64,000 bases of DNA from Bryoerythrophyllum caledonicum (Eukaryota > Streptophyta > Bryopsida > Pottiales > Pottiaceae). Position 1 is the first letter of the stretch, and each line of letters begins with the position of its first letter. The DNA lies in NCBI GenBank assembly GCA_963971425.1, contig OZ020518.1:11476190-11540189 (forward strand), read 5' to 3'. Shown in pieces: positions 1 to 64,000 of this stretch. The notes below the pieces were generated by a model that was given only the letters and a program-made list of their open reading frames with translations, did no database searches and was not told the origin of the DNA. The position numbers were made by a program, and so were the translations under genes.

Positions 1-757
1 AAAAGAGCTGCAGATACGTGTGGATCCGTTCGCCCGGATAGTGCTGTCGCAGCCTGAATCGAATGTACGGTTTGTGCAGCGGCAGTTCTTCGCCCGAGAG
101 ATCCCCCTGGCAATAAGTCGTCTTTCGCTCCAGACCTGCTCTCGTCAATGTGTCAATGGCGAGGTCGAAGAGGTTGTCCCGAATAATGAAGAAGAGCCTC
201 GGTGGAACGGTGCGGGAGTGGTAGGCAACCGCAGCCATCTCGCCCCATACTAAAGGCGCGATGCCCTTGCTCTCCAGCAAGTAGGTCAACGCCCCGACGT
301 CAAAAACCTGTGGCAGATGCACTTGGTGAAAATTGTCCGGTTCCTCTGACGCGCGCACCACCTCTTTCCACCAGTCCGATTCCATCCATGGATGTTTACT
401 CGTATCTATTGGACGCATCTCATGCTCTCCAATCTCCGAGGCCATCTCCTGCTCCTCACTGCTCTCCGAAGGCATCTCTGGGACGGTACCGCCGCGCACC
501 ACCTCTTTCCACCAGTCCGATTCCATCCATGGATGTTTACTCGTATCTATTGGACGCATCTCATGCTCTCCAATCTCCGAGGCCATCTCCTGCTCCTCAC
601 TGCTCTCCGAAGGCATCTCTGGGACGGTACCGCCGCGCACCACCTCTTTCCACCAGTCCGATTCCATCCATGGATGTTTACTCGTATCTATTGGACGCAT
701 CTCATGCTCTCCAATCTCCGAGGCCATCTCCTGCTTCTCACTGCTCTCCGAAGGCAT
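1..757 (-). CDS. partial uncharacterised protein with three 47-residue repeats
   Basis: Read on the minus strand, one frame stays open from position 757 to the left edge of the window (about 252 codons), so the gene continues beyond it. The first ATG in this frame is at 757-755. A stop in the same frame lies just upstream (TAG near 779), followed by a possible splice acceptor, so an upstream exon is possible. The N-terminal half is three 47-residue repeats, acidic and methionine-rich, each with the motif HPWMESDWWKEVVR. The C-terminal half is unique and looks folded (for example IAPLVWGEMAAVAYHSR and RLFFIIRDNLFDLAID). Copies 1 and 2 are identical. Copy 3 differs by one Glu-to-Lys change. I do not recognise the family. 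The absence of stops over 250 codons and the exact multiple of three in the repeat length argue for a real coding sequence, possibly of transposon origin. Confidence 0.6.
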   Translation of the reverse strand, partial: MPSESSEKQEMASEIGEHEMRPIDTSKHPWMESDWWKEVVRGGTVPEMPSESSEEQEMASEIGEHEMRPIDTSKHPWMESDWWKEVVRGGTVPEMPSESSEEQEMASEIGEHEMRPIDTSKHPWMESDWWKEVVRASEEPDNFHQVHLPQVFDVGALTYLLESKGIAPLVWGEMAAVAYHSRTVPPRLFFIIRDNLFDLAIDTLTRAGLERKTTYCQGDLSGEELPLHKPYIRFRLRQHYPGERIHTYLQLF

Positions 758-774
758 CTCTGGGACGGTACCGC
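352..774. repeat. 3 x 141-bp tandem repeat inside a coding frame
   Basis: Three head-to-tail copies of a 141-bp unit start at 352, 493 and 634. They are identical apart from one base in the third copy. The unit equals 47 codons and keeps the minus-strand frame open, which points to a recent in-frame expansion. Confidence 0.93.
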
Positions 775-854
775 TCTTCTAGGTGTCGAAGAAGATGGAG
801 AGTGGCTCAGGAACACGGATAGCATTTGAAACCTAATTTCCACAATTTAGGATG

Positions 855-1664
855 AAGAATTTAGGATGAAGAACACGTCAGATGTAAAACACGTCAAGCT
901 TGGATGAAAAGTGATGCAAAAGTAAAAGCTGAAAGTTAGGGTTCTGGATGAAATGAAAAGCTAAAAGCTAAAAGTTAGGGTTTTGGATAAAAAGACAGGG
1001 ATAGGGACGGGGACGGGGATGGGGATGGGGACAGGGGACGGGGGACGGGGACATGGGACGGGGGACGGGGACAGGGGACGGGGGACGGGGACAGGGGACG
1101 GGGGACGGGGGACAGGGGCGGGGGATGGGGACAGGGGACGGGGGACGGGGACGGGGGACGAAGGACGGGGACGGGGGACGGGGGACGGGGATGGGGACGG
1201 GGGACGGGGACGGGGACGGGGACGGGGACGAGGGACGGGGGACGGGGACGAGGGACGGGGGATGGGGACGGGGACGGGGGACGGGGGACGGGGACGAGGG
1301 ACGGGGGACGGGGAGGGGGACGGGGGACGGGGACGGGGGACGGGGATGAGGGACAGGGGACGGGGGATAAGGGGACGGGGGACAAGGGGACAAGGACGGG
1401 GGGACGATGGATTGGAGGGAAAGGGCTAGGAGACGGGGAAGTGGGGACTCAACACAAAAAAATGTTGTGTCCGGAGGACACGGGTACCCCACTAGTCTAT
1501 ATCTATAAAAGAATTTAGGATGAAGGACGATCCTTTTGGATGAACGTGTTGGATGTAAAACACGTCGAGCTTGGATGAAAAGTGATGCGAAAGTAAAAGC
1601 TAAAAGTTAGGGTTTTGGATAAAATGAAAAGCTAAAAGTTAGGGTTTTGGATAAAACGACGGGG
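855..1664. repeat. G-rich satellite block flanked by a direct repeat
   Basis: Two related copies of a roughly 140-bp sequence (855-990 and 1511-1656) share runs such as AAAGTTAGGGTTTTGGATAA and GTAAAACACGTC. Each runs straight into a G-rich array, so the block looks like a duplicated unit whose satellite part differs in length. No gene is seen here. Confidence 0.75.
995..1408 (+). repeat. GGGACGGGG satellite, G-quadruplex-prone
   Basis: About 410 bp made of GGGGAC and GGGGGAC units with occasional GGGGAT or GGGACA variants. Long runs of four or five G separated by AC or AT on the plus strand are classic G-quadruplex potential. All frames stay open only because the units are multiples of six or seven without stops; the Gly/Asp- or Pro-rich translations are not credible proteins. 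Confidence 0.9.
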
Positions 1665-1734
1665 TGGGGATAGGGACGGGGGACGAGGGACGGGGGACGA
1701 GGGACAGGGGACGGGGGACAGGGGACGGGGGATA
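1657..1734 (+). repeat. second, shorter GGGACGGGG array
   Basis: Same unit type as the array at 995-1408, about 80 bp long, following the second copy of the flanking direct repeat. Confidence 0.85.
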
Positions 1735-1767
1735 AGGATTTGGACAAAGATTTGGCCACTTTCCTCA

Positions 1768-1908
1768 ATGTTTTACGGTGATGTGGAATGCATTCTGGGC
1801 TACATTGCGGCTGGGACAAATTTCCAGTGGGTTTGCATTGACAAGTCTGGTGACATCAGAAAAGCCGAAAACAGTCTTTCGCTGTCGTCCACTGTAGGTC
1901 GTAGCTAA
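1768..1908 (+). pseudogene. fragment of an uncharacterised protein
   Basis: A 46-codon frame begins MFYGDVECILGYIAAGTNF and ends TAA. The composition looks protein-like, and the frame just upstream (DLDKDLATFLNVLR) reads like its continuation one base out of register, so a frameshift is likely near 1765. My recollection is that this pattern (YGxxxxILGYxAAGTxFQW) follows a nuclease-like region in a repeated plant family related to Crinkler-type proteins. That region is also present on the opposite strand at 2436-2896. Family assignment is tentative. Confidence 0.35.
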
Positions 1909-2435
1909 TTTTAGCGTTTTAGAGTTTAGAAAAACCATAAAGACTCTTAGTATTCAGAGGCCTTCTAGTGAACCTCCATCAATAATTCCCTGGATTGTAA
2001 GATGACGCATGACCGAAACAATATAATCAGCTTCTTTTTGTATAAGAAGGGTGCATGTCGGTGCCGATGGCCAACCTATGAGATACCTCAGGAATCACCT
2101 CTCGAATTGGATCAATGTTATTCCTTAAGGGGGAGCCTGAAACAGTGTGTCGACTAAGGCGCCTATACGACCTTGGTGATAGTGGCGAGCGGCAAGGTGA
2201 CAATGGTGGACTCCTCCGCTCGTTAAATACGGTAGGATTTAGTTACAACGATATGTGTGAGTTGTGAGAATGACTACCTTGACTTCCTAGTGATGATTGT
2301 GCATTAGCTTCTTGAAACGTAGCTCTGGCTTCATAACAAGTGTCGCATTTCAATATAAGGAGTGGAAATGAAGAATGCAAGTGAAATCGACATCATACCA
2401 TCACACATACCATTCAACAATTCCCATCCACCTTT
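1909..2435. other. no gene recognised
   Basis: Spacer between two oppositely oriented fragments of what may be one gene family. I see no convincing reading frame, RNA gene or repeat in it. Confidence 0.5.
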
Positions 2436-2896
2436 TAATGGCAATTAAGGATGGAACACTTGTCTTCACCTACAAGAAAGGTGCATCCAGTCGTTGTAAT
2501 GAGCATATCAGGTCTCGACCTCTCTCGAGTACTCCCATAAAGACTATCGCCGGTCAATTCATTGCAGTTGAAGAGTAGCTAGTATTGGCACCGGAGCCCA
2601 CAATACACCTCCATCAACCAAAAGATGTTGTTGAAGATATTACCAACGAACATAGACACGTTCATCTCAGATTTTGCATCCCGAAAACGACGAGTCAAGG
2701 ACGATGTCAAATGCCCAGTGACGACTGAGTTGTCAGCCCCGAGCAAATACTCCTTAGCCACATCAACTTCAGACATAAGAAACCAACGATACCTATCCGT
2801 TGACATGGCAAGTTTTCCAGGAGGGTCACGGAACAAAATTCTGGCAAGGTCAAGGAATCGAGGAATCATCACAAAAGTTTTACCATCGTCAAAATG
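2436..2896 (-). pseudogene. nuclease-like (PD-(D/E)XK-type) gene remnant
   Basis: One minus-strand frame runs from about 2896 to a stop at 2438-2436 and is interrupted by a single in-frame TAG at 2581-2579. The upstream part includes MIPRFLDLARILFRDPPGK and a downstream tail with FVGNIFNNIFWLMEVYCGL. Beyond the TAG it continues as NELTGDSLYGSTRERSRPD followed by MLI...FLVGEDK. The spacing RPD...GEDK fits the catalytic PD-x(n)-(D/E)xK signature of restriction-like nucleases, found in the Crinkler/REase-kinase proteins of eukaryotes. That link is inference from a short motif. The internal stop and the missing downstream domain indicate a dead copy. Confidence 0.45.
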
Positions 2897-3269
2897 TTAT
2901 TCAATGAGAATGACGTAATAATATTTATAAGCTGAGTTATTCCAGACAACCCGAAACTCTGGCTATGTACAAAATCACGGTTTTAGGGTTTAGGATTAGA
3001 GTTAGGGCATGGATCGAGAGGACGTTCATCGTTCGCGATGAGTTTTGGAGTAGCTTTTATTGCAAAGCTCGCAAAGCCTCTGGACCATACAACCATACCT
3101 TTCATCTCCTTTTGTCCTCATTTTCGATTGCTTCTCCCTTGCATGTCCATCTTTCATGCTTTGATGCTTGCTCGCTCGAGATGACGCCTGGGTCGTTGTC
3201 TTTGTCGGCCTCATGTTCTTAACCCTCTGCGCTCCTCCTCTCTAGTCTCCTCTCCTCCTCCTCGATCAA
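2897..3269. other. intergenic spacer with telomere-like motif
   Basis: Contains TTTTAGGGTTTAGG near 2981, an interstitial match to the plant telomere repeat, then a pyrimidine-rich stretch (3220-3265) just before the RING gene start, which could be its promoter or leader. No gene recognised. Confidence 0.45.
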
Positions 3270-4170
3270 ATGGCTACTCCCCCGCATCTGTGCATCTCCA
3301 CCGACATGCTACTTTCGTATCAACGCTCTCAACCTCAACCCGTGCACGATGAAGTCGCCACCTGTTCCATGTGTATGGAGGTCTCGGGCACCTACGGCGG
3401 CCCAGCTTCTCTCCCTGCGGCCACAACGGCTGCCTTGCTTGCCTCAAACAGATATAATTTCCCTACCTCATCCCCTCTAGGATTTTCTTTTCTCACCCTC
3501 TTTTCCAATTTTTGATTATCGTCACCGTGGTGCCCAATTTTCCTTCTTGCCTGGCTGGCTACATCGTCGTCATGCCCTCTTGCTACAGGTGTAGATGCAC
3601 TCCGCCATGCCCCTCTGCCCGCTCTGTCGAACACCCTTCAAAGCGGATGTCAATTTGTGCCTAAATTTGGACTTGAGACCTGCCATCGATCGTATGCAAG
3701 CCGCAGCAGCTACGGCGGCGGCTGCGTTACATGTGCACTACAAGGCTCCTGAATCAGAGTGCTTGGCGCTGTCCTGCAAGCATTCCTATGACGGTCAAAC
3801 TTGGGATGTCAATCATCAGGGGGACCCTTCTTGGCACGAGGAAATAAGGCCATGGGTTGCAATCGCATCCGCCAAGGAACGAGGGCATGCCACCGCTAGC
3901 GGCACCAATAACTTCGAACAGGGCGACTGTAGAGTGAATATGAGGAAAGATGGTTTAGATCCAATCCACCACCTAACGTCAACGTTTGGAGTGTTTTTAG
4001 GGAAGCCCTATCTATGGGTTCCGGAATTGGTGGCTGGGTGCGTGGAGAAGACAACAATCCCTCGCCTGATTGGCCTTATGAGCGCCAAATCCATTCCGGA
4101 AGGAGCTCCGAACTTGAGAGATCAGATTCTAGCAATTCTTGGAAGGAGGTATCATGGTCACATACCCTAA
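3270..4170 (+). pseudogene. RING-finger E3 ligase-like gene, decayed
   Basis: Exon 1 starts at ATG 3270 and encodes a CSMCMEV motif. After a one-base frameshift near 3405-3415, the other frame gives CGHNGCLACLKQ. Exon 2 starts at 3595 after ...GTGTAG and gives MPLCPLCRTPFKADV. Together these supply C-x2-C, C-x-H-x2-C-x2-C and C-x2-C, the full ligand set of a RING domain, which normally recruits an E2 enzyme for ubiquitin transfer. Exon 2 stays open to 4170 but the later part is not recognisable. The expected donor after CLKQ (3452) reads ATATAA instead of GTATAA, so splicing should fail. With the frameshift this marks a pseudogene; a sequencing error in the exon would not explain the donor. 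Confidence 0.55.
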
Positions 4171-4955
4171 ACCCCACCCCTTCTTCATGGATCTAGCGGA
4201 GAAGACATTCGATCGTTGAGAGCTCAGATACAAACCCAGATTTTGCAGCCGCGATAAGAGGACAGGTCTCGAGACTTCGTTAGCCAACCCTGAGGAACTG
4301 ACGGCTTCCAACTCCAAGACCCTAAACCCTAAACCTATTCACAAAAGAGGCAGGCTCCAACAATTGCTTGTTGGAGGTGGGGTCGTAGAGCGCGCAAGTG
4401 CTGCGAGCGGAACTCCGGCGTCCGTGATGCGAAGAAGCAGACGATGCGACACACAACTTGCGAGGAGGCATAAACCCGAGGGAAGACGAAGGTGCCCGGC
4501 ATTAAGTAGGTGCCCTTGAGCCCCGTATGGGCGACGTGGGCAGGACGTCAAATCATGCCTACGAAGCAACGACGCTAGCATGCGAGCTTGGAGCGGTGAG
4601 CTTGTGAGCTGCGAGCCTGGAGATTGTGAGCTTGGAGCCCCCGCAACAGAATGTTTGGAATTTTTTTCCCAAATTTATTTTTCAAACATATTTTTTTCCA
4701 AAATACAAAAAAATTTAGTGTTCATGGTGAAGTGAATACCTATGACCGTGTCCCCTATCACCGTGGATTGCATTAAATACTGAATTTAATTGTGTTGAAA
4801 TTGTCTTTTGCTATGTATTTTGGATCCAAATTTCTGTGCACATTTTAGCACTTAGTTTGTCATCCAAGAACATGTAAAAAGCTTTCGATAGAGTGGATCC
4901 ATGTCATATTCAAAAAAAACTTTGTTCCATAATTTTCATTGGATACATTGAACTC
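4171..4955. other. spacer with telomere-like motif and small GAGCTTGGAG repeats
   Basis: ACCCTAAACCCTAAACC at about 4319-4335 is two and a half plant telomere units. At 4575-4645 a short irregular repeat of GAGCTTGGAG/GTGAGC type follows a GC-rich stretch. The remainder (4650-4955) is AT-rich with no gene seen. Confidence 0.5.
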
Positions 4956-5837
4956 TCAACAATTCAAGTTTACCAGAGACTTTGCTAGATGGCCTATAAT
5001 GGAGTAAAAAAATCTATATACGGAGAAGAATTGGTTGCCAGAAGGTGGTAATGAGATTTGCTTGTGGTCTGAGACTGAGGACAGCCTTTCCATGGTGCCC
5101 GACGGTGCCCCCAAACCATTGGCTCTACATCCGACAAAAGCCCTTGAGGATGTGAAAAAGGGTTTGAACGGGTTTGTTGCCCATTGGAACAAAATGTCAA
5201 ACGATGAGCACTCCGGAGAGCTTAAGCAGAAAAATGGTGGGCTAGAAGGTTACTGGAAAGGCGTGAGAGTTTCTCTGGATGCACCTCTTCAATTGTGTGA
5301 GAAGATTCTTCATGGATTTTGGCCAAAGTCAAGGATCACCATTGACGAGATAGAGAAAAGGAAGATAGAAGGCACTCTACGTGAAACGTGTGCAGCAGAT
5401 GCTAATTTTGTTGGGCATAAGCATGATCATCCAAAATCTTCTTTCAATGTTCATCATGATACTTATGCAGGTCATTTTGTTGGGGTGCGTCTAGCCGATG
5501 GTGATTCAAAGCCATTTTGGCTTGCCAAGGCTGTTACTGGTCCAAATCTAGACCTAGGCCATATGCACTTGATTGAAATTCAATATTGGACGCCTGCTTC
5601 AAAGAAACTCATTAAAATGGACACGTATGTTGGTTGGGACACCAAACAAGGAATGTGTGGTGCGAGGAATCCAAAATCCGTGCATCATGGTTGAATACGG
5701 ACTGTATTATGACAGCTTGGAAGCCTTGTATTCAAGAGAGAACTTCAAGTCCAAGAATGATGATTCCAAAGGCACAAATAGACATCATCAAGGCATCAAT
5801 GGCAGCATTTTCGGCTGACACAAACAATGATGAATAA
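4956..5837 (+). pseudogene. C-terminal half of an HTHxxID-family transposon protein
   Basis: The frame enters near 4956 (QQFKF...WPIMEY), is shifted once before 5030, then runs 5030-5650 (LPEGGNEICLWSETEDS ... GFVAHWNKMSNDEHSGEL ... HFVGVRLADGDSKPFWLAK). A second shift near 5650 leads into VWCEESKIRASWLN ... SMAAFSADTNNDE and a TAA at 5835-5837. The same series of blocks occurs at 12450-13339 in the better preserved relative, so both belong to one family. The FVxVxxADGDxxxFWLA block resembles a small beta-barrel (SH3/Tudor/BAH-like) module, but this is only an impression. The part with the HTHxxID motif is missing here. Confidence 0.55.
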
Positions 5838-7428
5838 ATGTTGCAAGGATCAAGAGCTTGTAGTTGTACTAGTAGAGTGTCTTTTTTGGATTTTCAATAG
5901 AAGGCTCTTTTTATTGACATGTTCTAAGATGTTTGCATACCTATTTGTATTGATTTTTATATAATAGTGTGCTATGTAAAAGATGTTGCTTTCTATTAAT
6001 AAAAAAAATATTTCCTATTATTGCGTTTTCATGTAGTATATTGCAAATATTTGTTGTAACATTTCTTGTTGAGATATTCTTAATGCCAAAAGTTGGGTAT
6101 TCTGAATCTTTAGAAAAGTGGTTCAAAAAATGCAACTCTCAATTTACTAAAATGTCTATGGATATGACATCTTGGACTATGTTTTTTTAAAAAGAAAAAA
6201 GAAAAAAGAATACTCAAATGTTTTCTTTAGATTTTTTCTATTATTTTTATTGCTAGAAAAATATCAAAATGTGTCTCTTGACATTTCTAAGTCTCAATTT
6301 CATGAAGAGTCTTAATTTAATAAAAGCTTCTTCACTTCTAAATTTAGAGGTAATTAAAATGAGACCGCACTTTGTCTCCTTTTAACGAATAAGGCCTTAT
6401 AAATAAATAGGATTTGTGCTTAAACTGTCAATGTTGCCGTTAAACGTAATATATTTCACATTTGTTAATATATTTCACAATAATCATCTTTCAATTTTTA
6501 ATTCTAGGCAATAGGTTAGGTTGACTCAACCTAAAAGTTAGTTCACTTTTGATTTGTAGAGATTGATACAATCATGGTTGTTTGCTAGAACAACTCGATA
6601 GTACAACGGACACGACAAACACAACAAGATTTTTGGGCCTTGTTTGTCTAACAAAGTCAACCTTTGCTTTGACTTTCTTCTAAAAATTTCATCCTACCCG
6701 TTGGCCCATATAAATGCCATGTGGTGCCCACGTGGCATGCAACGGGGCACATATAGGTAGGGGCGACCGCAAGTGCAAGGTGAGTGTAGATAGGGGCAAC
6801 CGCAAGTGCAAGGTGAGTATAGGTAGGGCGAGTGCGGGTGCAGGTGGAGTGTAGGTAGGGCGAGTGCGGGTGACGTGTAGGTAGGGCAAGTACGGATACC
6901 TTGCTAGATCTACATGGGCCCCAAGTACCCGCACGGGCCCACAATTTGGGACCCATGTTTGCCCAGATTTTTAGACCCGGGGTTGCCCACCTCCTACCCG
7001 CACGCGCTTGACCCGGAATCACCCATGATGATGTGGTTTGGGCTTTCTACGTAGCACAAATTTTCCTACCCGTTGGGCAAAAAGTTTAGAAAAAATTGGG
7101 CGGCCTCGGGTATGGGCGCCTGCCGAGCGGACAAGTATGTCTAACACTTGTCATACACGACATGCGACGTCACACAGACAACTTGACACCAAAATCCAAA
7201 AAATTGTCTGACAGAACAACCATGGATAGAACCAATGTTTGTTGATTGTACTTTGTTTTTATGCTAATGTGGATTGAATCCTTAACTCACTTTTAATACA
7301 TTTCCATAGCTGTTATATCAGTCTTTGCTAGTTAGGTTGAGTCGGCCTAATTATGAAATCGCGACCTACAATTGTCTGTTGAAGATCACTTTAATACAGT
7401 TATTTGTTAATTTGACGTAAGTTGTTGA
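5838..7428. other. AT-rich spacer with a GC-rich tandem repeat
   Basis: 5838-6640 is AT-rich without a convincing gene. 6640-7120 is GC-rich with recurrent CCTACCCG and CCCGGG-like motifs; the tandem repeat inside it is listed separately. 7130-7428 shows nothing recognisable. Confidence 0.5.
6752..6896. repeat. degenerate ~26-36-bp tandem repeat (GGTAGGGCGAGTGCGGGTG)
   Basis: Five units beginning GGTAGGG or GATAGGGG and ending GAGTGTA/GAGTATA/GTGTA lie head to tail. The unit shrinks along the array, typical of an ageing minisatellite. Minus-strand Leu/Pro/Ala-rich translations are by-products of the repeat. Confidence 0.7.
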
Positions 7429-7733
7429 ATGAGAAGAAAGCATGAGTTTATCAGTGGACCCTTTAAAATGTTGGACTCATTAAATAGTGGATTTCAAGTC
7501 CTCAAAAGAATGAATGTCAACATCCCAGAGTGCGAAGGGCTTCAACGTTGGCTTTGGAATACAATGTGTGTCATCTTGTACTGTACAATAATGAGGGTGT
7601 ACTTGTTGAAGAACGAACTTGCCATAGTGTGAACTCCGATCTCGTGCTTGGAGCAAACCGCCCTTTTGAAGACACTCATGTCGCGGTCTACATTTCAAAG
7701 ATACACTCTTTGGAAGACATCCCCCAGGAGTGA
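7429..7733 (+). pseudogene. uncharacterised ORF broken by one frameshift
   Basis: Frame 1 (from 7429) reads MRRKHEFISGPFKMLDSLN ... NIPECEGLQR. Near 7545 the protein-like signal switches to the overlapping frame ALEYNVCHLVLYNNEGVLVE ... ANRPFEDTHVAVYISKIHS and ends at the TGA 7731-7733. The smooth hand-over suggests one ancestral 100-residue stretch with a single indel. I do not recognise the domain. It lies about 0.8 kb upstream of the HTHxxID-family relic and might be an N-terminal exon of it, but nothing proves that. Confidence 0.4.
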
Positions 7734-8520
7734 GTCTACTCATTGTTGGCCTAGCCAATTGAACTAATCCACTGTGGAGGGGCTAGCCTGCGTGACCATG
7801 AGGACCAAGACAATTTCAACCGTATACAAGCAAGTCTCCTAAAGTTGCTCTCTGCAATGTCTTTCCAACCTTATGGGCAAATGCACACTATGGTGGCTCA
7901 TTTTCGGCAAATAAAAAGTCTTTTTTTGGCTCAGTTTTGGCAAAAGGGTTTAGGGTTTGCTTTTGTTGTGCTTAAAACATGAAATTCTAAGATTTCAAAA
8001 TTTGGCCACCCTAGTTTATGCCATTCTTATATACTTTAGTAAAAAAATAAAACTAAAATAATGACTAAACTTAAAGAAATCATTTCCCCCAAAATGTAGT
8101 CATTCAAGAGCACATAAAAGTCTTTTTTTCCAAAAATAGATGCTATCTATTGATAATTATGCCCAAACTATAATCATCATAATCCCCTACTAATGTTGCC
8201 AAAAGATTGTGCCCATATCATAAGTGTAGATATCAATTCAAGAGTCCTTTTTGTAGTGAAAAAGCACTGTGATAGTTTTAGGACCTATATTCAAAAGTCC
8301 TTTTCTCTTAACACATTAACGGTATCTATTTTCTTTTGGAGGGCATTGGAATATCAACAAGTCTACTCTTTAAATATGAGTCCTTTATCTCTTAAAACAC
8401 TTTCATTTGTCAATCCTAGAAGCCCATTTCCTAAAAATACCCTTCTTTTTTGCCCTTGTGACATACAATAGTAGTCCACTATAGTCTGCATTTGCCCTTA
8501 TACAACTATCATTCAAAACC
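7734..8520. other. no gene recognised
   Basis: AT-rich sequence with one telomere-like AGGGTTTAGGGTTT at about 7946. No supported coding region. Confidence 0.45.
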
Positions 8521-9924
8521 TTCCTCGCAAGACTGGCCTCAAGGCAAAGGAACTCTTCACTAAAGATTCTATCAATGCAATGTCTAGCAAATTTTGCTAC
8601 AGTAAAAATTGCATTCAGCCGTTCTCAAGAAGGAAAAATTTGAGCCTTCCGCAAATGCATGTACCAACAAACAACATTCAAGTTCTGGGCCCACATGAAG
8701 ACAAATTTTCATAGATCAATTCATCAAGATTTAAGTAGGAGGGAGATGGTGGTGGTGGAAGGGATGTGTGTGCATGCAATTATGGATGCTTATTTCCATG
8801 GTTCCAAAGGCAACATTCTACTATCATCAAAAGTATGCAAGGGCTAAATAAGAAGCCACGGACCATAGTAATTTGAGACTGCTCAAGCCAGGAGGATACA
8901 CTCAACAAGTGGCTGCTATGTTGAAGTGAATCCTTGACAAAGAAGCGGATCACATGTCACACAAGACACGGACTACAAAGTCAAGGGAGAAAGTTGTTTC
9001 CATGATTTTGCCGTCTACCTTTTAGTGGAAGGATTAGATGAAAAAAAACAATGAAACAAATGCAACCTGTGGTTTGAAGGAGGTCTCCACTTTGAACTTG
9101 AGTAAGATAAGATCTACCAAGTTTCTTAAGTATGAAGTGAAGAAGCTAGGAGATAATTTTGCTTGTTGTGCCACTTATGACAATCTACAGGAGTTGAAAA
9201 GAGTACTCTAGCTGGGTCTGTGAGCACATTGAAATGGAAAGGAGGCTAAACAAACCTCTTGCTACTGCTCGCAGTCATAGAAAGTGGTATTATGCAAATT
9301 TTTACCACTTCCAAAATTATCTATACAAGTGCCTTACAATCATGCCCAACAGTATGGATCATGCTAAGATCACCTGCTCGGTCTTTTTCCACAAGAACAA
9401 GGAGACTGATGGCTTAACAAAGTTGCTCGTGTCTGTCATGGGCATGATTACGCATGGTCATGGTGATGTTATTTTGCGCACTATGGCTTGGACATCTTCC
9501 CCCATGACTTAAATTACACCATCAGTTTGATGCCAAAGTTGTTGCAAAATTTGGAAGAACCACCAAAGTCTTCATCTCGGCAATTGTTCGTGGGATCAAG
9601 GTTCATGATTTTATTTCAAAAGGTTCTTAGGGTGCCAAGATGTGCCAAGCGTTGCTACCCCTAGCACTTAAAACCTTTGTTACTGTGAAGCCATTGCCGC
9701 CCATTCTCAATATTCAGATGGACAACGCCACTGATGACAACAAAAATATACATGTTTTTTGTTTTTGATCTCTGCTTGTGGCAAACAAAATCTTTTAGGA
9801 AGTGAACGTTGTCGTGATGTAAATAACTATAGTATGTAAAAAAATAATGTAGATGCAAAAAGTGTGGTCTTAGAGCGACCTACAGTTTAATTCAATGTGG
9901 GAACAATTTGAGCTTGTTAGCCTA

Positions 9925-10135
9925 GCTTGGATGTACTACATCTGTCACTCTAGCACAGGGGTAGGTAAGTGGCCAGTTGGCTGCTTATTTTCCTACTGTC
10001 ACTAGCAAGTGCCAAGCCGCAGCCGCACGAACAATTCGACGAGTTCAATGAGACTCGAACTCGGAATCAGTCGGCGGTTAACAAACGGGTTCTAATAGCC
10101 AACCAAGTCTGCAACTTGGCGATTATCATTGAGCC
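9925..10135 (-). repeat. tRNA-like / SINE-like segment inside copy 1
   Basis: On the minus strand a B-box-like GAGTTCGAGTCTC follows an A-box/anticodon-like stretch (TTGGTTGGC...TTTGTTAACC). After it comes a tail ending CCCTGTGCTAGAGTGACA, matching the tail of the clearer tRNA-like segment at 49890-50057. Likely a tRNA-derived SINE or captured tRNA fragment. No functional tRNA is predicted: the acceptor stem is not convincing. Confidence 0.45.
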
Positions 10136-10409
10136 CGCAATAGTCTTATACTGCTACAGATAAGTCGTTTGTTTCTTAATCTGACTTTACTGTGGACCAT
10201 CTTTTAGATAGAAAGGCATCTATGGCTACTTAAATTTGCTTAGCCGTTTATTATTAAAGAAATGTCATTGAGTTAATGTTAGGGAAGGCAAGCTTCTTGA
10301 TGAAGTTATCGAAAAACATATAAAGGGTAGATGGTTGCCGTGCCTAATGCATTACTTCAGGTCATTATTAGTTTGGATTGTTTCTTCTTAATTTCTATAG
10401 GTTGATAGT

Positions 10410-10841
10410 ATGGCTTCTCAAGACCCTGATGATTGGGAGTTTCCTTTAGCTCACTCACCGGATGATCTAATTCAACTTTCTCAACCATCGACATCAAGGC
10501 GGCGTGAGCGAGAGGAAGCAGGGCCTTCTGAGCGTCGTGTTCAACCACGTACCGCTTTTGATCATCAACAAGTTCCTTTGACAAGTTTAAGAAGTTTACA
10601 ACCGGAGGCAAGAACTTTAGTAATCGTCTTGGAGGTTGGAGATGTGCTTATCGAAGGCCATCAAGTGGTGTTTGAAGGGTGTTTTCAAAACACTAACGAA
10701 GGTCAAATGGTAACCCGCTTGTCCAATGACCTTGGTCACCGTCTTTGGCTTCAAGGCCCGCTCAGACACTTGGGTAGTGAAAGGCGAGCAAGTTACATCG
10801 CTGTTGTTCTTCGTGAGATTCTTGACTTTTCACATGTTTAA
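10410..10841 (+). CDS. 143-residue protein of the TGTCGTG element, copy 1
   Basis: ATG 10410 opens a 143-codon frame (MASQDPDDWEF ...). A polar, Ser/Arg/Glu-rich N-terminus (about residues 1-60) is followed by a compact hydrophobic part (residues 65-143) with LVIVLEVGDVLIEG, VVFEGCFQN and GHRLWLQGPLRHLG. The same protein is encoded without change at 40225-40656, and a diverged homologue at 14767-15204 keeps the core (LVILLQTG, VTFEGSFEG, GHHRWLEGP). Conservation of the core with a variable N-terminus suggests selection on the protein in active relatives. I recognise no domain; a nucleic-acid-binding role for a non-autonomous element is only a guess. Confidence 0.6.
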   Translation: MASQDPDDWEFPLAHSPDDLIQLSQPSTSRRREREEAGPSERRVQPRTAFDHQQVPLTSLRSLQPEARTLVIVLEVGDVLIEGHQVVFEGCFQNTNEGQMVTRLSNDLGHRLWLQGPLRHLGSERRASYIAVVLREILDFSHV

Positions 10842-13339
10842 CCCATCTAGGGGCTGAAGTTGAGATAATTTATTGTTATTTCTTTTTATTTATTTGTAGT
10901 TAGTTGTTGTTGAAGAAACCCGGTCTTTAGATTGATGACCAAGCAGTTAGTGTTTGAAAATACAAATAATAGAAGGGATAGAGGGATGATAAGAGTTGAT
11001 AAGGGGGAGAATTTGAGCAACCAATGGGGTTTTAGATGCCCATGTGGCCTTTGAATGGGCTGAGGTTAGTTGTGATTGGCTCCTTTCCCCGTTTTGGGGG
11101 TTGGGTTCTTCCTTACAAAGGAGGGGCTAGACTGCGGAGGCTCTCTCTAGTTGTGTTTGTTTTAGTTTGATTTGGATTTGGACTATGTTGTAGCCCTTGT
11201 TGTTAGCTCTCTATGAAGCTATCACTCAGTCTTGGAGCTGAAAGTATGAGTGAACGGCGCCTTGTTGAACACAAGGGGGTCTGTTACCCCATGTTTTCAT
11301 GAGCAGTAGATTTAAAGCCTTGTAGCAAGTTGTACAAAGTATATCTAAATGACATCTTTGGTGAGTGTTTGTACACTGTAAATAGCTTTCCAAAGAGCTA
11401 TTTTATGCTCTATTTCGAGCTTTTATGAAGTCATAGCACTAGTTTGAAAGAAGAGGGGTCAGCTGACTTGAGTTTTTGTAAGAAGTAACTTTGATTGCAC
11501 ATAGCGGCTGGACAAATGAGTTTCTGGAAGTGAAATTTGGTGTGTCTGTGGAGTATTTTAGTGGCTTTTCAAATAGTTATAGCACGTCTCATTCTAAGTT
11601 TGTATGAAACCGTAGTGGTATTTTGAATTAGAAGATTGATCAAGAGTTTAAAAGAGAGTTTGAGTTCGGTTTATACTTAATGAAAGGTTAGAGAAATCAT
11701 TTCAAAGGGAGTAAGGGTATATAGGAGAAGGGTATGAAGTGGTTAGAGTATGTAAGGATAAGGGTATGTGGGATTGAGGTTAATTAGAGAATTAATTATC
11801 TTAATCAAGGTTAATTGTATTAAGTAAGATTAAGTAGTCTAATTGTAATTAATTAGCTTAACTAAGATTAAGTGGATTAACTAAGGTTAATCATATTAGT
11901 TAAATATAATTATCTTAACTATTAATTAATTATTATTAAGTGAAATTAGTTAATTTAATCAGAGTTTAATTAAAGCTTGATTTAGATTAAGGATAATTAA
12001 TGTTTTGAGTTAAGTTTTTGGGAGACAAGTTCTACAAGACATCTGCATTATGTCTTATTATATGTGCATCGAGTTTTATTATACAAGTTGAAGATTGGAG
12101 GCCTTTCTTGTATGCTGAATGAGGACTTATGAGTTAATATGGACTTGGACACAAAATTATATGTTCCATATTCTCCATTTCTCTCTCTAAACTAAGTGCA
12201 GCCAAGAACCCTGCGTTTTCCTGAAGCAAAGACTCTACACGACAACGTGAACTTCATGATTGTGGATCATACGCATGACAAAATAGATGTGTTGTTTAGA
12301 AGATGGAGCATGCTACAGATAAAGGAGAACTTCCCAACAATCATAGTGCTCATGAAGTCGTTCATGGATGTGGAGTTTATTTTCGCTATCCTTCATCTCA
12401 TTGAAGAAGTGCGAGACTTCAAGGGATTCATTGTGCAGGTGCATTTGTGGACGGTGATGAGATACTTGTTGGACATACAAAACTGCAACAAGTGAAGTTC
12501 TACTTGGATTCAACTGGAATTCTAGTCATGAAGTACAAATTGTTGTGCACAGATGTGGAATTGTTGGGGGAAAATGGGCATGGTATCAAGTCATGGAAGG
12601 AGGATTTTAAGGGGCGTAGTTTGTGGCCTTGTAGAGTGTTGTTATCAGCTCCTTTGAAGCCAATGAGAGGGGTGGAAGACATTGAGAAAGGCATAGGTGG
12701 GTTTGTGAAATACTGGAAGAACTTCAACAATGCAGACGTTACTAGAGAGTGCCAAAGGCGTCAAGAGCATTTGGTGCACTATTGGCATTATGTGAAGGAT
12801 GCTTTGTAAAAGTCACTTACTGCCTCTTTTGTTTTGAAGGATGGTTATTGGCCAACTATCCGTGTCCAAGCGACTCTCGCAGATTGATTACAAGAAGTTG
12901 GTGGGATCGTGAAGAGTTTGGGGAGAATGACGTCTACATTGGACCTTTGCGGGGTCGCCTACAACTATCCTTCGCGGTCGATTGTCAATTTTTTGAAGGT
13001 TATTTTGTTGTAGTTTGTCTCGCAGATGGTGACACATGGCTAGTTTGGATTGCAAGGGCCTTGTATGATCCAAACTATAACCTTGAAAAATTGAATTGCG
13101 TTCTCCTTCAATATCTTTGTCCAACCTCAAGGAGTTAAGATGTTCAAGATTTCTAAACTGGATGGGGTAGTGTAAGAGGTTTACATTGGAAGGTTGATGT
13201 AGCTAATCCACCTATTTGGGAGGAAATTAACGCTCTCATGATAACGTGGAAGTTTCAATTCCAAAAGTATACTTGCCAATGTTTACTCAAGATCCCAGTT
13301 GTGCAAATCATCAACCAAAGTCTTGCTTCATATGCTTGA

Positions 13340-14515
13340 CATACTGAATTTATTTATATATATATGTATGTTATAGTAGCTAAAGTTTGGTAGATATGAT
13401 ATCATCAATTATATAATCCATATTTGTCATTACACTATCATAACTCAATTTTTTAATCGCATATCGGTTTGATTTAGCGTTTGAATTTGTGCTTGTTAGG
13501 ATGGCTACAGAAAATATAATGTCAAATCTAATTGTGAGATAAAGGACTCAAACTTTGATACTTGAAATGTTGCGTTTGAAAGAAAAATGTTACTGAAATA
13601 TGGAAATTGATACAAGGATAAGTGAAAAATTACCTTATTTTTGAATAAATGTTATAAATATAGATGGCTATACTACCATTACAGTAAGTGTAATGCAATT
13701 TTTAATTGCACAACATAAGAATTTTTTTTGTATCGCTTCATCTATGAGGATTGAAAATTTTGAGGGTCCTCTAAAGTTTAAGAAATAGTATAAAAAGAGC
13801 AACATGTTATTATGTATTCAAATTTTGTTATGTGATACAATAATTTTTTTAAGAAAATGCAAGAAATAACTTAAGTAAACCTTGATTATATAAATATTTA
13901 AACCGATTTTTGTCAATGATTCCATAAAGCTTGGGCGGTTGAGACATTAGTGTTCTTGGCACAAGGTGCATTTATCATTAAAGAATACTGATACTGAATC
14001 GCATTTATGTGTTGCAAGTCGTCGAGTCAGTATTCCTCCGGAATGCACTCAATCGTCACTAAATGCTTTCAAAGTAAACCGCTTCGATTTTGTTTCCACA
14101 GAGACCTATTGTTCCTTTTAAAATATCCTACAAAAACTAAAACTACCAATCACTACTCTACAGGTTATCTTTCCTATTCATTCTTTTGCTACAGATCCGG
14201 ATCCTTCCGGATTCCGGACTTCTTACAATAGCTTCCGGAACTAATTTCTGGACAATTAGAACCATGTTTTGTTTTATCTCTGTTCCTCCTCAGAGAATCT
14301 TCCGGACGGTTCAAAGAAATGACCAAAAGGCCACTAATCATGTTTTGTGTAATTGGCCAGATTCCCCACTGTCTTGTGACTTAAAGTGGCTAGATACCCA
14401 CTGCCCCAAAATTTATAGTGGTAGGACACCCACTGTCCCTACTCCACTAACCGGTGGTTGATTGTTGCTGCTAGACCCACGCTCTCACAACATCCGGATG
14501 GCTATCCGGACGCGG
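13340..14515. other. spacer; TCCGGA-rich segment at its right end
   Basis: 13340-14170 is AT-rich with no gene. 14186-14515 carries many TCCGGA/CCGGAT motifs, also frequent at 16827-19600 and 21300-21420, and probably belongs to the element hosting copy 3 of the TGTCGTG family. No coding region is supported. Confidence 0.45.
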
Positions 14516-14766
14516 TGTCTTGATGTAAATATTTACAGTGTGTAAAATATTTGTTTGTTTACCTTTTTAGGAAAGATCTTTGATTAGGAGGACGAAACTT
14601 CTTGGTGACGCTTCTAGTAGCTTCAAGGTGACGCTTATTGCTCATGGAATTGTTTAAAAGGCGAAAGCCGTAAACAATATTCACCAATTCGAAGTATTCC
14701 TTTACGTTCTTAGAGTTTATGTTTGGATTTGAAGTTCGAACTAATATGTTGAACTGGAGGGTTTCT

Positions 14767-15204
14767 ATGGAATCACAAGATCTAGAGTCTGAACCGGAGG
14801 TAGATTTACAGTTTTCTTTGTCTCAGTTGCCAATTCAACCATCTCAACCGGCGGTTTCCACACCATTGCCAATTCACCCATAAGATGAAGTTGGGTCTTC
14901 TCGTCCGCTGAAGCAGCCTCGTGTTGAGCAGCGTTGGCATGGTAATCTCCAAAAGGACGCTCGTGTTTTAGTAATCTTACTTCAAACTGGATGTGTTGAA
15001 ACGGACACCCGTGAAGTGACATTTGAAGGAAGCTTCGAGGGCCTGAACGAAGACCATTATTTCTATATACCTAGGCCAATCGAGCTAAACACTGGCCACC
15101 ATCGTTGGTTAGAAGGGCCAGTGAATCCTTTGACAAAGACTCAACGTGTAGATTACATCGTAATTACTATCAAGCGCATCCTCAAGTTCATGGAGATGGA
15201 GTAG
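14767..15204 (+). pseudogene. diverged copy of the 143-residue element protein
   Basis: ATG 14767 (MESQDLESEPE...) aligns with MASQDPDDWEF of copy 1. An in-frame TAA at 14881-14883 (CAA-to-TAA is the simplest change) interrupts it. Downstream the frame remains open to TAG 15202-15204 and keeps the family core: LVILLQTG, VTFEGSFEG, GHHRWLEGP and YIVITIKRILKF. It starts 251 bp inside the element; in copies 1 and 2 the start is about 600 bp in, because those carry the tRNA-like segment. Confidence 0.7.
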
Positions 15205-16515
15205 CATTATTCTTTGACTTTAGTTTTTACCTCTACTTTATTTTGATTGAAGCTTTGTACTAAAATTTAAGTATTTTGTGTTTCATTTGAATGTTAGAAG
15301 TTAAAAGATGGTAGATAGAGGGTAGTTTACCTCCTAGTTAGAACTCTAAAGGTTTGTTGACCTTTAAAGATAAGTAGATACTTATCTTTTGAGTTTTTCT
15401 AGGGCCAATGGGTGTTTTGAGGCCCATGTGACATACACATGGGCTGATCTTATCCACCTTAGAGGTCTAGAGGGTAGATAGGCATCTTCTCTCTTTCTCT
15501 TAGTCGGGTTTTGGGGGAAAAAAGAGTTAGTGTGCTTTTGGGGAGTGTGTGTGTGTGCAGAAAGCCGAGAGTTTGATGGGTGATACCTCCGGTTGTAAGA
15601 AACAACTTGAAATGAAATTTTGAGGATTTCTTTCTCTTTGAGATGCGCTTCCAGAGAGATTGTTTTTTCTTGATTTGGAGTTGTAGACAAGAAGTTACAA
15701 GCGTGTGAGTGGAGAAGGGTCTGCTGCCACCTAACGAAGAGTAGCAAAGATTCGGGAGACCACCAATGTTTGTAGTTTTTGTGTCTCTCTTTGAGAACTT
15801 CAGGAGTTGTAGAGATTTTTCTTAGCTTTCCAGAAACTTATCATTGAAGTTAATTGAATTAGTATTGAAAAAATTATGAAGGTTTGAAATTGTGAAAATC
15901 CGAGGCCATCCATTGAGACGGCAGAGGTTTCAACAAGCCATAACTTTTGGACAGTAGTTTAGAATTTTTTGAAAATTGGAAAGTGCGTGAAGCATGGTCA
16001 TAGCTCTTCAAAAAGTTATTACAATTGAGATTTGGAGTTTGGAAGAAGAAGTTATGAGCGATTGAATATTTGGAGGGGCAAAACTTTGAACTCGTATAAC
16101 TTTTGGACAGTAGATTAGATTGGCTTGAAATTTGAAGGAATGTTAGTTGTCTGTATTAGCTTTCCAGAGAGCTTTTACACTTAGTATTTGGAGTTTTAAG
16201 TCATCTGTGGCACTTGTTTGAAGGTTACAACCTTGGTGAAACTTTTCCATTGTGTTTTTGAACACTTCTTTTGAGTTTCTTAGTGTTTTTGAACACTTGA
16301 AGACTTGAAGACTTGAAGGGCAAGAAGACATGAAAACTCGTGTGTTGTGGCTTGTCGCTTGTTATTCCTAGCCGGATTTGGAGGCTCGTTGTCTTTATTT
16401 GTTATTCCTAGCCGGATTTGGAGGCTAGTTTTTTTCAATTTTGCTTCGTAAATTTTGTTGCAGCGAAGTGGGGTTGATCACCTTCACGATCGTATTTATG
16501 TTGTTCCCACCGGTG
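15205..16515. other. 3' part of element copy 3, noncoding
   Basis: Contains short recurrent phrases such as AACTTTTGGACAGTAG (15945 and 16095) and GGAGTT..., resembling the 3' third of copies 1 and 4. A 40-bp tandem duplication of TTGTTATTCCTAGCCGGATTTGGAGGCT-type sequence lies near 16357-16435. No gene. Confidence 0.5.
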
Positions 16516-16826
16516 AGGCGCGATTGCTGGTCACCGTAGGTTTGAATTTTAGGAGCCAATCTTTCGGACGGTTTCAACTTGTGGTCTAGCCGTCCCGTTT
16601 TACCCGTCCGAGGCCGTGGGTTCTTATCACCTTACCTTTACCCTTAACCTGTTTAGAGCCACCACAGGATAGGCCAACGGAGAGCTGTTTGAAGAGTCGA
16701 AGAGATGGAGATATGAAGATTTGAAGAACAGAAGAATTGAAGACACGATTGGACTCTCCTGCCATCCATTCCGGTTACAGCCAGATTCCCCGTGAATTCT
16801 CAAAGCGCTCCCCTCTCTACACGACA

Positions 16827-17651
16827 ACGGTCACGCAAAGGTAAGTCCAGACTACAACAACATTCCGGCAAATATTGTTGTGATTATTCTGAGCAAGTTT
16901 TATAGTTTGCAAAGAGGACTCCTTCTAGACATACACATCAGGCTTTTTTCCTGTCGTGGGGGTAAACTCCAGCCTCAACCGCAATCTGGGTTCACACAGA
17001 TCTTCGTTACCCTAGAGACTACCAGGAACACCTCTACAACACATCTCTTCCCTTCGTGGCTTCTTCCGGACCCTGGAAACTACTAGACACACCTCTGCAA
17101 TACGTCTCCAGCTCTTCTAGGCACTCTCCTAATACAAGCCCCAACCGGTTTCCTCAAGTGCAAAACAAAATAACACTCACTACAAAAGAGCTCTCCACAA
17201 CAACATCCACCACAATGGATCCGTTCCTCACAAAAAAACATTCAACACTACAATGTCTTGGAAGCAATTCTAGTGAGAGGTTGAAATGCCTTCTCCGCGA
17301 GAAAACAATATGATGAGTTTCTAAAACTCATCTCCTAAGTACAAGCTAAGTTTCTATTTTAAATTCTACTTTATCCACGAGAAATCCGGAAAATGGCGGC
17401 TGAAATATCCTAGACTCCACTTCTAAAGTTTGATAATTCCTAAGTCAGATCCGAAATTTTTGGATCTGAGATCCAAAACTCTCGGATCCAAAATTTGGAA
17501 CTTTATGAAATCCGGACATACCGCCTTCTAACTCTAAGTTATTTACAAAATTCCTTAGTCTATTGGGTAGTAGCCGGGTGCAATGTTGAGCCCCATCGTT
17601 AATCGCTACTAAACTTAAGTAACTAAGAATGTCCTAATTCTAATCCTAAAT
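16827..17651. other. TCCGGA-rich noncoding flank
   Basis: Pyrimidine-rich sequence followed by CCGGA-rich text (TCCGGA, GGATCCAAAA). Likely untranslated or terminal sequence of the transposon whose coding relic lies at 17652-19590. No ORF is convincing. Confidence 0.4.
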
Positions 17652-19590
17652 CTAACTAGGGAGGTGATCCAACATCCTTGAATCTTGGGCTTGTATGCCT
17701 AGCACACCCATCCACTCTGGCTTTGACGGTCTTTGTCTTTCGGGGTGTCGTGGCTGCCGGTTGACTTCGGGATCTGGATCCGGAGGTGGTGATGGTGTTT
17801 CCGTTGTTGAGACTGTTTCGGTGGCAGAATCCACCACAATTGCTTACAGTCCTCCAATGAAGCCCTGAAAGTTCATGTTTGGGCTCGAAGGTGTATTGCT
17901 AAACGCCGGGCTAGTTGAGGCGTCTTCTTTCGGTGGCCGGATGAGAGAGGAGTAGGTACCGGTTGGATGGAAGGAAGCATTTCTTCAAGACTCAGCTCTG
18001 GTATTAGCTCCGTCCAATGCCTAATCGTGCCCGTACTTAGGAGGCTAAGGGGACTCCAGTTCATAGGTGTAATGGAATCCGGAGTGGTGAGTACCTCCTT
18101 CCCCTTTCCGGAGTGCTCCAGAGGGTGGAGGCACCTCCAAGGGTCCTGCTTCATCCGGAGTGGTCGTGACTCCTACCGGGAAGGACCGGTCTTCAGGTGC
18201 TTAGATACTCCGGGTCTCTGGCCCTTCCAGAGACATATTCCCCACCAACTCCTACATCCGGCTCCAAGTCTTCTTCATCTTCCTGCCGCAATCGTGGAGG
18301 AACCTCATGATTTGTACCCGGTTCAGCTTGTCATCCCGCTCCAGCTGCTCTGTGAAGAGAAGGCTCTGGTTGACAGTGTCAATCGGAGAGTCCAGAGCTG
18401 CCCGGATCTCTGCCAAGGCATTTGTCCGATCTTCGGCTTCCTTCCACGTAGCCTGTGCTTCCGCCATTGCCGTCTCCGTTTTGTTCAGCTGATCCCGGAA
18501 CTTGTCGCCACTATGGAGGATGGCAACCTGCTGCTCCTCTAGTGCCCGAAGTCGGAGGGTGTTCTTCTTGAGCTCCTCGATTCTAGCAGGTATGTCAGCC
18601 AACTTATCAAGTCCCAACTCTTGCCAAATTTCATCGATGATGTTCATGCGATCTACGTTCGATTGGCAGACGAGGGCAGCCCGCCACGTCACGTGCTAAA
18701 TAAGCTCCAAAAGATCCGCTCATGTTTGCTCGGTGAGTGTTGGAGGCTCCGCTGCTGGCACCCGACCGTCTCGAGGAGGTGGCCTGGTGGTTTCTTGTGC
18801 CTCTCGCGTCCCTGCCTACTGGCTTGACCCAACCAAATCTGGTGCCGACTCCCTCTACGCCGACCGGCTCCTCTTTCGGGTATGGGGTCCGGTGGTGGCG
18901 CTAGAACGTCTGTCACCTCTATGTCTTCTCTGTCAGACAATGGCTCCAATCCGCCGTAGTTTTGGATGCTGAGGAGTTCCTCATACACGTCTTGCTCCTC
19001 TAGTATTAGTACCTCATGGCGTGCATAGAGGTGAGTGAGGTAGGAGGCTAGGAGAGTTCTAGACTTCTTTACCTTCCAGAGGTTTTTCACCATGTGGTTG
19101 ACCATGTCGCTCATGAGCGACGCCCAATCCACCAAAATCTCCCCCCTCATCGATCCAGGATCGTTGCTGCCCATTTGAAAACCAACCTCTTTGGCTTTTC
19201 CGGATGGAAGATTGGGTTGAGAAATCTAACCACGATCTGAGCGTCTTGGTGCCGTAAATCGTCGGTGCTGAGTCCTTTCTTAGGATCTACTGCCTTCGTG
19301 AACTCGTTCTCCAGTGAACTCGTTCTCCAGGAACTCGTCCTTCCGCTCAACCGTCTTCACATCTCCGCTTGTGAACGCGTAGGTGCGTTGCCATTCCGGT
19401 ACACCCCCACGTGCCATCGTACTCGTTGTCGTGCCATCGTACTCGTTGTCCGGGGTTCCCAGAAGCTCCGCCACTAACTATCCGTCCTTCACATCCCATG
19501 CGACGTCCAGTAATCCTCGGCACCCCATGACATCGAGGAAGTGCTCGAGTACTCTGAGCTTCTCCGGATCCGTAGGTACAAAGGTGTGTG
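17652..19590 (-). pseudogene. multi-copy transposon-like gene relic (gag-like, coiled coil)
   Basis: Reading leftwards from 19590: PTDPEKLRVLEHFLDVMGC; then, after a TAG, LLGTPDNEYDG; DLRHQDAQIVVRFLNPIFH; MRGEILVDWASLMSDMVN; KSRTLLASYLTHLYARHEV; YEELLSIQNYGGLEPLSD; then from 18692 MNIIDEIWQELGLDKLADI, and a coiled-coil-like helix (ELKKNTLRLRALEEQQVAI ... LDSPIDTVNQSLLF ... DDKLNRVQIMRFLHDCGRK). The blocks lie in order but in three frames. Two short direct duplications have disturbed the frame: ACGAGTACGATGGCACG twice near 19415-19455 and GAACTCGTTCTCCAG twice near 19303-19335. I recall this arrangement from highly repeated plant genes of unknown function; a gag-like role is a guess. Confidence 0.5.
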
Positions 19591-21499
19591 TATATATTGA
19601 CACCATGCAGTCAAGTCAGATTAGACTTTTTGTGTTCACGTTAGTGATATATTTGTTGAAATGTGGAGCACATTGCATCCATATCATGTATAGTTGGTGA
19701 TTGATGACTTTAGATGACTCAATCATGTGAAACAATGTAAATGAACAATTAAGACCATGATTTTACATATCAACATAAAAGGTCCTAGGCTTTGTAGTAT
19801 AAAAACTTTCAAAGTAGCACAAAAGTAAGAGAATACTAGAGGGTATTGTAGTGGAATTTGTAGAATCCTCGTCCGAGGATGCCATGCCTCACCTGTGCCC
19901 ATGCCACCCAACATATAAGTAGTGTGTTAGAAAAATGACGTGCACGAGGTGTCTTAAGTGTGGTATCAACTTGTTATCGTAGTCACAGAGAAGAATATAA
20001 AATCACACGTACAAGTCTAGTAAAACCTCAGATCATCCATTTCTCTCAATAAATGACATTTGTGAACCTGTTCTGCACTGTTGCGAGCCTCGTTAGAACT
20101 CATGGTAGTCATCTTCTGTAAGGTTGGTGATGTGATTATCACCATGTACAGACAAAATCGGTCAGTGCTCGTATGGAGGTTACTGTTGCTGGAGACTGCA
20201 TAGGTCATGCAATAGTACAACAATCATTAGGCACTAGCAATCCTCAGGTACCAGACATTGTAGGCCAGAGAAAAACCAAACAGTGACTTTTTTCACGTCT
20301 GCATGAGTCATGCATTAGTTCCAAAAAATTCAGGTTTGCAAAGAAAGGTGACTTGAGAGCGACTATGTAGGAAGCTTGCAAGTCTAATCGTAATCAGTTG
20401 AAACAATCATCACATCGCAGAAACCAGTAACTTGAAGGCAAATGTACCATCACTAGTTGAAGGCTGCATGGATCATGTACCATTGATGAGAGCTCAAACC
20501 ATCGAAAGTAGCTCACTCAGTAGCGATTAGGTAGTACTGTAAACTTCAAGAACTAATTTAACGTTTTGAACCATCTCGTACACAATATTGACAAAGAAGG
20601 TTGCAAAAAGTACCTGTCAATGTTGTATCGACGATCTGAGCGACATTTTGTGGGAGCCCCGAAAGGTAGCTTTTTGTCGGCTCACAGAGGGTATTTATCG
20701 ATTTGCAAATGCATGGTTGCAGTAGGCAATTGGCTAATGGTTTATGGTGGCGTATCAATTGAGTTGTGGGCCACTTTGATTCTTTTGATGTTAAAAGATC
20801 GCGTCATTAACGAATGACGATCTTTGTGTGGTACTGTAGATTTACTGATAAAAAGACGTAGGCTGCCACTATTCTCAGAGAGATTGGATGCAGCTATTCA
20901 AATATTCAGTTCAACTGTAGCATAGTTGTACAGTTTCAAACTGGGTGGTTTTTACCTGTATGACTAAGCCTATTTAGGCTCTGTCAGGTGTAGAATTGTC
21001 TGGGTTGTGTGAGATAGAATATGTAAAATCTTGCTTAAAAAGAACGAATGTACTTTTAAACAATATTCATTGGTATATGGTCAGTGAGCAACAGTGGTGA
21101 GGTTCAAGTAGGCCGACCTAGGTTTGTAAACGTAAGTCATAAATGTTAAGTAGATGTATTGTAAAAAACACATCAGTTAAATGTGGGAGAGAGAGAGAGA
21201 AAAAGAGAGAGAGAGAGAGAGCAAAGAAGTGGAAGACGACAAAAATGGATGCCCATTCTTATACCTCTGACGGCGTACGGCTGACAACTGGGTGTCGTTG
21301 CAATCATAATGGCGTCTCCGGATTCCGGATTGCTCCAAATTCCGGATTCTCCCGGAGAGTTCCGGACGTGACGGATCTACCGGATCGGTCGTATCTAAAC
21401 GTCCGGATTTAGCACTTTGTTAGAGCCTTTAAGGAAGTTGTCTGTCTCCTATGTTTCTTATTCACTAATTCTATTTTTCTACTGCTTTATTCTTGCTTC
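19591..21499. other. spacer without recognisable gene
   Basis: Mixed-composition sequence with small ORFs on both strands, none protein-like. It includes a GA microsatellite (listed separately) and another TCCGGA cluster at 21315-21410. Confidence 0.45.
21186..21223 (+). repeat. (GA)n microsatellite
   Basis: GAGAGAGAGAGAAAAAGAGA-type run of about 38 bp. Confidence 0.9.
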
Positions 21500-23430
21500 T
21501 TAACGTTCTAGTGCTAATTTTTTTAATTTTTGCCATTTTTTTAGGTTAACTTCCGGAACCTTGTGGGAATAGATTCCCATAGTATGGATTGTAGTTCTCT
21601 CTGATTCCACAAAATGTGAAGAGAAGATATTGAAGGGTATCCATATTTCTTCTACTTCCATATCCCAATCAATGTCATTACCCTTTTTTTTCGAGTAATA
21701 GTTTGTGCAATCCATCATTTTTGCTATATCGCCCAAATAGTGATCTTTGTAGGTTCACATCCACCTTCTTCAATCATATTCTTAAATCTCTTCAATGAGG
21801 CTTCTACAAGTTTCCACGATGCTTTTGATTCAGCTGCGTATTTTTAAAATTATGTGCTATTTTTGAGACCATGGTTTTCCTGTCCTGAAGGCGATGAATC
21901 CAACCCAGCCAAGGCATTGTGTTCTCATGGCATAGTGTTTAATCCACCGTTGTCAACGTCCTCCGTAGTGACTCTAGTTCAGCTCATGTTTTATTTCTTT
22001 CCTTATTTGTCACTAACAACTTCAGTAACACCAATTCCATATCTTCCCCTAGTTGCACTATTTCTTTTCCATTTCCTTGTGCTTTTGACTATAATTCACT
22101 GCAAGTTGCAACCAATCTCCACTACCACTCCATCAAAACAAAGGTGAGATGGTCCTTTCCCAATCCTAGGCACGACATCCGCTCCATCATTTTGTGGATA
22201 CTTGAAAAGAAAAAGACTATCTGAGGTACAAGTGGCATTGCCACATCCACCTGATATACCTCTGTATCCGTTGCTTTCTTCTTTGGACCTTTAATATTGC
22301 CAAACAATTTAGTTGCCATGGATGTCTCCTTTCTCTAATATTCCTCCAATTCTTTAACTAATTCAATAGTAAAAACTGTCTATTTTTTGGCATGAGCTTC
22401 CAACTCTATCAAAGTACGTAAATTCTCGACCCTTTCTTCTAGCCAAAGGTTGAAAGATGCAGTCAACTTCTCAAAATAAAGAGCGGCTTTTAGCCTTTTA
22501 CCATACTTGGAATAACACTTAACTCCTTCGTGAGGAGTAACAATGTCTTCACCTCCCAACCTAGTATCTTGAACATCTACTTGCATACAATCATTTCTTG
22601 AATTATCATCTGCGGAGGCTCTTGGACAAATTATTGATGATAAGTTGACCACTACGATTTTCAATTTTTCCTCAGACTCTGATACTACCATCACATTTTC
22701 AAGTCGGTCTTTTGAACATTGAATGCCATTGTGAGTAGAAACATGAGATTACATTGCCGATTTACTCCTCTTAGTACTATGACTGCCACTCTCTCCCATT
22801 TGTGTCGTGGGAGGTACGTCATGTCTCCTAGGCATGGTATCCAATATTGTGGCCCCAAGAGGTCTTTTCTTCAGCTCCTCTAAGATGTTCATGATAATGG
22901 TTTCTAGGTTATATAAATCAGGAATATGCTTCTGTGTCCTTGCGATTCTAAGTAGAAACTGTGCAGTAGTTAGGAATGTGGTCCAATTGACCTTCCATTC
23001 CAATATCAGCTTCGTATACACCATTGACACCAAACTATAATTAAAAAATCCCTTGATTCTTGGACAATTTCAAACCAAGCCCGCCATACATCCTTGACAC
23101 AATGAATAAAATGATCATTCTTGCACATCCAAGGCGGGCACGCAAAATCCCTTGCATGACTCTGATGTACATCTTTACAAACTTCTTGCATGTTTTAGAT
23201 GTCTTGCAATGTGATACATCTTTAAAAACTTCTTGTATGTTTTAGATGTCAAAAATTCCTCCATTTTAGCTTTCCAACCTTCTTCAACTTTAATGTCCTC
23301 ATTATCCAAAATCTCCCACTATAAAGCATGAAAAGCTCTTTTCTACTGAATCCTCTTATTTGAGCCGCGGTGCCCACTTACACCGAGGTCTTTGTCCACT
23401 ATCACATTTTTTGCCGACACAGTAGCTATT
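21500..23430 (-). pseudogene. second multi-copy transposon-like gene relic
   Basis: Reading leftwards: WEILDNEDIKVEEGWKAK (near 23320); HARDFACPPWMCKNDHFIH and VKDVWRAWFEIVQESRDF (23191-23040); LILEWKVNWTTFLTTAQFL and LYNLETIIMNILEELKKR (23033-22749); KYGKRLKAALYFEKLTASF and LWLEERVENLRTLIELEAH (22694-22380); MATKLFGNIKGPKKKATDT (22319); then IDWDMEVEEIWIPFNIFSS and VPEVNLKKWQKLKKLALER (21736-21500). Order and orientation are consistent over 1.9 kb, so this is one ancestral gene with stops and frameshifts. A 47-bp tandem duplication at 23169-23250 is one cause. I do not know the function; family resemblance to other repeated seedless-plant genes is from memory. Confidence 0.5.
23169..23250. 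repeat. 47-bp tandem duplication breaking a gene relic
   Basis: ACATCTTTACAAACTTCTTG... at 23169 and ACATCTTTAAAAACTTCTTG... at 23216 are two diverged copies with a 47-bp period. Because 47 is not a multiple of three, the duplication shifts the minus-strand frame. Confidence 0.8.
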
Positions 23431-25265
23431 GTATTCAAGAAAATACACGGAAGGAATTAAAGACTTCCTTCTCTTTATATACTGTTGCAAATTGAAAAAC
23501 ACAAAAATTTGTGTCAGGTATATCACAGGAGGACCTCTAATTCTTTTCCAAATAAGAGCAATAAGTACAAGAGCAATTGCAGCACATCCGACTTGGAATG
23601 CAAAGAGTGGAAGTGATGGGAGACCGGCTGGCCGTCGGCTTCTATAGGCGGACGACTGCCAGACCTAGAGGCGCGGTCGTCCGAAGCTACGGTCGGCTAG
23701 TGGCTGGCGGTTGACCCGGTTTGAGCGGAAGGCCGAGTGGACGGCCTAGCCGACCGCCGGTTCGAACGAACTGACCAGCCGAATATCGGTCGGGGTTGAG
23801 GGCGGGCCCACTCAAAGGGTCGAACGGCTAATTTTCCGCTGTATTTTTTATTTTTAAGAAAATTATATCCTACTAACCTTTCCCTTGTTCTCGTGCGACC
23901 ACTCGTTCACTTCACCAATAATGATAAATACTGTAATTCAAACTTAACATTCATTCAAAAGTATAAGAATAATTATCAACAACGCCGATTATTTGTATTA
24001 TCTCTAAATATCATTATAAATAGTAATTATGTATTATGGAAAATTTTACTACAATATAGAAATTACTGAACAATTTTTATTACTCGATACATTAGAAAAG
24101 TCTTAGGCTCAACAAGAGGCACCCTAGAGCAATTTTTGGGCAGCCTGTTTTGGCGAGGACGGTATAGAATACCTCAGCAAAATGTGTTGGCACGTAATGT
24201 GCCACATTTCACCATGTACCGCATCTTGCTGAAACTCCGCCAATACATGAGTAGTCAAGTGCTTAGGTACCATGTACGCTGTGCTATGGCATGCTTGATT
24301 TAGGGTACTCTAAATATTTTAATACAACCCACTTGACTTCATTGAGATTAAAATATTATGGGTTGTCCTAGCCTAATTGATAAAACAAAGCATATTGCTA
24401 TGGAGGAAAAGTTGATGACAAGGATTAAGTCACACAATCCACGGGTCTCATCATTGTCTTGCTTGGCTACAGTTGCTAGGAAGAAGTCTTTCTAATTTGT
24501 TTGTAGCATTGAGCAGACATTTTGATTTGCTATAGCAATGATGTCTAGGCCAATGGAAGAGATCCAAAGTGTTTCAAAGTGTTTTATGATGTGCACCTCT
24601 ATTGAAATTTTTAGAATTTTTAATCACAATTTGTATTGAATATGAATATTTTTTATTTTTTCTTCAAAAAATCACACTAATTTCAAAATTTCCAAAAAAA
24701 ATTGTGATCACTGATTTTTGAAGAATTTTGACATCATCAAAATATGTGATTTTATTTTTGAAAAATCTAATAAAAAAATTTCCACAAATTTTTATAAGAA
24801 ATGGGTGCATAGAACAAAATGGAGTTTGGGTTTGGTTCCATGGTTATGGCCCCGACATTTGAGGTTTAATACTTGAATGCTAATGAGGACGACTGTTGAG
24901 TAACAACGTTTGTTACAACCCTTGATTCTACAAACTTAATTAGACTAGAAACATGTGAAAAATACAAGTTTGTAAGTGCTATAAACACGACTACTACATG
25001 ATTGCTACAACATAAGTGCTACATTATTACAAACATCTTAATATGAAACAAAACTGGACACTCCAAACTTCTCAATTTACATAAATAAAATGGTGTAGCA
25101 AATTTGTAAGTCAACATGGAGAGTCATTTATATATATGCAACACTAACTGCCTCAAAATAAAGTTGTGGACTTGTGACTGTTTACAAATTTGAATCCATA
25201 GTGTCATAAACTATAGACTACACAACTATTGCAAATGAAGCTTCAGACTTCACAGCTACTACAAG
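23431..25265. other. spacer with a CGGTCG-rich patch and AT-rich sequence
   Basis: 23610-23830 is a strikingly GC-rich island in AT-rich surroundings, full of CGGTCGG/CCGACCG-type complementary motifs that could fold back. 23830-25265 is AT-rich with a MITE candidate (separate entry). No gene is seen. Confidence 0.45.
24108..24312. mobile_element. candidate MITE / foldback element
   Basis: Ends resemble inverted repeats: CACCCTAGAGCAA on the left and, read in reverse complement, TACCCTAAATCAA on the right. The interior holds an imperfect hairpin (CAGCAA...TTGCTG around GGCACGTAATGTGCC). No clear target duplication was found, so this stays a candidate. Confidence 0.3.
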
Positions 25266-26824
25266 TCAAATACTAACTCTGGTTAAATCAAGAGTTGTTA
25301 ACTGCCGGCCCTTTGATTTTGCATTGATAGCGATGAAAACTTTGAAGGGGATATTGTCATCTTTGCCTACAACTCGCAGGATGGCCGAGAAGTTGCTGCA
25401 CTCCGTATGATGATGTGGCTCCAATAGTCCACTAAATTGAGCCAGCCACGGGCCCTTGAGGTGAACCTCAGACAAAGCAAGGTGAACATCCTTGCAGCGC
25501 TTGCACTTGTACACTTATCTTACAATCATCTCAGCCACCCATGGAGCATGCAAAAAACACCTTCAGATGACAGAACCGCCGTTTTCCATACAAACCCTAA
25601 TCCACAATAAGCACAACTCTCTTTGCCCTCAAATCCTAAGGGAGGAATAGATGATGCCTTTGGATAGTCGAAAGGCCTCGGTGTCTGGAGTGTAAGTAGT
25701 TGTCGCCTTGCTTTAGCGACTTGTGCTTGAGCAGTTGCCAATGCCACAACAACCGCATCATGTGTTGCACGCTGCGACACCGCATCGGACTCGAGCTGAC
25801 AAATCTCCACTCAAAATGCAGCGTCTGTATCTTGCATCAAAGTGAGCTGCGCCAACAATTGATTTGTTTCCGCGGCTTTTGCTTTGAATTCTGTTGCTAG
25901 AGCGCCTTCATAAAGAAGGCGTTTTGTCTCTTTTAATGCTGTAGTGTATGCATCATTCAGTGCCTCCTCCGCATTTGCATCTTTGGTGTGCACTTTCTCA
26001 AAGGCCGCGTCCAGTTTTTGGCGTGTGTCTTGAAGCATGGCTACACAAGCTTCCACTTCAGCAAAGTGGATGCGTTCTTCCTCCTCGGCAGGGAGAAGAC
26101 CTTAAACGGGATTGGCGCAGCTGCTTGATTCAATCGATCTGCAAGATAATTGTGCAATTATTGCGCATAAGCCCTCAACTCGACAGCGCGTCGCAATAGG
26201 CCCAAGCTTTTGGGAGTTGCGACGCACATTCTTCAATAGTTGCATGTGCCGCTCCAGCGCTTCAACGCACCAATTGACAGGTTTGTCATAGATGAAGGTG
26301 GTGTAGCAAGCCTTTAGGAAACGCAAAGAGTAGTAGCAGTTGTTAGGTTTATTACCGTAGACCTTGAAATAATGCTGCCCAAACAACTTCAGTTGTTCCA
26401 CATCTGTGCACCTCGCCAATTCGTAGCGATAGGGTTGAACGTCCACCTTCCAGACGTCTGTGACTTCCTCATCAGTGGTGAAGGTATAATGCTCAGAGAC
26501 ATCCTTAATAAGCGGACCTTTGGCACAGAGCCCTACGTGCATGGTGAAGAATTGCCGCCCATAATGTGCGTCCCGCCCCATCAGCATGGATGCTGCCGTA
26601 AACATGCGTTCCCACACATCTCTCCAAACATTTGCGAAGTTGAACGGCTCATCAAACTCCTTCGTGCAGAGCCCGCAATGAGTCAATGCGTAAGTCTGAC
26701 TAGGATTTGTCAACAATTCATCACTGCTGTCGCAAACTTCGGATGCAAGAAGGTGAAGCATTGGCGTTGGGCTGTAGCTCGCCTTCCGCTTCCACTTGCC
26801 CGTCTTTTTCTGCTTTGACTTCAT
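25266..26824 (-). pseudogene. uncharacterised gene with coiled coil and Cys/His cluster, three lesions
   Basis: One frame runs from ATG 26824 through 240 codons (YALTHCGLCTKEFDEPFNF; MLMGRDAHYGRQFFTMHVG; FGQHYFKVYGNKPNNCYYS; NWCVEALERHMQLLKNVRR) to a TAA at 26102. It continues in the same frame (EEEERIHFAEVEACVAMLQ, then an Ala/Glu-rich coiled coil) to a TGA at 25811 and on through CAYCGLGFVWKTAVLSSEG to a TGA at 25526. A frameshift then gives YKCKRCKDVHLALSEVHLK. The paired cysteines (CAYC, CxxH, CKRC) suggest a treble-clef or RING-like zinc site at the C-terminus. The family is probably transposon-derived, as its neighbours are, but I cannot name it. Confidence 0.5.
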
Positions 26825-28074
26825 AGGTTAGTGTTACAATATCTTCTACAGTAACTATTGCTTTATAGAACACTATACTTCCAGAACAACAAGCGGATGA
26901 AACACTAGAGCTAGAAAACCAAAACAAAAGCGGATGAAACAAAAGAGACTACACTTTCAAAACAACATGCAGCTGGAGCAAGAAAGACACTAATCCTTAC
27001 TTGAAATTTGGCTACATCAGGGCTGATGAAGCCTATTGCGTTATCATCATGTTAAGCTAGAATGATGTTTCAGCCTGATATAGTATAGGACACTGATGAT
27101 CTCAATGTGTAGTTAATAATCTCAATCAATGATGCTAGCCACCAATCATTCAAACTTATGTGAATTCACAGTTTAGAGACTTTGAGTAGAAAGCCTTTCA
27201 ATCAGTTGAGTGACTCGGGCCTAATAATGATTATATTCAATTCCTTATTATTGTGTGCTCATCCTAATCCATTCATAATAATGTATACAGATTATGAAAT
27301 GAATCTAAAGAATATCTCTAGTTCTAGAGGAATACCATGTAACAAAAGTAAAGAATTTTTAACATGTAATACAAGTTATAACATGTAACATATAACATCT
27401 AGAGTTATAATATGTAACACAACTCTAAAAATTAATCTCCATGATTATTAATATGTTTATTTTCATCTCAATGATTGGAGCAAACAAAAGAAAAACAAAA
27501 GAAGGAAAATTAGGACGTACCAGAGATAGATCAATCAGTGCACCAACGCTTCCATCGCTCCATAGCTGCAAAGCTCCCAAGGCAATCGCCGCCAGTGCTT
27601 TTCCACGTGCTCAACGCAATCGCCCCGAGTACTCCTCCACGCCCTCAACGCTCACTAGCTACAGCACTACAAACAAGGTATGTTGTATCATGATGCGTTG
27701 GTTTATACTATTTCAACTGAGCACGCTTCTTCCAACCGAGGCTTGCAACTCTTTCCCCAACTGAGGCTTGCAATCCGACTTCTCCAATCAATACCTCTAT
27801 TATTGCTTCTGTTGGATATTGTGACTGTTTTAGCTGGCCGCAAGTAACGTGATTGTATTATCTAAGTACCATCAAGGTACCATCGCCTAGGTACCACCTA
27901 GGTATTATAAGAAGATCACCTAGATATTACATAAAAATTAAGATGTAATGTATCTGAATATTTATTACATAATATTGCATATATTGTATATACATTGTAT
28001 ATATGTTGTATATACTATATTATTGTGTACATTAAAACCTAAGAGCCCGAGGCATTTTCTCTCAAGAAACACTT
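26825..28074. other. spacer; AT microsatellite near 27960-28025
   Basis: No supported gene. A plus-strand frame at 27441-27764 has no recognisable features. 27890-28025 has short CCTAGGTACC-like repeats and a TATATATTGTATATA-type low-complexity stretch. Confidence 0.45.
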
Positions 28075-28480
28075 TAAAACTGCCACTACCAAAACATAGG
28101 AAGAAAATCTAATTTTGAAGTAAAGTTTTTGGTTTGTAACCATAAGATCTTAAAATAGATTTTAATAGAAATTCACTATATTTTTCGAGCTGTGATCCAG
28201 CACGGATTGACAGATTATAGTGTTTGAAGTCAATAAAATGGTATATTTTCTTCCCTGCCTTAAGTGGATCATCAGACTTTGACTCTGCTTTGTATCAAAG
28301 TTTTGCACGACATAAGTTCTAAATCTTTCAACAGTTTCTTAAGTATGATGTTATTTTCCTATACACCAATTTTTAGCCTATAGAGAAGAAGTGTAGCCTA
28401 TATTCAAAACAAGTGTGCAAAGAGTGGAGGTTTATAAATTGCCATTTTACGTTTTTTTTGTGAACTTAATATGGTTCAGA
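28075..28480 (+). repeat. dispersed repeat, part B (copy 1)
   Basis: Shares many phrases with the reverse complement of 63590-64000, including ACTTTGACT, TTTTGCAC, TCTAAATCTTT, ATTCAAAACAAGT and AGAGTGGAGGTT in the same order, and more weakly with 56150-56500. A diverged family of dispersed, noncoding elements. Confidence 0.6.
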
Positions 28481-31179
28481 ATGATAATTGAAACAGTCAA
28501 TATGAAGGTTTTCACCACGAATCATTATTCAAAAATAAAAAGTGAAAAACATAAAGATCTCTTGGTTTTATATAGAACAAATGAAGTTTTTTCCTCCCTT
28601 GCCTAAAATGTATGAAAATGTTTGACTTGGGTTTAAAATGTCTATTTGCACGAAAGACAAGAATTTTTGACATCTTCAAAGAATATAATATTATCTATAT
28701 GTATGAAACATCTCAATATTAATAGAAACTTATTTCAACAATTTTAAAGCTGTCCGGAGGCCCCAATTTAACTTTGAGTGGTACTAACTTTCAAATCATA
28801 AATCCAAAAATAATAATAAAATTACCTCCACAAATCTCTTATGGCAAGGACAATCTAGTGTGATAATTTCAAAAGAGACCCATATTTTATTTTGAATTTT
28901 ATGGTTATGCAATTGAACAAATGTATGTTGCTCTTAGCATAGCTCATTTTCTAATCAAAATCTAGATCAACTTTAGATAGATATGGCTCTCCATGCGTAT
29001 GGGAGATTTAGGCCATGAATCTTTGATTGATATACCCGCAAAGGCCCAAGTGTACCTACGGAATACAAAAATATACACAAATGTGCTTTGACCGCAATTA
29101 TCTTTCAATTTGTATGGTCAAAATTCACATTAAATTGATCACATCATCCAAATAAAAGTTTGGAAGACCTTGTAGTCACATTTTTGATAAATTCATCTTA
29201 ACATTTTTTTAATCAACAAAGTGGAGATTCTCCTATAGTGGCATGGACCCTTAGGAGTTAATTATTTGAGCCTCTTTAGTCAATTGGATACCTAGGTTGC
29301 TTGGTTATATAAAGTAAAATGCCATGTGTCAGCTTCCATGCCCTTCGGATGATCCAAAGTAAATGCCACGTGGCACCACCCAACAGCTTCCCCCGGCTTT
29401 TGGAGTGCCTGTGGCCTTATAAAGTATAGAAGAGAGGAAGAGGGGATATGCCATTCATTGAACTTTATTGTATTTATAATAATACTCTATTCTATGTAAA
29501 CACAAGGGAGATACCTGCTGACAACAGGTGGCATTTGCTTTGATATTTTTACTTTGTTATGTAGGCAGCCAGACATCTAAATTAGATATTGGGCATATAC
29601 GATTAATTGGGGATTTTTCGTGGTTCGTTGGCAACAAGAGGGGTCTATTAGTAGGATATATATTGCACATATGTATTGTAAATTACAAACAAACGCTAAG
29701 AGTATGTAACAGGAATGAGGTGCAACTGCTCGACGCCACATGGAATTTACGTAATAGTTTCCACTAGTCTACTCTATCTATCTCATATAACAAAAATATA
29801 AAAGTAAGGGATTCATGTATTTTAAGTCGTGCATGGTGATTAGTGCATGGTCAAAGAATGGTTTTTAATTGTCCTATAAGTCTCTTGCTCCTCTTCCCTC
29901 GCAACCTAATTTCTTTTAATTGTCCCATACTCTTTCTCCTTCTAAGTTGGTGTTTATTTTAATTGTCCCTCATTCTCTCTCTTTCCATTTTAGTTTCTAA
30001 TTGTCCCCCACTCCATCACCCAATCTTCTTGTCCTTCCATTTCCTAATTTTGAATTATCCAACACTCTCTCTCACTGCATTATAGTTTAATTTTTTTGGT
30101 CTTGTCATTCCTTGTTCCTGCTTTGTCTCTTTAGTTTTTTTTTAATTGTTTACCTCTCCCTTAGAGTCCCTTCACGGTTTGGTTTGTTTGTAAGGAAGAA
30201 AAATCTATTCTTAAATTCCTCTTTTGGTTTTATGATTTTGTTTTCATCCTCCATTAATTGATGTAACTTTTGATGGTTTATAAGCACGCTTATCTTAATA
30301 ACTGGAGCATACCTAGAACTCAACCTCACATTAGAAATATATGTATTTTCAACGTCCCTGAGTGCCATGTTGAAGGAAAGCTAGAAAAATGCACTCCTAA
30401 AGCTTACAAGAAAGTTTCATTAGAGAGGGAATCTAGGAAATTGAGTCTTTGCAACGAGATTGTGCTGTAGCATAATTGAGGGAGACAATTCAGAAAGACT
30501 TGGCGCATGCCAAAACATGCCACATGCCATATCTCATAAGTCTTCCTGCCATTTTATTTTGCTCATTCTTGCTCTACTAACGCCTTGTTGGCATTTTATA
30601 CTAATACTTACATAGTACACTCACGGCTTCTTAGCATTTTATAGTGTTAGTTAGTTGGTACGCTAAAGCCTTCTTTGCATATTTTACTAATTTGGTTACT
30701 TGGTACATATTATACTAAATTATTTTTCTTAGAATGAAAGGACTACTCATTTATAAAAAAATGAATTAGCGGGACCATACCATGATCATGTACTTGGTCT
30801 TCTAACACTGTTTAAACGTGCCACCTCCCCAAGCACCATGCCACATCACAGACTGTTGAAGGTTGATTATGTGCATTTGCTTGCATGGCTCGTCCTTTGT
30901 TGGGACGATAGTGACGACCAATAGTCTGCCCAGACTCCAAGTACCATTGCCCAAGCACGAATATTCTTGAAAGTACCATGCCCAAAACTCCCTTGAAGGG
31001 CCTCTCATTGAGCCCAAAACTTCTCTAATGTTTATATTAATTGCTCACGTCCTAGATTCAAGCTTGAAACTTAACCCCTAGAAGCCCATTTGACCGTGGG
31101 GGGGCGTTATTTATTTTGAGGTACGGTTATTAGATACCTAATATTAAGAAAAATAAAATTTCCTTTGAAAATTATAAAT
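28481..31179. other. long AT-rich spacer
   Basis: No gene recognised. 29330-29520 has a promoter- or LTR-like look: a G-box-containing palindrome TGCCACGTGGCA near 29367, then TTATAAAGTATAG near 29417. 29867-30090 is a pyrimidine-rich degenerate repeat listed separately. Confidence 0.4.
29867..30090 (+). repeat. degenerate AATTGTCC tandem units
   Basis: AATTGTCC or AATTATCC begins units at 29867, 29918, 29961, 29999 and 30053, each followed by a C/T-rich stretch (ACTCTCTCTC type). The period varies from 38 to 54 bp. Confidence 0.6.
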
Positions 31180-31500
31180 TAGATTGTCCCTGATAAGAGC
31201 TTTGCGGAGGTGTTATTATTAATTTTCTTCGATTCACAGTTTGAAAATTAATAGCGTTGAAGTAAAAAATGGGGACTTCTTGTAGCGCAAGTGGTGGTGC
31301 TAAAACTATCTATTGACATTGGACAATGGAATTTCTCATACACATATAGAATATTTTCTTCCTTGAATATGCCTAAAAAATTTCTTGTCTTTAGTGAAAA
31401 GGGAATATTTAAACCAAAGTCAAACATTTTCACATTTCGGGCAAGGTGGGAAAAAAACTTTATCTTTCCTACATAAAACATTGAGATCTACATATTTCTC
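31180..31500 (+). repeat. dispersed repeat, part A (copy 1), abutting truncated copia
   Basis: Matches 63290-63530 in the same orientation: AGATTGTCCCTGATAAGAGC, GGGGACT, TCTATTGACATT, GGGCAAG.GGG.AAAAAAACTT, ACATAAAAC and GAGATC. It ends exactly where the copia reverse transcriptase begins at 31501, so it truncates the 3' side of copia. Confidence 0.6.
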
Positions 31501-31609
31501 AAAACTCCGTATTGAGCTTACCTTTGAGCCAGGCCAACTTAGCCAAAAGGCTAGCCAAGATGATCAAGTCATCCACATACATGAGGACTATCAATAGGTA
31601 CTCACCCGT
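31501..31609 (-). pseudogene. Ty1/copia reverse transcriptase, downstream fragment with YVDD
   Basis: Minus-strand translation gives the catalytic YVDDLIIL motif of copia reverse transcriptase followed by WLKGKLNTEF, then stops matching copia at 31501, where the dispersed repeat starts. The upstream end stops at the 9-bp CTCACCCGT that also borders the reverse transcriptase fragment at 52363. The two pieces join in phase, so this is the other half of the element at 52354-55358, separated by a 20.7-kb insertion. RNase H and the 3' LTR are missing. Confidence 0.85.
31601..31609. repeat. 9-bp target-site duplication, left copy (CTCACCCGT)
   Basis: Identical to 52354-52362. Removing one copy and everything between restores the copia reading frame. 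Confidence 0.92.
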
Positions 31610-31651
31610 TGGAGGTGTCTTATATGTGAGAAGTGAGCGGTGAGCAGAAAA
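31610..31651 (+). repeat. left terminal inverted repeat of the MULE
   Basis: After 13 loosely matching terminal bases, TATGTGAG..G.GAGCGGTGAGCAGAAAA is shared with the reverse complement of the right end, with three mismatches over about 28 bp. Confidence 0.8.
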
Positions 31652-32239
31652 TTGTGTCGTAGAGAGCAGAAAATATTCGAATATTCTCTTAATAATCTAA
31701 TAATAGTGGAATATTCTATGAATATGGCGAAGTTATTTTTAGAGGGGTTTATTTTTCGTCCAAATGTATTTTTGGGACCTAAGACCGTGGAATTATTTTT
31801 TCTAAATTTATAAAGTTTCCAGTACTTCTTCCCCTTTATGTCTTAAATGCAAATTTTGGAAGGCATATCTGACTACTTTTTTAAAATTTGAAAACTCACA
31901 ATGATTTTCTTAGTCTCTCAAAATAGTGGTTTTGGTTATAGATAACCACGTCGGTGATGTACCCTCTCGTTTCCGAGAGGGTACATCACATCAATTCCAT
32001 AAAAACTAGTACTTTGTAGAACGCAAAGGGTAAAAATGAGCAACTATACTCTCGAACACCGCAAGGATATATTTCTAATAATAGGTATAATGCTTTGTCG
32101 GGAGACAATATAATGGTAACGATTATAGATATTCCTCATTTAAAATTATTTCAGTATAGTCTCTGAAAATGACAATCAAGTACCCTCTCGGAAACAAGAG
32201 GGTGCGCATTACAAAAATAATAGAAGTAGGTATTCTATT
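31652..32239. other. left subterminal region of the MULE
   Basis: Noncoding. Holds GAATATTC-type motifs at 31671-31730, a strong hairpin (31955-31988) and a weaker related one at 32187-32210 (ACCCTCTCG...AGAGGGT). These may be transposase-binding or transcription-end sequences; function is unknown. Confidence 0.5.
31955..31988. repeat. perfect hairpin TGATGTACCCTCTCG/CGAGAGGGTACATCA
   Basis: 15-bp perfect arms around a 4-base TTTC loop. The arm core GTACCCTCTCG is the same as in the intronic arrays at 39.3, 42.9 and 48.8 kb. It lies about 250 bp beyond the 3' end of the transposase gene. Confidence 0.85.
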
Positions 32240-35200
32240 CTAAACTCCAGAATGTGCCAGAATGCCACTTTCAAGGACTAGTTTCACCTCGTTGAAGCTG
32301 AAAGAGGGTGCATGAATGAAGAAGTGGACGTCGGGTTGAAGTTTACAAATCTTCAAGAATATGAAGTACAGATGCTTGCAATATGTGAACGGACTCCGTC
32401 CACGAAATTCGTTCATGGTCTTTGTAAAGGCTGGACATGTACAGTGGGGAAACGCGCTCGTCGTGATCGTATATGATGTCTTATGAGGGGGGCTATATGA
32501 GTTTAGTGTGATGATGCACCCAAAGCCAGGCTGAGGAACCATGCGCACCGAAGTAATTGATGCAGTGAGGAGTTCGGCTGATCCCATTGATCGTCTTTGA
32601 TTCGTATTGGGCTTGGCAGAAGAGCGCTTCAAATTCTTCCCACTCCTTTTTGCAGGATACTTGTCAGGATGGTCAGGGACGGAAACGGAGTTGAGGTCCA
32701 ATGGTAGACTACTTGTTGAGAAGAGGCACCTCGGGGATATTTGTTCCTTCTGAGGGAGTTGAAATCCGGCTAGTTGTAAGTCCACAATCTCCCCGCAAGT
32801 GAGATTTGTGCCAATTATAACAGGCCGAACTTCTGGGATAGGAGGCTTTTCCCCGCACACCCATGGACGTCTTAGACCATTGATACAACGGTCGATATCA
32901 TCGTTGCAGAAGTAGAAGTCAGTGTCTTCATAGGTGCTCTTTGCTCTATATTCGAATTTATCAATGTAGGTAGGAGCAAGAGTTGGCTTTCCTCGTCTCA
33001 CAATCTTCTCCGTGCATTTCTTTCTAACTCCCCCACATTGCGCCCAACATTTCTTAGCTGAGTTCGCCGGCACACGAGCAATATGCTACTGGGTTAGATT
33101 GGCATGGGTCTCTTGAATTGCCGTTACAGGGCGAATTCCAGCCCTATACACTAGAGACGCAGCCGGGATTGGATGCGGCGGTTGTGATGGTGAAACCTTG
33201 TCATGGAAAACACCATCATCTTTGTCAATAATGGGCAATGGAATTGACGATGACCGAAGTCGTCTAGAGGAGTACCGGGGATGGGAATAGTTTACCCTAT
33301 CGGGACGATGTGATTCGTCATCGGCTTCAAGAGGTAAATTCGCTTTGCGCTTGTGTGTGCCAAACACCTCCGCGGCTTGCATATAAGAATTACGCGTGCA
33401 GAATTCATTTGCCCCCGACATATCCATCATAGAATCTCCTAGAACGCGTGGATCGCCCGTCTTTTGGCAAAGCTTGCTTCCATTTGTTGTGGATGGATTC
33501 ACCAAGATTACAAGAAGGCATTTCCGCGAGTTCATCTTCAGACATGCTCTGTATAGAAACAAACACGTTTATTAGGGAAACTATAAATGAAAGCACCGAA
33601 ATTGTATATAAATAATGAAGAAATAAGTCATGAAACCACCCCATTGTCGATAACGGAAGTGCCAGAATGCCAACCATAGATCAAGGTGTTGAAATCCGCT
33701 TTCTGAGACTGCTCCCGACGAAGCCCACCATGCACGAATAGATTGGTATAATCTATCAGCCTCTTCCATTGTACTTGCCTTCCTGAACTGGTGGCACAAT
33801 GCCTTGTGTTGCTCTCGTAAAGGTCCTTCCATAATGAACTTGTCAGAATGCTTCACCATTGATTGTGCCCAGTGGAATTGGCACGTGCGGTCTTTATCGA
33901 CCATCACTTCGTCCTTGTTGCCGCTACCATAAATAATCCGAACAACATTCCAATTAGTTTGGGCACTGTCTGCCATGAAACCTTTGAATTGAGGTGACGA
34001 AAGTCCATGTCGAGCCATTACAGCGTTGGGATTTTTCCAGAATAACATCTGCGCTGCCGCATCTTCCGAGTGCATATCACAGCATGCAATGCTCATGACA
34101 CGACAATAGGTGGCGTCATACACATGGCATGCCATAGTTGTCCACTGCTTCACACGTTTAACATGATCAAACATCAACCATGCGTGTTCGAGGTCACTGT
34201 CTTTTTGCACACGCTTCACCAAATCCACGCCAGAACCCGGTTCAACTTCGGACATCTTGAAGACAAATACCTTTTCTGAATCATCACCTTGTCCTAAAAA
34301 CATATTCTAATGAACTAATGCCCAATTGCTAAGTCCCCGTAACCTCGTGATGTTGTCTAATACGCCATACTTGTTAAGGTATCGGAATGAGACCACTTTG
34401 TTACGAATACTTGGAGATCCCAGGTCCTTGCACTTATCTAACATTGGAACTAACTCCTCAAAACTAAGTTGTCTCTTTGGATCGTCCTCTTCGCGCAGCA
34501 AGAACTCTCCCATGAGGTCCTTACTCGCCTCTAAAACTATTGAACTTTTAGTAGCAAGAGGGGTTCTTTGAATTTGATCACTAATTAAGGAGTTGATACA
34601 CTCCTTGACATCTCGATAATCCCCTACTCTTACGGGATGGTTGTGTGACCCTAGATGAATACAAGCACGTGTGATATTGTGCTTGCTCGAAACATAATAA
34701 ACTATAGCAGGGCATAGTGCAAGACATGAGGGAGGCATGCGACATATTTTGCAGACCAATGTCGAGCCCAGGGGAGGTACCTGTCCTGGAGTGAATGGAT
34801 GCCGCGTAACTCCTTCGAATTCTGTAACATTAAATGGTGCCGTTCGATGGTCTCTTCGAAGGGATTCACAATCAGAATTGTCCCATCGTAGGTGCCCGAC
34901 ACACTTGGAAGTCCGAAAATGTAGTCCGTCGTCATTGATGATATTCGTTGTGATAGTCTTCATCCACACGTGCCCATCGTATCTCTTGTCCATACCATGC
35001 ATGAACTTTGCTTGAGTAGATGACGCCGACAGTTGCGCAGGAGGAAGCTCAAAAATGACATCGCCATTAAATTGGTGGGGAAGATAGTCCACTTTCACAT
35101 GGCGCATTCTATCGTAATTTAGAAGTTTCAAGGGATTCTTACAACCTGGACGTTGACGCAGCTGTCTCAAGCACGATAGAACACTAAGTACAGATGAGCC

Positions 35201-35794
35201 CATTGAACGATCAGGAGGGCATGACAGTGGTGTACAAGATGTAGGAGGATACGATGTCGGTGTGGTAGTCCTAGGTGGGCACGACATAGGAGTGGTAACT
35301 GGAAGGAGACAAGACGATGGGGTAGAAAACTTTGGTTGACAACTTGTCTAAGAGGGGGACTCATCATCCGAGGACAAGATCACTACGCTCTCCGTACCAG
35401 GTTCAACCTTGACTCTAACTCCAGCTGGGAGTGGAGTGTGCATGCTGCATGACGATGATCTATGAGGAGTATGGACATGGGTTGGGGTAGAGAATGCAAA
35501 ATCTAAAAGTCCATGTACCCGATACTGTCCTGGGGGAAGTTTCTACACTCTCTCCGATCCCACGTCCACAACGTGCTGCATAGCGATAGTATGAGTGAGC
35601 TCCGAGGTTGCCTTGTTGTAGACTTCTTCCTCAATGTAGATACTGTCCTACAAGAAAGAGAATCTGAGACTCAATAACGAGGAAGTCACCAATGCAACGC
35701 CGTCACTATCTAAACGACAAGTAAGTGGCACGTCTACGCCACAGGCACGAAGAAAAACAAGTGAAGACACTGGAGCCTGGGAAGAAGAAGCCAT
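32240..35794 (-). pseudogene. MULE transposase with SWIM zinc finger
   Basis: From ATG 35794 (MASSSQAPVSSLVFLRACG) the frame runs leftwards. A 42-nt GT...AG segment (35648-35689) with an in-frame TAG may be a tiny intron. A Pro/Ser-rich linker follows, then a DNA-binding-like N-terminal region (FNGDVIFELP ... KHNITRACIHLGSHNHPV). The transposase core has MACHVYDATYCRVMSIACC, KGFMADSAQTNWNVVR and a TCQFHW block (34300-33640). The C-terminal part ends with the SWIM finger (HCTCPAFT ... YCKH; CxC...CxH, about 32380-32440) and TAG at 32240. In-frame TAGs at 35543, 35348, 34307 and 33086 and a frameshift near 33455 disable it. The exon junction around 33550-33640 is unclear. Order of domains and SWIM finger fit MULE transposases, which cut and paste DNA between inverted repeats and leave 9-bp duplications, as seen here. 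Confidence 0.72.
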
Positions 35795-36326
35795 GATAAA
35801 GGAATGAGAGGATGTGAGTGTGTGTGATGCAAGAAAAATTGGTTGGCTCAAATACTCACCTTGACAGTGTTGTGACAAGATTAAACTAATTAAAAGAGTT
35901 TCTAGAGAACGGCGCACGCATAAAATTAGGGAGAACTTCAAATACAATTTTGGAGAATAGTCATTCTAATGCAATGGAATTAGTAGACGGCGTGATATAT
36001 ATATAGAGTTTAGCAACGAGGCATAGGCAAATACTGCACGATTCGAATTGTTTAATAGAAGTGGGTGGTGAAAGTTGTGTGGAAGTGTCAGATAATTTGA
36101 CCACAGATTAGAGTCCTTACAAAGAAGGCCGCCATCTTGATGTAAATTTGACTAAAACTAGTGTATAGAGCGTTGTGCCTTTAAAAGCGGCTAGGTCGTA
36201 TTGGGCGCATGATATCTACACCCGAGGCGAGTAGAAAGGCAGTAAATCGCGTTCCAAGAGTTTGGAAGTCTACACTATCAAGCTGACGCTAGGAATGAGT
36301 TGTAGAGGAAAGTCCATTTAGATGAG
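35795..36326. promoter_or_regulatory. divergent intergenic region between transposase and cargo gene
   Basis: A TATATATATAGAG stretch (35996-36008), readable as a TATA box in both directions, lies about 200 bp upstream of the transposase start and 320 bp upstream of the next plus-strand frame. A shared bidirectional promoter is plausible but unproven. Confidence 0.3.
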
Positions 36327-36560
36327 ATGCCAAAGAGAAAGAAACGGGTGGCCCAATTCTCTACCTCGAAACAACTGAAGGCGTCAGAGGAGTCGCGAAT
36401 GCGGAGGTACGCTGGCTTAGAGGGTACAGCTAGAATATTAGGTCCGGAGTTTGCGAAGCTGGACGTAGTGACAACGTCGAGGCGGAGAGGGAAAGCAGCG
36501 GCTGATAAGGAGCAGGAGGTTCAAGTTTCGATGGACAATGCGCGTGTTTCAGAAATGCAG
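36327..36560 (+). CDS. basic first exon of unknown gene (78 codons)
   Basis: ATG 36327 opens MPKRKKRVAQFSTSKQ ... MDNARVSEMQ and ends in a good donor (CAG|GTACGC at 36561), in phase 0. The start is rich in Lys and Arg (KRKKR), compatible with nuclear import. A second small candidate exon (37264-37311, MPRSSVIEGAP...SMQ) ends with a similar donor. Either could be an alternative first exon of the ParB-methyltransferase gene, but I found no acceptor in the right phase before 37421. Confidence 0.35.
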
Positions 36561-37420
36561 GTACGCGCTTGTTTTGTAGCGAGGGAGTGATTGAAAATGC
36601 ATCTTCTGAGAGGGTCATACGTGTCCCGTAAGTTCGTTTTTGAAAAGCTATAATTTGAGACGATGCATTTGATAGAGGGTGACTTAATTAAAATGCAAAG
36701 AGTCCTCTTGATGAGGGAGGGGATTAGACTTTGACGGCTTTAGTAGAGGATAATTATGATGTATGATGGACTACAATGTCGATGCGATTGGTGATGAGTA
36801 ATATGATGTTAAGGTGAGGACGGTGGTAAAGTATGATTGAGGACAAGTTAGGTAGTGGCCGAAAATGATGTTGAAGTGGAAAGTTATGTCGATTGCTTGA
36901 CTTCTAAGCGAAGTCGAAATGATGAATTTAGACATAATGGAGACGTACTCTCTAGTGACGGCTTAAGTCACGGCCGATGCTGACGGCTCTCTCATGGTAC
37001 GTCTAATTAGAAGCCTTAAGAAATGACGGTTGTGTGAGATGGTTTGTGAAATTAATTATTGGGTTGTTGATGGAAGGGTTGTGGTCATAATGAGTTGAAT
37101 TAGACGACTTGGGTAGTGGCGGAGGTTGACGGCTCATCCCAACCATAGTTATAAGTAGAGCGACTTCTAATGTATATCTTCTTTCATTTGTGCAACCTTG
37201 GAGGTCTTAGGTTTTCTAGTCGATAGTATTGGTTAGCAAGTTCCAGCGTTCTAGTGCAGAGCGATGCCGAGAAGTTCTGTGATAGAGGGGGCGCCGGAGC
37301 GTTCTATGCAGGTAATTGTAGACAAGGTTAGGAGAGACGGAATGATTAGGGTTTGGTGGGAACTGCGAATGAAGGAATTGTGAGGTGTTTCGGAGAGAAC
37401 TCTTGTGAAGAGGGTACGAT
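36561..37420. other. spacer or intron between candidate first exon and cargo gene
   Basis: Noncoding apart from the candidate exon at 37264-37311. The text is rich in GACGGCT and GAGGTGACGG-like words. It could be an intron. Confidence 0.35.
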
Positions 37421-39274
37421 ATGTTGCTAACATCAGAATTTGTGGAATCGCAAGTGGATGAAGAAGAAGCTCCCGGCGATCCGATATTAAGCACGACAAG
37501 TGGCTGCAAGATGGTGCAAGTCGGTGGAGAGGACGCGCGTAAAGTTGGTGTGGAAGTCTCACACGAAGGTGGAGGAGAGGGTTTGGCGATGGCCATGCTC
37601 GATGCTGAAGAAGTCCGAGACAGAGGCGGCAAAGACGAGGCGGGACCTGGAGGCGGTAACCAAGTCGAGAAGGATGCTTTACTAATGTTGACCGAGAGTG
37701 GAGGTGAAGATGAGCAAGAGCCCGACAAGGGACGTGATGATTTAGAAAAAGGCGACGAAGAGGAGAACGACGAAGATGACGATCTCGATAGGATAGACGA
37801 GGAGGCGGAGAGCGAGGAGAAAGTAGGAAGTGAAGCAGAGGCGGATAGCAATGCAGCCGCTGCCGGCGAGGCCCTTGTCGACCTGGGTATATCCGACTCA
37901 AGCAAGGACATCGATGCCGGGAGAGGGTCAAGGAAGAAGGGCAAACGCAAGAGCAAGAAGAGGGAGAAGAAGGAGGCAACGCTAGACCTTGACGACCTCG
38001 GCCACGATCCGGATGCCTCTATAGAGCTAGTAACGGAGCGAATTGGTATGGTGTACCACCCTGATGCATTTGCGGCGATCAACCTAATGCGGCGACTCCC
38101 GATGGGTAAATTCTCACATATTCGAATTCCATTGTGCCGCATGATTCCAATGCAGGAGCTTCAAAAAGTGCACAAAATCGAGAAGCAGAAGATGATGGCA
38201 GGGTTTGCTCATGGTTATCGAGATGGTGACATTTCTTTCTACCTTGCGGTGACTGGCAAGGAAGGAATTGAGCGGCTTGTTGATGACGCGGTTTCGAATT
38301 CCTAGTCCTCAAATTGGTAACCTTGAACGAAGAATTCGAGTCCGAGTTGGCTGACGACGAAGACCTGAAGCATCTGAGTGGGAAGATGTTGTTCATCTAC
38401 GATGGCAACCACCGGTACGAGGCGTGGAAAGAGTACATCGACACGAAGAAAGATGGTGACACAGAATTTGTTAAGAAGAACGGGAGGCCGTTTTGCATTA
38501 TACTTGACAATACACCAAATGGGTATCCACAAATACTATCAGCGATGCACGCCGTCAACAAGTAAGTATCTTTTTAAAGTTGCAAGGTTTGCAAGCTTAT
38601 TAGGTTTTTCTGGTAATGACCGCTGTTCTGTTAGGGCAAACGAGACAAACCATGTCGTTACGAATGTCATGCACCAACTGGACCGGGTGCATTTATATGG
38701 CACTTGGCCACTAGAGTACTACAAGGACTTGATTCCGCCCCATCGCTATGAAATGTGCGTGAAGAAGCCAAGCACTACGTGGTACCCGATTCCCGCTTCT
38801 CAGATGGTGAAAGTGCCATTCCAGGTATTTCTCGTTCTTTACATTCTTACATCTTACAAATTTTAATTAGAATCTCATTCTTGGTTACGGCGTTCTTGCA
38901 GGACGAGTTACATGAAACCGCAGTGAAAGAGCGACTCGCGTATCTAGCAGAGACTCTAGAGGACGAACAGACTGGACGAGGTATGCAAGAATATATGGAA
39001 GGCCAGATCCGTTTGAAGCGTGATAAGGTGACAAAGAGGTTTGGCAAGCTTGCTGGAGTGGCAAACCCAGCTAACGGAGAAAGCTTTCTTGACGAGGTAA
39101 CCATACAAACAACCGTTAATCATTATTTTTGAATGTAATTTTGAATCAAATTAGTTTAAAATTAATTCTTATTATTTACAACAAACTAGGACCCATAGTA
39201 CATTATTAGGCTTTCAATTAGACTACTAGGCTTTATCTGAAACAAATTCCAAGTTTAGTTAACTGCAAGGACCA

Positions 39275-39610
39275 CCCCGTGGAACCTCTACTTCGATCCT
39301 ATGAGGGTACCCGGGCGACTCCGGATACCCTCTCGGAATCGGAGGAGGACTCCTCCGGTTGGTCCCCCCTCGGTTCCGAAAGGGTACCTGGCGTCGCCTG
39401 GGTACTACCGGGAGTACCCTCTCGTTACGAGAGGCTACTCCTGGTGGTACCAGGGCGTCACTGGATACCCTCTTAGGATCGACTGAATGACTTAGTATAG
39501 TATCACCTAGTTCCGAGAGGGTACCTGGCGTCACCCGGATACTACTGGGAGTACCCTCTTGTAACGAGAGGGTACTTTTCGTGGGAATCGGGTGACGCCG
39601 GGTACACTTT
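39275..39610. repeat. intronic palindrome array, left part
   Basis: Two palindromic units centred near 39426 and 39563 with the core ACCCTCTCGTTACGAGAGG, flanked by complementary GTACTACCGGGAG/CTCCTGGTGGTAC arms. A further palindromic centre GGAGGACTCC lies near 39350. The same array resumes at 42915 after the inserted element. Confidence 0.8.
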
Positions 39611-39739
39611 CGGCATTTGACGTTGTCGTGTAGTAAATTACTACACTATGTAAAAAGATAATATAGATACAAAAAGTGTCGTCGTAGAGTGACCTACAGT
39701 TTAATTCAATGTGGGAACATTTGGGGCTTGTTAGCCTAG

Positions 39740-39950
39740 CTTGGATGTACTGCATCTCTTGTCTCTAGCTCAGGGGTAGATAGGTGGCCAGTTGGCTGCT
39801 TATTTTCCTGCTCTCACTAGCAAGTGCCAAGCCGCAGCCGCACGAACAATTCGACGAGTTCAATGAGACTCGAACTCGGAATCAGTCGGCGGTTAACAAA
39901 CGGGTTCTAATAGCCAACCAAGTCTGCAACTTGGCGATTATCATTGAGCC
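39740..39950 (-). repeat. tRNA-like / SINE-like segment inside copy 2
   Basis: Same segment as in copy 1. Its tail here reads CCCTGAGCTAGAGACAAGAG on the minus strand, even closer to the tail of the segment in copy 4. Confidence 0.45.
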
Positions 39951-40224
39951 CGCAATAGTCTTATACTGCTACAGATAAGTCGTTTGTTTCTTAATCTGAC
40001 TTTACTGTGGACCATCTTTTAGATAGAAAGGCATCTATGGCTACTTAAATTTGCTTAGCCGTTTATTATTAAAGAAATGTCATTGAGTTAATGTTAGGGA
40101 AGGCAAGCTTCTTGATGAAGTTATCGAAAAACATATAAAGGGTAGATGGTTGCCGTGCCTAATGCATTACTTCAGGTCATTATTAGTTTGGATTGTTTCT
40201 TCTTAATTTCTATAGGTTGATAGT

Positions 40225-40656
40225 ATGGCTTCTCAAGACCCTGATGATTGGGAGTTTCCTTTAGCTCACTCACCGGATGATCTAATTCAACTTTCTCAAC
40301 CATCGACATCAAGGCGGCGTGAGCGAGAGGAAGCAGGGCCTTCTGAGCGTCGTGTTCAACCACGTACCGCTTTTGATCATCAACAAGTTCCTTTGACAAG
40401 TTTAAGAAGTTTACAACCGGAGGCAAGAACTTTAGTAATCGTCTTGGAGGTTGGAGATGTGCTTATCGAAGGCCATCAAGTGGTGTTTGAAGGGTGTTTT
40501 CAAAACACTAACGAAGGTCAAATGGTAACCCGCTTGTCCAATGACCTTGGTCACCGTCTTTGGCTTCAAGGCCCGCTCAGACACTTGGGTAGTGAAAGGC
40601 GAGCAAGTTACATCGCTGTTGTTCTTCGTGAGATTCTTGACTTTTCACATGTTTAA
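40225..40656 (+). CDS. 143-residue protein of the TGTCGTG element, copy 2
   Basis: Identical in protein sequence to the frame at 10410-10841, intact from ATG to TAA. Two intact identical copies at unlinked insertion sites, plus a diverged third, make a random ORF unlikely. Upstream, TTTCTATAG before GTTGATAGTATGG could be a leader-intron acceptor. Function unknown. Confidence 0.62.
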   Translation: MASQDPDDWEFPLAHSPDDLIQLSQPSTSRRREREEAGPSERRVQPRTAFDHQQVPLTSLRSLQPEARTLVIVLEVGDVLIEGHQVVFEGCFQNTNEGQMVTRLSNDLGHRLWLQGPLRHLGSERRASYIAVVLREILDFSHV

Positions 40657-41253
40657 CCCATCTAGGGGCTGAAGTTGAGATAATTTATTGTTATTTCTTT
40701 TTATTTATTTGTAGTTAGTTGTTGTTGAAGAAACCCGGTCTTTAGATTGATGACCAAGCAGTTAGTGTTTGAAAATACAAATAATAGAAGGGATAGAGGG
40801 ATGATAAGAGTTGATAAGGGGGAGAATTTGAGCAACCAATGGGGTTTTAGATGCCCATGTGGCCTTTGAATGGGCTGAGGTTAGTTGTGATTGGCTCCTT
40901 TCCCCGTTTTGGGGGTTGGGTTCTTCCTTACAAAGGAGGGGCTAGACTGCGGAGGCTCTCTCTGGTTGTGTTTGTTTTAGTTTGATTTGGATTTGGACGA
41001 TGTTGTAGCCCTTGTTGTTAGCTCTCTATGAAGCTATCACTTAGTCTTGGAGCTGAAAGTATGAGTGAACGGCGCCTTGTTGAACACAAGGGGGTCTGTT
41101 ACCCCATGTTTTCATGAGCAGTAGATTTAAAGCCTTGTAGCAAGTTGTACAAAGTATATCTAAATGACATCTTTGGTGAGTGTTTGTACACTGTAAATAG
41201 CTTTCCAAGGAGCTATCTTATGCTCTATTTCGAGCTTTTATGAAGTCATAGCA

Positions 41254-42046
41254 GGGTGGAAGCAAGCTAGGGTGGAGCACTTAGTACGTCACGAGCAGTT
41301 TTTTCAAGGGGTCCCAAACTTCAATGGCCGGATTAGTAGTGCTCCCAATGCAAAAGTACTAATGTTTTTGGCAATGATGTTAGCACTACTAATGAATATT
41401 ATAAAACTATTGTGCTTTACTCCAAAAAACATTGGAAACACATAAATATATGTACTTTTTTAACTTTCAGAAAGTACGTCACAGTCTGGATAAAAACAAC
41501 AAAAATACGAATATCATGTTGTTTGACAGAAGATAGTACAAATTCACACTTAGATAATGGAAGAACATGTTTAAAGCCTTCAAATGCACATTAAATGTTG
41601 TGATAATTTTTAGTCGCTCATTGTGATTTTTACGGTCAAAGTGCTAAAATTATTTTTGGGCAAAATATACTCAAAAATGATCCAAACTTCGTTTTTTTTT
41701 CAGTATCTAGTCGATTTAAGGGGATCCCCATGTGGGTAGCAAACTGATTTTCAAGTAATATGAGTGAAAGGTGGTAAATTGAAACACCTTCCACTCCCGC
41801 AAAGGTACAAATATAGTACAAATTAAACCTCTTAAACACCTTCAAAAACTACAACTGGCGCGACTTTCGAGGCTCCTAAAGCCGCGCGTGTCACACCACC
41901 TGCCACGCTTTAGGAATGCTAAAAATATTCATGTTTATACTCAATGTACATAGGGCAAATTGGATCTCAAAGAAGGGTTGACTTTTACCACTTTTTTGGT
42001 ACAATAGGTTGTCCGAAAGTGCACCCACCTTAGTGTGCTTCTACCC
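41254..42046. mobile_element. 793-bp non-autonomous DNA transposon nested in copy 2
   Basis: The uninterrupted sequence is present in copy 1 at about 11428-11440, so the empty site is known. The insert has imperfect inverted ends (GGGTGGAAGCAAGCTAGGGT and, reversed, GGGTAGAAGCACACTAAGGT; about 28 bp) and a 4-bp duplication AGCA (41250-41253, 42047-42050). No coding capacity. The superfamily is not clear from these features. Confidence 0.85.
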
Positions 42047-42914
42047 AGCACTAGTTTGAAAGAAGAGGGGTCAGCTGACTTGAGTTTTTGTAAGAAGTAA
42101 CTTTGATTGCACATAGCGGCTGGACAAATGAGTTTCTCTAAGTGAAATTTGGTGTGTATGTGGAGTATTTTAGTGGCTTTTCAAGTAGCTATAGCACGGC
42201 TCATTCCGAGTTTGTATGAAACCGTAGTGGTATTTTGAACTAGAAGGTTAATTAAGAGTTTAAAAGAGAGTTTGAGTTCGGTTTATACTTAATGAGAAGT
42301 TAGAGAAATGATTTCAAAGGAAGTAAGGGTATATAAGAGAAGGGTATGAAGTGGTTAGGGTATGTAAGGGTAAAGGTATATGGGATTGTGGTTAATTAGG
42401 GAATTAATTATCTTAATCAAGGTTAATTGTGTTAAATAAGATTAATTAGTCTAATTGTAATTAATTAGCTTAACTAAGATTAAGTGGATTAATTAAGGTT
42501 AATCATATTATTTAAATATAATTATCTTAACTATTAATTAATTATTATTAAGTGAAATTAGTTAATTTAATCAGAGTTTAATTAAAGCTTGATTTAGATT
42601 AAGGATAATTAATGTTTTGAGTTAAGTTTTTGGGAGACAAGTTCTACAAGACATCTACATTATGTCTTATTATATGTGCATCGAGTTTTATTATACAAGT
42701 TGAAGATCGGAGGCCTTTCTCGTATGCTGAATGAGGACTTATGAGTTAATATGGACTTGGACACAAAATTATATGTTCCATAATCTCCATTTCCCTCTCT
42801 AAACTAAGTGCAGCCAAGAACCCTGCGTTTTCCTGAAGCAAAGACTCTCTACACGACAACGTGACAATTTCACGTCGTCCTTGCTCTAATTTTAGTGGGT
42901 CTCTATCGTCTACA

Positions 42915-43405
42915 GGGTACCATCCAACATACCCTCTCGTTACGAGAGGGTATGCTGAGTGGTACTAGGGCTACTCCCGGTACCCTCTCTGAATTGAGAG
43001 AGGTCCACCTGTTCGAGTCTCCTCCTGATCCTTAGAGGGTACCCGGTGCCGCCCGGATACCACCGGGAGTACCCTCTCGTTACGAAAGGGTATTCTCGGT
43101 GGTACTTGGGCGACACCGGGTACCCTTTTGGGATCGGTGGAGGACTCGACCAGGTGGACCCCCCTCGCATTTGAGAGGGTGTTTGGTGTCGCCCGGGTAC
43201 AACTGATAGTACCCTCTCGTTACGAGAGGGTACTTTTGGTGTTACTCGGTCGACGCCGGGTACCAGCACGGGATCGTGAGAGGACCATTCGGACGAGTCC
43301 CCTCCCGATTTCGAGGAGGTACCCGACGTGGTCTGGGTACCACCCAGCATACCCTCTCGTTACGAGAGGGTATGCTGTGTGGTACCCAGACCACGCCAGG
43401 TACTA
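42915..43405. repeat. intronic palindrome array, 140-bp period
   Basis: The core CTCGTTACGA(G/A) starts at 42936, 43076, 43216 and 43356, exactly 140 bp apart. Each sits in longer complementary arms of type GGTACCACC...GGGAGTACCCTCTCG / CGAGAGGGTACT...GGTGGTACC. The first and last units use GCATACCC/GGGTATGC arms and the middle ones AGTACCC/GGGTACT, so arm changes appear to be matched on both sides. Confidence 0.88.
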
Positions 43406-46271
43406 CCATAGTGCCTAGAGAACATCTTAATCGTGTTGTCTAGGTGCGAGTATTAGCTGCTTGTGACGGCGGAAAATTTACTTCTCTTAATATGACTTGA
43501 ATTTTTTTCTTTGAATATGTCACACCACTAAAGAGAAACACAAGGCGGTACTAATTTTGTGTTCATTTGAATAACGAAACAGGTTCAAAAGAACTACGAC
43601 CGGCATAACTTAGACCGAGTGGAAATGGGGCTTGAGAAGCTTCAGCTCGTGGCCACAACAGTTGTTCCCTCCAAGTATAAGGTCATGTGGCTGATGATGT
43701 GGAACGAGTCGCACTTTTGGCGAAAACATAATCACTTTCCCGAGTATCCTTGCTTTCAAGCGGACCTTAAGAAGTTCCTGGCACGAGCGGTCTTCTATGC
43801 GTGGGTACGTCTAGTTTCTGCTCCTGTAAATCTTCTTGTATTCTCATGTATTCATCACGCATTCTTATTCATCTATTACAGCTTCAAGAGGATCTCGGGC
43901 CAAAGATGGATGATCTCCTAGGCAATCTGGAGCTAAACCCCCATCCGAGAGAGGAGCCACTATCCTGGATGGAGTACTTGGCGATGTGGAAGCTCTGCTT
44001 GTAGGACCATGCGTACAACAGCCACTTTCTGGCAGAGTCTCCATTCACTCGACTATCGAAATGGGAGGACGTCAAGGATCGCGGAGATATAGCAACCCGG
44101 TTTGCCTACCGATATATCAAGCATGAGCTCCTTGAAAAAGGTGCAATATCCTCTCTACCACTCTGGATGCACACGGCGTACTCAACGTCGTCCACCTCTT
44201 GCATGTACTCTCCGTATCAATTGTTGTTGTTTCCGTTGGATCATCGCAAGGACTGCCACTGGTATGTTGAATGTCACAAGAAGTACTGTCATAAGGAGGA
44301 GCTATTCATGAAGGAGGGGCACGGTCCTCTATATGACATCAAGGAGGACGTCCCGGAGAAGGCTGACACAGCGAAGGAGAAGAAGAAGCGCTCGAAGCCA
44401 ATGAGCCCAAACACAAGACGTCTGCAAGCCAACAAGAAGGCGAAGGAGCGACGTGCTAAGATGAGGAAGGCAAAAGGCAAGTCTACTGCGGACGAGGACT
44501 TGGAAGAGGAGGATGATCTTCAGGTAATAGAGGAATCAAGATTTCCCGAGTCCTCCGTCCGGGAACATGGAGTTGCTAGCGTTGCTCTAGGCGTCTCGAC
44601 ACCAGCTTGCGTCACTCTGTCGGATGATAGGCCTATGGAGGTTGAAGTATCATTACAGAAGGAGATCTCCGTACGACCTAGGACGGAGCCAACACCAGCG
44701 GAGGATTCAGATGCTGCTCCATTAATTTTTCGACGTGTGCAGCCTCTCCGATCTCTCAAGTCACCCGCTGGTAATCCTATAGTGTCCGTTACGCACTCCT
44801 ACTCCACATCCACGAGGGTGCCGCTCGACGATCCGACCCCGAGTCTCAACATCACCCCCTCGAGTCACACAAACCCTGGTGGCATAGATCCAACGTCGAC
44901 ACAACTTATCATGAACGAGTCAATGTCACGTGATGTTTGGAACGAGATCTCAGACTTTGTCATAGATTGCAATGACGGGAAGACTTGCCTACTGCGAGGG
45001 AATGTTGTTCAGAAGGGGCAAAGGATGGACCTCGTCCTTGCTCAAGTACCGGACAATCTTCCCGTGCCCGATGTGTCGGTACTTCCAGATGAAGTCCCCG
45101 GATGGAACATGCTTTCGATAGGCTGGATGAAGATGCTCTTTGGTTTTGCCAACGTCTTCTTGCATGACGATGGCGGTCTGTTTTTAACATATTCTGATGA
45201 TAAAGACAAGACGATGCAGATCTTTAAGGCGCACTTCATGGGATTCCGATTCAAGATCATGAAGGAGTGGGTCAGTGTGAATAGACTGCCTGAAAGATCC
45301 ACTACTGCGACTTCTGGGACCACCAACTTGTTCAAGGTTGTGCTTCTTGTGCGTGCTAATTCTCTTCAAGGTCTAGTTAAAGCGTACCGCAAATCAAACT
45401 TCCGATTTCGAAAGCATCCGGCGCTTGAAGAGCTCTCATTGGATATTTCTGGGACTGATGCCATCTTTAATTTTGTTAGTAAGGAGACACTCACTCGGAC
45501 TGGTGATCGGGTGTGGCGTGGAGCGAAGGAACGTGGTCTACACTTCTACACATCGTTGATTCTATCCGCATCAGACAAAGAGGATGTCGTAGTTGACATT
45601 ATCGCTGCTACAAGTGCGCCTACAAATTCCCTCGTATTTTTTTTAATATTTTTTCCCACTTGTGTTTACTATGTCTGATATTTTTTCAGGAAACTCTATT
45701 CGAGTCTGCAAGGATCACGGTCGTCACATCGTTGCGATGGAGGCCGATGCGGAGGTATTTGAGGTTGTTCCAAAGCCTCTCACGGTCCAAGTCCCCGCGA
45801 TGCGCATCGAAGACCACATGGATGTATATGACGACGACTCTGACCAATTGACCCTACCTTCCGACATTCCAAGTGTCATTCCAGATGTTGCCGACATGGA
45901 CTTGGAGCCCCCCCCAAAGCGTGCCAAACAATCGAAGCCGTAAGTAGGTGAAATTCAATGGTACCTTCACCAAAAACGTTTTTGATGTCATAATTTTCTT
46001 CTTTATCTCGACATCGATTTACATAGACTCTCTTTTTGACTGCAGACATCATTTCTCCGTATCTCAAAGTCCCGAATGTTTTTTTTTCTTGCCCGTATAC
46101 GCGCGTGATATGGCCAATGCACTAGCGGCTTCCAATTCACCACCTGCTTCTCGTCATAGGAGGCTGCATTTTGATCCAGCAGTTTATAATTTTCTAGACA
46201 TTCAGGCTGAGGAAGATAATGACTTTGACACTCTCTACGGTTCAGATAAATGCTCTGCAAGCGAATCTTAG

Positions 46272-47764
46272 CGTCGTGGTTATTAAAAGCATACTAGCAT
46301 TGCATTATTAAAAGATTTCTTTATATTTTTGGGAGATTGCATCACTCTTTATTCTTGGACTATGCATAGTCTATATTTGCTTAATTATGGCATCAAAACA
46401 CTTGTGCTTCAAGGAGGTGTTCAAAATCACACAAAGAACACTCAAATTTTTTGCTATCTTACTTTCTTTTAAAAATTCCATTGGAAATGGTGAACATAAG
46501 GATTATCATTATTGCTCTAGGTAGGATGAATGAATAAACAAAAAACGCAAAAAAAAGTAAAAAATATTTACTCTAATTTAGGTGGAAGAATGGCAGGTTT
46601 GGTGTGTCCTTGGGTCGGGTGCATGTTGTGATTGCATATTCTATATTTAATTCAGTGTCCTGTCGACGTGGATGCTTATTCGAGGTTTTGGGTGGATTCA
46701 TGATTCCTTGTTTGTAGACCCACACTACATATACATCTTCATGATAATTTTGAAATCAACCAAGTTGAATATAAAAGACGATGTAATTGATCAACCCTAA
46801 CTTGATATCCAAGAACTTAAGCCCGAAGACTCCTAAATGCTCAACCCTTAATGTGTATCAACCCTCTAGAACCATGTTGCACCAATGACATCACTACTAG
46901 AAGTCCGAGAATATGTAATTGGCCGTTTGCTTCTTTGATTAGTTGTAGGTGGGAAATTTATAACTAAACAAAGAGGCAAAACCAATGCTCCACAAGTAAA
47001 GTTTTGGAAACGGGCACAATTATTACTATTGTTGTAAGATATTAATTGTTGTAATTCTTCTAATTAACCACTTATATTTCTGATTCATCTGCCAACATCA
47101 AATGTCATCATGGGAGACCGCCAAGGTGGTTGATGACATGGATTTGAGTTTACATGGAATTTGATTAGAAAGAGATAGCATTTTGTACGAAAGTGCTGCT
47201 AGAAAGGTTGTAGGATTGTTTGATTATCGGGCGCGACTAGTCTACTGGCCGATGTGGCTCTGCTTTAAAGATTTAGGTGACACTGTACCATCGATTTAAT
47301 GTTTTAGGCCGTTGTCAATCTCCTGACACTCAAGTCATGGCTTATAATTAAGCCCGACCATATCCATTTAATTCAGCATTATTTGTACCTCTCTACCTCG
47401 CGGCCAAAGTCCCTACTTATGACCGGCTTGATTATCATTTGACGCCCCATGATTGTGTACAACCGCGATGGAATTTTTCGTGCACGCGGCATTTGCCACG
47501 ACACACTTAAAGGAACTCAAATGATTCATGAACAACGGTGATGGGATGTCTCAAGCTCGCGGCCATTGCCCTCACACGTTAGTACAATCATGATTATGTT
47601 TTCAAGCACGCTGTCACTCTTGCTTTTGAGGGGATGTTTTAGTGAGAAATTTTGAGAGCTTAGATTAATTATGACAAGTCTAGCATGTCGGTGTGTATAT
47701 ATTGAAAGATCGGAATGGCTAATTCATCTTACATTTTGCGAGGGGTTTTGAGTTGTGAGTGAAG
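46272..47764. promoter_or_regulatory. spacer with TATA box for the acidic-protein gene
   Basis: Mostly noncoding. TATATATT at 47696-47703 lies about 60 bp before the ATG at 47765, a fitting place for a core promoter. The rest shows nothing recognisable. Confidence 0.4.
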
Positions 47765-48238
47765 ATGGTTGAGACTCGCCATATGGCTCGTGTTCGTAGG
47801 GAGAGAGAGGCTTTAGATTTGCAGCTTCTAGCCAAGGATTTTAGCGATGAGGGAAGTGTCAAGGAGGGAGGGGACAACATTTCCACAACCAACGTTGAAG
47901 TAGTGTGTGATGGACCCCGTTGTCACAAGGATTTGATGGCTCCCGGATATGACTGCACCGACATGTTTGACATTTTTAATGAGGAGGGTGTAGATTACTT
48001 CGGCTACTGCCGTGAGTATTCCGACGACAATGTTGTCGGTGGCAGTGTATTGCGCGAAGAGGAGGACCACTGGCGATCGGAAATGGATGTGGTGGAGTCT
48101 TCCGACCAGGCGTTTAGCGATGGCAATGCGAACCTTGAAGAGGACCTGCTTGGATTTGAGTCGGATCAAGTGGAGTCATCTGACGATGGGCGAGCCTATA
48201 TGTATGGTGGTTGTGATACCGGCTCCGATGTACTCTGA
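47765..48238 (+). CDS. small acidic protein of the MULE, unknown function
   Basis: An intact frame of 157 codons, MVETRHMARVRREREALDL to ...GCDTGSDVL and TGA. The first 20 residues are basic and helical; the rest is strongly acidic with many Asp, Glu and Ser (EEGVDYFGYCREYSDD, SDQAFSDGNANLEEDLLGF) and a CDGPRCHKD motif. No domain is recognised. The TATA box upstream, the intact frame and the position between the two larger cargo genes suggest an expressed gene. An acidic regulator or chromatin-binding tail is one possibility, not shown. Confidence 0.5.
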   Translation: MVETRHMARVRREREALDLQLLAKDFSDEGSVKEGGDNISTTNVEVVCDGPRCHKDLMAPGYDCTDMFDIFNEEGVDYFGYCREYSDDNVVGGSVLREEEDHWRSEMDVVESSDQAFSDGNANLEEDLLGFESDQVESSDDGRAYMYGGCDTGSDVL

Positions 48239-48673
48239 TATGTACGCGCCGTCTTTCTTGAAGAACCGCTAGACAGTTTCCAGATTTTAGCAAAGATGTT
48301 CATAGTTGCCTTCCAGACCTATAACCTTGTTTCATATATGGCATTGTGAAATCTTATCGTTCTTTGCTACTTGATGATTTCTCTAATTTTCAGTTGCACT
48401 TGAGATCATGATGGTGCAACTAATTTAATGCCCTGGACTCACCATTTAAAGTCATGAGTTGATAGTTTAATGCCCGCGGACTCACCTTTCAAAGGCTTGC
48501 TGGATCAATCACTTGTTCACCTTGTTTCGCGGAGAGGTATGTTTGTCGCCAGTTTGTGGAGAGGAATATTTGCCGCTTTCAAAGTCATGTGTTGATGTGC
48601 CGCAAGTTCTTGTCTTCTATCGGTTGTGGCGGTGGTCACTTCTTTTCGTTTGTTGGTGAAGCTCTCGGATAAC
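48239..48673. other. intergenic spacer
   Basis: Contains two related phrases, TTTAATGCCC.GGACTCACC at about 48424 and 48467, a short duplication. No gene. Confidence 0.4.
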
Positions 48674-48819
48674 ATGCCTTCTACGGCCATGGAGGCTCTC
48701 GCAAACCGAGGTGAGTTTCGGTAGCTTTCCTTTATGGTCTTGAAATTCTTGATCTTTGTTGTATTCTTGTTTGCCGTTGTTTTTTTTTGTTTTGTTTTTT
48801 GAATTGCGGCTCCGTCTTC

Positions 48820-49500
48820 GGAGTTGCATCCAGGGCGCTTGCCGTGGAGCTTCAAGGAGTACCCTCTCGTTTCTGAGAGGGTACACTTTGGAGCTCCAGG
48901 GCTCGTGCTCCGAAAGCAACTCCGTTAATGGAGTTGCATCCAAGGCATGGCTTTTCCTGAATGCAACTCCGTTGATGGAGTTGCTATCAGAGCAACTCCG
49001 TTGATGGAGTTTGCCAGCTAGCTTTACCGAGCTTGCATATGAGTTCCGAGAGGGAACTCATGGATGCTCCAGGGCAAGCCCCCGAATGCCACTCCATGGA
49101 GTTGCATTCAGGGCATGGCTTGCCCTGAATACAACTCCATTGACGGAGTGGCATTCCGAGCGCTTTCGCTGGAACTCGTGGAAGCTCCAGAGCGAACGCC
49201 CCTAATGCCACTCCTTGGAGTTGCATTCAGAGCGAGCCATGCCCTGAATGCAACTCCAGAATCGAGAGTTGCTTTCTGATTGTTCGCATTTGAGGTCACA
49301 TGAGTACCCTCTCGTTTCCGAGAGGGAACTCATGAAAGCTCCAGGCCAAGGGCCTAGAAAAATTTAGTCCATGGATTTGCATTCAAGGCAAGCCATGCCC
49401 TGAATGTCACTACATTGATAGAGTTTTTGTCACCAAGCCATGGCTCTTGCGCTGGAGCTACAGTGAGTACCCTCTCGGAAACCAGAGGGTACACCGTCAT
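48820..49500. repeat. dense nested-palindrome array in an intron
   Basis: Repeated inverted motifs include GCAACTCCGTTGATGGAGTTGC, CATTCAGGGCATGGCTTGCC, CTTGGAGTTGCATTCAG and GTACCCTCTCGTTTC.GAGAGGG (48860, 49303), with a variant at 49466. Units alternate between a GGAGTTGCAT-type hairpin and the GTACCCTCTCG hairpin. No single fixed period; translations in all frames are by-products. Confidence 0.8.
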
Positions 49501-49732
49501 TCATTGCAAGGACACTTTTTATGCCAACAGGACTTTATACCCACAGTTTTTGTTTAGTTAATACTTGTTTTGAGCTCTCAAGTTGCTGAATAGTTTCTAA
49601 TTTGTTTGTTTCTCAGACCCTCACGCAGATTCCAAGTTGAATGCCTTGTTGATCCCGGGCTTGGTGGACGATGTTGTCTTGGGATGTATTTGGCCACAGA
49701 TTGCTAGGTCAGTGCACTTGATCAACCACCGT

Positions 49733-51283
49733 TGTCGTGAAGGAAATCAGTAGATGTTGTAAAAGGATTAAAAAAGAAGGAAAAGAGAATGGTTAGGGCC
49801 GAAGGTGAAGACATGACTAGCGGATTCATCCTCAATTACGCAGTCATACTTCACCAAACATCATCTATATCTTAGAGGATCTTTTACTGCCTCTTGTCAC
49901 TAGCTCAGGGCTTAGGAGCGTCCACCAGCTCGATTTCCTGCTAATTTCAGCAATCCCCTGACCACGCGTGCGCTAGCCGCTCTGACAAGCCAAGGAATTG
50001 AACCTGGACCGGCGAGGTGCTACGAAATGCTTAGTCAGCCGAACTGAGCCGCGGTCGATGACAGTACGTGGGCTCTAATGGTATTTAAGCCATTTTCTAA
50101 ACGCTTCTAAGATCAAAAACCTAAACAGAGTGTTATGATACTTTAGTTTGTAATAAAAGTAAGAAATGCTAGTGTTTAGAGTCAAGTTAGAGGGAAGAAA
50201 ATAAGGGCAGCTACTTGTTGACATTGTAGATAAGAGATAAGAGGGAATCTAGGCTTACGTGGGAAATTACGGACAAGAATTCGAGGTAAATTGACTTAGG
50301 TGACCAAACTTTGGTAAAAGAAGGAGGCTTGAAGACGTGGGCTGATGTTAATTCTTGACTTTCTTGTCCTTCTCCCCCGCTCAAGCTCTTCTCCCCAAGA
50401 CTACAAATAGCCTCAGGTTTCTGCTTGTTTCATCGCGAGTTTTTAGAATTTGATTGTAAGTTTTAAGAGTGTTGTTTCTCTTGGTGTTAGCTTTCTAGTG
50501 ATGTATCACACGCTCCAATCGGAGTTGTAGTAAAGCCGTGGTGCGGATTTAAATAAAGAGGGGTTTAGAAATTGAGGCAGTAATGTATAAATACTTTGAA
50601 GGAATGGTGTTCCGCGATCATTGTGAGTTTGATAGTGAGATTTTGAGGGTAGTATTACAATTGTCTTAGGAACTTATGTTAAAATCTTGGATTCATTAGG
50701 ACTATAATCTAAAAGTTATGAGGTAAATTGTAACCGGGGTTTTGAGAGGGATTCAAGGGCAGAACTTGGTATAAGAAAACTACGCTTTGGGAGATTATTG
50801 ATAGAGTCTTTAGGATTGATTTTTTTGTGGAAGTGTTCTTTGTTATATAAGTGACTTATGTACAAATTTTGAGATGTTTGTCTGTAATAGAATAGGAGTG
50901 ATGAAGAGTTGAAGTAGGGGGACCTGATATTAGAGGCAGAGGAGTTTGAGGCGATGGATCTTATTGAAAATTGATCCAGTAATAGTGAAAATTGGTACAT
51001 AGCTTTTTAACAAGATTATAAAGGTTGTGTCAAAATCCTAAAGTCATTGGATTTGTAGATAGAAAATTATGTGAAAATTAGTGGTGGGATTTTTAGGGGC
51101 AACGTTTGAAGATGGGAACCCCTAGATTAAGAATGTTATGGAGATAGACTAGAAGCAAAAGAAAGGCATAGTAGCCACTTTTTATGTTTGTTGAAGCCAT
51201 ACGTACAAGATAAGTCTTGCACTTAACTACCTAAATGCAAAAAAGACCCTGTGTTTCCTAAAACAAAGCTTCTCAACACGACA
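49733..51283 (+). mobile_element. TGTCGTG-family element, copy 4 (1551 bp)
   Basis: Starts TGTCGTGAAGG and ends CAACACGACA, with a perfect 4-bp duplication CCGT (49729-49732, 51284-51287). It interrupts exon 2 of the two-exon cargo gene. It has the tRNA-like segment about 150 bp from the left end and a 3' region with phrasing like the other copies (CCCTGTGTTTCCT, compare CCCTGCGTTTTCCT), but no recognisable 143-codon ORF, so it is an internally deleted or diverged member. Confidence 0.82.
49890..50057 (-). repeat. tRNA-derived (SINE-like) segment with A and B boxes
   Basis: On the minus strand, GGCTCAGTTCGG (A box, 50050-50039) and GGTTCAATTCC (B box, 50004-49994) have tRNA-like spacing, within a roughly 75-nt tRNA-like block (50057-49983). 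A tail follows to CCCTGAGCTAGTGACAAGAG. The tail is shared with the segments in copies 1 and 2. A tRNA-derived SINE is the simplest reading. Confidence 0.6.
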
Positions 51284-51350
51284 CCGTACTCTTGATTCTG
51301 GAATCCGTGATGTTGTTAATTTCGTTTACTCCATTCGCGAGCAGGGTTGT

Positions 51351-52060
51351 TCCGGCGTCCGTCCGTCCGGTAGTGTCCGTCCGTTCAGCTGTCTGTCCAG
51401 TAGAGAATATTCTAGAATATTTGGAGAATATTCGGGTATATTCGGGAATATTCACATATATTTTGGACATATTCTTTGGAATATTCTAGTCATATGTCCG
51501 GTAAGGGTGATGTCCGACTGTCTGATTGTCCGATTGTCTGTCCGTCCGCTGTCTTTGGGCCCCTGTCCGTCTATGTAGACAATCTTGTTCGCCAGCTCAG
51601 TGCTCGATGGTGGTCACTTGTTGAGGGTTCATTGGAGGTCAGTGCGGTTAGAGCTTCGCTTCACATGGCTCTGGTTTATGGTGGCCGTGGACATGGCCCT
51701 GGACCTCGACACATTTGGATTCCTCACTTTCGGCGGAGTTTTAATCGCAATCTTCTATTCCTCGGAGCGCGGACGGTTATTTCATTGCCATTTGATGTAG
51801 CGCTGCTTCGACCGGTGCGGACGCTATTGGAATTTCAGCTTCACCAATTGATCGTCATGTTACGGAGGGCTGTTCGTCGCAACCAATGGAACGGCCAGTC
51901 GCCAGTTTTATTTGGCAGCACAAATGTATAGCAACGACTAATGCGATCGGACATTGATGTTGACTACTAGTCTTAGTACCGAGTTAGAGTGAAGTGTGAC
52001 ATTGCATTTTTGTGTACTGGTTTCAGAACTTCATATTGTTTTTATGATCTTCTTTATTTT
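51351..52060. other. right part of the MULE, coding status unclear
   Basis: A plus-strand frame at 51476-51931 (LARWWSLVEGSLEV-like; VRTLLEFQLHQLIVMLRRA) has some protein-like composition but no recognisable domain and could be a last exon of the cargo gene. GTCCGTCCG repeats flank the GAATATTC cluster at 51345-51395 and 51530-51570. Confidence 0.3.
51405..51486. promoter_or_regulatory. GAATATTC cluster, heat-shock-element-like
   Basis: GAATATTC at 51405 is followed at 10-bp phasing by GAATATTT (51415), then further GAATATTC and TATATTC motifs to 51486. GAAnnTTCnnGAA is the consensus bound by heat-shock factors. Similar GAATATTC motifs lie at the opposite end (31671-31730). Functional assignment is inference; the motifs could instead be transposase-binding sites. 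Confidence 0.4.
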
Positions 52061-52190
52061 CGTTAACAATGACGTCAGCACATATTTTTTGCATTCAGTT
52101 CTTTCGATAATAGTTCACGATGACGTCAGCACATATTTTTTGCATTCAGTTCTTTCGATAATAGTTCACGATGACGTCAGCCCTAATTTC
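52061..52190. repeat. 51-bp tandem repeat with TGACGTCA motifs
   Basis: TGACGTCA at 52070, 52121 and 52172 gives a constant 51-bp period, with ACATATTTTTTGCATTCAG and TTCTTTCGATAATAGTTCACG between. TGACGTCA is a palindromic bZIP (TGA/CREB-type) site. The array ends about 160 bp from the right end of the MULE. Confidence 0.85.
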
Positions 52191-52311
52191 TATAAATTAC
52201 CCAAAGAACTAAATTTTTGGCCTATGTAAAGAATTCTTCTAAAAAAGGACCACGGTAATAGGGCCCCTTTAATGCAATTTGTGCACATGAAATGTTTGAT
52301 TCTGCGGTCTC

Positions 52312-52353
52312 TTTTTCTGCTCACCGCTCTCCGCTCACATACGAGCTTTTCCC
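52312..52353 (-). repeat. right terminal inverted repeat of the MULE
   Basis: Reverse complement reads GGGAAAAGCTCGTATGTGAG then CGGAGAGCGGTGAGCAGAAA, matching the left end. The outermost 12 bp are weakly conserved. Confidence 0.8.
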
Positions 52354-52362
52354 CTCACCCGT
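52354..52362. repeat. 9-bp target-site duplication, right copy (CTCACCCGT)
   Basis: Same nine bases as 31601-31609, bordering the upstream half of the copia reverse transcriptase. Confidence 0.92.
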
Positions 52363-53019
52363 TAGCTAGATGTACAAGAAATGGTCCGCTTGGCTCCTTA
52401 TAAAACCTTCCTTGGTGAAGAAAACATCAATGCATTGGTACCATGGTCTTGGTAATTGCTTGAGTCCATACAATGGCTTTTTGAGATTCCACAGAAGATG
52501 ATCAAAGTTTTTTTGTTCGAAACCTTGCGGTTGATCCATGTAAATGTCCTCCTTCAACTCACTGCTCAAGAATGTGGTCTTCACATCCATTTGGTGGATC
52601 TCCTAGTCCAAAGCCGCCCCAAGTACAAGAATGTACCGAATGGTGGTGAACTTGGCAACGGGAGCAAACGTCTCAAGAAAGTCCACTCCTGCAACTTGAG
52701 AGTACCCCTTGACAACTAATATTGCCTTGTGGCGCACTACTCGATCCAAAGCATCATTCTTTGTACGGAACATCCACTTGCATCTAACGCTCTTGCGATC
52801 CTTTGAAAGAGGAGCCAACTCCCACATGCCATTCGCCATGAGCGAGTTGTACTCCTCTTGCATGGCCAACTCCCACTTGCGTGCATCCTCCGACTACATA
52901 GACTCACACATGTTTAAAGGATCCTCCAATGACACCACAATGGCACGCTCTATCTCATATTGAGGCAGAATGAAGCTCTTCTACCATTCACCGGGCGAGC
53001 GATGCTCTCTTCTTGGATA
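52363..53019 (-). pseudogene. Ty1/copia reverse transcriptase, upstream half
   Basis: Reading leftwards: WELAPLSKDRKSVRCKWMF, VRHKAILVVKGYSQVAGVD, FLETFAPVAKFTTIRYIL, then MDVKTTFLSSELKEDIYMD and KKPLYGLKQLPRPWYQCID. These are the standard early blocks of copia reverse transcriptase. The YVDD catalytic block lies at 31501-31609, beyond the MULE. In-frame stops near 53020, 52985, 52895, 52591 and 52364 show decay. Confidence 0.88.
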
Positions 53020-54086
53020 TCATGGCTCTTGTAAGTTCTCCAAGTCCTCATTACTTAGTGAAGTTGTAAGTGAAGATGCTATACTTCTTTCTTCGGCATC
53101 CAATCTCTCTTCTTTCTTGGTACCGCCATTGCAATCCTTCAAGGATAGTGGTTTGGAAGATTCGTCCACCAAGGTAGAAGTCTCACTACTTCCACTTGGA
53201 CTTATCTCCAAAACATCACCAATGCTAGTAGTATTTTCAACAAATACTACATCATGACTCTTCATGATCTTCTTCGTCTCAATGCACATGAGCCAATATG
53301 CCTTAGAGCCCTCACAATAGCCAAGAAATAAACACTTAGTACCTTTTGCATCAAGCTTACCATCTTTGTATCCGGCATCATTACATATGCAATTCATCCA
53401 AACACACGCATATACGCAATGCATGGCTTGCGGCCACTCCAAGCTTGTTACGGTGTGATGGTGACGAGAGCCCTTGTTAGACATCGGTTGCAGATGTAGA
53501 CCGCATTGGCCACCGCTTCCGCCCAAAATTCAAGCTTTAGGCATTGTGCATGGATCATTTTCCTCGCCATTTTAACTATGGTATGATTTGCACGTTCCGC
53601 AACTCCATTTTGCTCCGGCGCGTAAGGTGTTGACGTGTGCCTCTCAAGGCCATGCTTCTTCAAGAAACTTTGAAAGGCTTTGGATATGAACTCCCCACCA
53701 TTGTCCAACCAAAACACCTTGATCTTGTGCTCCGATTGCTTCTCCGCAAGGGCCTTAAACTCCTTGAACTTCTCAAAGCATTCCTCTTTTGTCTTCAAGA
53801 TGTATACCCACACCCTCCTCAAGAAGGTATCAATGAAGGTCACAAAATACCTTGCACCACCTATGGAAGTGGTCCTTATAGGGCCGCACACATCCAAATG
53901 CATAATCTCCAAAGTCTTTGTTGCACGCGTCGCTCCATCTTTCGACAATGATGCCCTATATTGCTTGCCTTGCACGCATCCTTCACAAAATGAGATTGAT
54001 AATTTATCTTTGCCAAGAATCATGCCACTTACCATGCTTTATAGTAAATGCACACTTCTCATGTTCAAATGACCAAGACGACGATG
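53020..54086 (-). pseudogene. Ty1/copia integrase
   Basis: MHLDVCGPI supplies the first catalytic Asp, WLDNGGEF the second, and PEQNGVAERANHTIVKMAR the Glu of the DDE integrase core (54035-53448). Upstream is the Cys-rich FCEGCVQGKQ part of the zinc-binding region, and downstream the copia-specific DGKLDAKGTKCLFLGY / GSKAYWLMCIETKKIMKS block (53450-53230). The enzyme inserts the reverse-transcribed DNA. Stops and frameshifts near 54086, 54036 and 53448 inactivate it. Confidence 0.88.
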
Positions 54087-54719
54087 TCAAAGCTCCAATG
54101 CACCGCTCTTTGTTGATGGTTGTGCCATGTTGGCCGCATCCGCCTCAAATACTTTCATGAAAGTTGCTTGATACAAATTGCCTTCACGGGCTGCTACCAC
54201 AAGAACATCTTTGTTTGGTGCCATCAACACACATCCATCCACATTGAAATGCACCTTCATTACACTTGTCACAAGTTTGCTTAGCGAGAGCAAGTTCGCT
54301 TGCAACTTGGGCACGCGGAGAACGTCCTTGATTCTAAACCTCTTAGAGCAACCTCTCACAAGTATTTTGACAATAATAGATCCAACGCTAACGGCCTCCA
54401 CAATACTATCATCACCCAAATGCACATTCCGTGGAGTAATTACCTCATACATGTCGAATGCCACCTTATGAGGTGTCATGTATTTTGTGGCGCCCGAATC
54501 CATGATCCATTTACACATGGACTTGGAATGTGGTCCACCTTGAGTTGCAAATGCGTAGTTATCATCCTCCTTTGCATGATTGGCGTTCTCCTTCTCCTTT
54601 GCCTGGTTTGCGTTGTCCTACTCCCACTTCTTTGGCTTGAAGCAATTTCGTGCAATGTGGCCCGGTTTGCCACAATTGTAACATACCTTGGGCTTGCCAC
54701 GTGTTGAAAAAGAGCCTCC
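54087..54719 (-). pseudogene. Ty1/copia zinc knuckle and aspartic protease
   Basis: CYNCGKPGHIARNC (near 54685-54645) is a perfect CX2CX4HX4C zinc knuckle, which binds element RNA. After a TAG near 54620, MDSGATKYMT (near 54503) holds the aspartic protease D-S-G catalytic motif, followed by the conserved HLGDDSIVEAVSVGSI and LRVPKLQANLLSLSKLV blocks, then the GAG-pre-integrase end LYQATF. Confidence 0.87.
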
Positions 54720-55358
54720 CTACTTGTTTTGTTTTGACATCAAGGCCGCATTGTTGCCATTGGGCTCCTTCTCCTTGCGCTTGGATACTTCGTGCATCAA
54801 CCGCGTCGTCACAAATTCCATAGTAAGTTCCTTCATTGCCAAAGTCTCCAAGGCAGTAATCAAGTATTCATATGAAGGCGGCAAACTCTCACACAAGGTC
54901 ATGACCACATCTCCATCTCTCACTAGGACATCCAAGCAAGTGAGTTGGTCTGCAAGTGCCTTCATTTTGTTGACATGATTCAATAAACCATCTCCCTCTT
55001 GCATCTTGATTATGAAGAACTTGCGGCAAATGAAGAGTATGTTGGACAAGCTCCTCATTTTGTGGATGTTGCACAAACTCTTCCATGCTTCCGCGGGTCC
55101 TTTGGAACTCTTGATGTGGGCAAGTTGGTTGTCCACTAAGTTAAAGCCAATGACGGACATGGCCTTCTTCATACGGCGATCATAGTCCTTCTTCACCTTT
55201 GGATCATTGTCTTTGGATAGAGGCTCCTCGGAGTCATCCACAATCTCCCAAAGGTCCATGGATGCCAACACCATCTCCATCTTGAACTTCCAAAGACTGA
55301 AATTCTCACCTTTGAACTTGTCAATGATTCTAGTACTCTGGCCATCATATGTTGTCAT
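54720..55358 (-). CDS. Ty1/copia gag
   Basis: ATG 55358 starts MTTYDGQSTRIIDKFKGEN and a 212-codon frame to TAG 54720. It has the pattern of plant copia gag (UBN2 type): FSLWKFKMEMVLASMDLWE, AEAWKSLCNIHK, LLNHVNKMKALADQLTCL and LCESLPPSYEYLITAL. Gag packages element RNA into particles. The frame after the stop continues directly into the zinc knuckle; many copia elements encode gag-pol as one frame, so the TAG may be a mutation or a readthrough site. This is the best preserved part of the element. Confidence 0.88.
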   Translation of the reverse strand: MTTYDGQSTRIIDKFKGENFSLWKFKMEMVLASMDLWEIVDDSEEPLSKDNDPKVKKDYDRRMKKAMSVIGFNLVDNQLAHIKSSKGPAEAWKSLCNIHKMRSLSNILFICRKFFIIKMQEGDGLLNHVNKMKALADQLTCLDVLVRDGDVVMTLCESLPPSYEYLITALETLAMKELTMEFVTTRLMHEVSKRKEKEPNGNNAALMSKQNK

Positions 55359-56149
55359 ATTTACACTCCAACACTAACTTCTAACTTCCATCTGCACTAG
55401 TGCACCTAATCACTTAAATGAGCCCTTTAAGGCTCCAATGTGCACTTATGTACCTACAAGACTCAAATTTCAGGGCTACCTATACAAATTATGTATTATG
55501 TATATGGGCGAAGTGCACACACATCTAGAATACTGAAATTTTAGGGCTGCCCATATGGATTGTATACTATGTGTATGGACAAAGTCTAAAAGTGCAAAAG
55601 TGAAAATGTAAACACTTACAAAGTTGACACGCTTGAATGTGCACCTTCAATGCTTCTAGAAACTCCTTGGGTCGTCTTCAATCACCTCCAATGCTTCCAA
55701 CGGGCTTGAATCAACACTTGTACACCTCCAATGTTTCAACAACCTTGAGCGAGCTCTTGTACACCTCCAACACTCAAAGACTGTTAAGATCTCCTCTAAA
55801 TCAATTTGTACCAAAATTCTACACATACAACTTACATGAGTGGGCCCATAACCTATAGAGGTTCAAAAGAAGTAGAGAAATGATTGCACAAGCAAGTGAA
55901 ACATAGAATGTATTATAAACAATGATTGGAGTGAGATATGGCCTTCTTTCGAAGGCCTTCACTTATAGTACCAATTGGTAACAACCTTTGCCAATACATA
56001 TGGGACTACTTTAAGTTCGTTTCACCACTCTCCGTTTTCTCCTCTTTACTTTTCTTTCTAAATCTACCTCAACTATTTACGATATTATAATAACAACGAG
56101 CAACTCGAATCTCTAACACATAACTCACTCAAAACTATGTAATTTAACC
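55359..56149 (-). other. copia leader / probable LTR region
   Basis: Sequence upstream of gag. Two ~70-bp tandem units (AAATTTCAGGGCTACC... at 55467 and AAATTTTAGGGCTGCC... at 55534) and repeats of CTTGTACACCTCCAA (55720, 55763) lie in the leader. A minus-strand TATA-like GGTACTATAAGTG near 55970 would suit an LTR promoter. I could not identify a primer-binding site or exact LTR borders. Confidence 0.4.
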
Positions 56150-56500
56150 CCTATAGGCCCAAGGCATTTTAGCACCCGAACTCATTGAAAACAAACCCAA
56201 TTTTTGCATATCTAACCGTAGGATCTTGTACTAGGATTGTACAAGTGTATGTGGTAAATTTTTTGTTTAGTTTGACTAAACGGATTGAAAGATATCAGCC
56301 TTTGAAGTGAAATGTAGACTTTTTCTAAGGTCATACTAAACACCTTCAACAAACTTTGACCACCTTCTATGACATTTTTTTGCACTACGGTCCATGAATT
56401 TCTAATTTCAACTTAGAAAGGATCATGTTAGGCACACGTGCACCAAATTTTAGAAGTAGAATAGGGGTAGAAGATGTCCTTAAAAATCCCGCAATGCAAC
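56150..56500 (+). repeat. dispersed repeat, part B (copy 2, diverged)
   Basis: Shares ACCGTAGGATCT, ACGGATTGAAAGAT, TTTGAAGT, TTTTTGCACTAC and AGTAGAATAGGGGTAGAAG in order with the reverse complement of 63590-64000. Confidence 0.5.
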
Positions 56501-58465
56501 TATTTGCTAAGAATTAACAATACACTTCAAGTTTTGCATATATCATATCCTTCTCATATTTTTGAAATTCAAAAATCCGCAAGGTAGATGCAAAGATTTC
56601 AAAAAAAATTCCAAGAAGATTTTTTTTTAAAATGGACAAATAATCAAGTTTCTATTCAATTTAGAGTTAATTAAATTATTGCTACATCATTTGTTATATG
56701 TCACACTAAATCAGTGCACTATTTGTATAATATGTTATTAAAAAAAAATTCTAACTTTGACCCGAAAATTAGTCTTCTACAAAAACTATGTATGCGGGAA
56801 GCTAATAAAAAGTTGCCCATTCAATAAAAAATCTCAAAAAATCATGCCTAAATTTGAGAATGTGGTATGGTGTATCCTATCCAAACTCAAAATGTCCCCC
56901 GAGGGAATATTGGGCCTTTAGGGGTTAAACATACGGGGAGTTTTATGACATCTACATTTACCATAAATGTCATAAAACTCATATGTCCAATTTTCATAAA
57001 ACTCATATTTTCCATCTATGAAAACCATACGTCCATCTATGGAAAACATACGAGGGATTTTATGACATCATATGTCCAATTTGGATCATAATTGAGTGAG
57101 CTATGGTCTTCCAAAGGTTGATGATAGAGCACCATACATTCCTTCTTTAAATGTTACCTTTGTATTTGTTAAAATTCAATAAAATTTATGAAGAATTTTG
57201 CTTTCTAAATTTTTTCACCACTAAGTCTTATGTATTAAGTGGTAATTTTTTCTTGTTGATTTCACCTCAATAAGTGTTAAAGTTTGTAAATCAAAGAAAT
57301 AACAGGGTAGTAGATAGGAGCAAGGGCAATAATATGTAATGCATGGCAATAACACGGACAGGGTAAAACACATTTTAGGATTTGAGGTGACTATTTGGGA
57401 TGAAAATTGTCATGATCGATGAAAATATAGGATGAGAACTGGCTTAAAAAATTGGTTGAAAACTCGATATTGAGTGTAATTTTTGATATGTGTTATGCAT
57501 TTTCTCGCTCCAAACTATAAAGGGCCGACTAGGATTTCCCAAAACACCCCGATCAAGCGTTGCACCAAGCCTGAGGCTCAAGATGGTGGGGAGGATAGGG
57601 ATAAACCGGCCCCTATTTTTGTGTTGGAGGGGCCCGAGGGGGGCCCTACTTGCTTCAACAAGGGGCCTCCTATAGTACGTTGAAGCCGCAGGCCCCAGAT
57701 TCGGCAAAAAAATTCCAAAAAAAATCCTCTAGAGTCCCAAAAGTAAGAAGGCCATATAAATGGATCACCCAAGGTTACCGTTTCGTAGCGGGCAAAGTGA
57801 GAGCTACCAGGGTAAATAGGGAGATCCGACTGTACCAGTAAATCTTAGAATTTTACAGTCGCTGTTCACACTAATCGACAGGGGAAGGTCAAAGAAGCCA
57901 AAATCTACGTAAGTTGTTCATGTTGCCTAAGGACCCGTAAGCATTTGACAAGTTGCTCCGTAACTTTTTGAACATAGCCGCATGTTCTTTAGAATTCTCC
58001 GGGTCCCGCGCGTTGGGAAAAGGTTCCGAATTTCTGAATGCAACGGAGAGTAACATATGCACGACGGCCAAACGTCGGTCTCGTGTTCGTCGGCGGTGCG
58101 CACACCTCCTCCTCTCAGTTCCTTGGTACCGGCTGTGCGCGATGCGTGACCTCCCGTGGTGTCACACGCTTTGCCATAGCGGACGCTCCATTTTACTGAT
58201 GTCCAACCGCATGTAGTCCACTTTAGCTAGATGATACATCTGCTCATTTGCTTTGTTCACAGAATGTGCTCATCGGTGCGCGTGCCGAGCACGAACATAC
58301 CGTAGGTGTGGTGCTAGGTTCTGATCTCATGGCAACTTTCACAGTAATTAAGATGGCCGCTTTCACAAACTTTGGCATCTAGAAAATCTGTGAAATGTGA
58401 AATCTATGAACGTTAGACAGTGTTCTCCGCCGAAGTCTGAATTGCCGCCAAAGTTCTCAATATCT
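56501..58465. other. spacer with a foldback and a GC-rich segment
   Basis: 56937-56981 forms a hairpin (GAGTTTTATGACAT...ATGTCATAAAACTC), with related half-copies to 57075. 57500-58220 is GC-rich. A minus-strand frame there (58071-57889, AFRNSEPFPNARDPENSKE ... FKKLRSNLSNAYGSLGN) has protein-like composition but no family I can name; it may be a gene fragment. Confidence 0.35.
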
Positions 58466-58618
58466 CACTACTAGGAATTAAGGGGTCTAAGTAACGTTAA
58501 AAGCAGACCCCTGGTGTTGCTAAAGTTACTTTTATAGGAAAAGTTACGTTTAGCAACACCAGGGGTCTGCTTTTGACGTTGCTTTTAACGTTGCTTAGAC
58601 TCCTGAATTCTAGTAGTG
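58466..58618. mobile_element. CACTA-type MITE with long hairpin
   Basis: Begins CACTACTAGGAATT and ends AATTCTAGTAGTG, the classic CACTA-superfamily end. Nearly the whole 153 bp folds back (AGCAGACCCCTGGTGTTGCT pairs with its complement downstream). The right arm carries a 12-bp duplication. Flanks TCT and TCG share two of three bases expected for a 3-bp duplication. It lies 0.75 kb upstream of the ferric reductase gene. Confidence 0.8.
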
Positions 58619-58626
58619 TCGATTGA

Positions 58627-58745
58627 TGGTACTTGATAGTACTCAGTTGTACTGGATAGTACTCGGTAGTACTCGATATTACTCGATAGTACTCGATATT
58701 ACTCGGTAGTACTCGATATTACTCGATAGTACTCGATAGTACTCT
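58627..58745. repeat. TACTCGATAG microsatellite
   Basis: About 12 units of a 10-bp motif TACTCGATAG/TACTCGATAT/TACTCGGTAG, imperfect at the left end. Confidence 0.9.
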
Positions 58746-59263
58746 AAATGCCGCTCTGGATATCCTTCACCCGAGAGCCCGCTTCAAAGCCCGAATTCGA
58801 GCTGGACTCTTTCAAGCGCCTGTCAACGTCATCGATTATACCTTGTAGGTTATCTACTGTGATCATGGATCTTTCGCAGTGTCTAGGAGTCACTGGAATC
58901 AGAGACCAGTGGCGAGCATTGTCGTTTTGTGCGAAGAGTGGTCTCGCACTTACTAGAATATATATTTCATGAATTCACTAATTAGTCATGTTCGATAAAA
59001 TGGTAGATTTTCGACGCCCAAGTTGATTCCAGGGAACTCAATGCTTTGGAATCTATTACATGTCTGGATTTCCTCTCTCATGCGGGCGTATTCATGATAC
59101 TCTGCCACAAAGTGGGATCGAGATATTGAGAACTTCCAAATTTTAGCACCTGAAAATTTATTGAAATCTATGGATGTTGGACATCTTCGCCGCCGAAGTT
59201 TTCTCAATGCAGCTAAAATTTCCATCATCTTTATTCTGTCGAATATGGTACGGCACCGAAACA

Positions 59264-59271
59264 TATAAATA
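59264..59271 (+). promoter_or_regulatory. TATA box of the ferric reductase gene
   Basis: TATAAATA in CATATAAATACAATACACTC lies 94 bp before the ATG, leaving room for a leader of about 65 nt. No other good TATA lies in the preceding 200 bp. Confidence 0.55.
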
Positions 59272-59364
59272 CAATACACTCATCGAGAAATCCCGCAGTA
59301 CATCTCCGCATGTTCCCGACAGTTCATAGTGCTTTGGAGACCCGCAGTCGCAGCCGACGCAGCT

Positions 59365-62300
59365 ATGACAGTCGTCACTACTTCTGCGGTGCTCTCGTCC
59401 AGAAGTGAGTCAACACCCTTCTGGGTCCTTGGAGTCAAGCACCTGTTATGGCTCCTCTCGTGGTTGATCGCAGCCTTCTTTGCAATGGTATGGATCATAA
59501 TGCCATCAAAGAATGGAGAGATCTTCTACGACAAGATCTCCCACAAGTTCATGTACAACAAACAGTTTGGACATAATGGTAAGCTGCGCGAAGCTGGTCC
59601 CAGTGCTGCTCCTGTTCGTGATTCATATGATTCGTCTAAGCTCGCATTCCTTTGCACACATGACTCTGTATGATGTCTTGAGAATTCAGCTGCTGATATT
59701 ACTTCGATGAGGAACTTTGGTTTGATCTACAGGGGAATGGCTTCTTCTGTTCACTGGTCCAATTGTCGCGTTGGCGCTTGTGGCTTGCGCGTCTCTTTCG
59801 CTTGACAAGGCCTTCCCCTCCAGGTCTGTGCTAGCCAACCCACGAACAACATTTCGACTGCATGTGTGATATCATCCATTTTCTGAAGTTGTCCAACTCA
59901 CTGAACACTGTCTTGAGTGTTTAACAATCTGCAGGAGGACCGCTACAAAGGGCAAGAGTGGGTGGCTGAGGCGGGCGTATGATGCTTTGTGGCAGCCGCT
60001 GGTGGTGAAGGGCCCCATGGGCATGATGTCAGCGATTGAAATGCTAGGCTTCGCCACGGTGGTCGTCGTTACTGTCTGGCACTTTTATAAGTATATGTTC
60101 GACCGTTTCAAAGAAATCGATAGCGAAGAAGTTGATCCACACTATACCAAGTGAGTCATTACTGGTTTACTACTGTCAGGGCTCAGTTTAAGAGTCTTCC
60201 CCAAACTGTGTAGATTAGTTTCCACTCTGTCCATGCGAATGATCACGTCTAGTGGGATCTGTGTATACAGTGGTTGTAATATTTTTCATATTCAACGTCT
60301 AAGGAGAATGTGATATGCTGCAGAAAGGAGTTGAAGTTCGAGTACCTATCGCTTATGTTCGGGTGGGCGGCGATAGTGCCGTTGTCTCTGCTCTTCCTGC
60401 CTGTCGCAAGAGGCTCCCCAATCCTCAAGCTGATCGACATCCCCTTTGAGCACGCTGTCAAGTACCACGTCTGGCTCGGCCACATGACCCTGGTCCTCCT
60501 CACAGCGCACGGTGTCTGTTACGGAATCTTCTACGGCGTCACGAACGAAGCCTATCTGGTAACAAATTTATGAAATATGTCACTCACTGACAGATGCATG
60601 CAACCAGTTGGTGTTTCAGTAGCATACTTTCCTGACTCACAAAAAATATTATGGTCTACTAATGGGGCTTATTCGCATGATGATGTTCTTGCTGTCAGTT
60701 TGTGAAGTGGCAACGGAATGATATAGCAAATCTTCCGGGAGTGATATCGTTGGTGGCAGGCCTGCTGATGTGGCCCACATCACTGGCGTGGATGCGGCGG
60801 CGTCATTTCAACCTCTTCTTCAACGTCCACCAGCTGTACCTTGTGTTTTTCGCGTTTGGAGCGTGGCACTTGGGCATTGGATGCACGGCCATTTTCCTGG
60901 GTGGCCCTTTGCTGTATTTCATCGACCGGTTCCTCCGAATTCTGCAGTCCAGGAGAGCGGTTAAAGGCGTCACCGCCAGAGTGTTACCAACCGGCATCGT
61001 GGAACTGAAGTTGCCTGTTTCTCCCGGTGCCTCCTACACCCCACTAAGCTTCATGTTCCTAAATATCGGAGGCCTGGAAAGCCTCCAGTGGCACCCTTTC
61101 AGCACTTCCTCCACCCCACTCGATGGCACCAACTACATGTCAATCCTGATCAAACCGCTTGGCGACTGGACAGACAAGCTTCGCAAGACCATTGACACAC
61201 ACTCTGGACCTCAGGCAAGCCAGTGCCCTTTTGCAATGGGGAAGCTATATGCAGAGGGTCCGTACGGCCACGAGTCGAACTATTTCCTCAAGTACGAGCA
61301 CCTGCTCTTGGTCGCCGGTGGAATCGGGGTCACGCCATTCCTGGCCATCATCTCCGACATTCTGCTCCGGTACCAGGTGGGCGAGGTTGGACTGCCGACG
61401 ACCGTGGACCTCATCTGGTGCGTCAAGCGGCGAGCAGAGCTGAGCGCATACAAAGACATCTTCTGTCAGCTTTCGCGAATCCACACCAACTGTGGAAAAT
61501 CACGAGACTTGAAGCTGCAGTTAAACGTCAAGGTGTTTCTCACGGGGGAGCGTGCCGCGGCAGGACCTGGAAATGTTTCCTCGTTGTCTGCGGCAATGGA
61601 GGTACCAGTTCAGGGTTCGGACGTCACCATCGAGTTACACGATCAGAGGATGCGCACGAATGGCACAGGACGAGCTGCACTGGAAGTTGATGGCGAGCGT
61701 GGTCGGGCAACGGAAAGGGTGAACGGTTGCAGCGCCGTGTCCACATGGCCAGGAGTCGACCGAAGCGGCAGCGGGAGCAACCTCGGGTTGCTGGCGGGCG
61801 TGATTTGCGCGTCGGCCCTGGGGCTGACCGTGATGTCCGCGCTCTTTCGAGTATACGTGTACCACCCCAACACGACCTTAGACATGGAAACTTCTGAAGG
61901 GACGGAGCTGCCCGGCTGGCTCGACATGCTCCTGTTCCTCGTGGCTTTGGTGGTGGCCATCGTTGGGTTCGGCGGTCTCTTCGTGTGGGGGTATTCACTT
62001 GCCTCGAAGCTCTCGAAGGCGAACTCAGCTGGCCAACACTCCAGTGACTATAACAAAGCTCGCAGAGTTGATGACGGCCGGGAACTTGACTCCAATTTGG
62101 ACAATGATGGTGACGAACTTCCTATACGGCACGTCGAAGAGTCTATCTTGGAGCACAGCACCATCGTCTTCGGCATACGCCCCAACTTCACAGGTAAATA
62201 TCATGGCCCCATTCTTACATTAGATTCAACTCTCCAGATCGGCATATTATTCAGTACATTCATCTATAACATTCAGAACCAGCTGTATCAATTCAGCATC

Positions 62301-62676
62301 CTTGAAATGAACAGGCGCTTAGCGTTCTGATTACTGGCAAGTAATAATATTATCCGATCACCACGTTCCTGATTCTCTTAAAAAGTTCTGGATCTAGAGT
62401 TGTAGGATCTCGCAAGTTTGATTTCCTCTGATATCGATACCTGTAGATTATGGACTCTGATCAGAAAGTTTTGTGGTGGACGTCGCAGAGGTGATGGACG
62501 AGGTCCGTGCGCGGTACACTGCTGATGGTGCGGAGGTAGGCGTGCTGGTGTGCGGGCCGGAGACTCTGGCAGAGACAGTGGCGGCGCAGTGCCGGTCCCA
62601 GAATTTTCAGAACATGTGGAGCACGAAGGGCAGCACCACCCAGTTTCATTATCACTCCGTCAGCTTCGACCTCTGA
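59365..62676 (+). CDS. FRO: ferric-chelate reductase (FRO family), complete, six exons
   Basis: Exons 59365-59578, 59733-59823, 59935-60150, 60324-60558, 60699-62193 and 62465-62676 join in phase through GT-AG introns to 820 codons. FRO enzymes pass electrons from cytosolic NADPH through FAD and two hemes across a membrane to reduce Fe(III) or Cu(II). Visible: first membrane helix HLLWLLSWLIAAFFAMVWII; heme-ligand histidines in VKYHVWLGH and LLTAHGVCYG and again in FFNVHQLYLVFFAFGAWH; FAD motif WHPFSTSS; NADPH motif VAGGIGVTPF; two C-terminal helices (LLAGVICASALGLTVMS; LFLVALVVAIVGFGGLFVW); and the end VGVLVCGPETL ... FHYHSVSFDL. At 820 residues it exceeds the usual 700-750, owing to a hydrophilic insert (AAAGPGNVSS...VDRSGSGSN) in the NADPH half. 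No in-frame stops: the only intact ordinary gene here. Confidence 0.95.
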
Positions 62677-63289
62677 AGTGTTAGCCTTCCTAATGCAACG
62701 CACCTCCTGCTACAGGCCAGCATTAATGCACAAAGAGCCTCGACAGTGTACACCCACATCAGTATCAGATGCATATCTCAATAAGGTGACCTAGATATAT
62801 ATATATCAATAATAATCATTGAGTAAAGTAGACGTTGTGAAGTCGCAAACTCACTGTAGTGTACATTTATCGAAAGTTGATGTTTGCTCATCGTGACCAT
62901 GGTCACATCATAGTACGTAGCCCATCGACTCAACCTGCACGTAACGTTGCAGTCATGTCCGTCACAGCTAGACTGGCCAGAATCTCAGAATGTTGCACTG
63001 CATGTATAATAAATGGAAGAGATGCTGGCCAGAATCTCAGAATATTGTACAAAGTACTGATGCCTTTTTCGTATTTTGCTACCTTTCATTGGTTATCTAT
63101 GAATTTCTTTGGTAAATGTCGCAACCATATTTTGAATGGGAACAAATAGTGGTTTAAAGTTCTAGTATACTACAAGTAAACAGAAACTGGTTTGTACTAT
63201 GTTGCAACTAACAGTACTACTGAGAGCCCAAGTGTACGTGTGGAGTACGTTTTGGATTTTGGGCAGGTTTCTAAAGTTTGAAAAAAAAT
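62677..63289. other. 3' flank of the ferric reductase gene
   Basis: AATAAGG near 62780 and AATAAA at about 63010 could serve as poly(A) signals. CTGGCCAGAATCTCAGAAT occurs twice (62972 and 63026). No gene. Confidence 0.45.
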
Positions 63290-63530
63290 TCTCTTTTTTC
63301 TCAACTCTTATGCCGGATTGTCCTTGATAAGAGCTCCATGGAGATATTTTTTTTAATTTTTTTTGGATTCATGGTTTGAAAGTTAGAAATGGGGACTCCG
63401 GGCAGCTCCAAATTTTTTCTAGAAGTCTCTATTGACATTCTTTCACATTGCGGGCAAGCGGGGGAAAAAACTTCACCTTTTGTACATAAAACCTACTACC
63501 TAGAGATCTTCATATTTTTCACTTTTTATT
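63290..63530 (+). repeat. dispersed repeat, part A (copy 2)
   Basis: Same orientation and phrase order as 31180-31500. Confidence 0.6.
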
Positions 63531-63589
63531 TTTTTCTACAACGATACGTGGTGTAAACCTTCTTATTGACCATTTGGATTATCATTCTA

Positions 63590-64000
63590 AAACAAATAAA
63601 ATTTTCAAAAAAATTAATCGTGAATTGACAATTTTTGAACCTCCACTCCTTGCATACTTGTTTTGAATATGCTACACCCCTTCTCTACCTCTAAAAAATT
63701 TTGTACATGGAACTAACATTATGCTCAACACAATGGTAAAAGATTTAGACCTTGTGTAGTGCAAAAATTTAGTACCAAGTGAAGTCAAAGTCTGCTGATC
63801 CACTCAACGCCAGGAAGAAAATAAACCATTTTCTTAACTTCAAACATTAAAATCTTTCAATCCGTGCGGTCAAAGTGTATGAAATTTTGTGAGTGTGTTA
63901 TTTAGTAAGTCTTAATGGAGATCCTACGGTAAAAAGGATAAATACAAGGTTTTATTTTCTTCCTTACTCATTGCACTAGCATCAACAATTTTAAAGTGTT
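63590..64000 (-). repeat. dispersed repeat, part B (copy 3), running off the window
   Basis: Reverse complement matches 28075-28480 and, more weakly, 56150-56500. Here part A and part B lie next to each other, whereas they are 2.7 kb apart at 28-31 kb and in different relative orientation. Confidence 0.6.

Follow-up and report, generated by a model that had tools for sequence, protein, structure and literature searches.

A defective copy of a giant moss transposon family, carrying a putative ParB-methyltransferase gene, within an older copia retrotransposon

The window analyzed here (64,000 nucleotides of Bryoerythrophyllum caledonicum contig OZ020518.1, positions 11,476,190 to 11,540,189) contains a copia reverse transcriptase split by more than 20 kb of DNA, which raises the question of whether this DNA is a single transposon, what moves it, and whether its additional genes belong to it. 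The original prediction was of a Mutator-like element of 20,744 bp with three non-transposase genes as cargo. We consider it probable that the sequence is a defective copy of a cut-and-paste moss family of ~16 kb that landed in an old copia element; a SWIM transposase would be the mover and a ParB-methyltransferase protein an accessory factor. Plastid PsaB is in line with a moss host: its top scores were to PDB entries 7ksq, 6l35 and 8htu (1666 bits), which are Physcomitrium structures, followed by 9lut (1633) and then by entries at 1599 or less. The features of the locus are as follows.

31601..31610, no strand: left target-site duplication, 10 bp, CTCACCCGTT
31611..52353, no strand: transposon copy, now defective, 20,743 bp, with boundaries common to other genomic copies
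31611..31652, +: left terminal inverted repeat, imperfect, with GTGAGCG-type heptamers
31963..31980, no strand: first of 14 palindromes CCTCTCG-n-CGAGAGG (at most 2 mismatches)
32240..35794, -: transposase gene, broken; DDE part 33584-34306, SWIM part 32243-33085; start codon set by comparison
36327..39096, +: 5' exons of the putative ParB-methyltransferase gene, with a ParB-like domain and an acidic region; a splice donor follows 39096, and the first exon is predicted
39624..42858, no strand: nested insertion of ~3.2 kb, absent from the other aligned full-length copies; related sequence at 9806-12250 of the window
43583..46268, +: 3' exons of the same putative gene, with linker, methyltransferase-like domain (44908-45612) and C-terminal tail
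47759..48238, +: small acidic open frame of the element family, 159 aa
49732..51587, no strand: additional ~1.86 kb; three of the four full-length copies have ~47 bp here
52312..52353, -: right terminal inverted repeat
52354..52363, no strand: right target-site duplication, 10 bp, CTCACCCGTT
52364..55373, -: the larger of the two halves of the target copia element, with open frames for gag through reverse transcriptase; the rest lies left of 31601

The insertion of one transposon into an older copia retrotransposon is real. On the + strand of the window, CTCACCCGT occurs exactly twice, at 31601-31609 and 52354-52362, with a T directly 3' of both copies, and it is absent from the other strand. 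In 19 of 20 other paired copies of the element, GGAGGTGTC or a near form of it, aligned with window position 31611, starts immediately internal to the duplication or target site. The target duplication is therefore 10 bp, CTCACCCGTT, and not the nine bases at which both copia halves had been said to end, so that the one precise insertion measures 20,743 bp, a base less than predicted. When the flanks are joined, the copia reverse-transcriptase frame stays open across the junction (..YI*LTGEYLLIVLMYVDDLI..), in phase as predicted, with one stop just upstream that belongs to copia itself. The inverted repeats are likewise present: they extend over ~42 bp and are imperfect (best stretch 29 bp at 90%), with an alignment score of 43 versus 22-34 for 17 random window pairs.

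Both ends co-occur elsewhere in the genome, the outcome that had been named as confirmation of the original prediction. Left-end matches longer than 200 bp and at least 87% identical numbered 27 with the window included (one, on C8, covers query 234-493 only), and these were paired by eye with right ends on the same strand. This gave 21 loci with both ends in the 437-Mb genome and left six of the 27 left ends unpaired. Target duplications that differ between loci flank 17 of the 21: they are 10 bp long at 15 (12 exact, three with 8-9 of 10 matches) and 9 bp, as read by eye, at two, where the earlier claim was of nine bases. Three of the paired copies are without a duplication and one is without the left end. 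In 420 mispaired controls the best agreement was a single case of 8 of 10 matches, all others staying at 6 or fewer. Segmental duplication was rejected as a source of the copies, since every site with a duplication has its own one. Four other full-length copies, of 16,149, 16,204, 16,313 and 17,238 bp, carry the same genes as the window copy. The element is giant as claimed; the other full-length copies span 16.1-17.2 kb, and the excess of the window copy is nested sequence; the left edge of the insert at 49732..51587 bears GTTGTCGTG, as does the other nested insertion.

The SWIM-finger transposase that had been placed inside the element is represented by a CxC..CxH motif, assigned by pattern only, in the minus-strand frame after the DDE domain, but the frame is broken here: 8 in-frame stops fall in 1241 codons (3 of them in a likely intron), and ~155 bp of the other copies are missing at 33467/33470. 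An intact relative encodes 1268 aa (L068:2172-5975:-). Scans of NCBIfam gave nothing firm for the transposase and a PDB profile search nothing relevant, and its AlphaFold model (pLDDT 41) was too poor for use. The N-terminal part had no match in phage collections, and a close-relative scan of viral_contigs gave no confirmed relative of the DDE-SWIM part. Phage and viral collections searched with the element sequences yielded one 47-residue match, in a faecal phage.

We take the order of the zinc site, D..D..CxxH..E motif and SWIM motif to be MULE-like, and hhalign placed the D..CxxH segment of the transposase on that of MULEs. We regard membership in Mutator as supported in part: the length of the duplication, the short inverted ends and the SWIM and D..D..CxxH..E motifs fit, without a Pfam MULE match, and the predicted "Mutator-like" character thus stands for structure and motifs but not for profile matches. 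According to PMC6446971, MULEs have 8-11-bp duplications and short or long inverted ends, a SWIM finger is common in many of their groups though not universal, and extra genes or minisatellites are sometimes present. The moss family resembles them in its duplications (10 bp at 15 loci, 9 bp at two, and 10 bp in the relative R5 described below), in the SWIM motif after the DDE domain, in its short inverted ends and in its extra genes, and differs in the Pfam result and in its size of ~14-17 kb. In the main text of PMC6446971 neither "moss" nor "Physcomitrella" nor "methyltransferase" occurs.

It is possible, though we lean against it, that the transposase lies outside Mutator, in another superfamily (KDZ-like or unnamed) whose insertions likewise leave long duplications. 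In favor of this, neither the pieces of the window transposase nor the intact 1268-aa protein has a Pfam match at E<=1 (SWIM included), none of the 150 PF10551 matches listed in the genome falls at the listed transposase loci when compared by eye, and comparison of the DDE core with five local MULE proteins was not significant (hhalign E=0.12 and 0.024, probability 0.5% and 2%; in 3 of 20 pairwise tests, no more than 6 of 300 shuffles equalled the score). The MULE-like motif order and the alignment of the D..CxxH segment argue against it. For the KDZ form, a PF18758 search gave 0 matches in the genome, and no match in any control either. Lanisha, whose authors are reportedly moss workers, is like the moss family a cut-and-paste DNA transposon. 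Lanisha and CMCT were rejected as candidates, with duplications of 2-5 bp there versus 9-10 bp here; in PMC12730594, Lanisha (Repbase 2020) is given an EnSpm-like transposase and a place in a clade with 2-5-bp duplications, and Zisupton duplications are put at 8 bp, which also speaks against a separate superfamily.

Extra genes are present as claimed, but we conclude that the three counted earlier amount to two, a small gene and one with several exons. The latter is transcribed away from the transposase, encodes a bacterial-looking protein and carries the DGNHR motif of its ParB-like domain within 38287-38562. In R3, one of five diverged relatives (R1-R5), a single open frame runs through the very point at which the other sequences are interrupted by an intron with matching gt..ag, which indicates that the ParB and methyltransferase parts form one gene. 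Three spliced relatives matched PF01555 at E=1e-5, 1e-5 and 5e-5, 0.7-3 bits below the cut-off (the exon junction of R5 was guessed and lies outside the matched part). A methyltransferase profile, in which the exons of R5 and R3 were entered as separate pieces, matched CcrM in the PDB at E=7e-9 (1.5e-8 with another alignment version) and DpnA at 2e-6. By these matches the region is identified as a predicted beta-class DNA methyltransferase domain, with the motif I / SAM part continuing after an intron from 45690. The ParB assignment is weakly indicated by matches to one motif: DUF1015 at E=0.005-0.006 in two of the four DGNHR-bearing sequences scanned, DndB at 0.18, and the phage ParB family at 0.16 in one of five sequences. 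For this part there was no NCBIfam match, no relevant PDB match, and nothing firm in Pfam or PHROGs; a close-relative scan of viral_contigs with the linker-methyltransferase frame gave no confirmed relative. The 159-aa frame had 44 matches from 50 candidates and no match in the examined stretches of R1-R5, and looks family-specific.

Catalytic motif IV of such enzymes is D/N/S-P-P-Y/F/W. None of the six aligned sequences has this form; all read [EDNQ][VIF]P[DE], including R1 and R5, which are families with many near-identical copies (the motif IV residues of R5 and R3 are as read). The motif I / SAM-binding region and a GRH segment are conserved. Because DPPY is replaced by xxP[DE] in 6/6 while the SAM-binding motif region is kept, binding appears the more likely mode of action of the ParB-methyltransferase protein, rather than ordinary adenine or cytosine N-methylation. 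The alternative of an active enzyme that methylates N6 of adenine or N4 of cytosine in the DNA of its own element, with the ParB-like domain as guide, seems unlikely to us in view of the same motif IV, even with adenine methylases (CcrM and DpnA) as best PDB matches, the conserved motif I region and GRH segment, and such a role having been proposed for algal proteins (PMC12477816).

The copy probably entered the old copia element via a 10-bp staggered cut. We hypothesize that the SWIM transposase binds the terminal repeats, with the palindromes of the family as possible further sites, and moves the element. All 14 palindromes lie within the element (31963, 32184, 39366-39571, 42933-43369, 48863-49488); the examined stretches of R1, R2, R3 and R5 contain 0-1, and the palindrome is therefore not a general ParB site. 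The divergently transcribed ParB-methyltransferase protein may be an accessory factor that belongs to the element. Most likely it would bind DNA sequence-specifically and thereby keep the element expressed or aid its movement.

Five of five diverged relatives examined have the order transposase (-), ParB (+), methyltransferase (+), with matching protein pieces 25-61% identical to those of the window. R1-R3 were selected through ParB matches, and R4 also had such a match, so that R5, chosen from the transposase list, is the sole blind test of gene order. R5 is a complete element of 14,371 bp with a 10-bp duplication, GGTGACGGCT, and at least 10 loci, R5 itself among them, score equally with its transposase piece. 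Among 90 ParB matches (from 150 listed), 40 have a divergent transposase within 15 kb upstream at a median of 4.0 kb, versus a shifted-control mean of 0.2 and two of 90 in another arrangement. A ParB exon lies within 15 kb upstream of 61 of 76 methyltransferase matches (from 80 listed; control mean 0.1), a count that omits four second pieces and still includes the C8 locus twice.

Codons of the ParB, methyltransferase and DDE domains are under constraint. Median dN/dS among 6-7 family copies, in pairs that are not independent, was 0.19 for the ParB exon, 0.31 for the methyltransferase and 0.28 for the DDE domain, versus 0.70-1.17 in shifted frames, and the DDE domain gave 0.07-0.17 against R4. 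Three other regions, the N- and C-terminal parts of the transposase and the acidic stretch of the ParB exon, showed no clear frame-specific constraint among family copies (true versus shifted frames 0.54 vs 0.45/0.84, 0.57 vs 0.61/0.61 and 0.57 vs 0.55/0.87, respectively); the two transposase parts are constrained against R4 (0.19-0.30).

The main extra gene is hence poorly described as cargo, being conserved across diverged relatives and not captured. An ordinary Mutator-like element with captured host genes as passive passengers (Pack-MULE type) is very improbable: its 9-10-bp duplications and SWIM motif would fit MULEs, Pack-MULEs carry gene fragments (PMC6431247), and the 159-aa frame looks specific to the family, but the ParB-methyltransferase gene is complete, with several exons, and keeps its place and orientation in such distant relatives, its conserved parts are constrained, and its exons recur beside transposases. 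That two copia copies were misjoined around unrelated sequence is virtually out of the question even with a single assembly seen, as the same two ends are paired at 20 other loci, 16 with their own duplication, and the similar full element R5 has its own as well.

Returning to the accessory-factor reading, R4 has the transposase half in common at 88% DNA identity, and not the other half. Tentatively, and with rather less than even confidence, these elements may represent a lineage of their own, possibly of superfamily rank, among the giant DNA transposons of land plants. Its hallmark would be a divergent gene pair, for a long SWIM transposase and for a ParB-methyltransferase-like protein that has lost methylation chemistry and acts as a self-recognizing anti-silencing or transposition factor, and halves would be exchanged between families, as R4 illustrates. 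With several diverged families in a moss, and near-identical copies of some on different chromosomes, such elements would extend into land plants, where their expression, DNA methylation and transposition are testable. The degenerate catalytic motif poses the question of whether the methyltransferase domain still modifies DNA or is a binder that protects the element. A literature search of titles and abstract openings, with most subscription papers outside its coverage, returned no description of the moss family.

Giant cut-and-paste elements with epigenetic-looking accessory genes are known from algae and fungi, and the Sola duplication is 4 bp. A working analogy by description is VANDAL/VANC anti-silencing, in which a transposon-encoded accessory protein is thought to protect its own element; no ParB or methylase domain is known in that system. 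VANDAL self-regulation is mentioned in PMC12730594. PMC12477816, which cites Iyer et al. 2011 and Petroll et al. 2025, describes ParB-methyltransferase genes in giant transposons of brown, green and red algae, so the "undescribed giant element class" of the original prediction is new only in part. Among these, Sola1-1_Ec32 of Ectocarpus spans 21.5 kb and has a ParB-like + N4C/N6A methyltransferase gene opposite in strand to its transposase. As far as these descriptions go, Sola1-1_Ec32 and the green and red algal proteins share with the moss element a giant DNA transposon with an opposite-strand ParB-methyltransferase gene. Unlike Sola1-1_Ec32, the moss element has a SWIM-motif transposase instead of a Sola one, and 9-10-bp duplications; set beside the algal proteins, again by description, the moss genome has several diverged families and a degenerate motif IV. 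ParB-methyltransferase transposons as such were already known, and what appears new here is the moss host, the SWIM transposase, the 10-bp duplication and the degenerate methylase catalytic motif.

The element occupies window positions 31611-52353 (20,743 bp) and is flanked by the 10-bp target duplication CTCACCCGTT. The original prediction had placed a nine-base duplication, CTCACCCGT, at the two junctions. This sequence does occur exactly twice on the plus strand of the window, at both predicted junctions, and is absent from the other strand, but a T follows each occurrence, and the copies elsewhere in the genome begin one position further inward than the nine-base reading implies, so the duplication is 10 bp long. 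As predicted, the copia frame is open across the junction once the flanks are joined, and the ends are inverted repeats extending over some 42 bp, the best-matching 29 bp of which reach 90% identity. Elsewhere in the window are a 141-bp triple repeat (352-774), a GGGACGG-type minisatellite (1004-1402) and an open frame with Pfam matches to ferric reductase FAD- and NAD-binding domains (60684-62330).

The genome (437 Mb, 894 contigs) was searched for copies with both ends, as had been proposed. Its plastid PsaB is most similar to PDB entries from Physcomitrium, which makes the host probably a moss. The left 500 bp gave 27 matches longer than 200 bp at 87% identity or above, including the window itself and a match on contig C8 covering only query positions 234-493; the right 403 bp had 41 among the matches listed. 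Left and right ends were paired by eye at 21 loci, of which 12 carry an exact 10-bp duplication, three a 10-bp duplication with 8 or 9 positions matching, two an exact 9-bp duplication and three none, while one has lost its left end. Among 420 mispaired-end controls the highest value was 8 of 10, seen once; all others were 6 or lower. The family is a mobile unit with defined ends and duplication length, and the expected copies with different duplications were recovered (17 of 21 loci with a duplication). The copy at C6:6504341-6506071, just 1.7 kb long, retains both ends and has an exact duplication; it is a non-autonomous deletion derivative. Family ends also lie 147 kb apart at C4:29533785-29680624, with the exact 10-bp duplication AGTCTTGAAC and with ParB and methyltransferase exons between them; this pair probably represents a single element enlarged by nested insertions.

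Features of the window copy
36.3-39.1 kb, plus strand: ParB-methyltransferase gene, first exon block
39624-42858: nested insertion, with a relative at window 9806-12250
43.6-46.3 kb, plus strand: ParB-methyltransferase gene, second exon block
49732-51587: extra sequence of the window copy
Minus strand: transposase, broken in the window copy

The predicted size of about 20.7 kb holds for the window copy but not for the four full-length copies elsewhere, which measure 16.1-17.2 kb (C4b, one of these four, belongs to the three loci lacking a duplication); the window copy is longer because of the nested insertion and the second extra stretch. The ends of the nested repeat read GTTGTCGTG, and the same bases occur at the left edge of the second stretch (about 49732).

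Five diverged relatives (R1-R5) were fetched from the same genome. The transposase is open over 1268 aa in R4, and a second locus gives the same score and length. Read by sequence pattern, its motifs run from a region that looks zinc-binding and ends in HxGxHxHP, through D (CHVYD), D (FMADS), CxxH and E (NLxES), to a SWIM pattern, an order that agrees with the predicted SWIM-finger transposase. For a 241-aa piece, the best 150 matches from 2345 candidates are all at least 62% identical. A Pfam search returned zero family matches at E<=1. Ordinary MULEs are also present in the genome (at least 150 PF10551 matches at E<=0.01), and none of the 150 listed fell at these transposase loci when compared by eye. 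Profile comparison with five local MULEs aligned the D..CxxH segment on theirs (E=0.12 and 0.024) at a probability of at most 2%, and in 3 of 20 pairwise transposase-MULE tests at most 6 of 300 shuffles reached the score. The SWIM pattern and the 9-10-bp duplications fit the label Mutator-like, which is kept here as a candidate assignment.

Because one open frame in R3 runs from the tail of the first exon block into the head of the second, at precisely the position of the gt..ag intron in the others, we conclude that the two blocks represent a single predicted gene. The three non-transposase genes originally proposed would then resolve into this multi-exon gene and a 159-aa frame at 47759. The first block encodes an acidic stretch and a DGNHR-bearing domain that resembles ParB, DUF1015 and DndB weakly and in some of the scanned sequences only, with zero such matches in an NCBIfam scan. 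The product of the second is a permuted DNA methyltransferase: spliced R4, R1 and R5 forms match PF01555 (E=1e-5, 1e-5 and 5e-5; 0.7 to 3 bits below the curated cut-off), and a methyltransferase profile matches CcrM (E=7e-9) and DpnA (E=2e-6). The motif I region is kept; methylase chemistry is doubtful, as the DPPY position reads EVPD, EIPD, DIPE, DFPD, NVPE or QVPD in six sequences. In the window copy, the intron contains the nested insertion and a 140-bp minisatellite (39306-39616 and 42894-43416) built on a CCTCTCG/CGAGAGG palindrome; palindromes spaced about 129 bp lie at the same place in R4.

The gene pair is conserved. Transposase, ParB and methyltransferase keep the same order and orientation in all five relatives, at 25-90% protein identity to the window's pieces, although R1-R3 were selected through their ParB matches and R4 also had such a match, leaving R5 as the only blind choice. 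R5 is a complete element of 14,371 bp; it is flanked by a 10-bp duplication of its own and has similar ends that carry GTGAGCG. A divergent transposase match lies within 15 kb upstream of 40 of the 90 ParB matches compared (150 listed; median 4.0 kb; shifted control mean 0.2, maximum 2), and another arrangement was seen for two; many unpartnered ParB matches are expected, since the comparison used the best 150 transposase matches. A ParB exon lies upstream of 61 of 76 methyltransferase matches (80 listed; control mean 0.1). The genes are under constraint: between copies of the family, the median dN/dS is 0.19 for the ParB exon, 0.31 for the methyltransferase, 0.28 for the catalytic DDE part of the transposase and 0.39 for the linker between the ParB and methyltransferase domains, all clearly below shifted-frame values. 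For the acidic stretch and both ends of the transposase, values among family copies did not differ clearly between frames; the transposase ends do show a contrast against R4. The 159-aa frame (median 0.37; shifted frames 0.54 and 0.91) has 44 matches from 50 candidates, all at 66% identity or above but one (46%), and zero in the R1-R5 stretches searched, that of R4 stopping short of its right end.

In R4 (L068 and L069, C14:8998400-9014500), the transposase half is 88% identical in DNA to the family over 4.2 kb, while the ParB-methyltransferase half differs, its pieces being 40-56% identical in protein. This mosaic suggests that halves have been exchanged between families; faster evolution of one half is an alternative. 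The palindrome CCTCTCG-n-CGAGAGG, with at most 2 mismatches, is found at 14 places in the window, every one within the element; five shuffled versions of the element gave 0, 0, 0, 0 and 1. Four other copies carry 16-24 of these palindromes each and R4 carries 22, compared with 0 or 1 each in the R1, R2, R3 and R5 stretches, those of R2 and R3 being partial. Palindromes track the shared transposase half and not ParB, which weakly favors them as candidate sites for binding by the transposase.

The transposase would move the element by cut-and-paste with a 10-bp stagger, and a putative accessory DNA-binding protein may recognize the element and shield it from silencing or aid transposition. PMC6446971 gives MULE duplications as 8-11 bp; the terms moss, Physcomitrella and methyltransferase are absent from its main text. 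The predicted undescribed giant class is new in part only. PMC12477816 describes a 21.5-kb Sola1 element of Ectocarpus in which a ParB-plus-DNA-methyltransferase gene likewise runs in the opposite orientation to the transposase, and it cites green and red algal cases; the kind is therefore already known. As far as the literature searched shows, three things are new: the moss families, the pairing of 10-bp duplications with a SWIM-motif transposase, and the degenerate methyltransferase motif.
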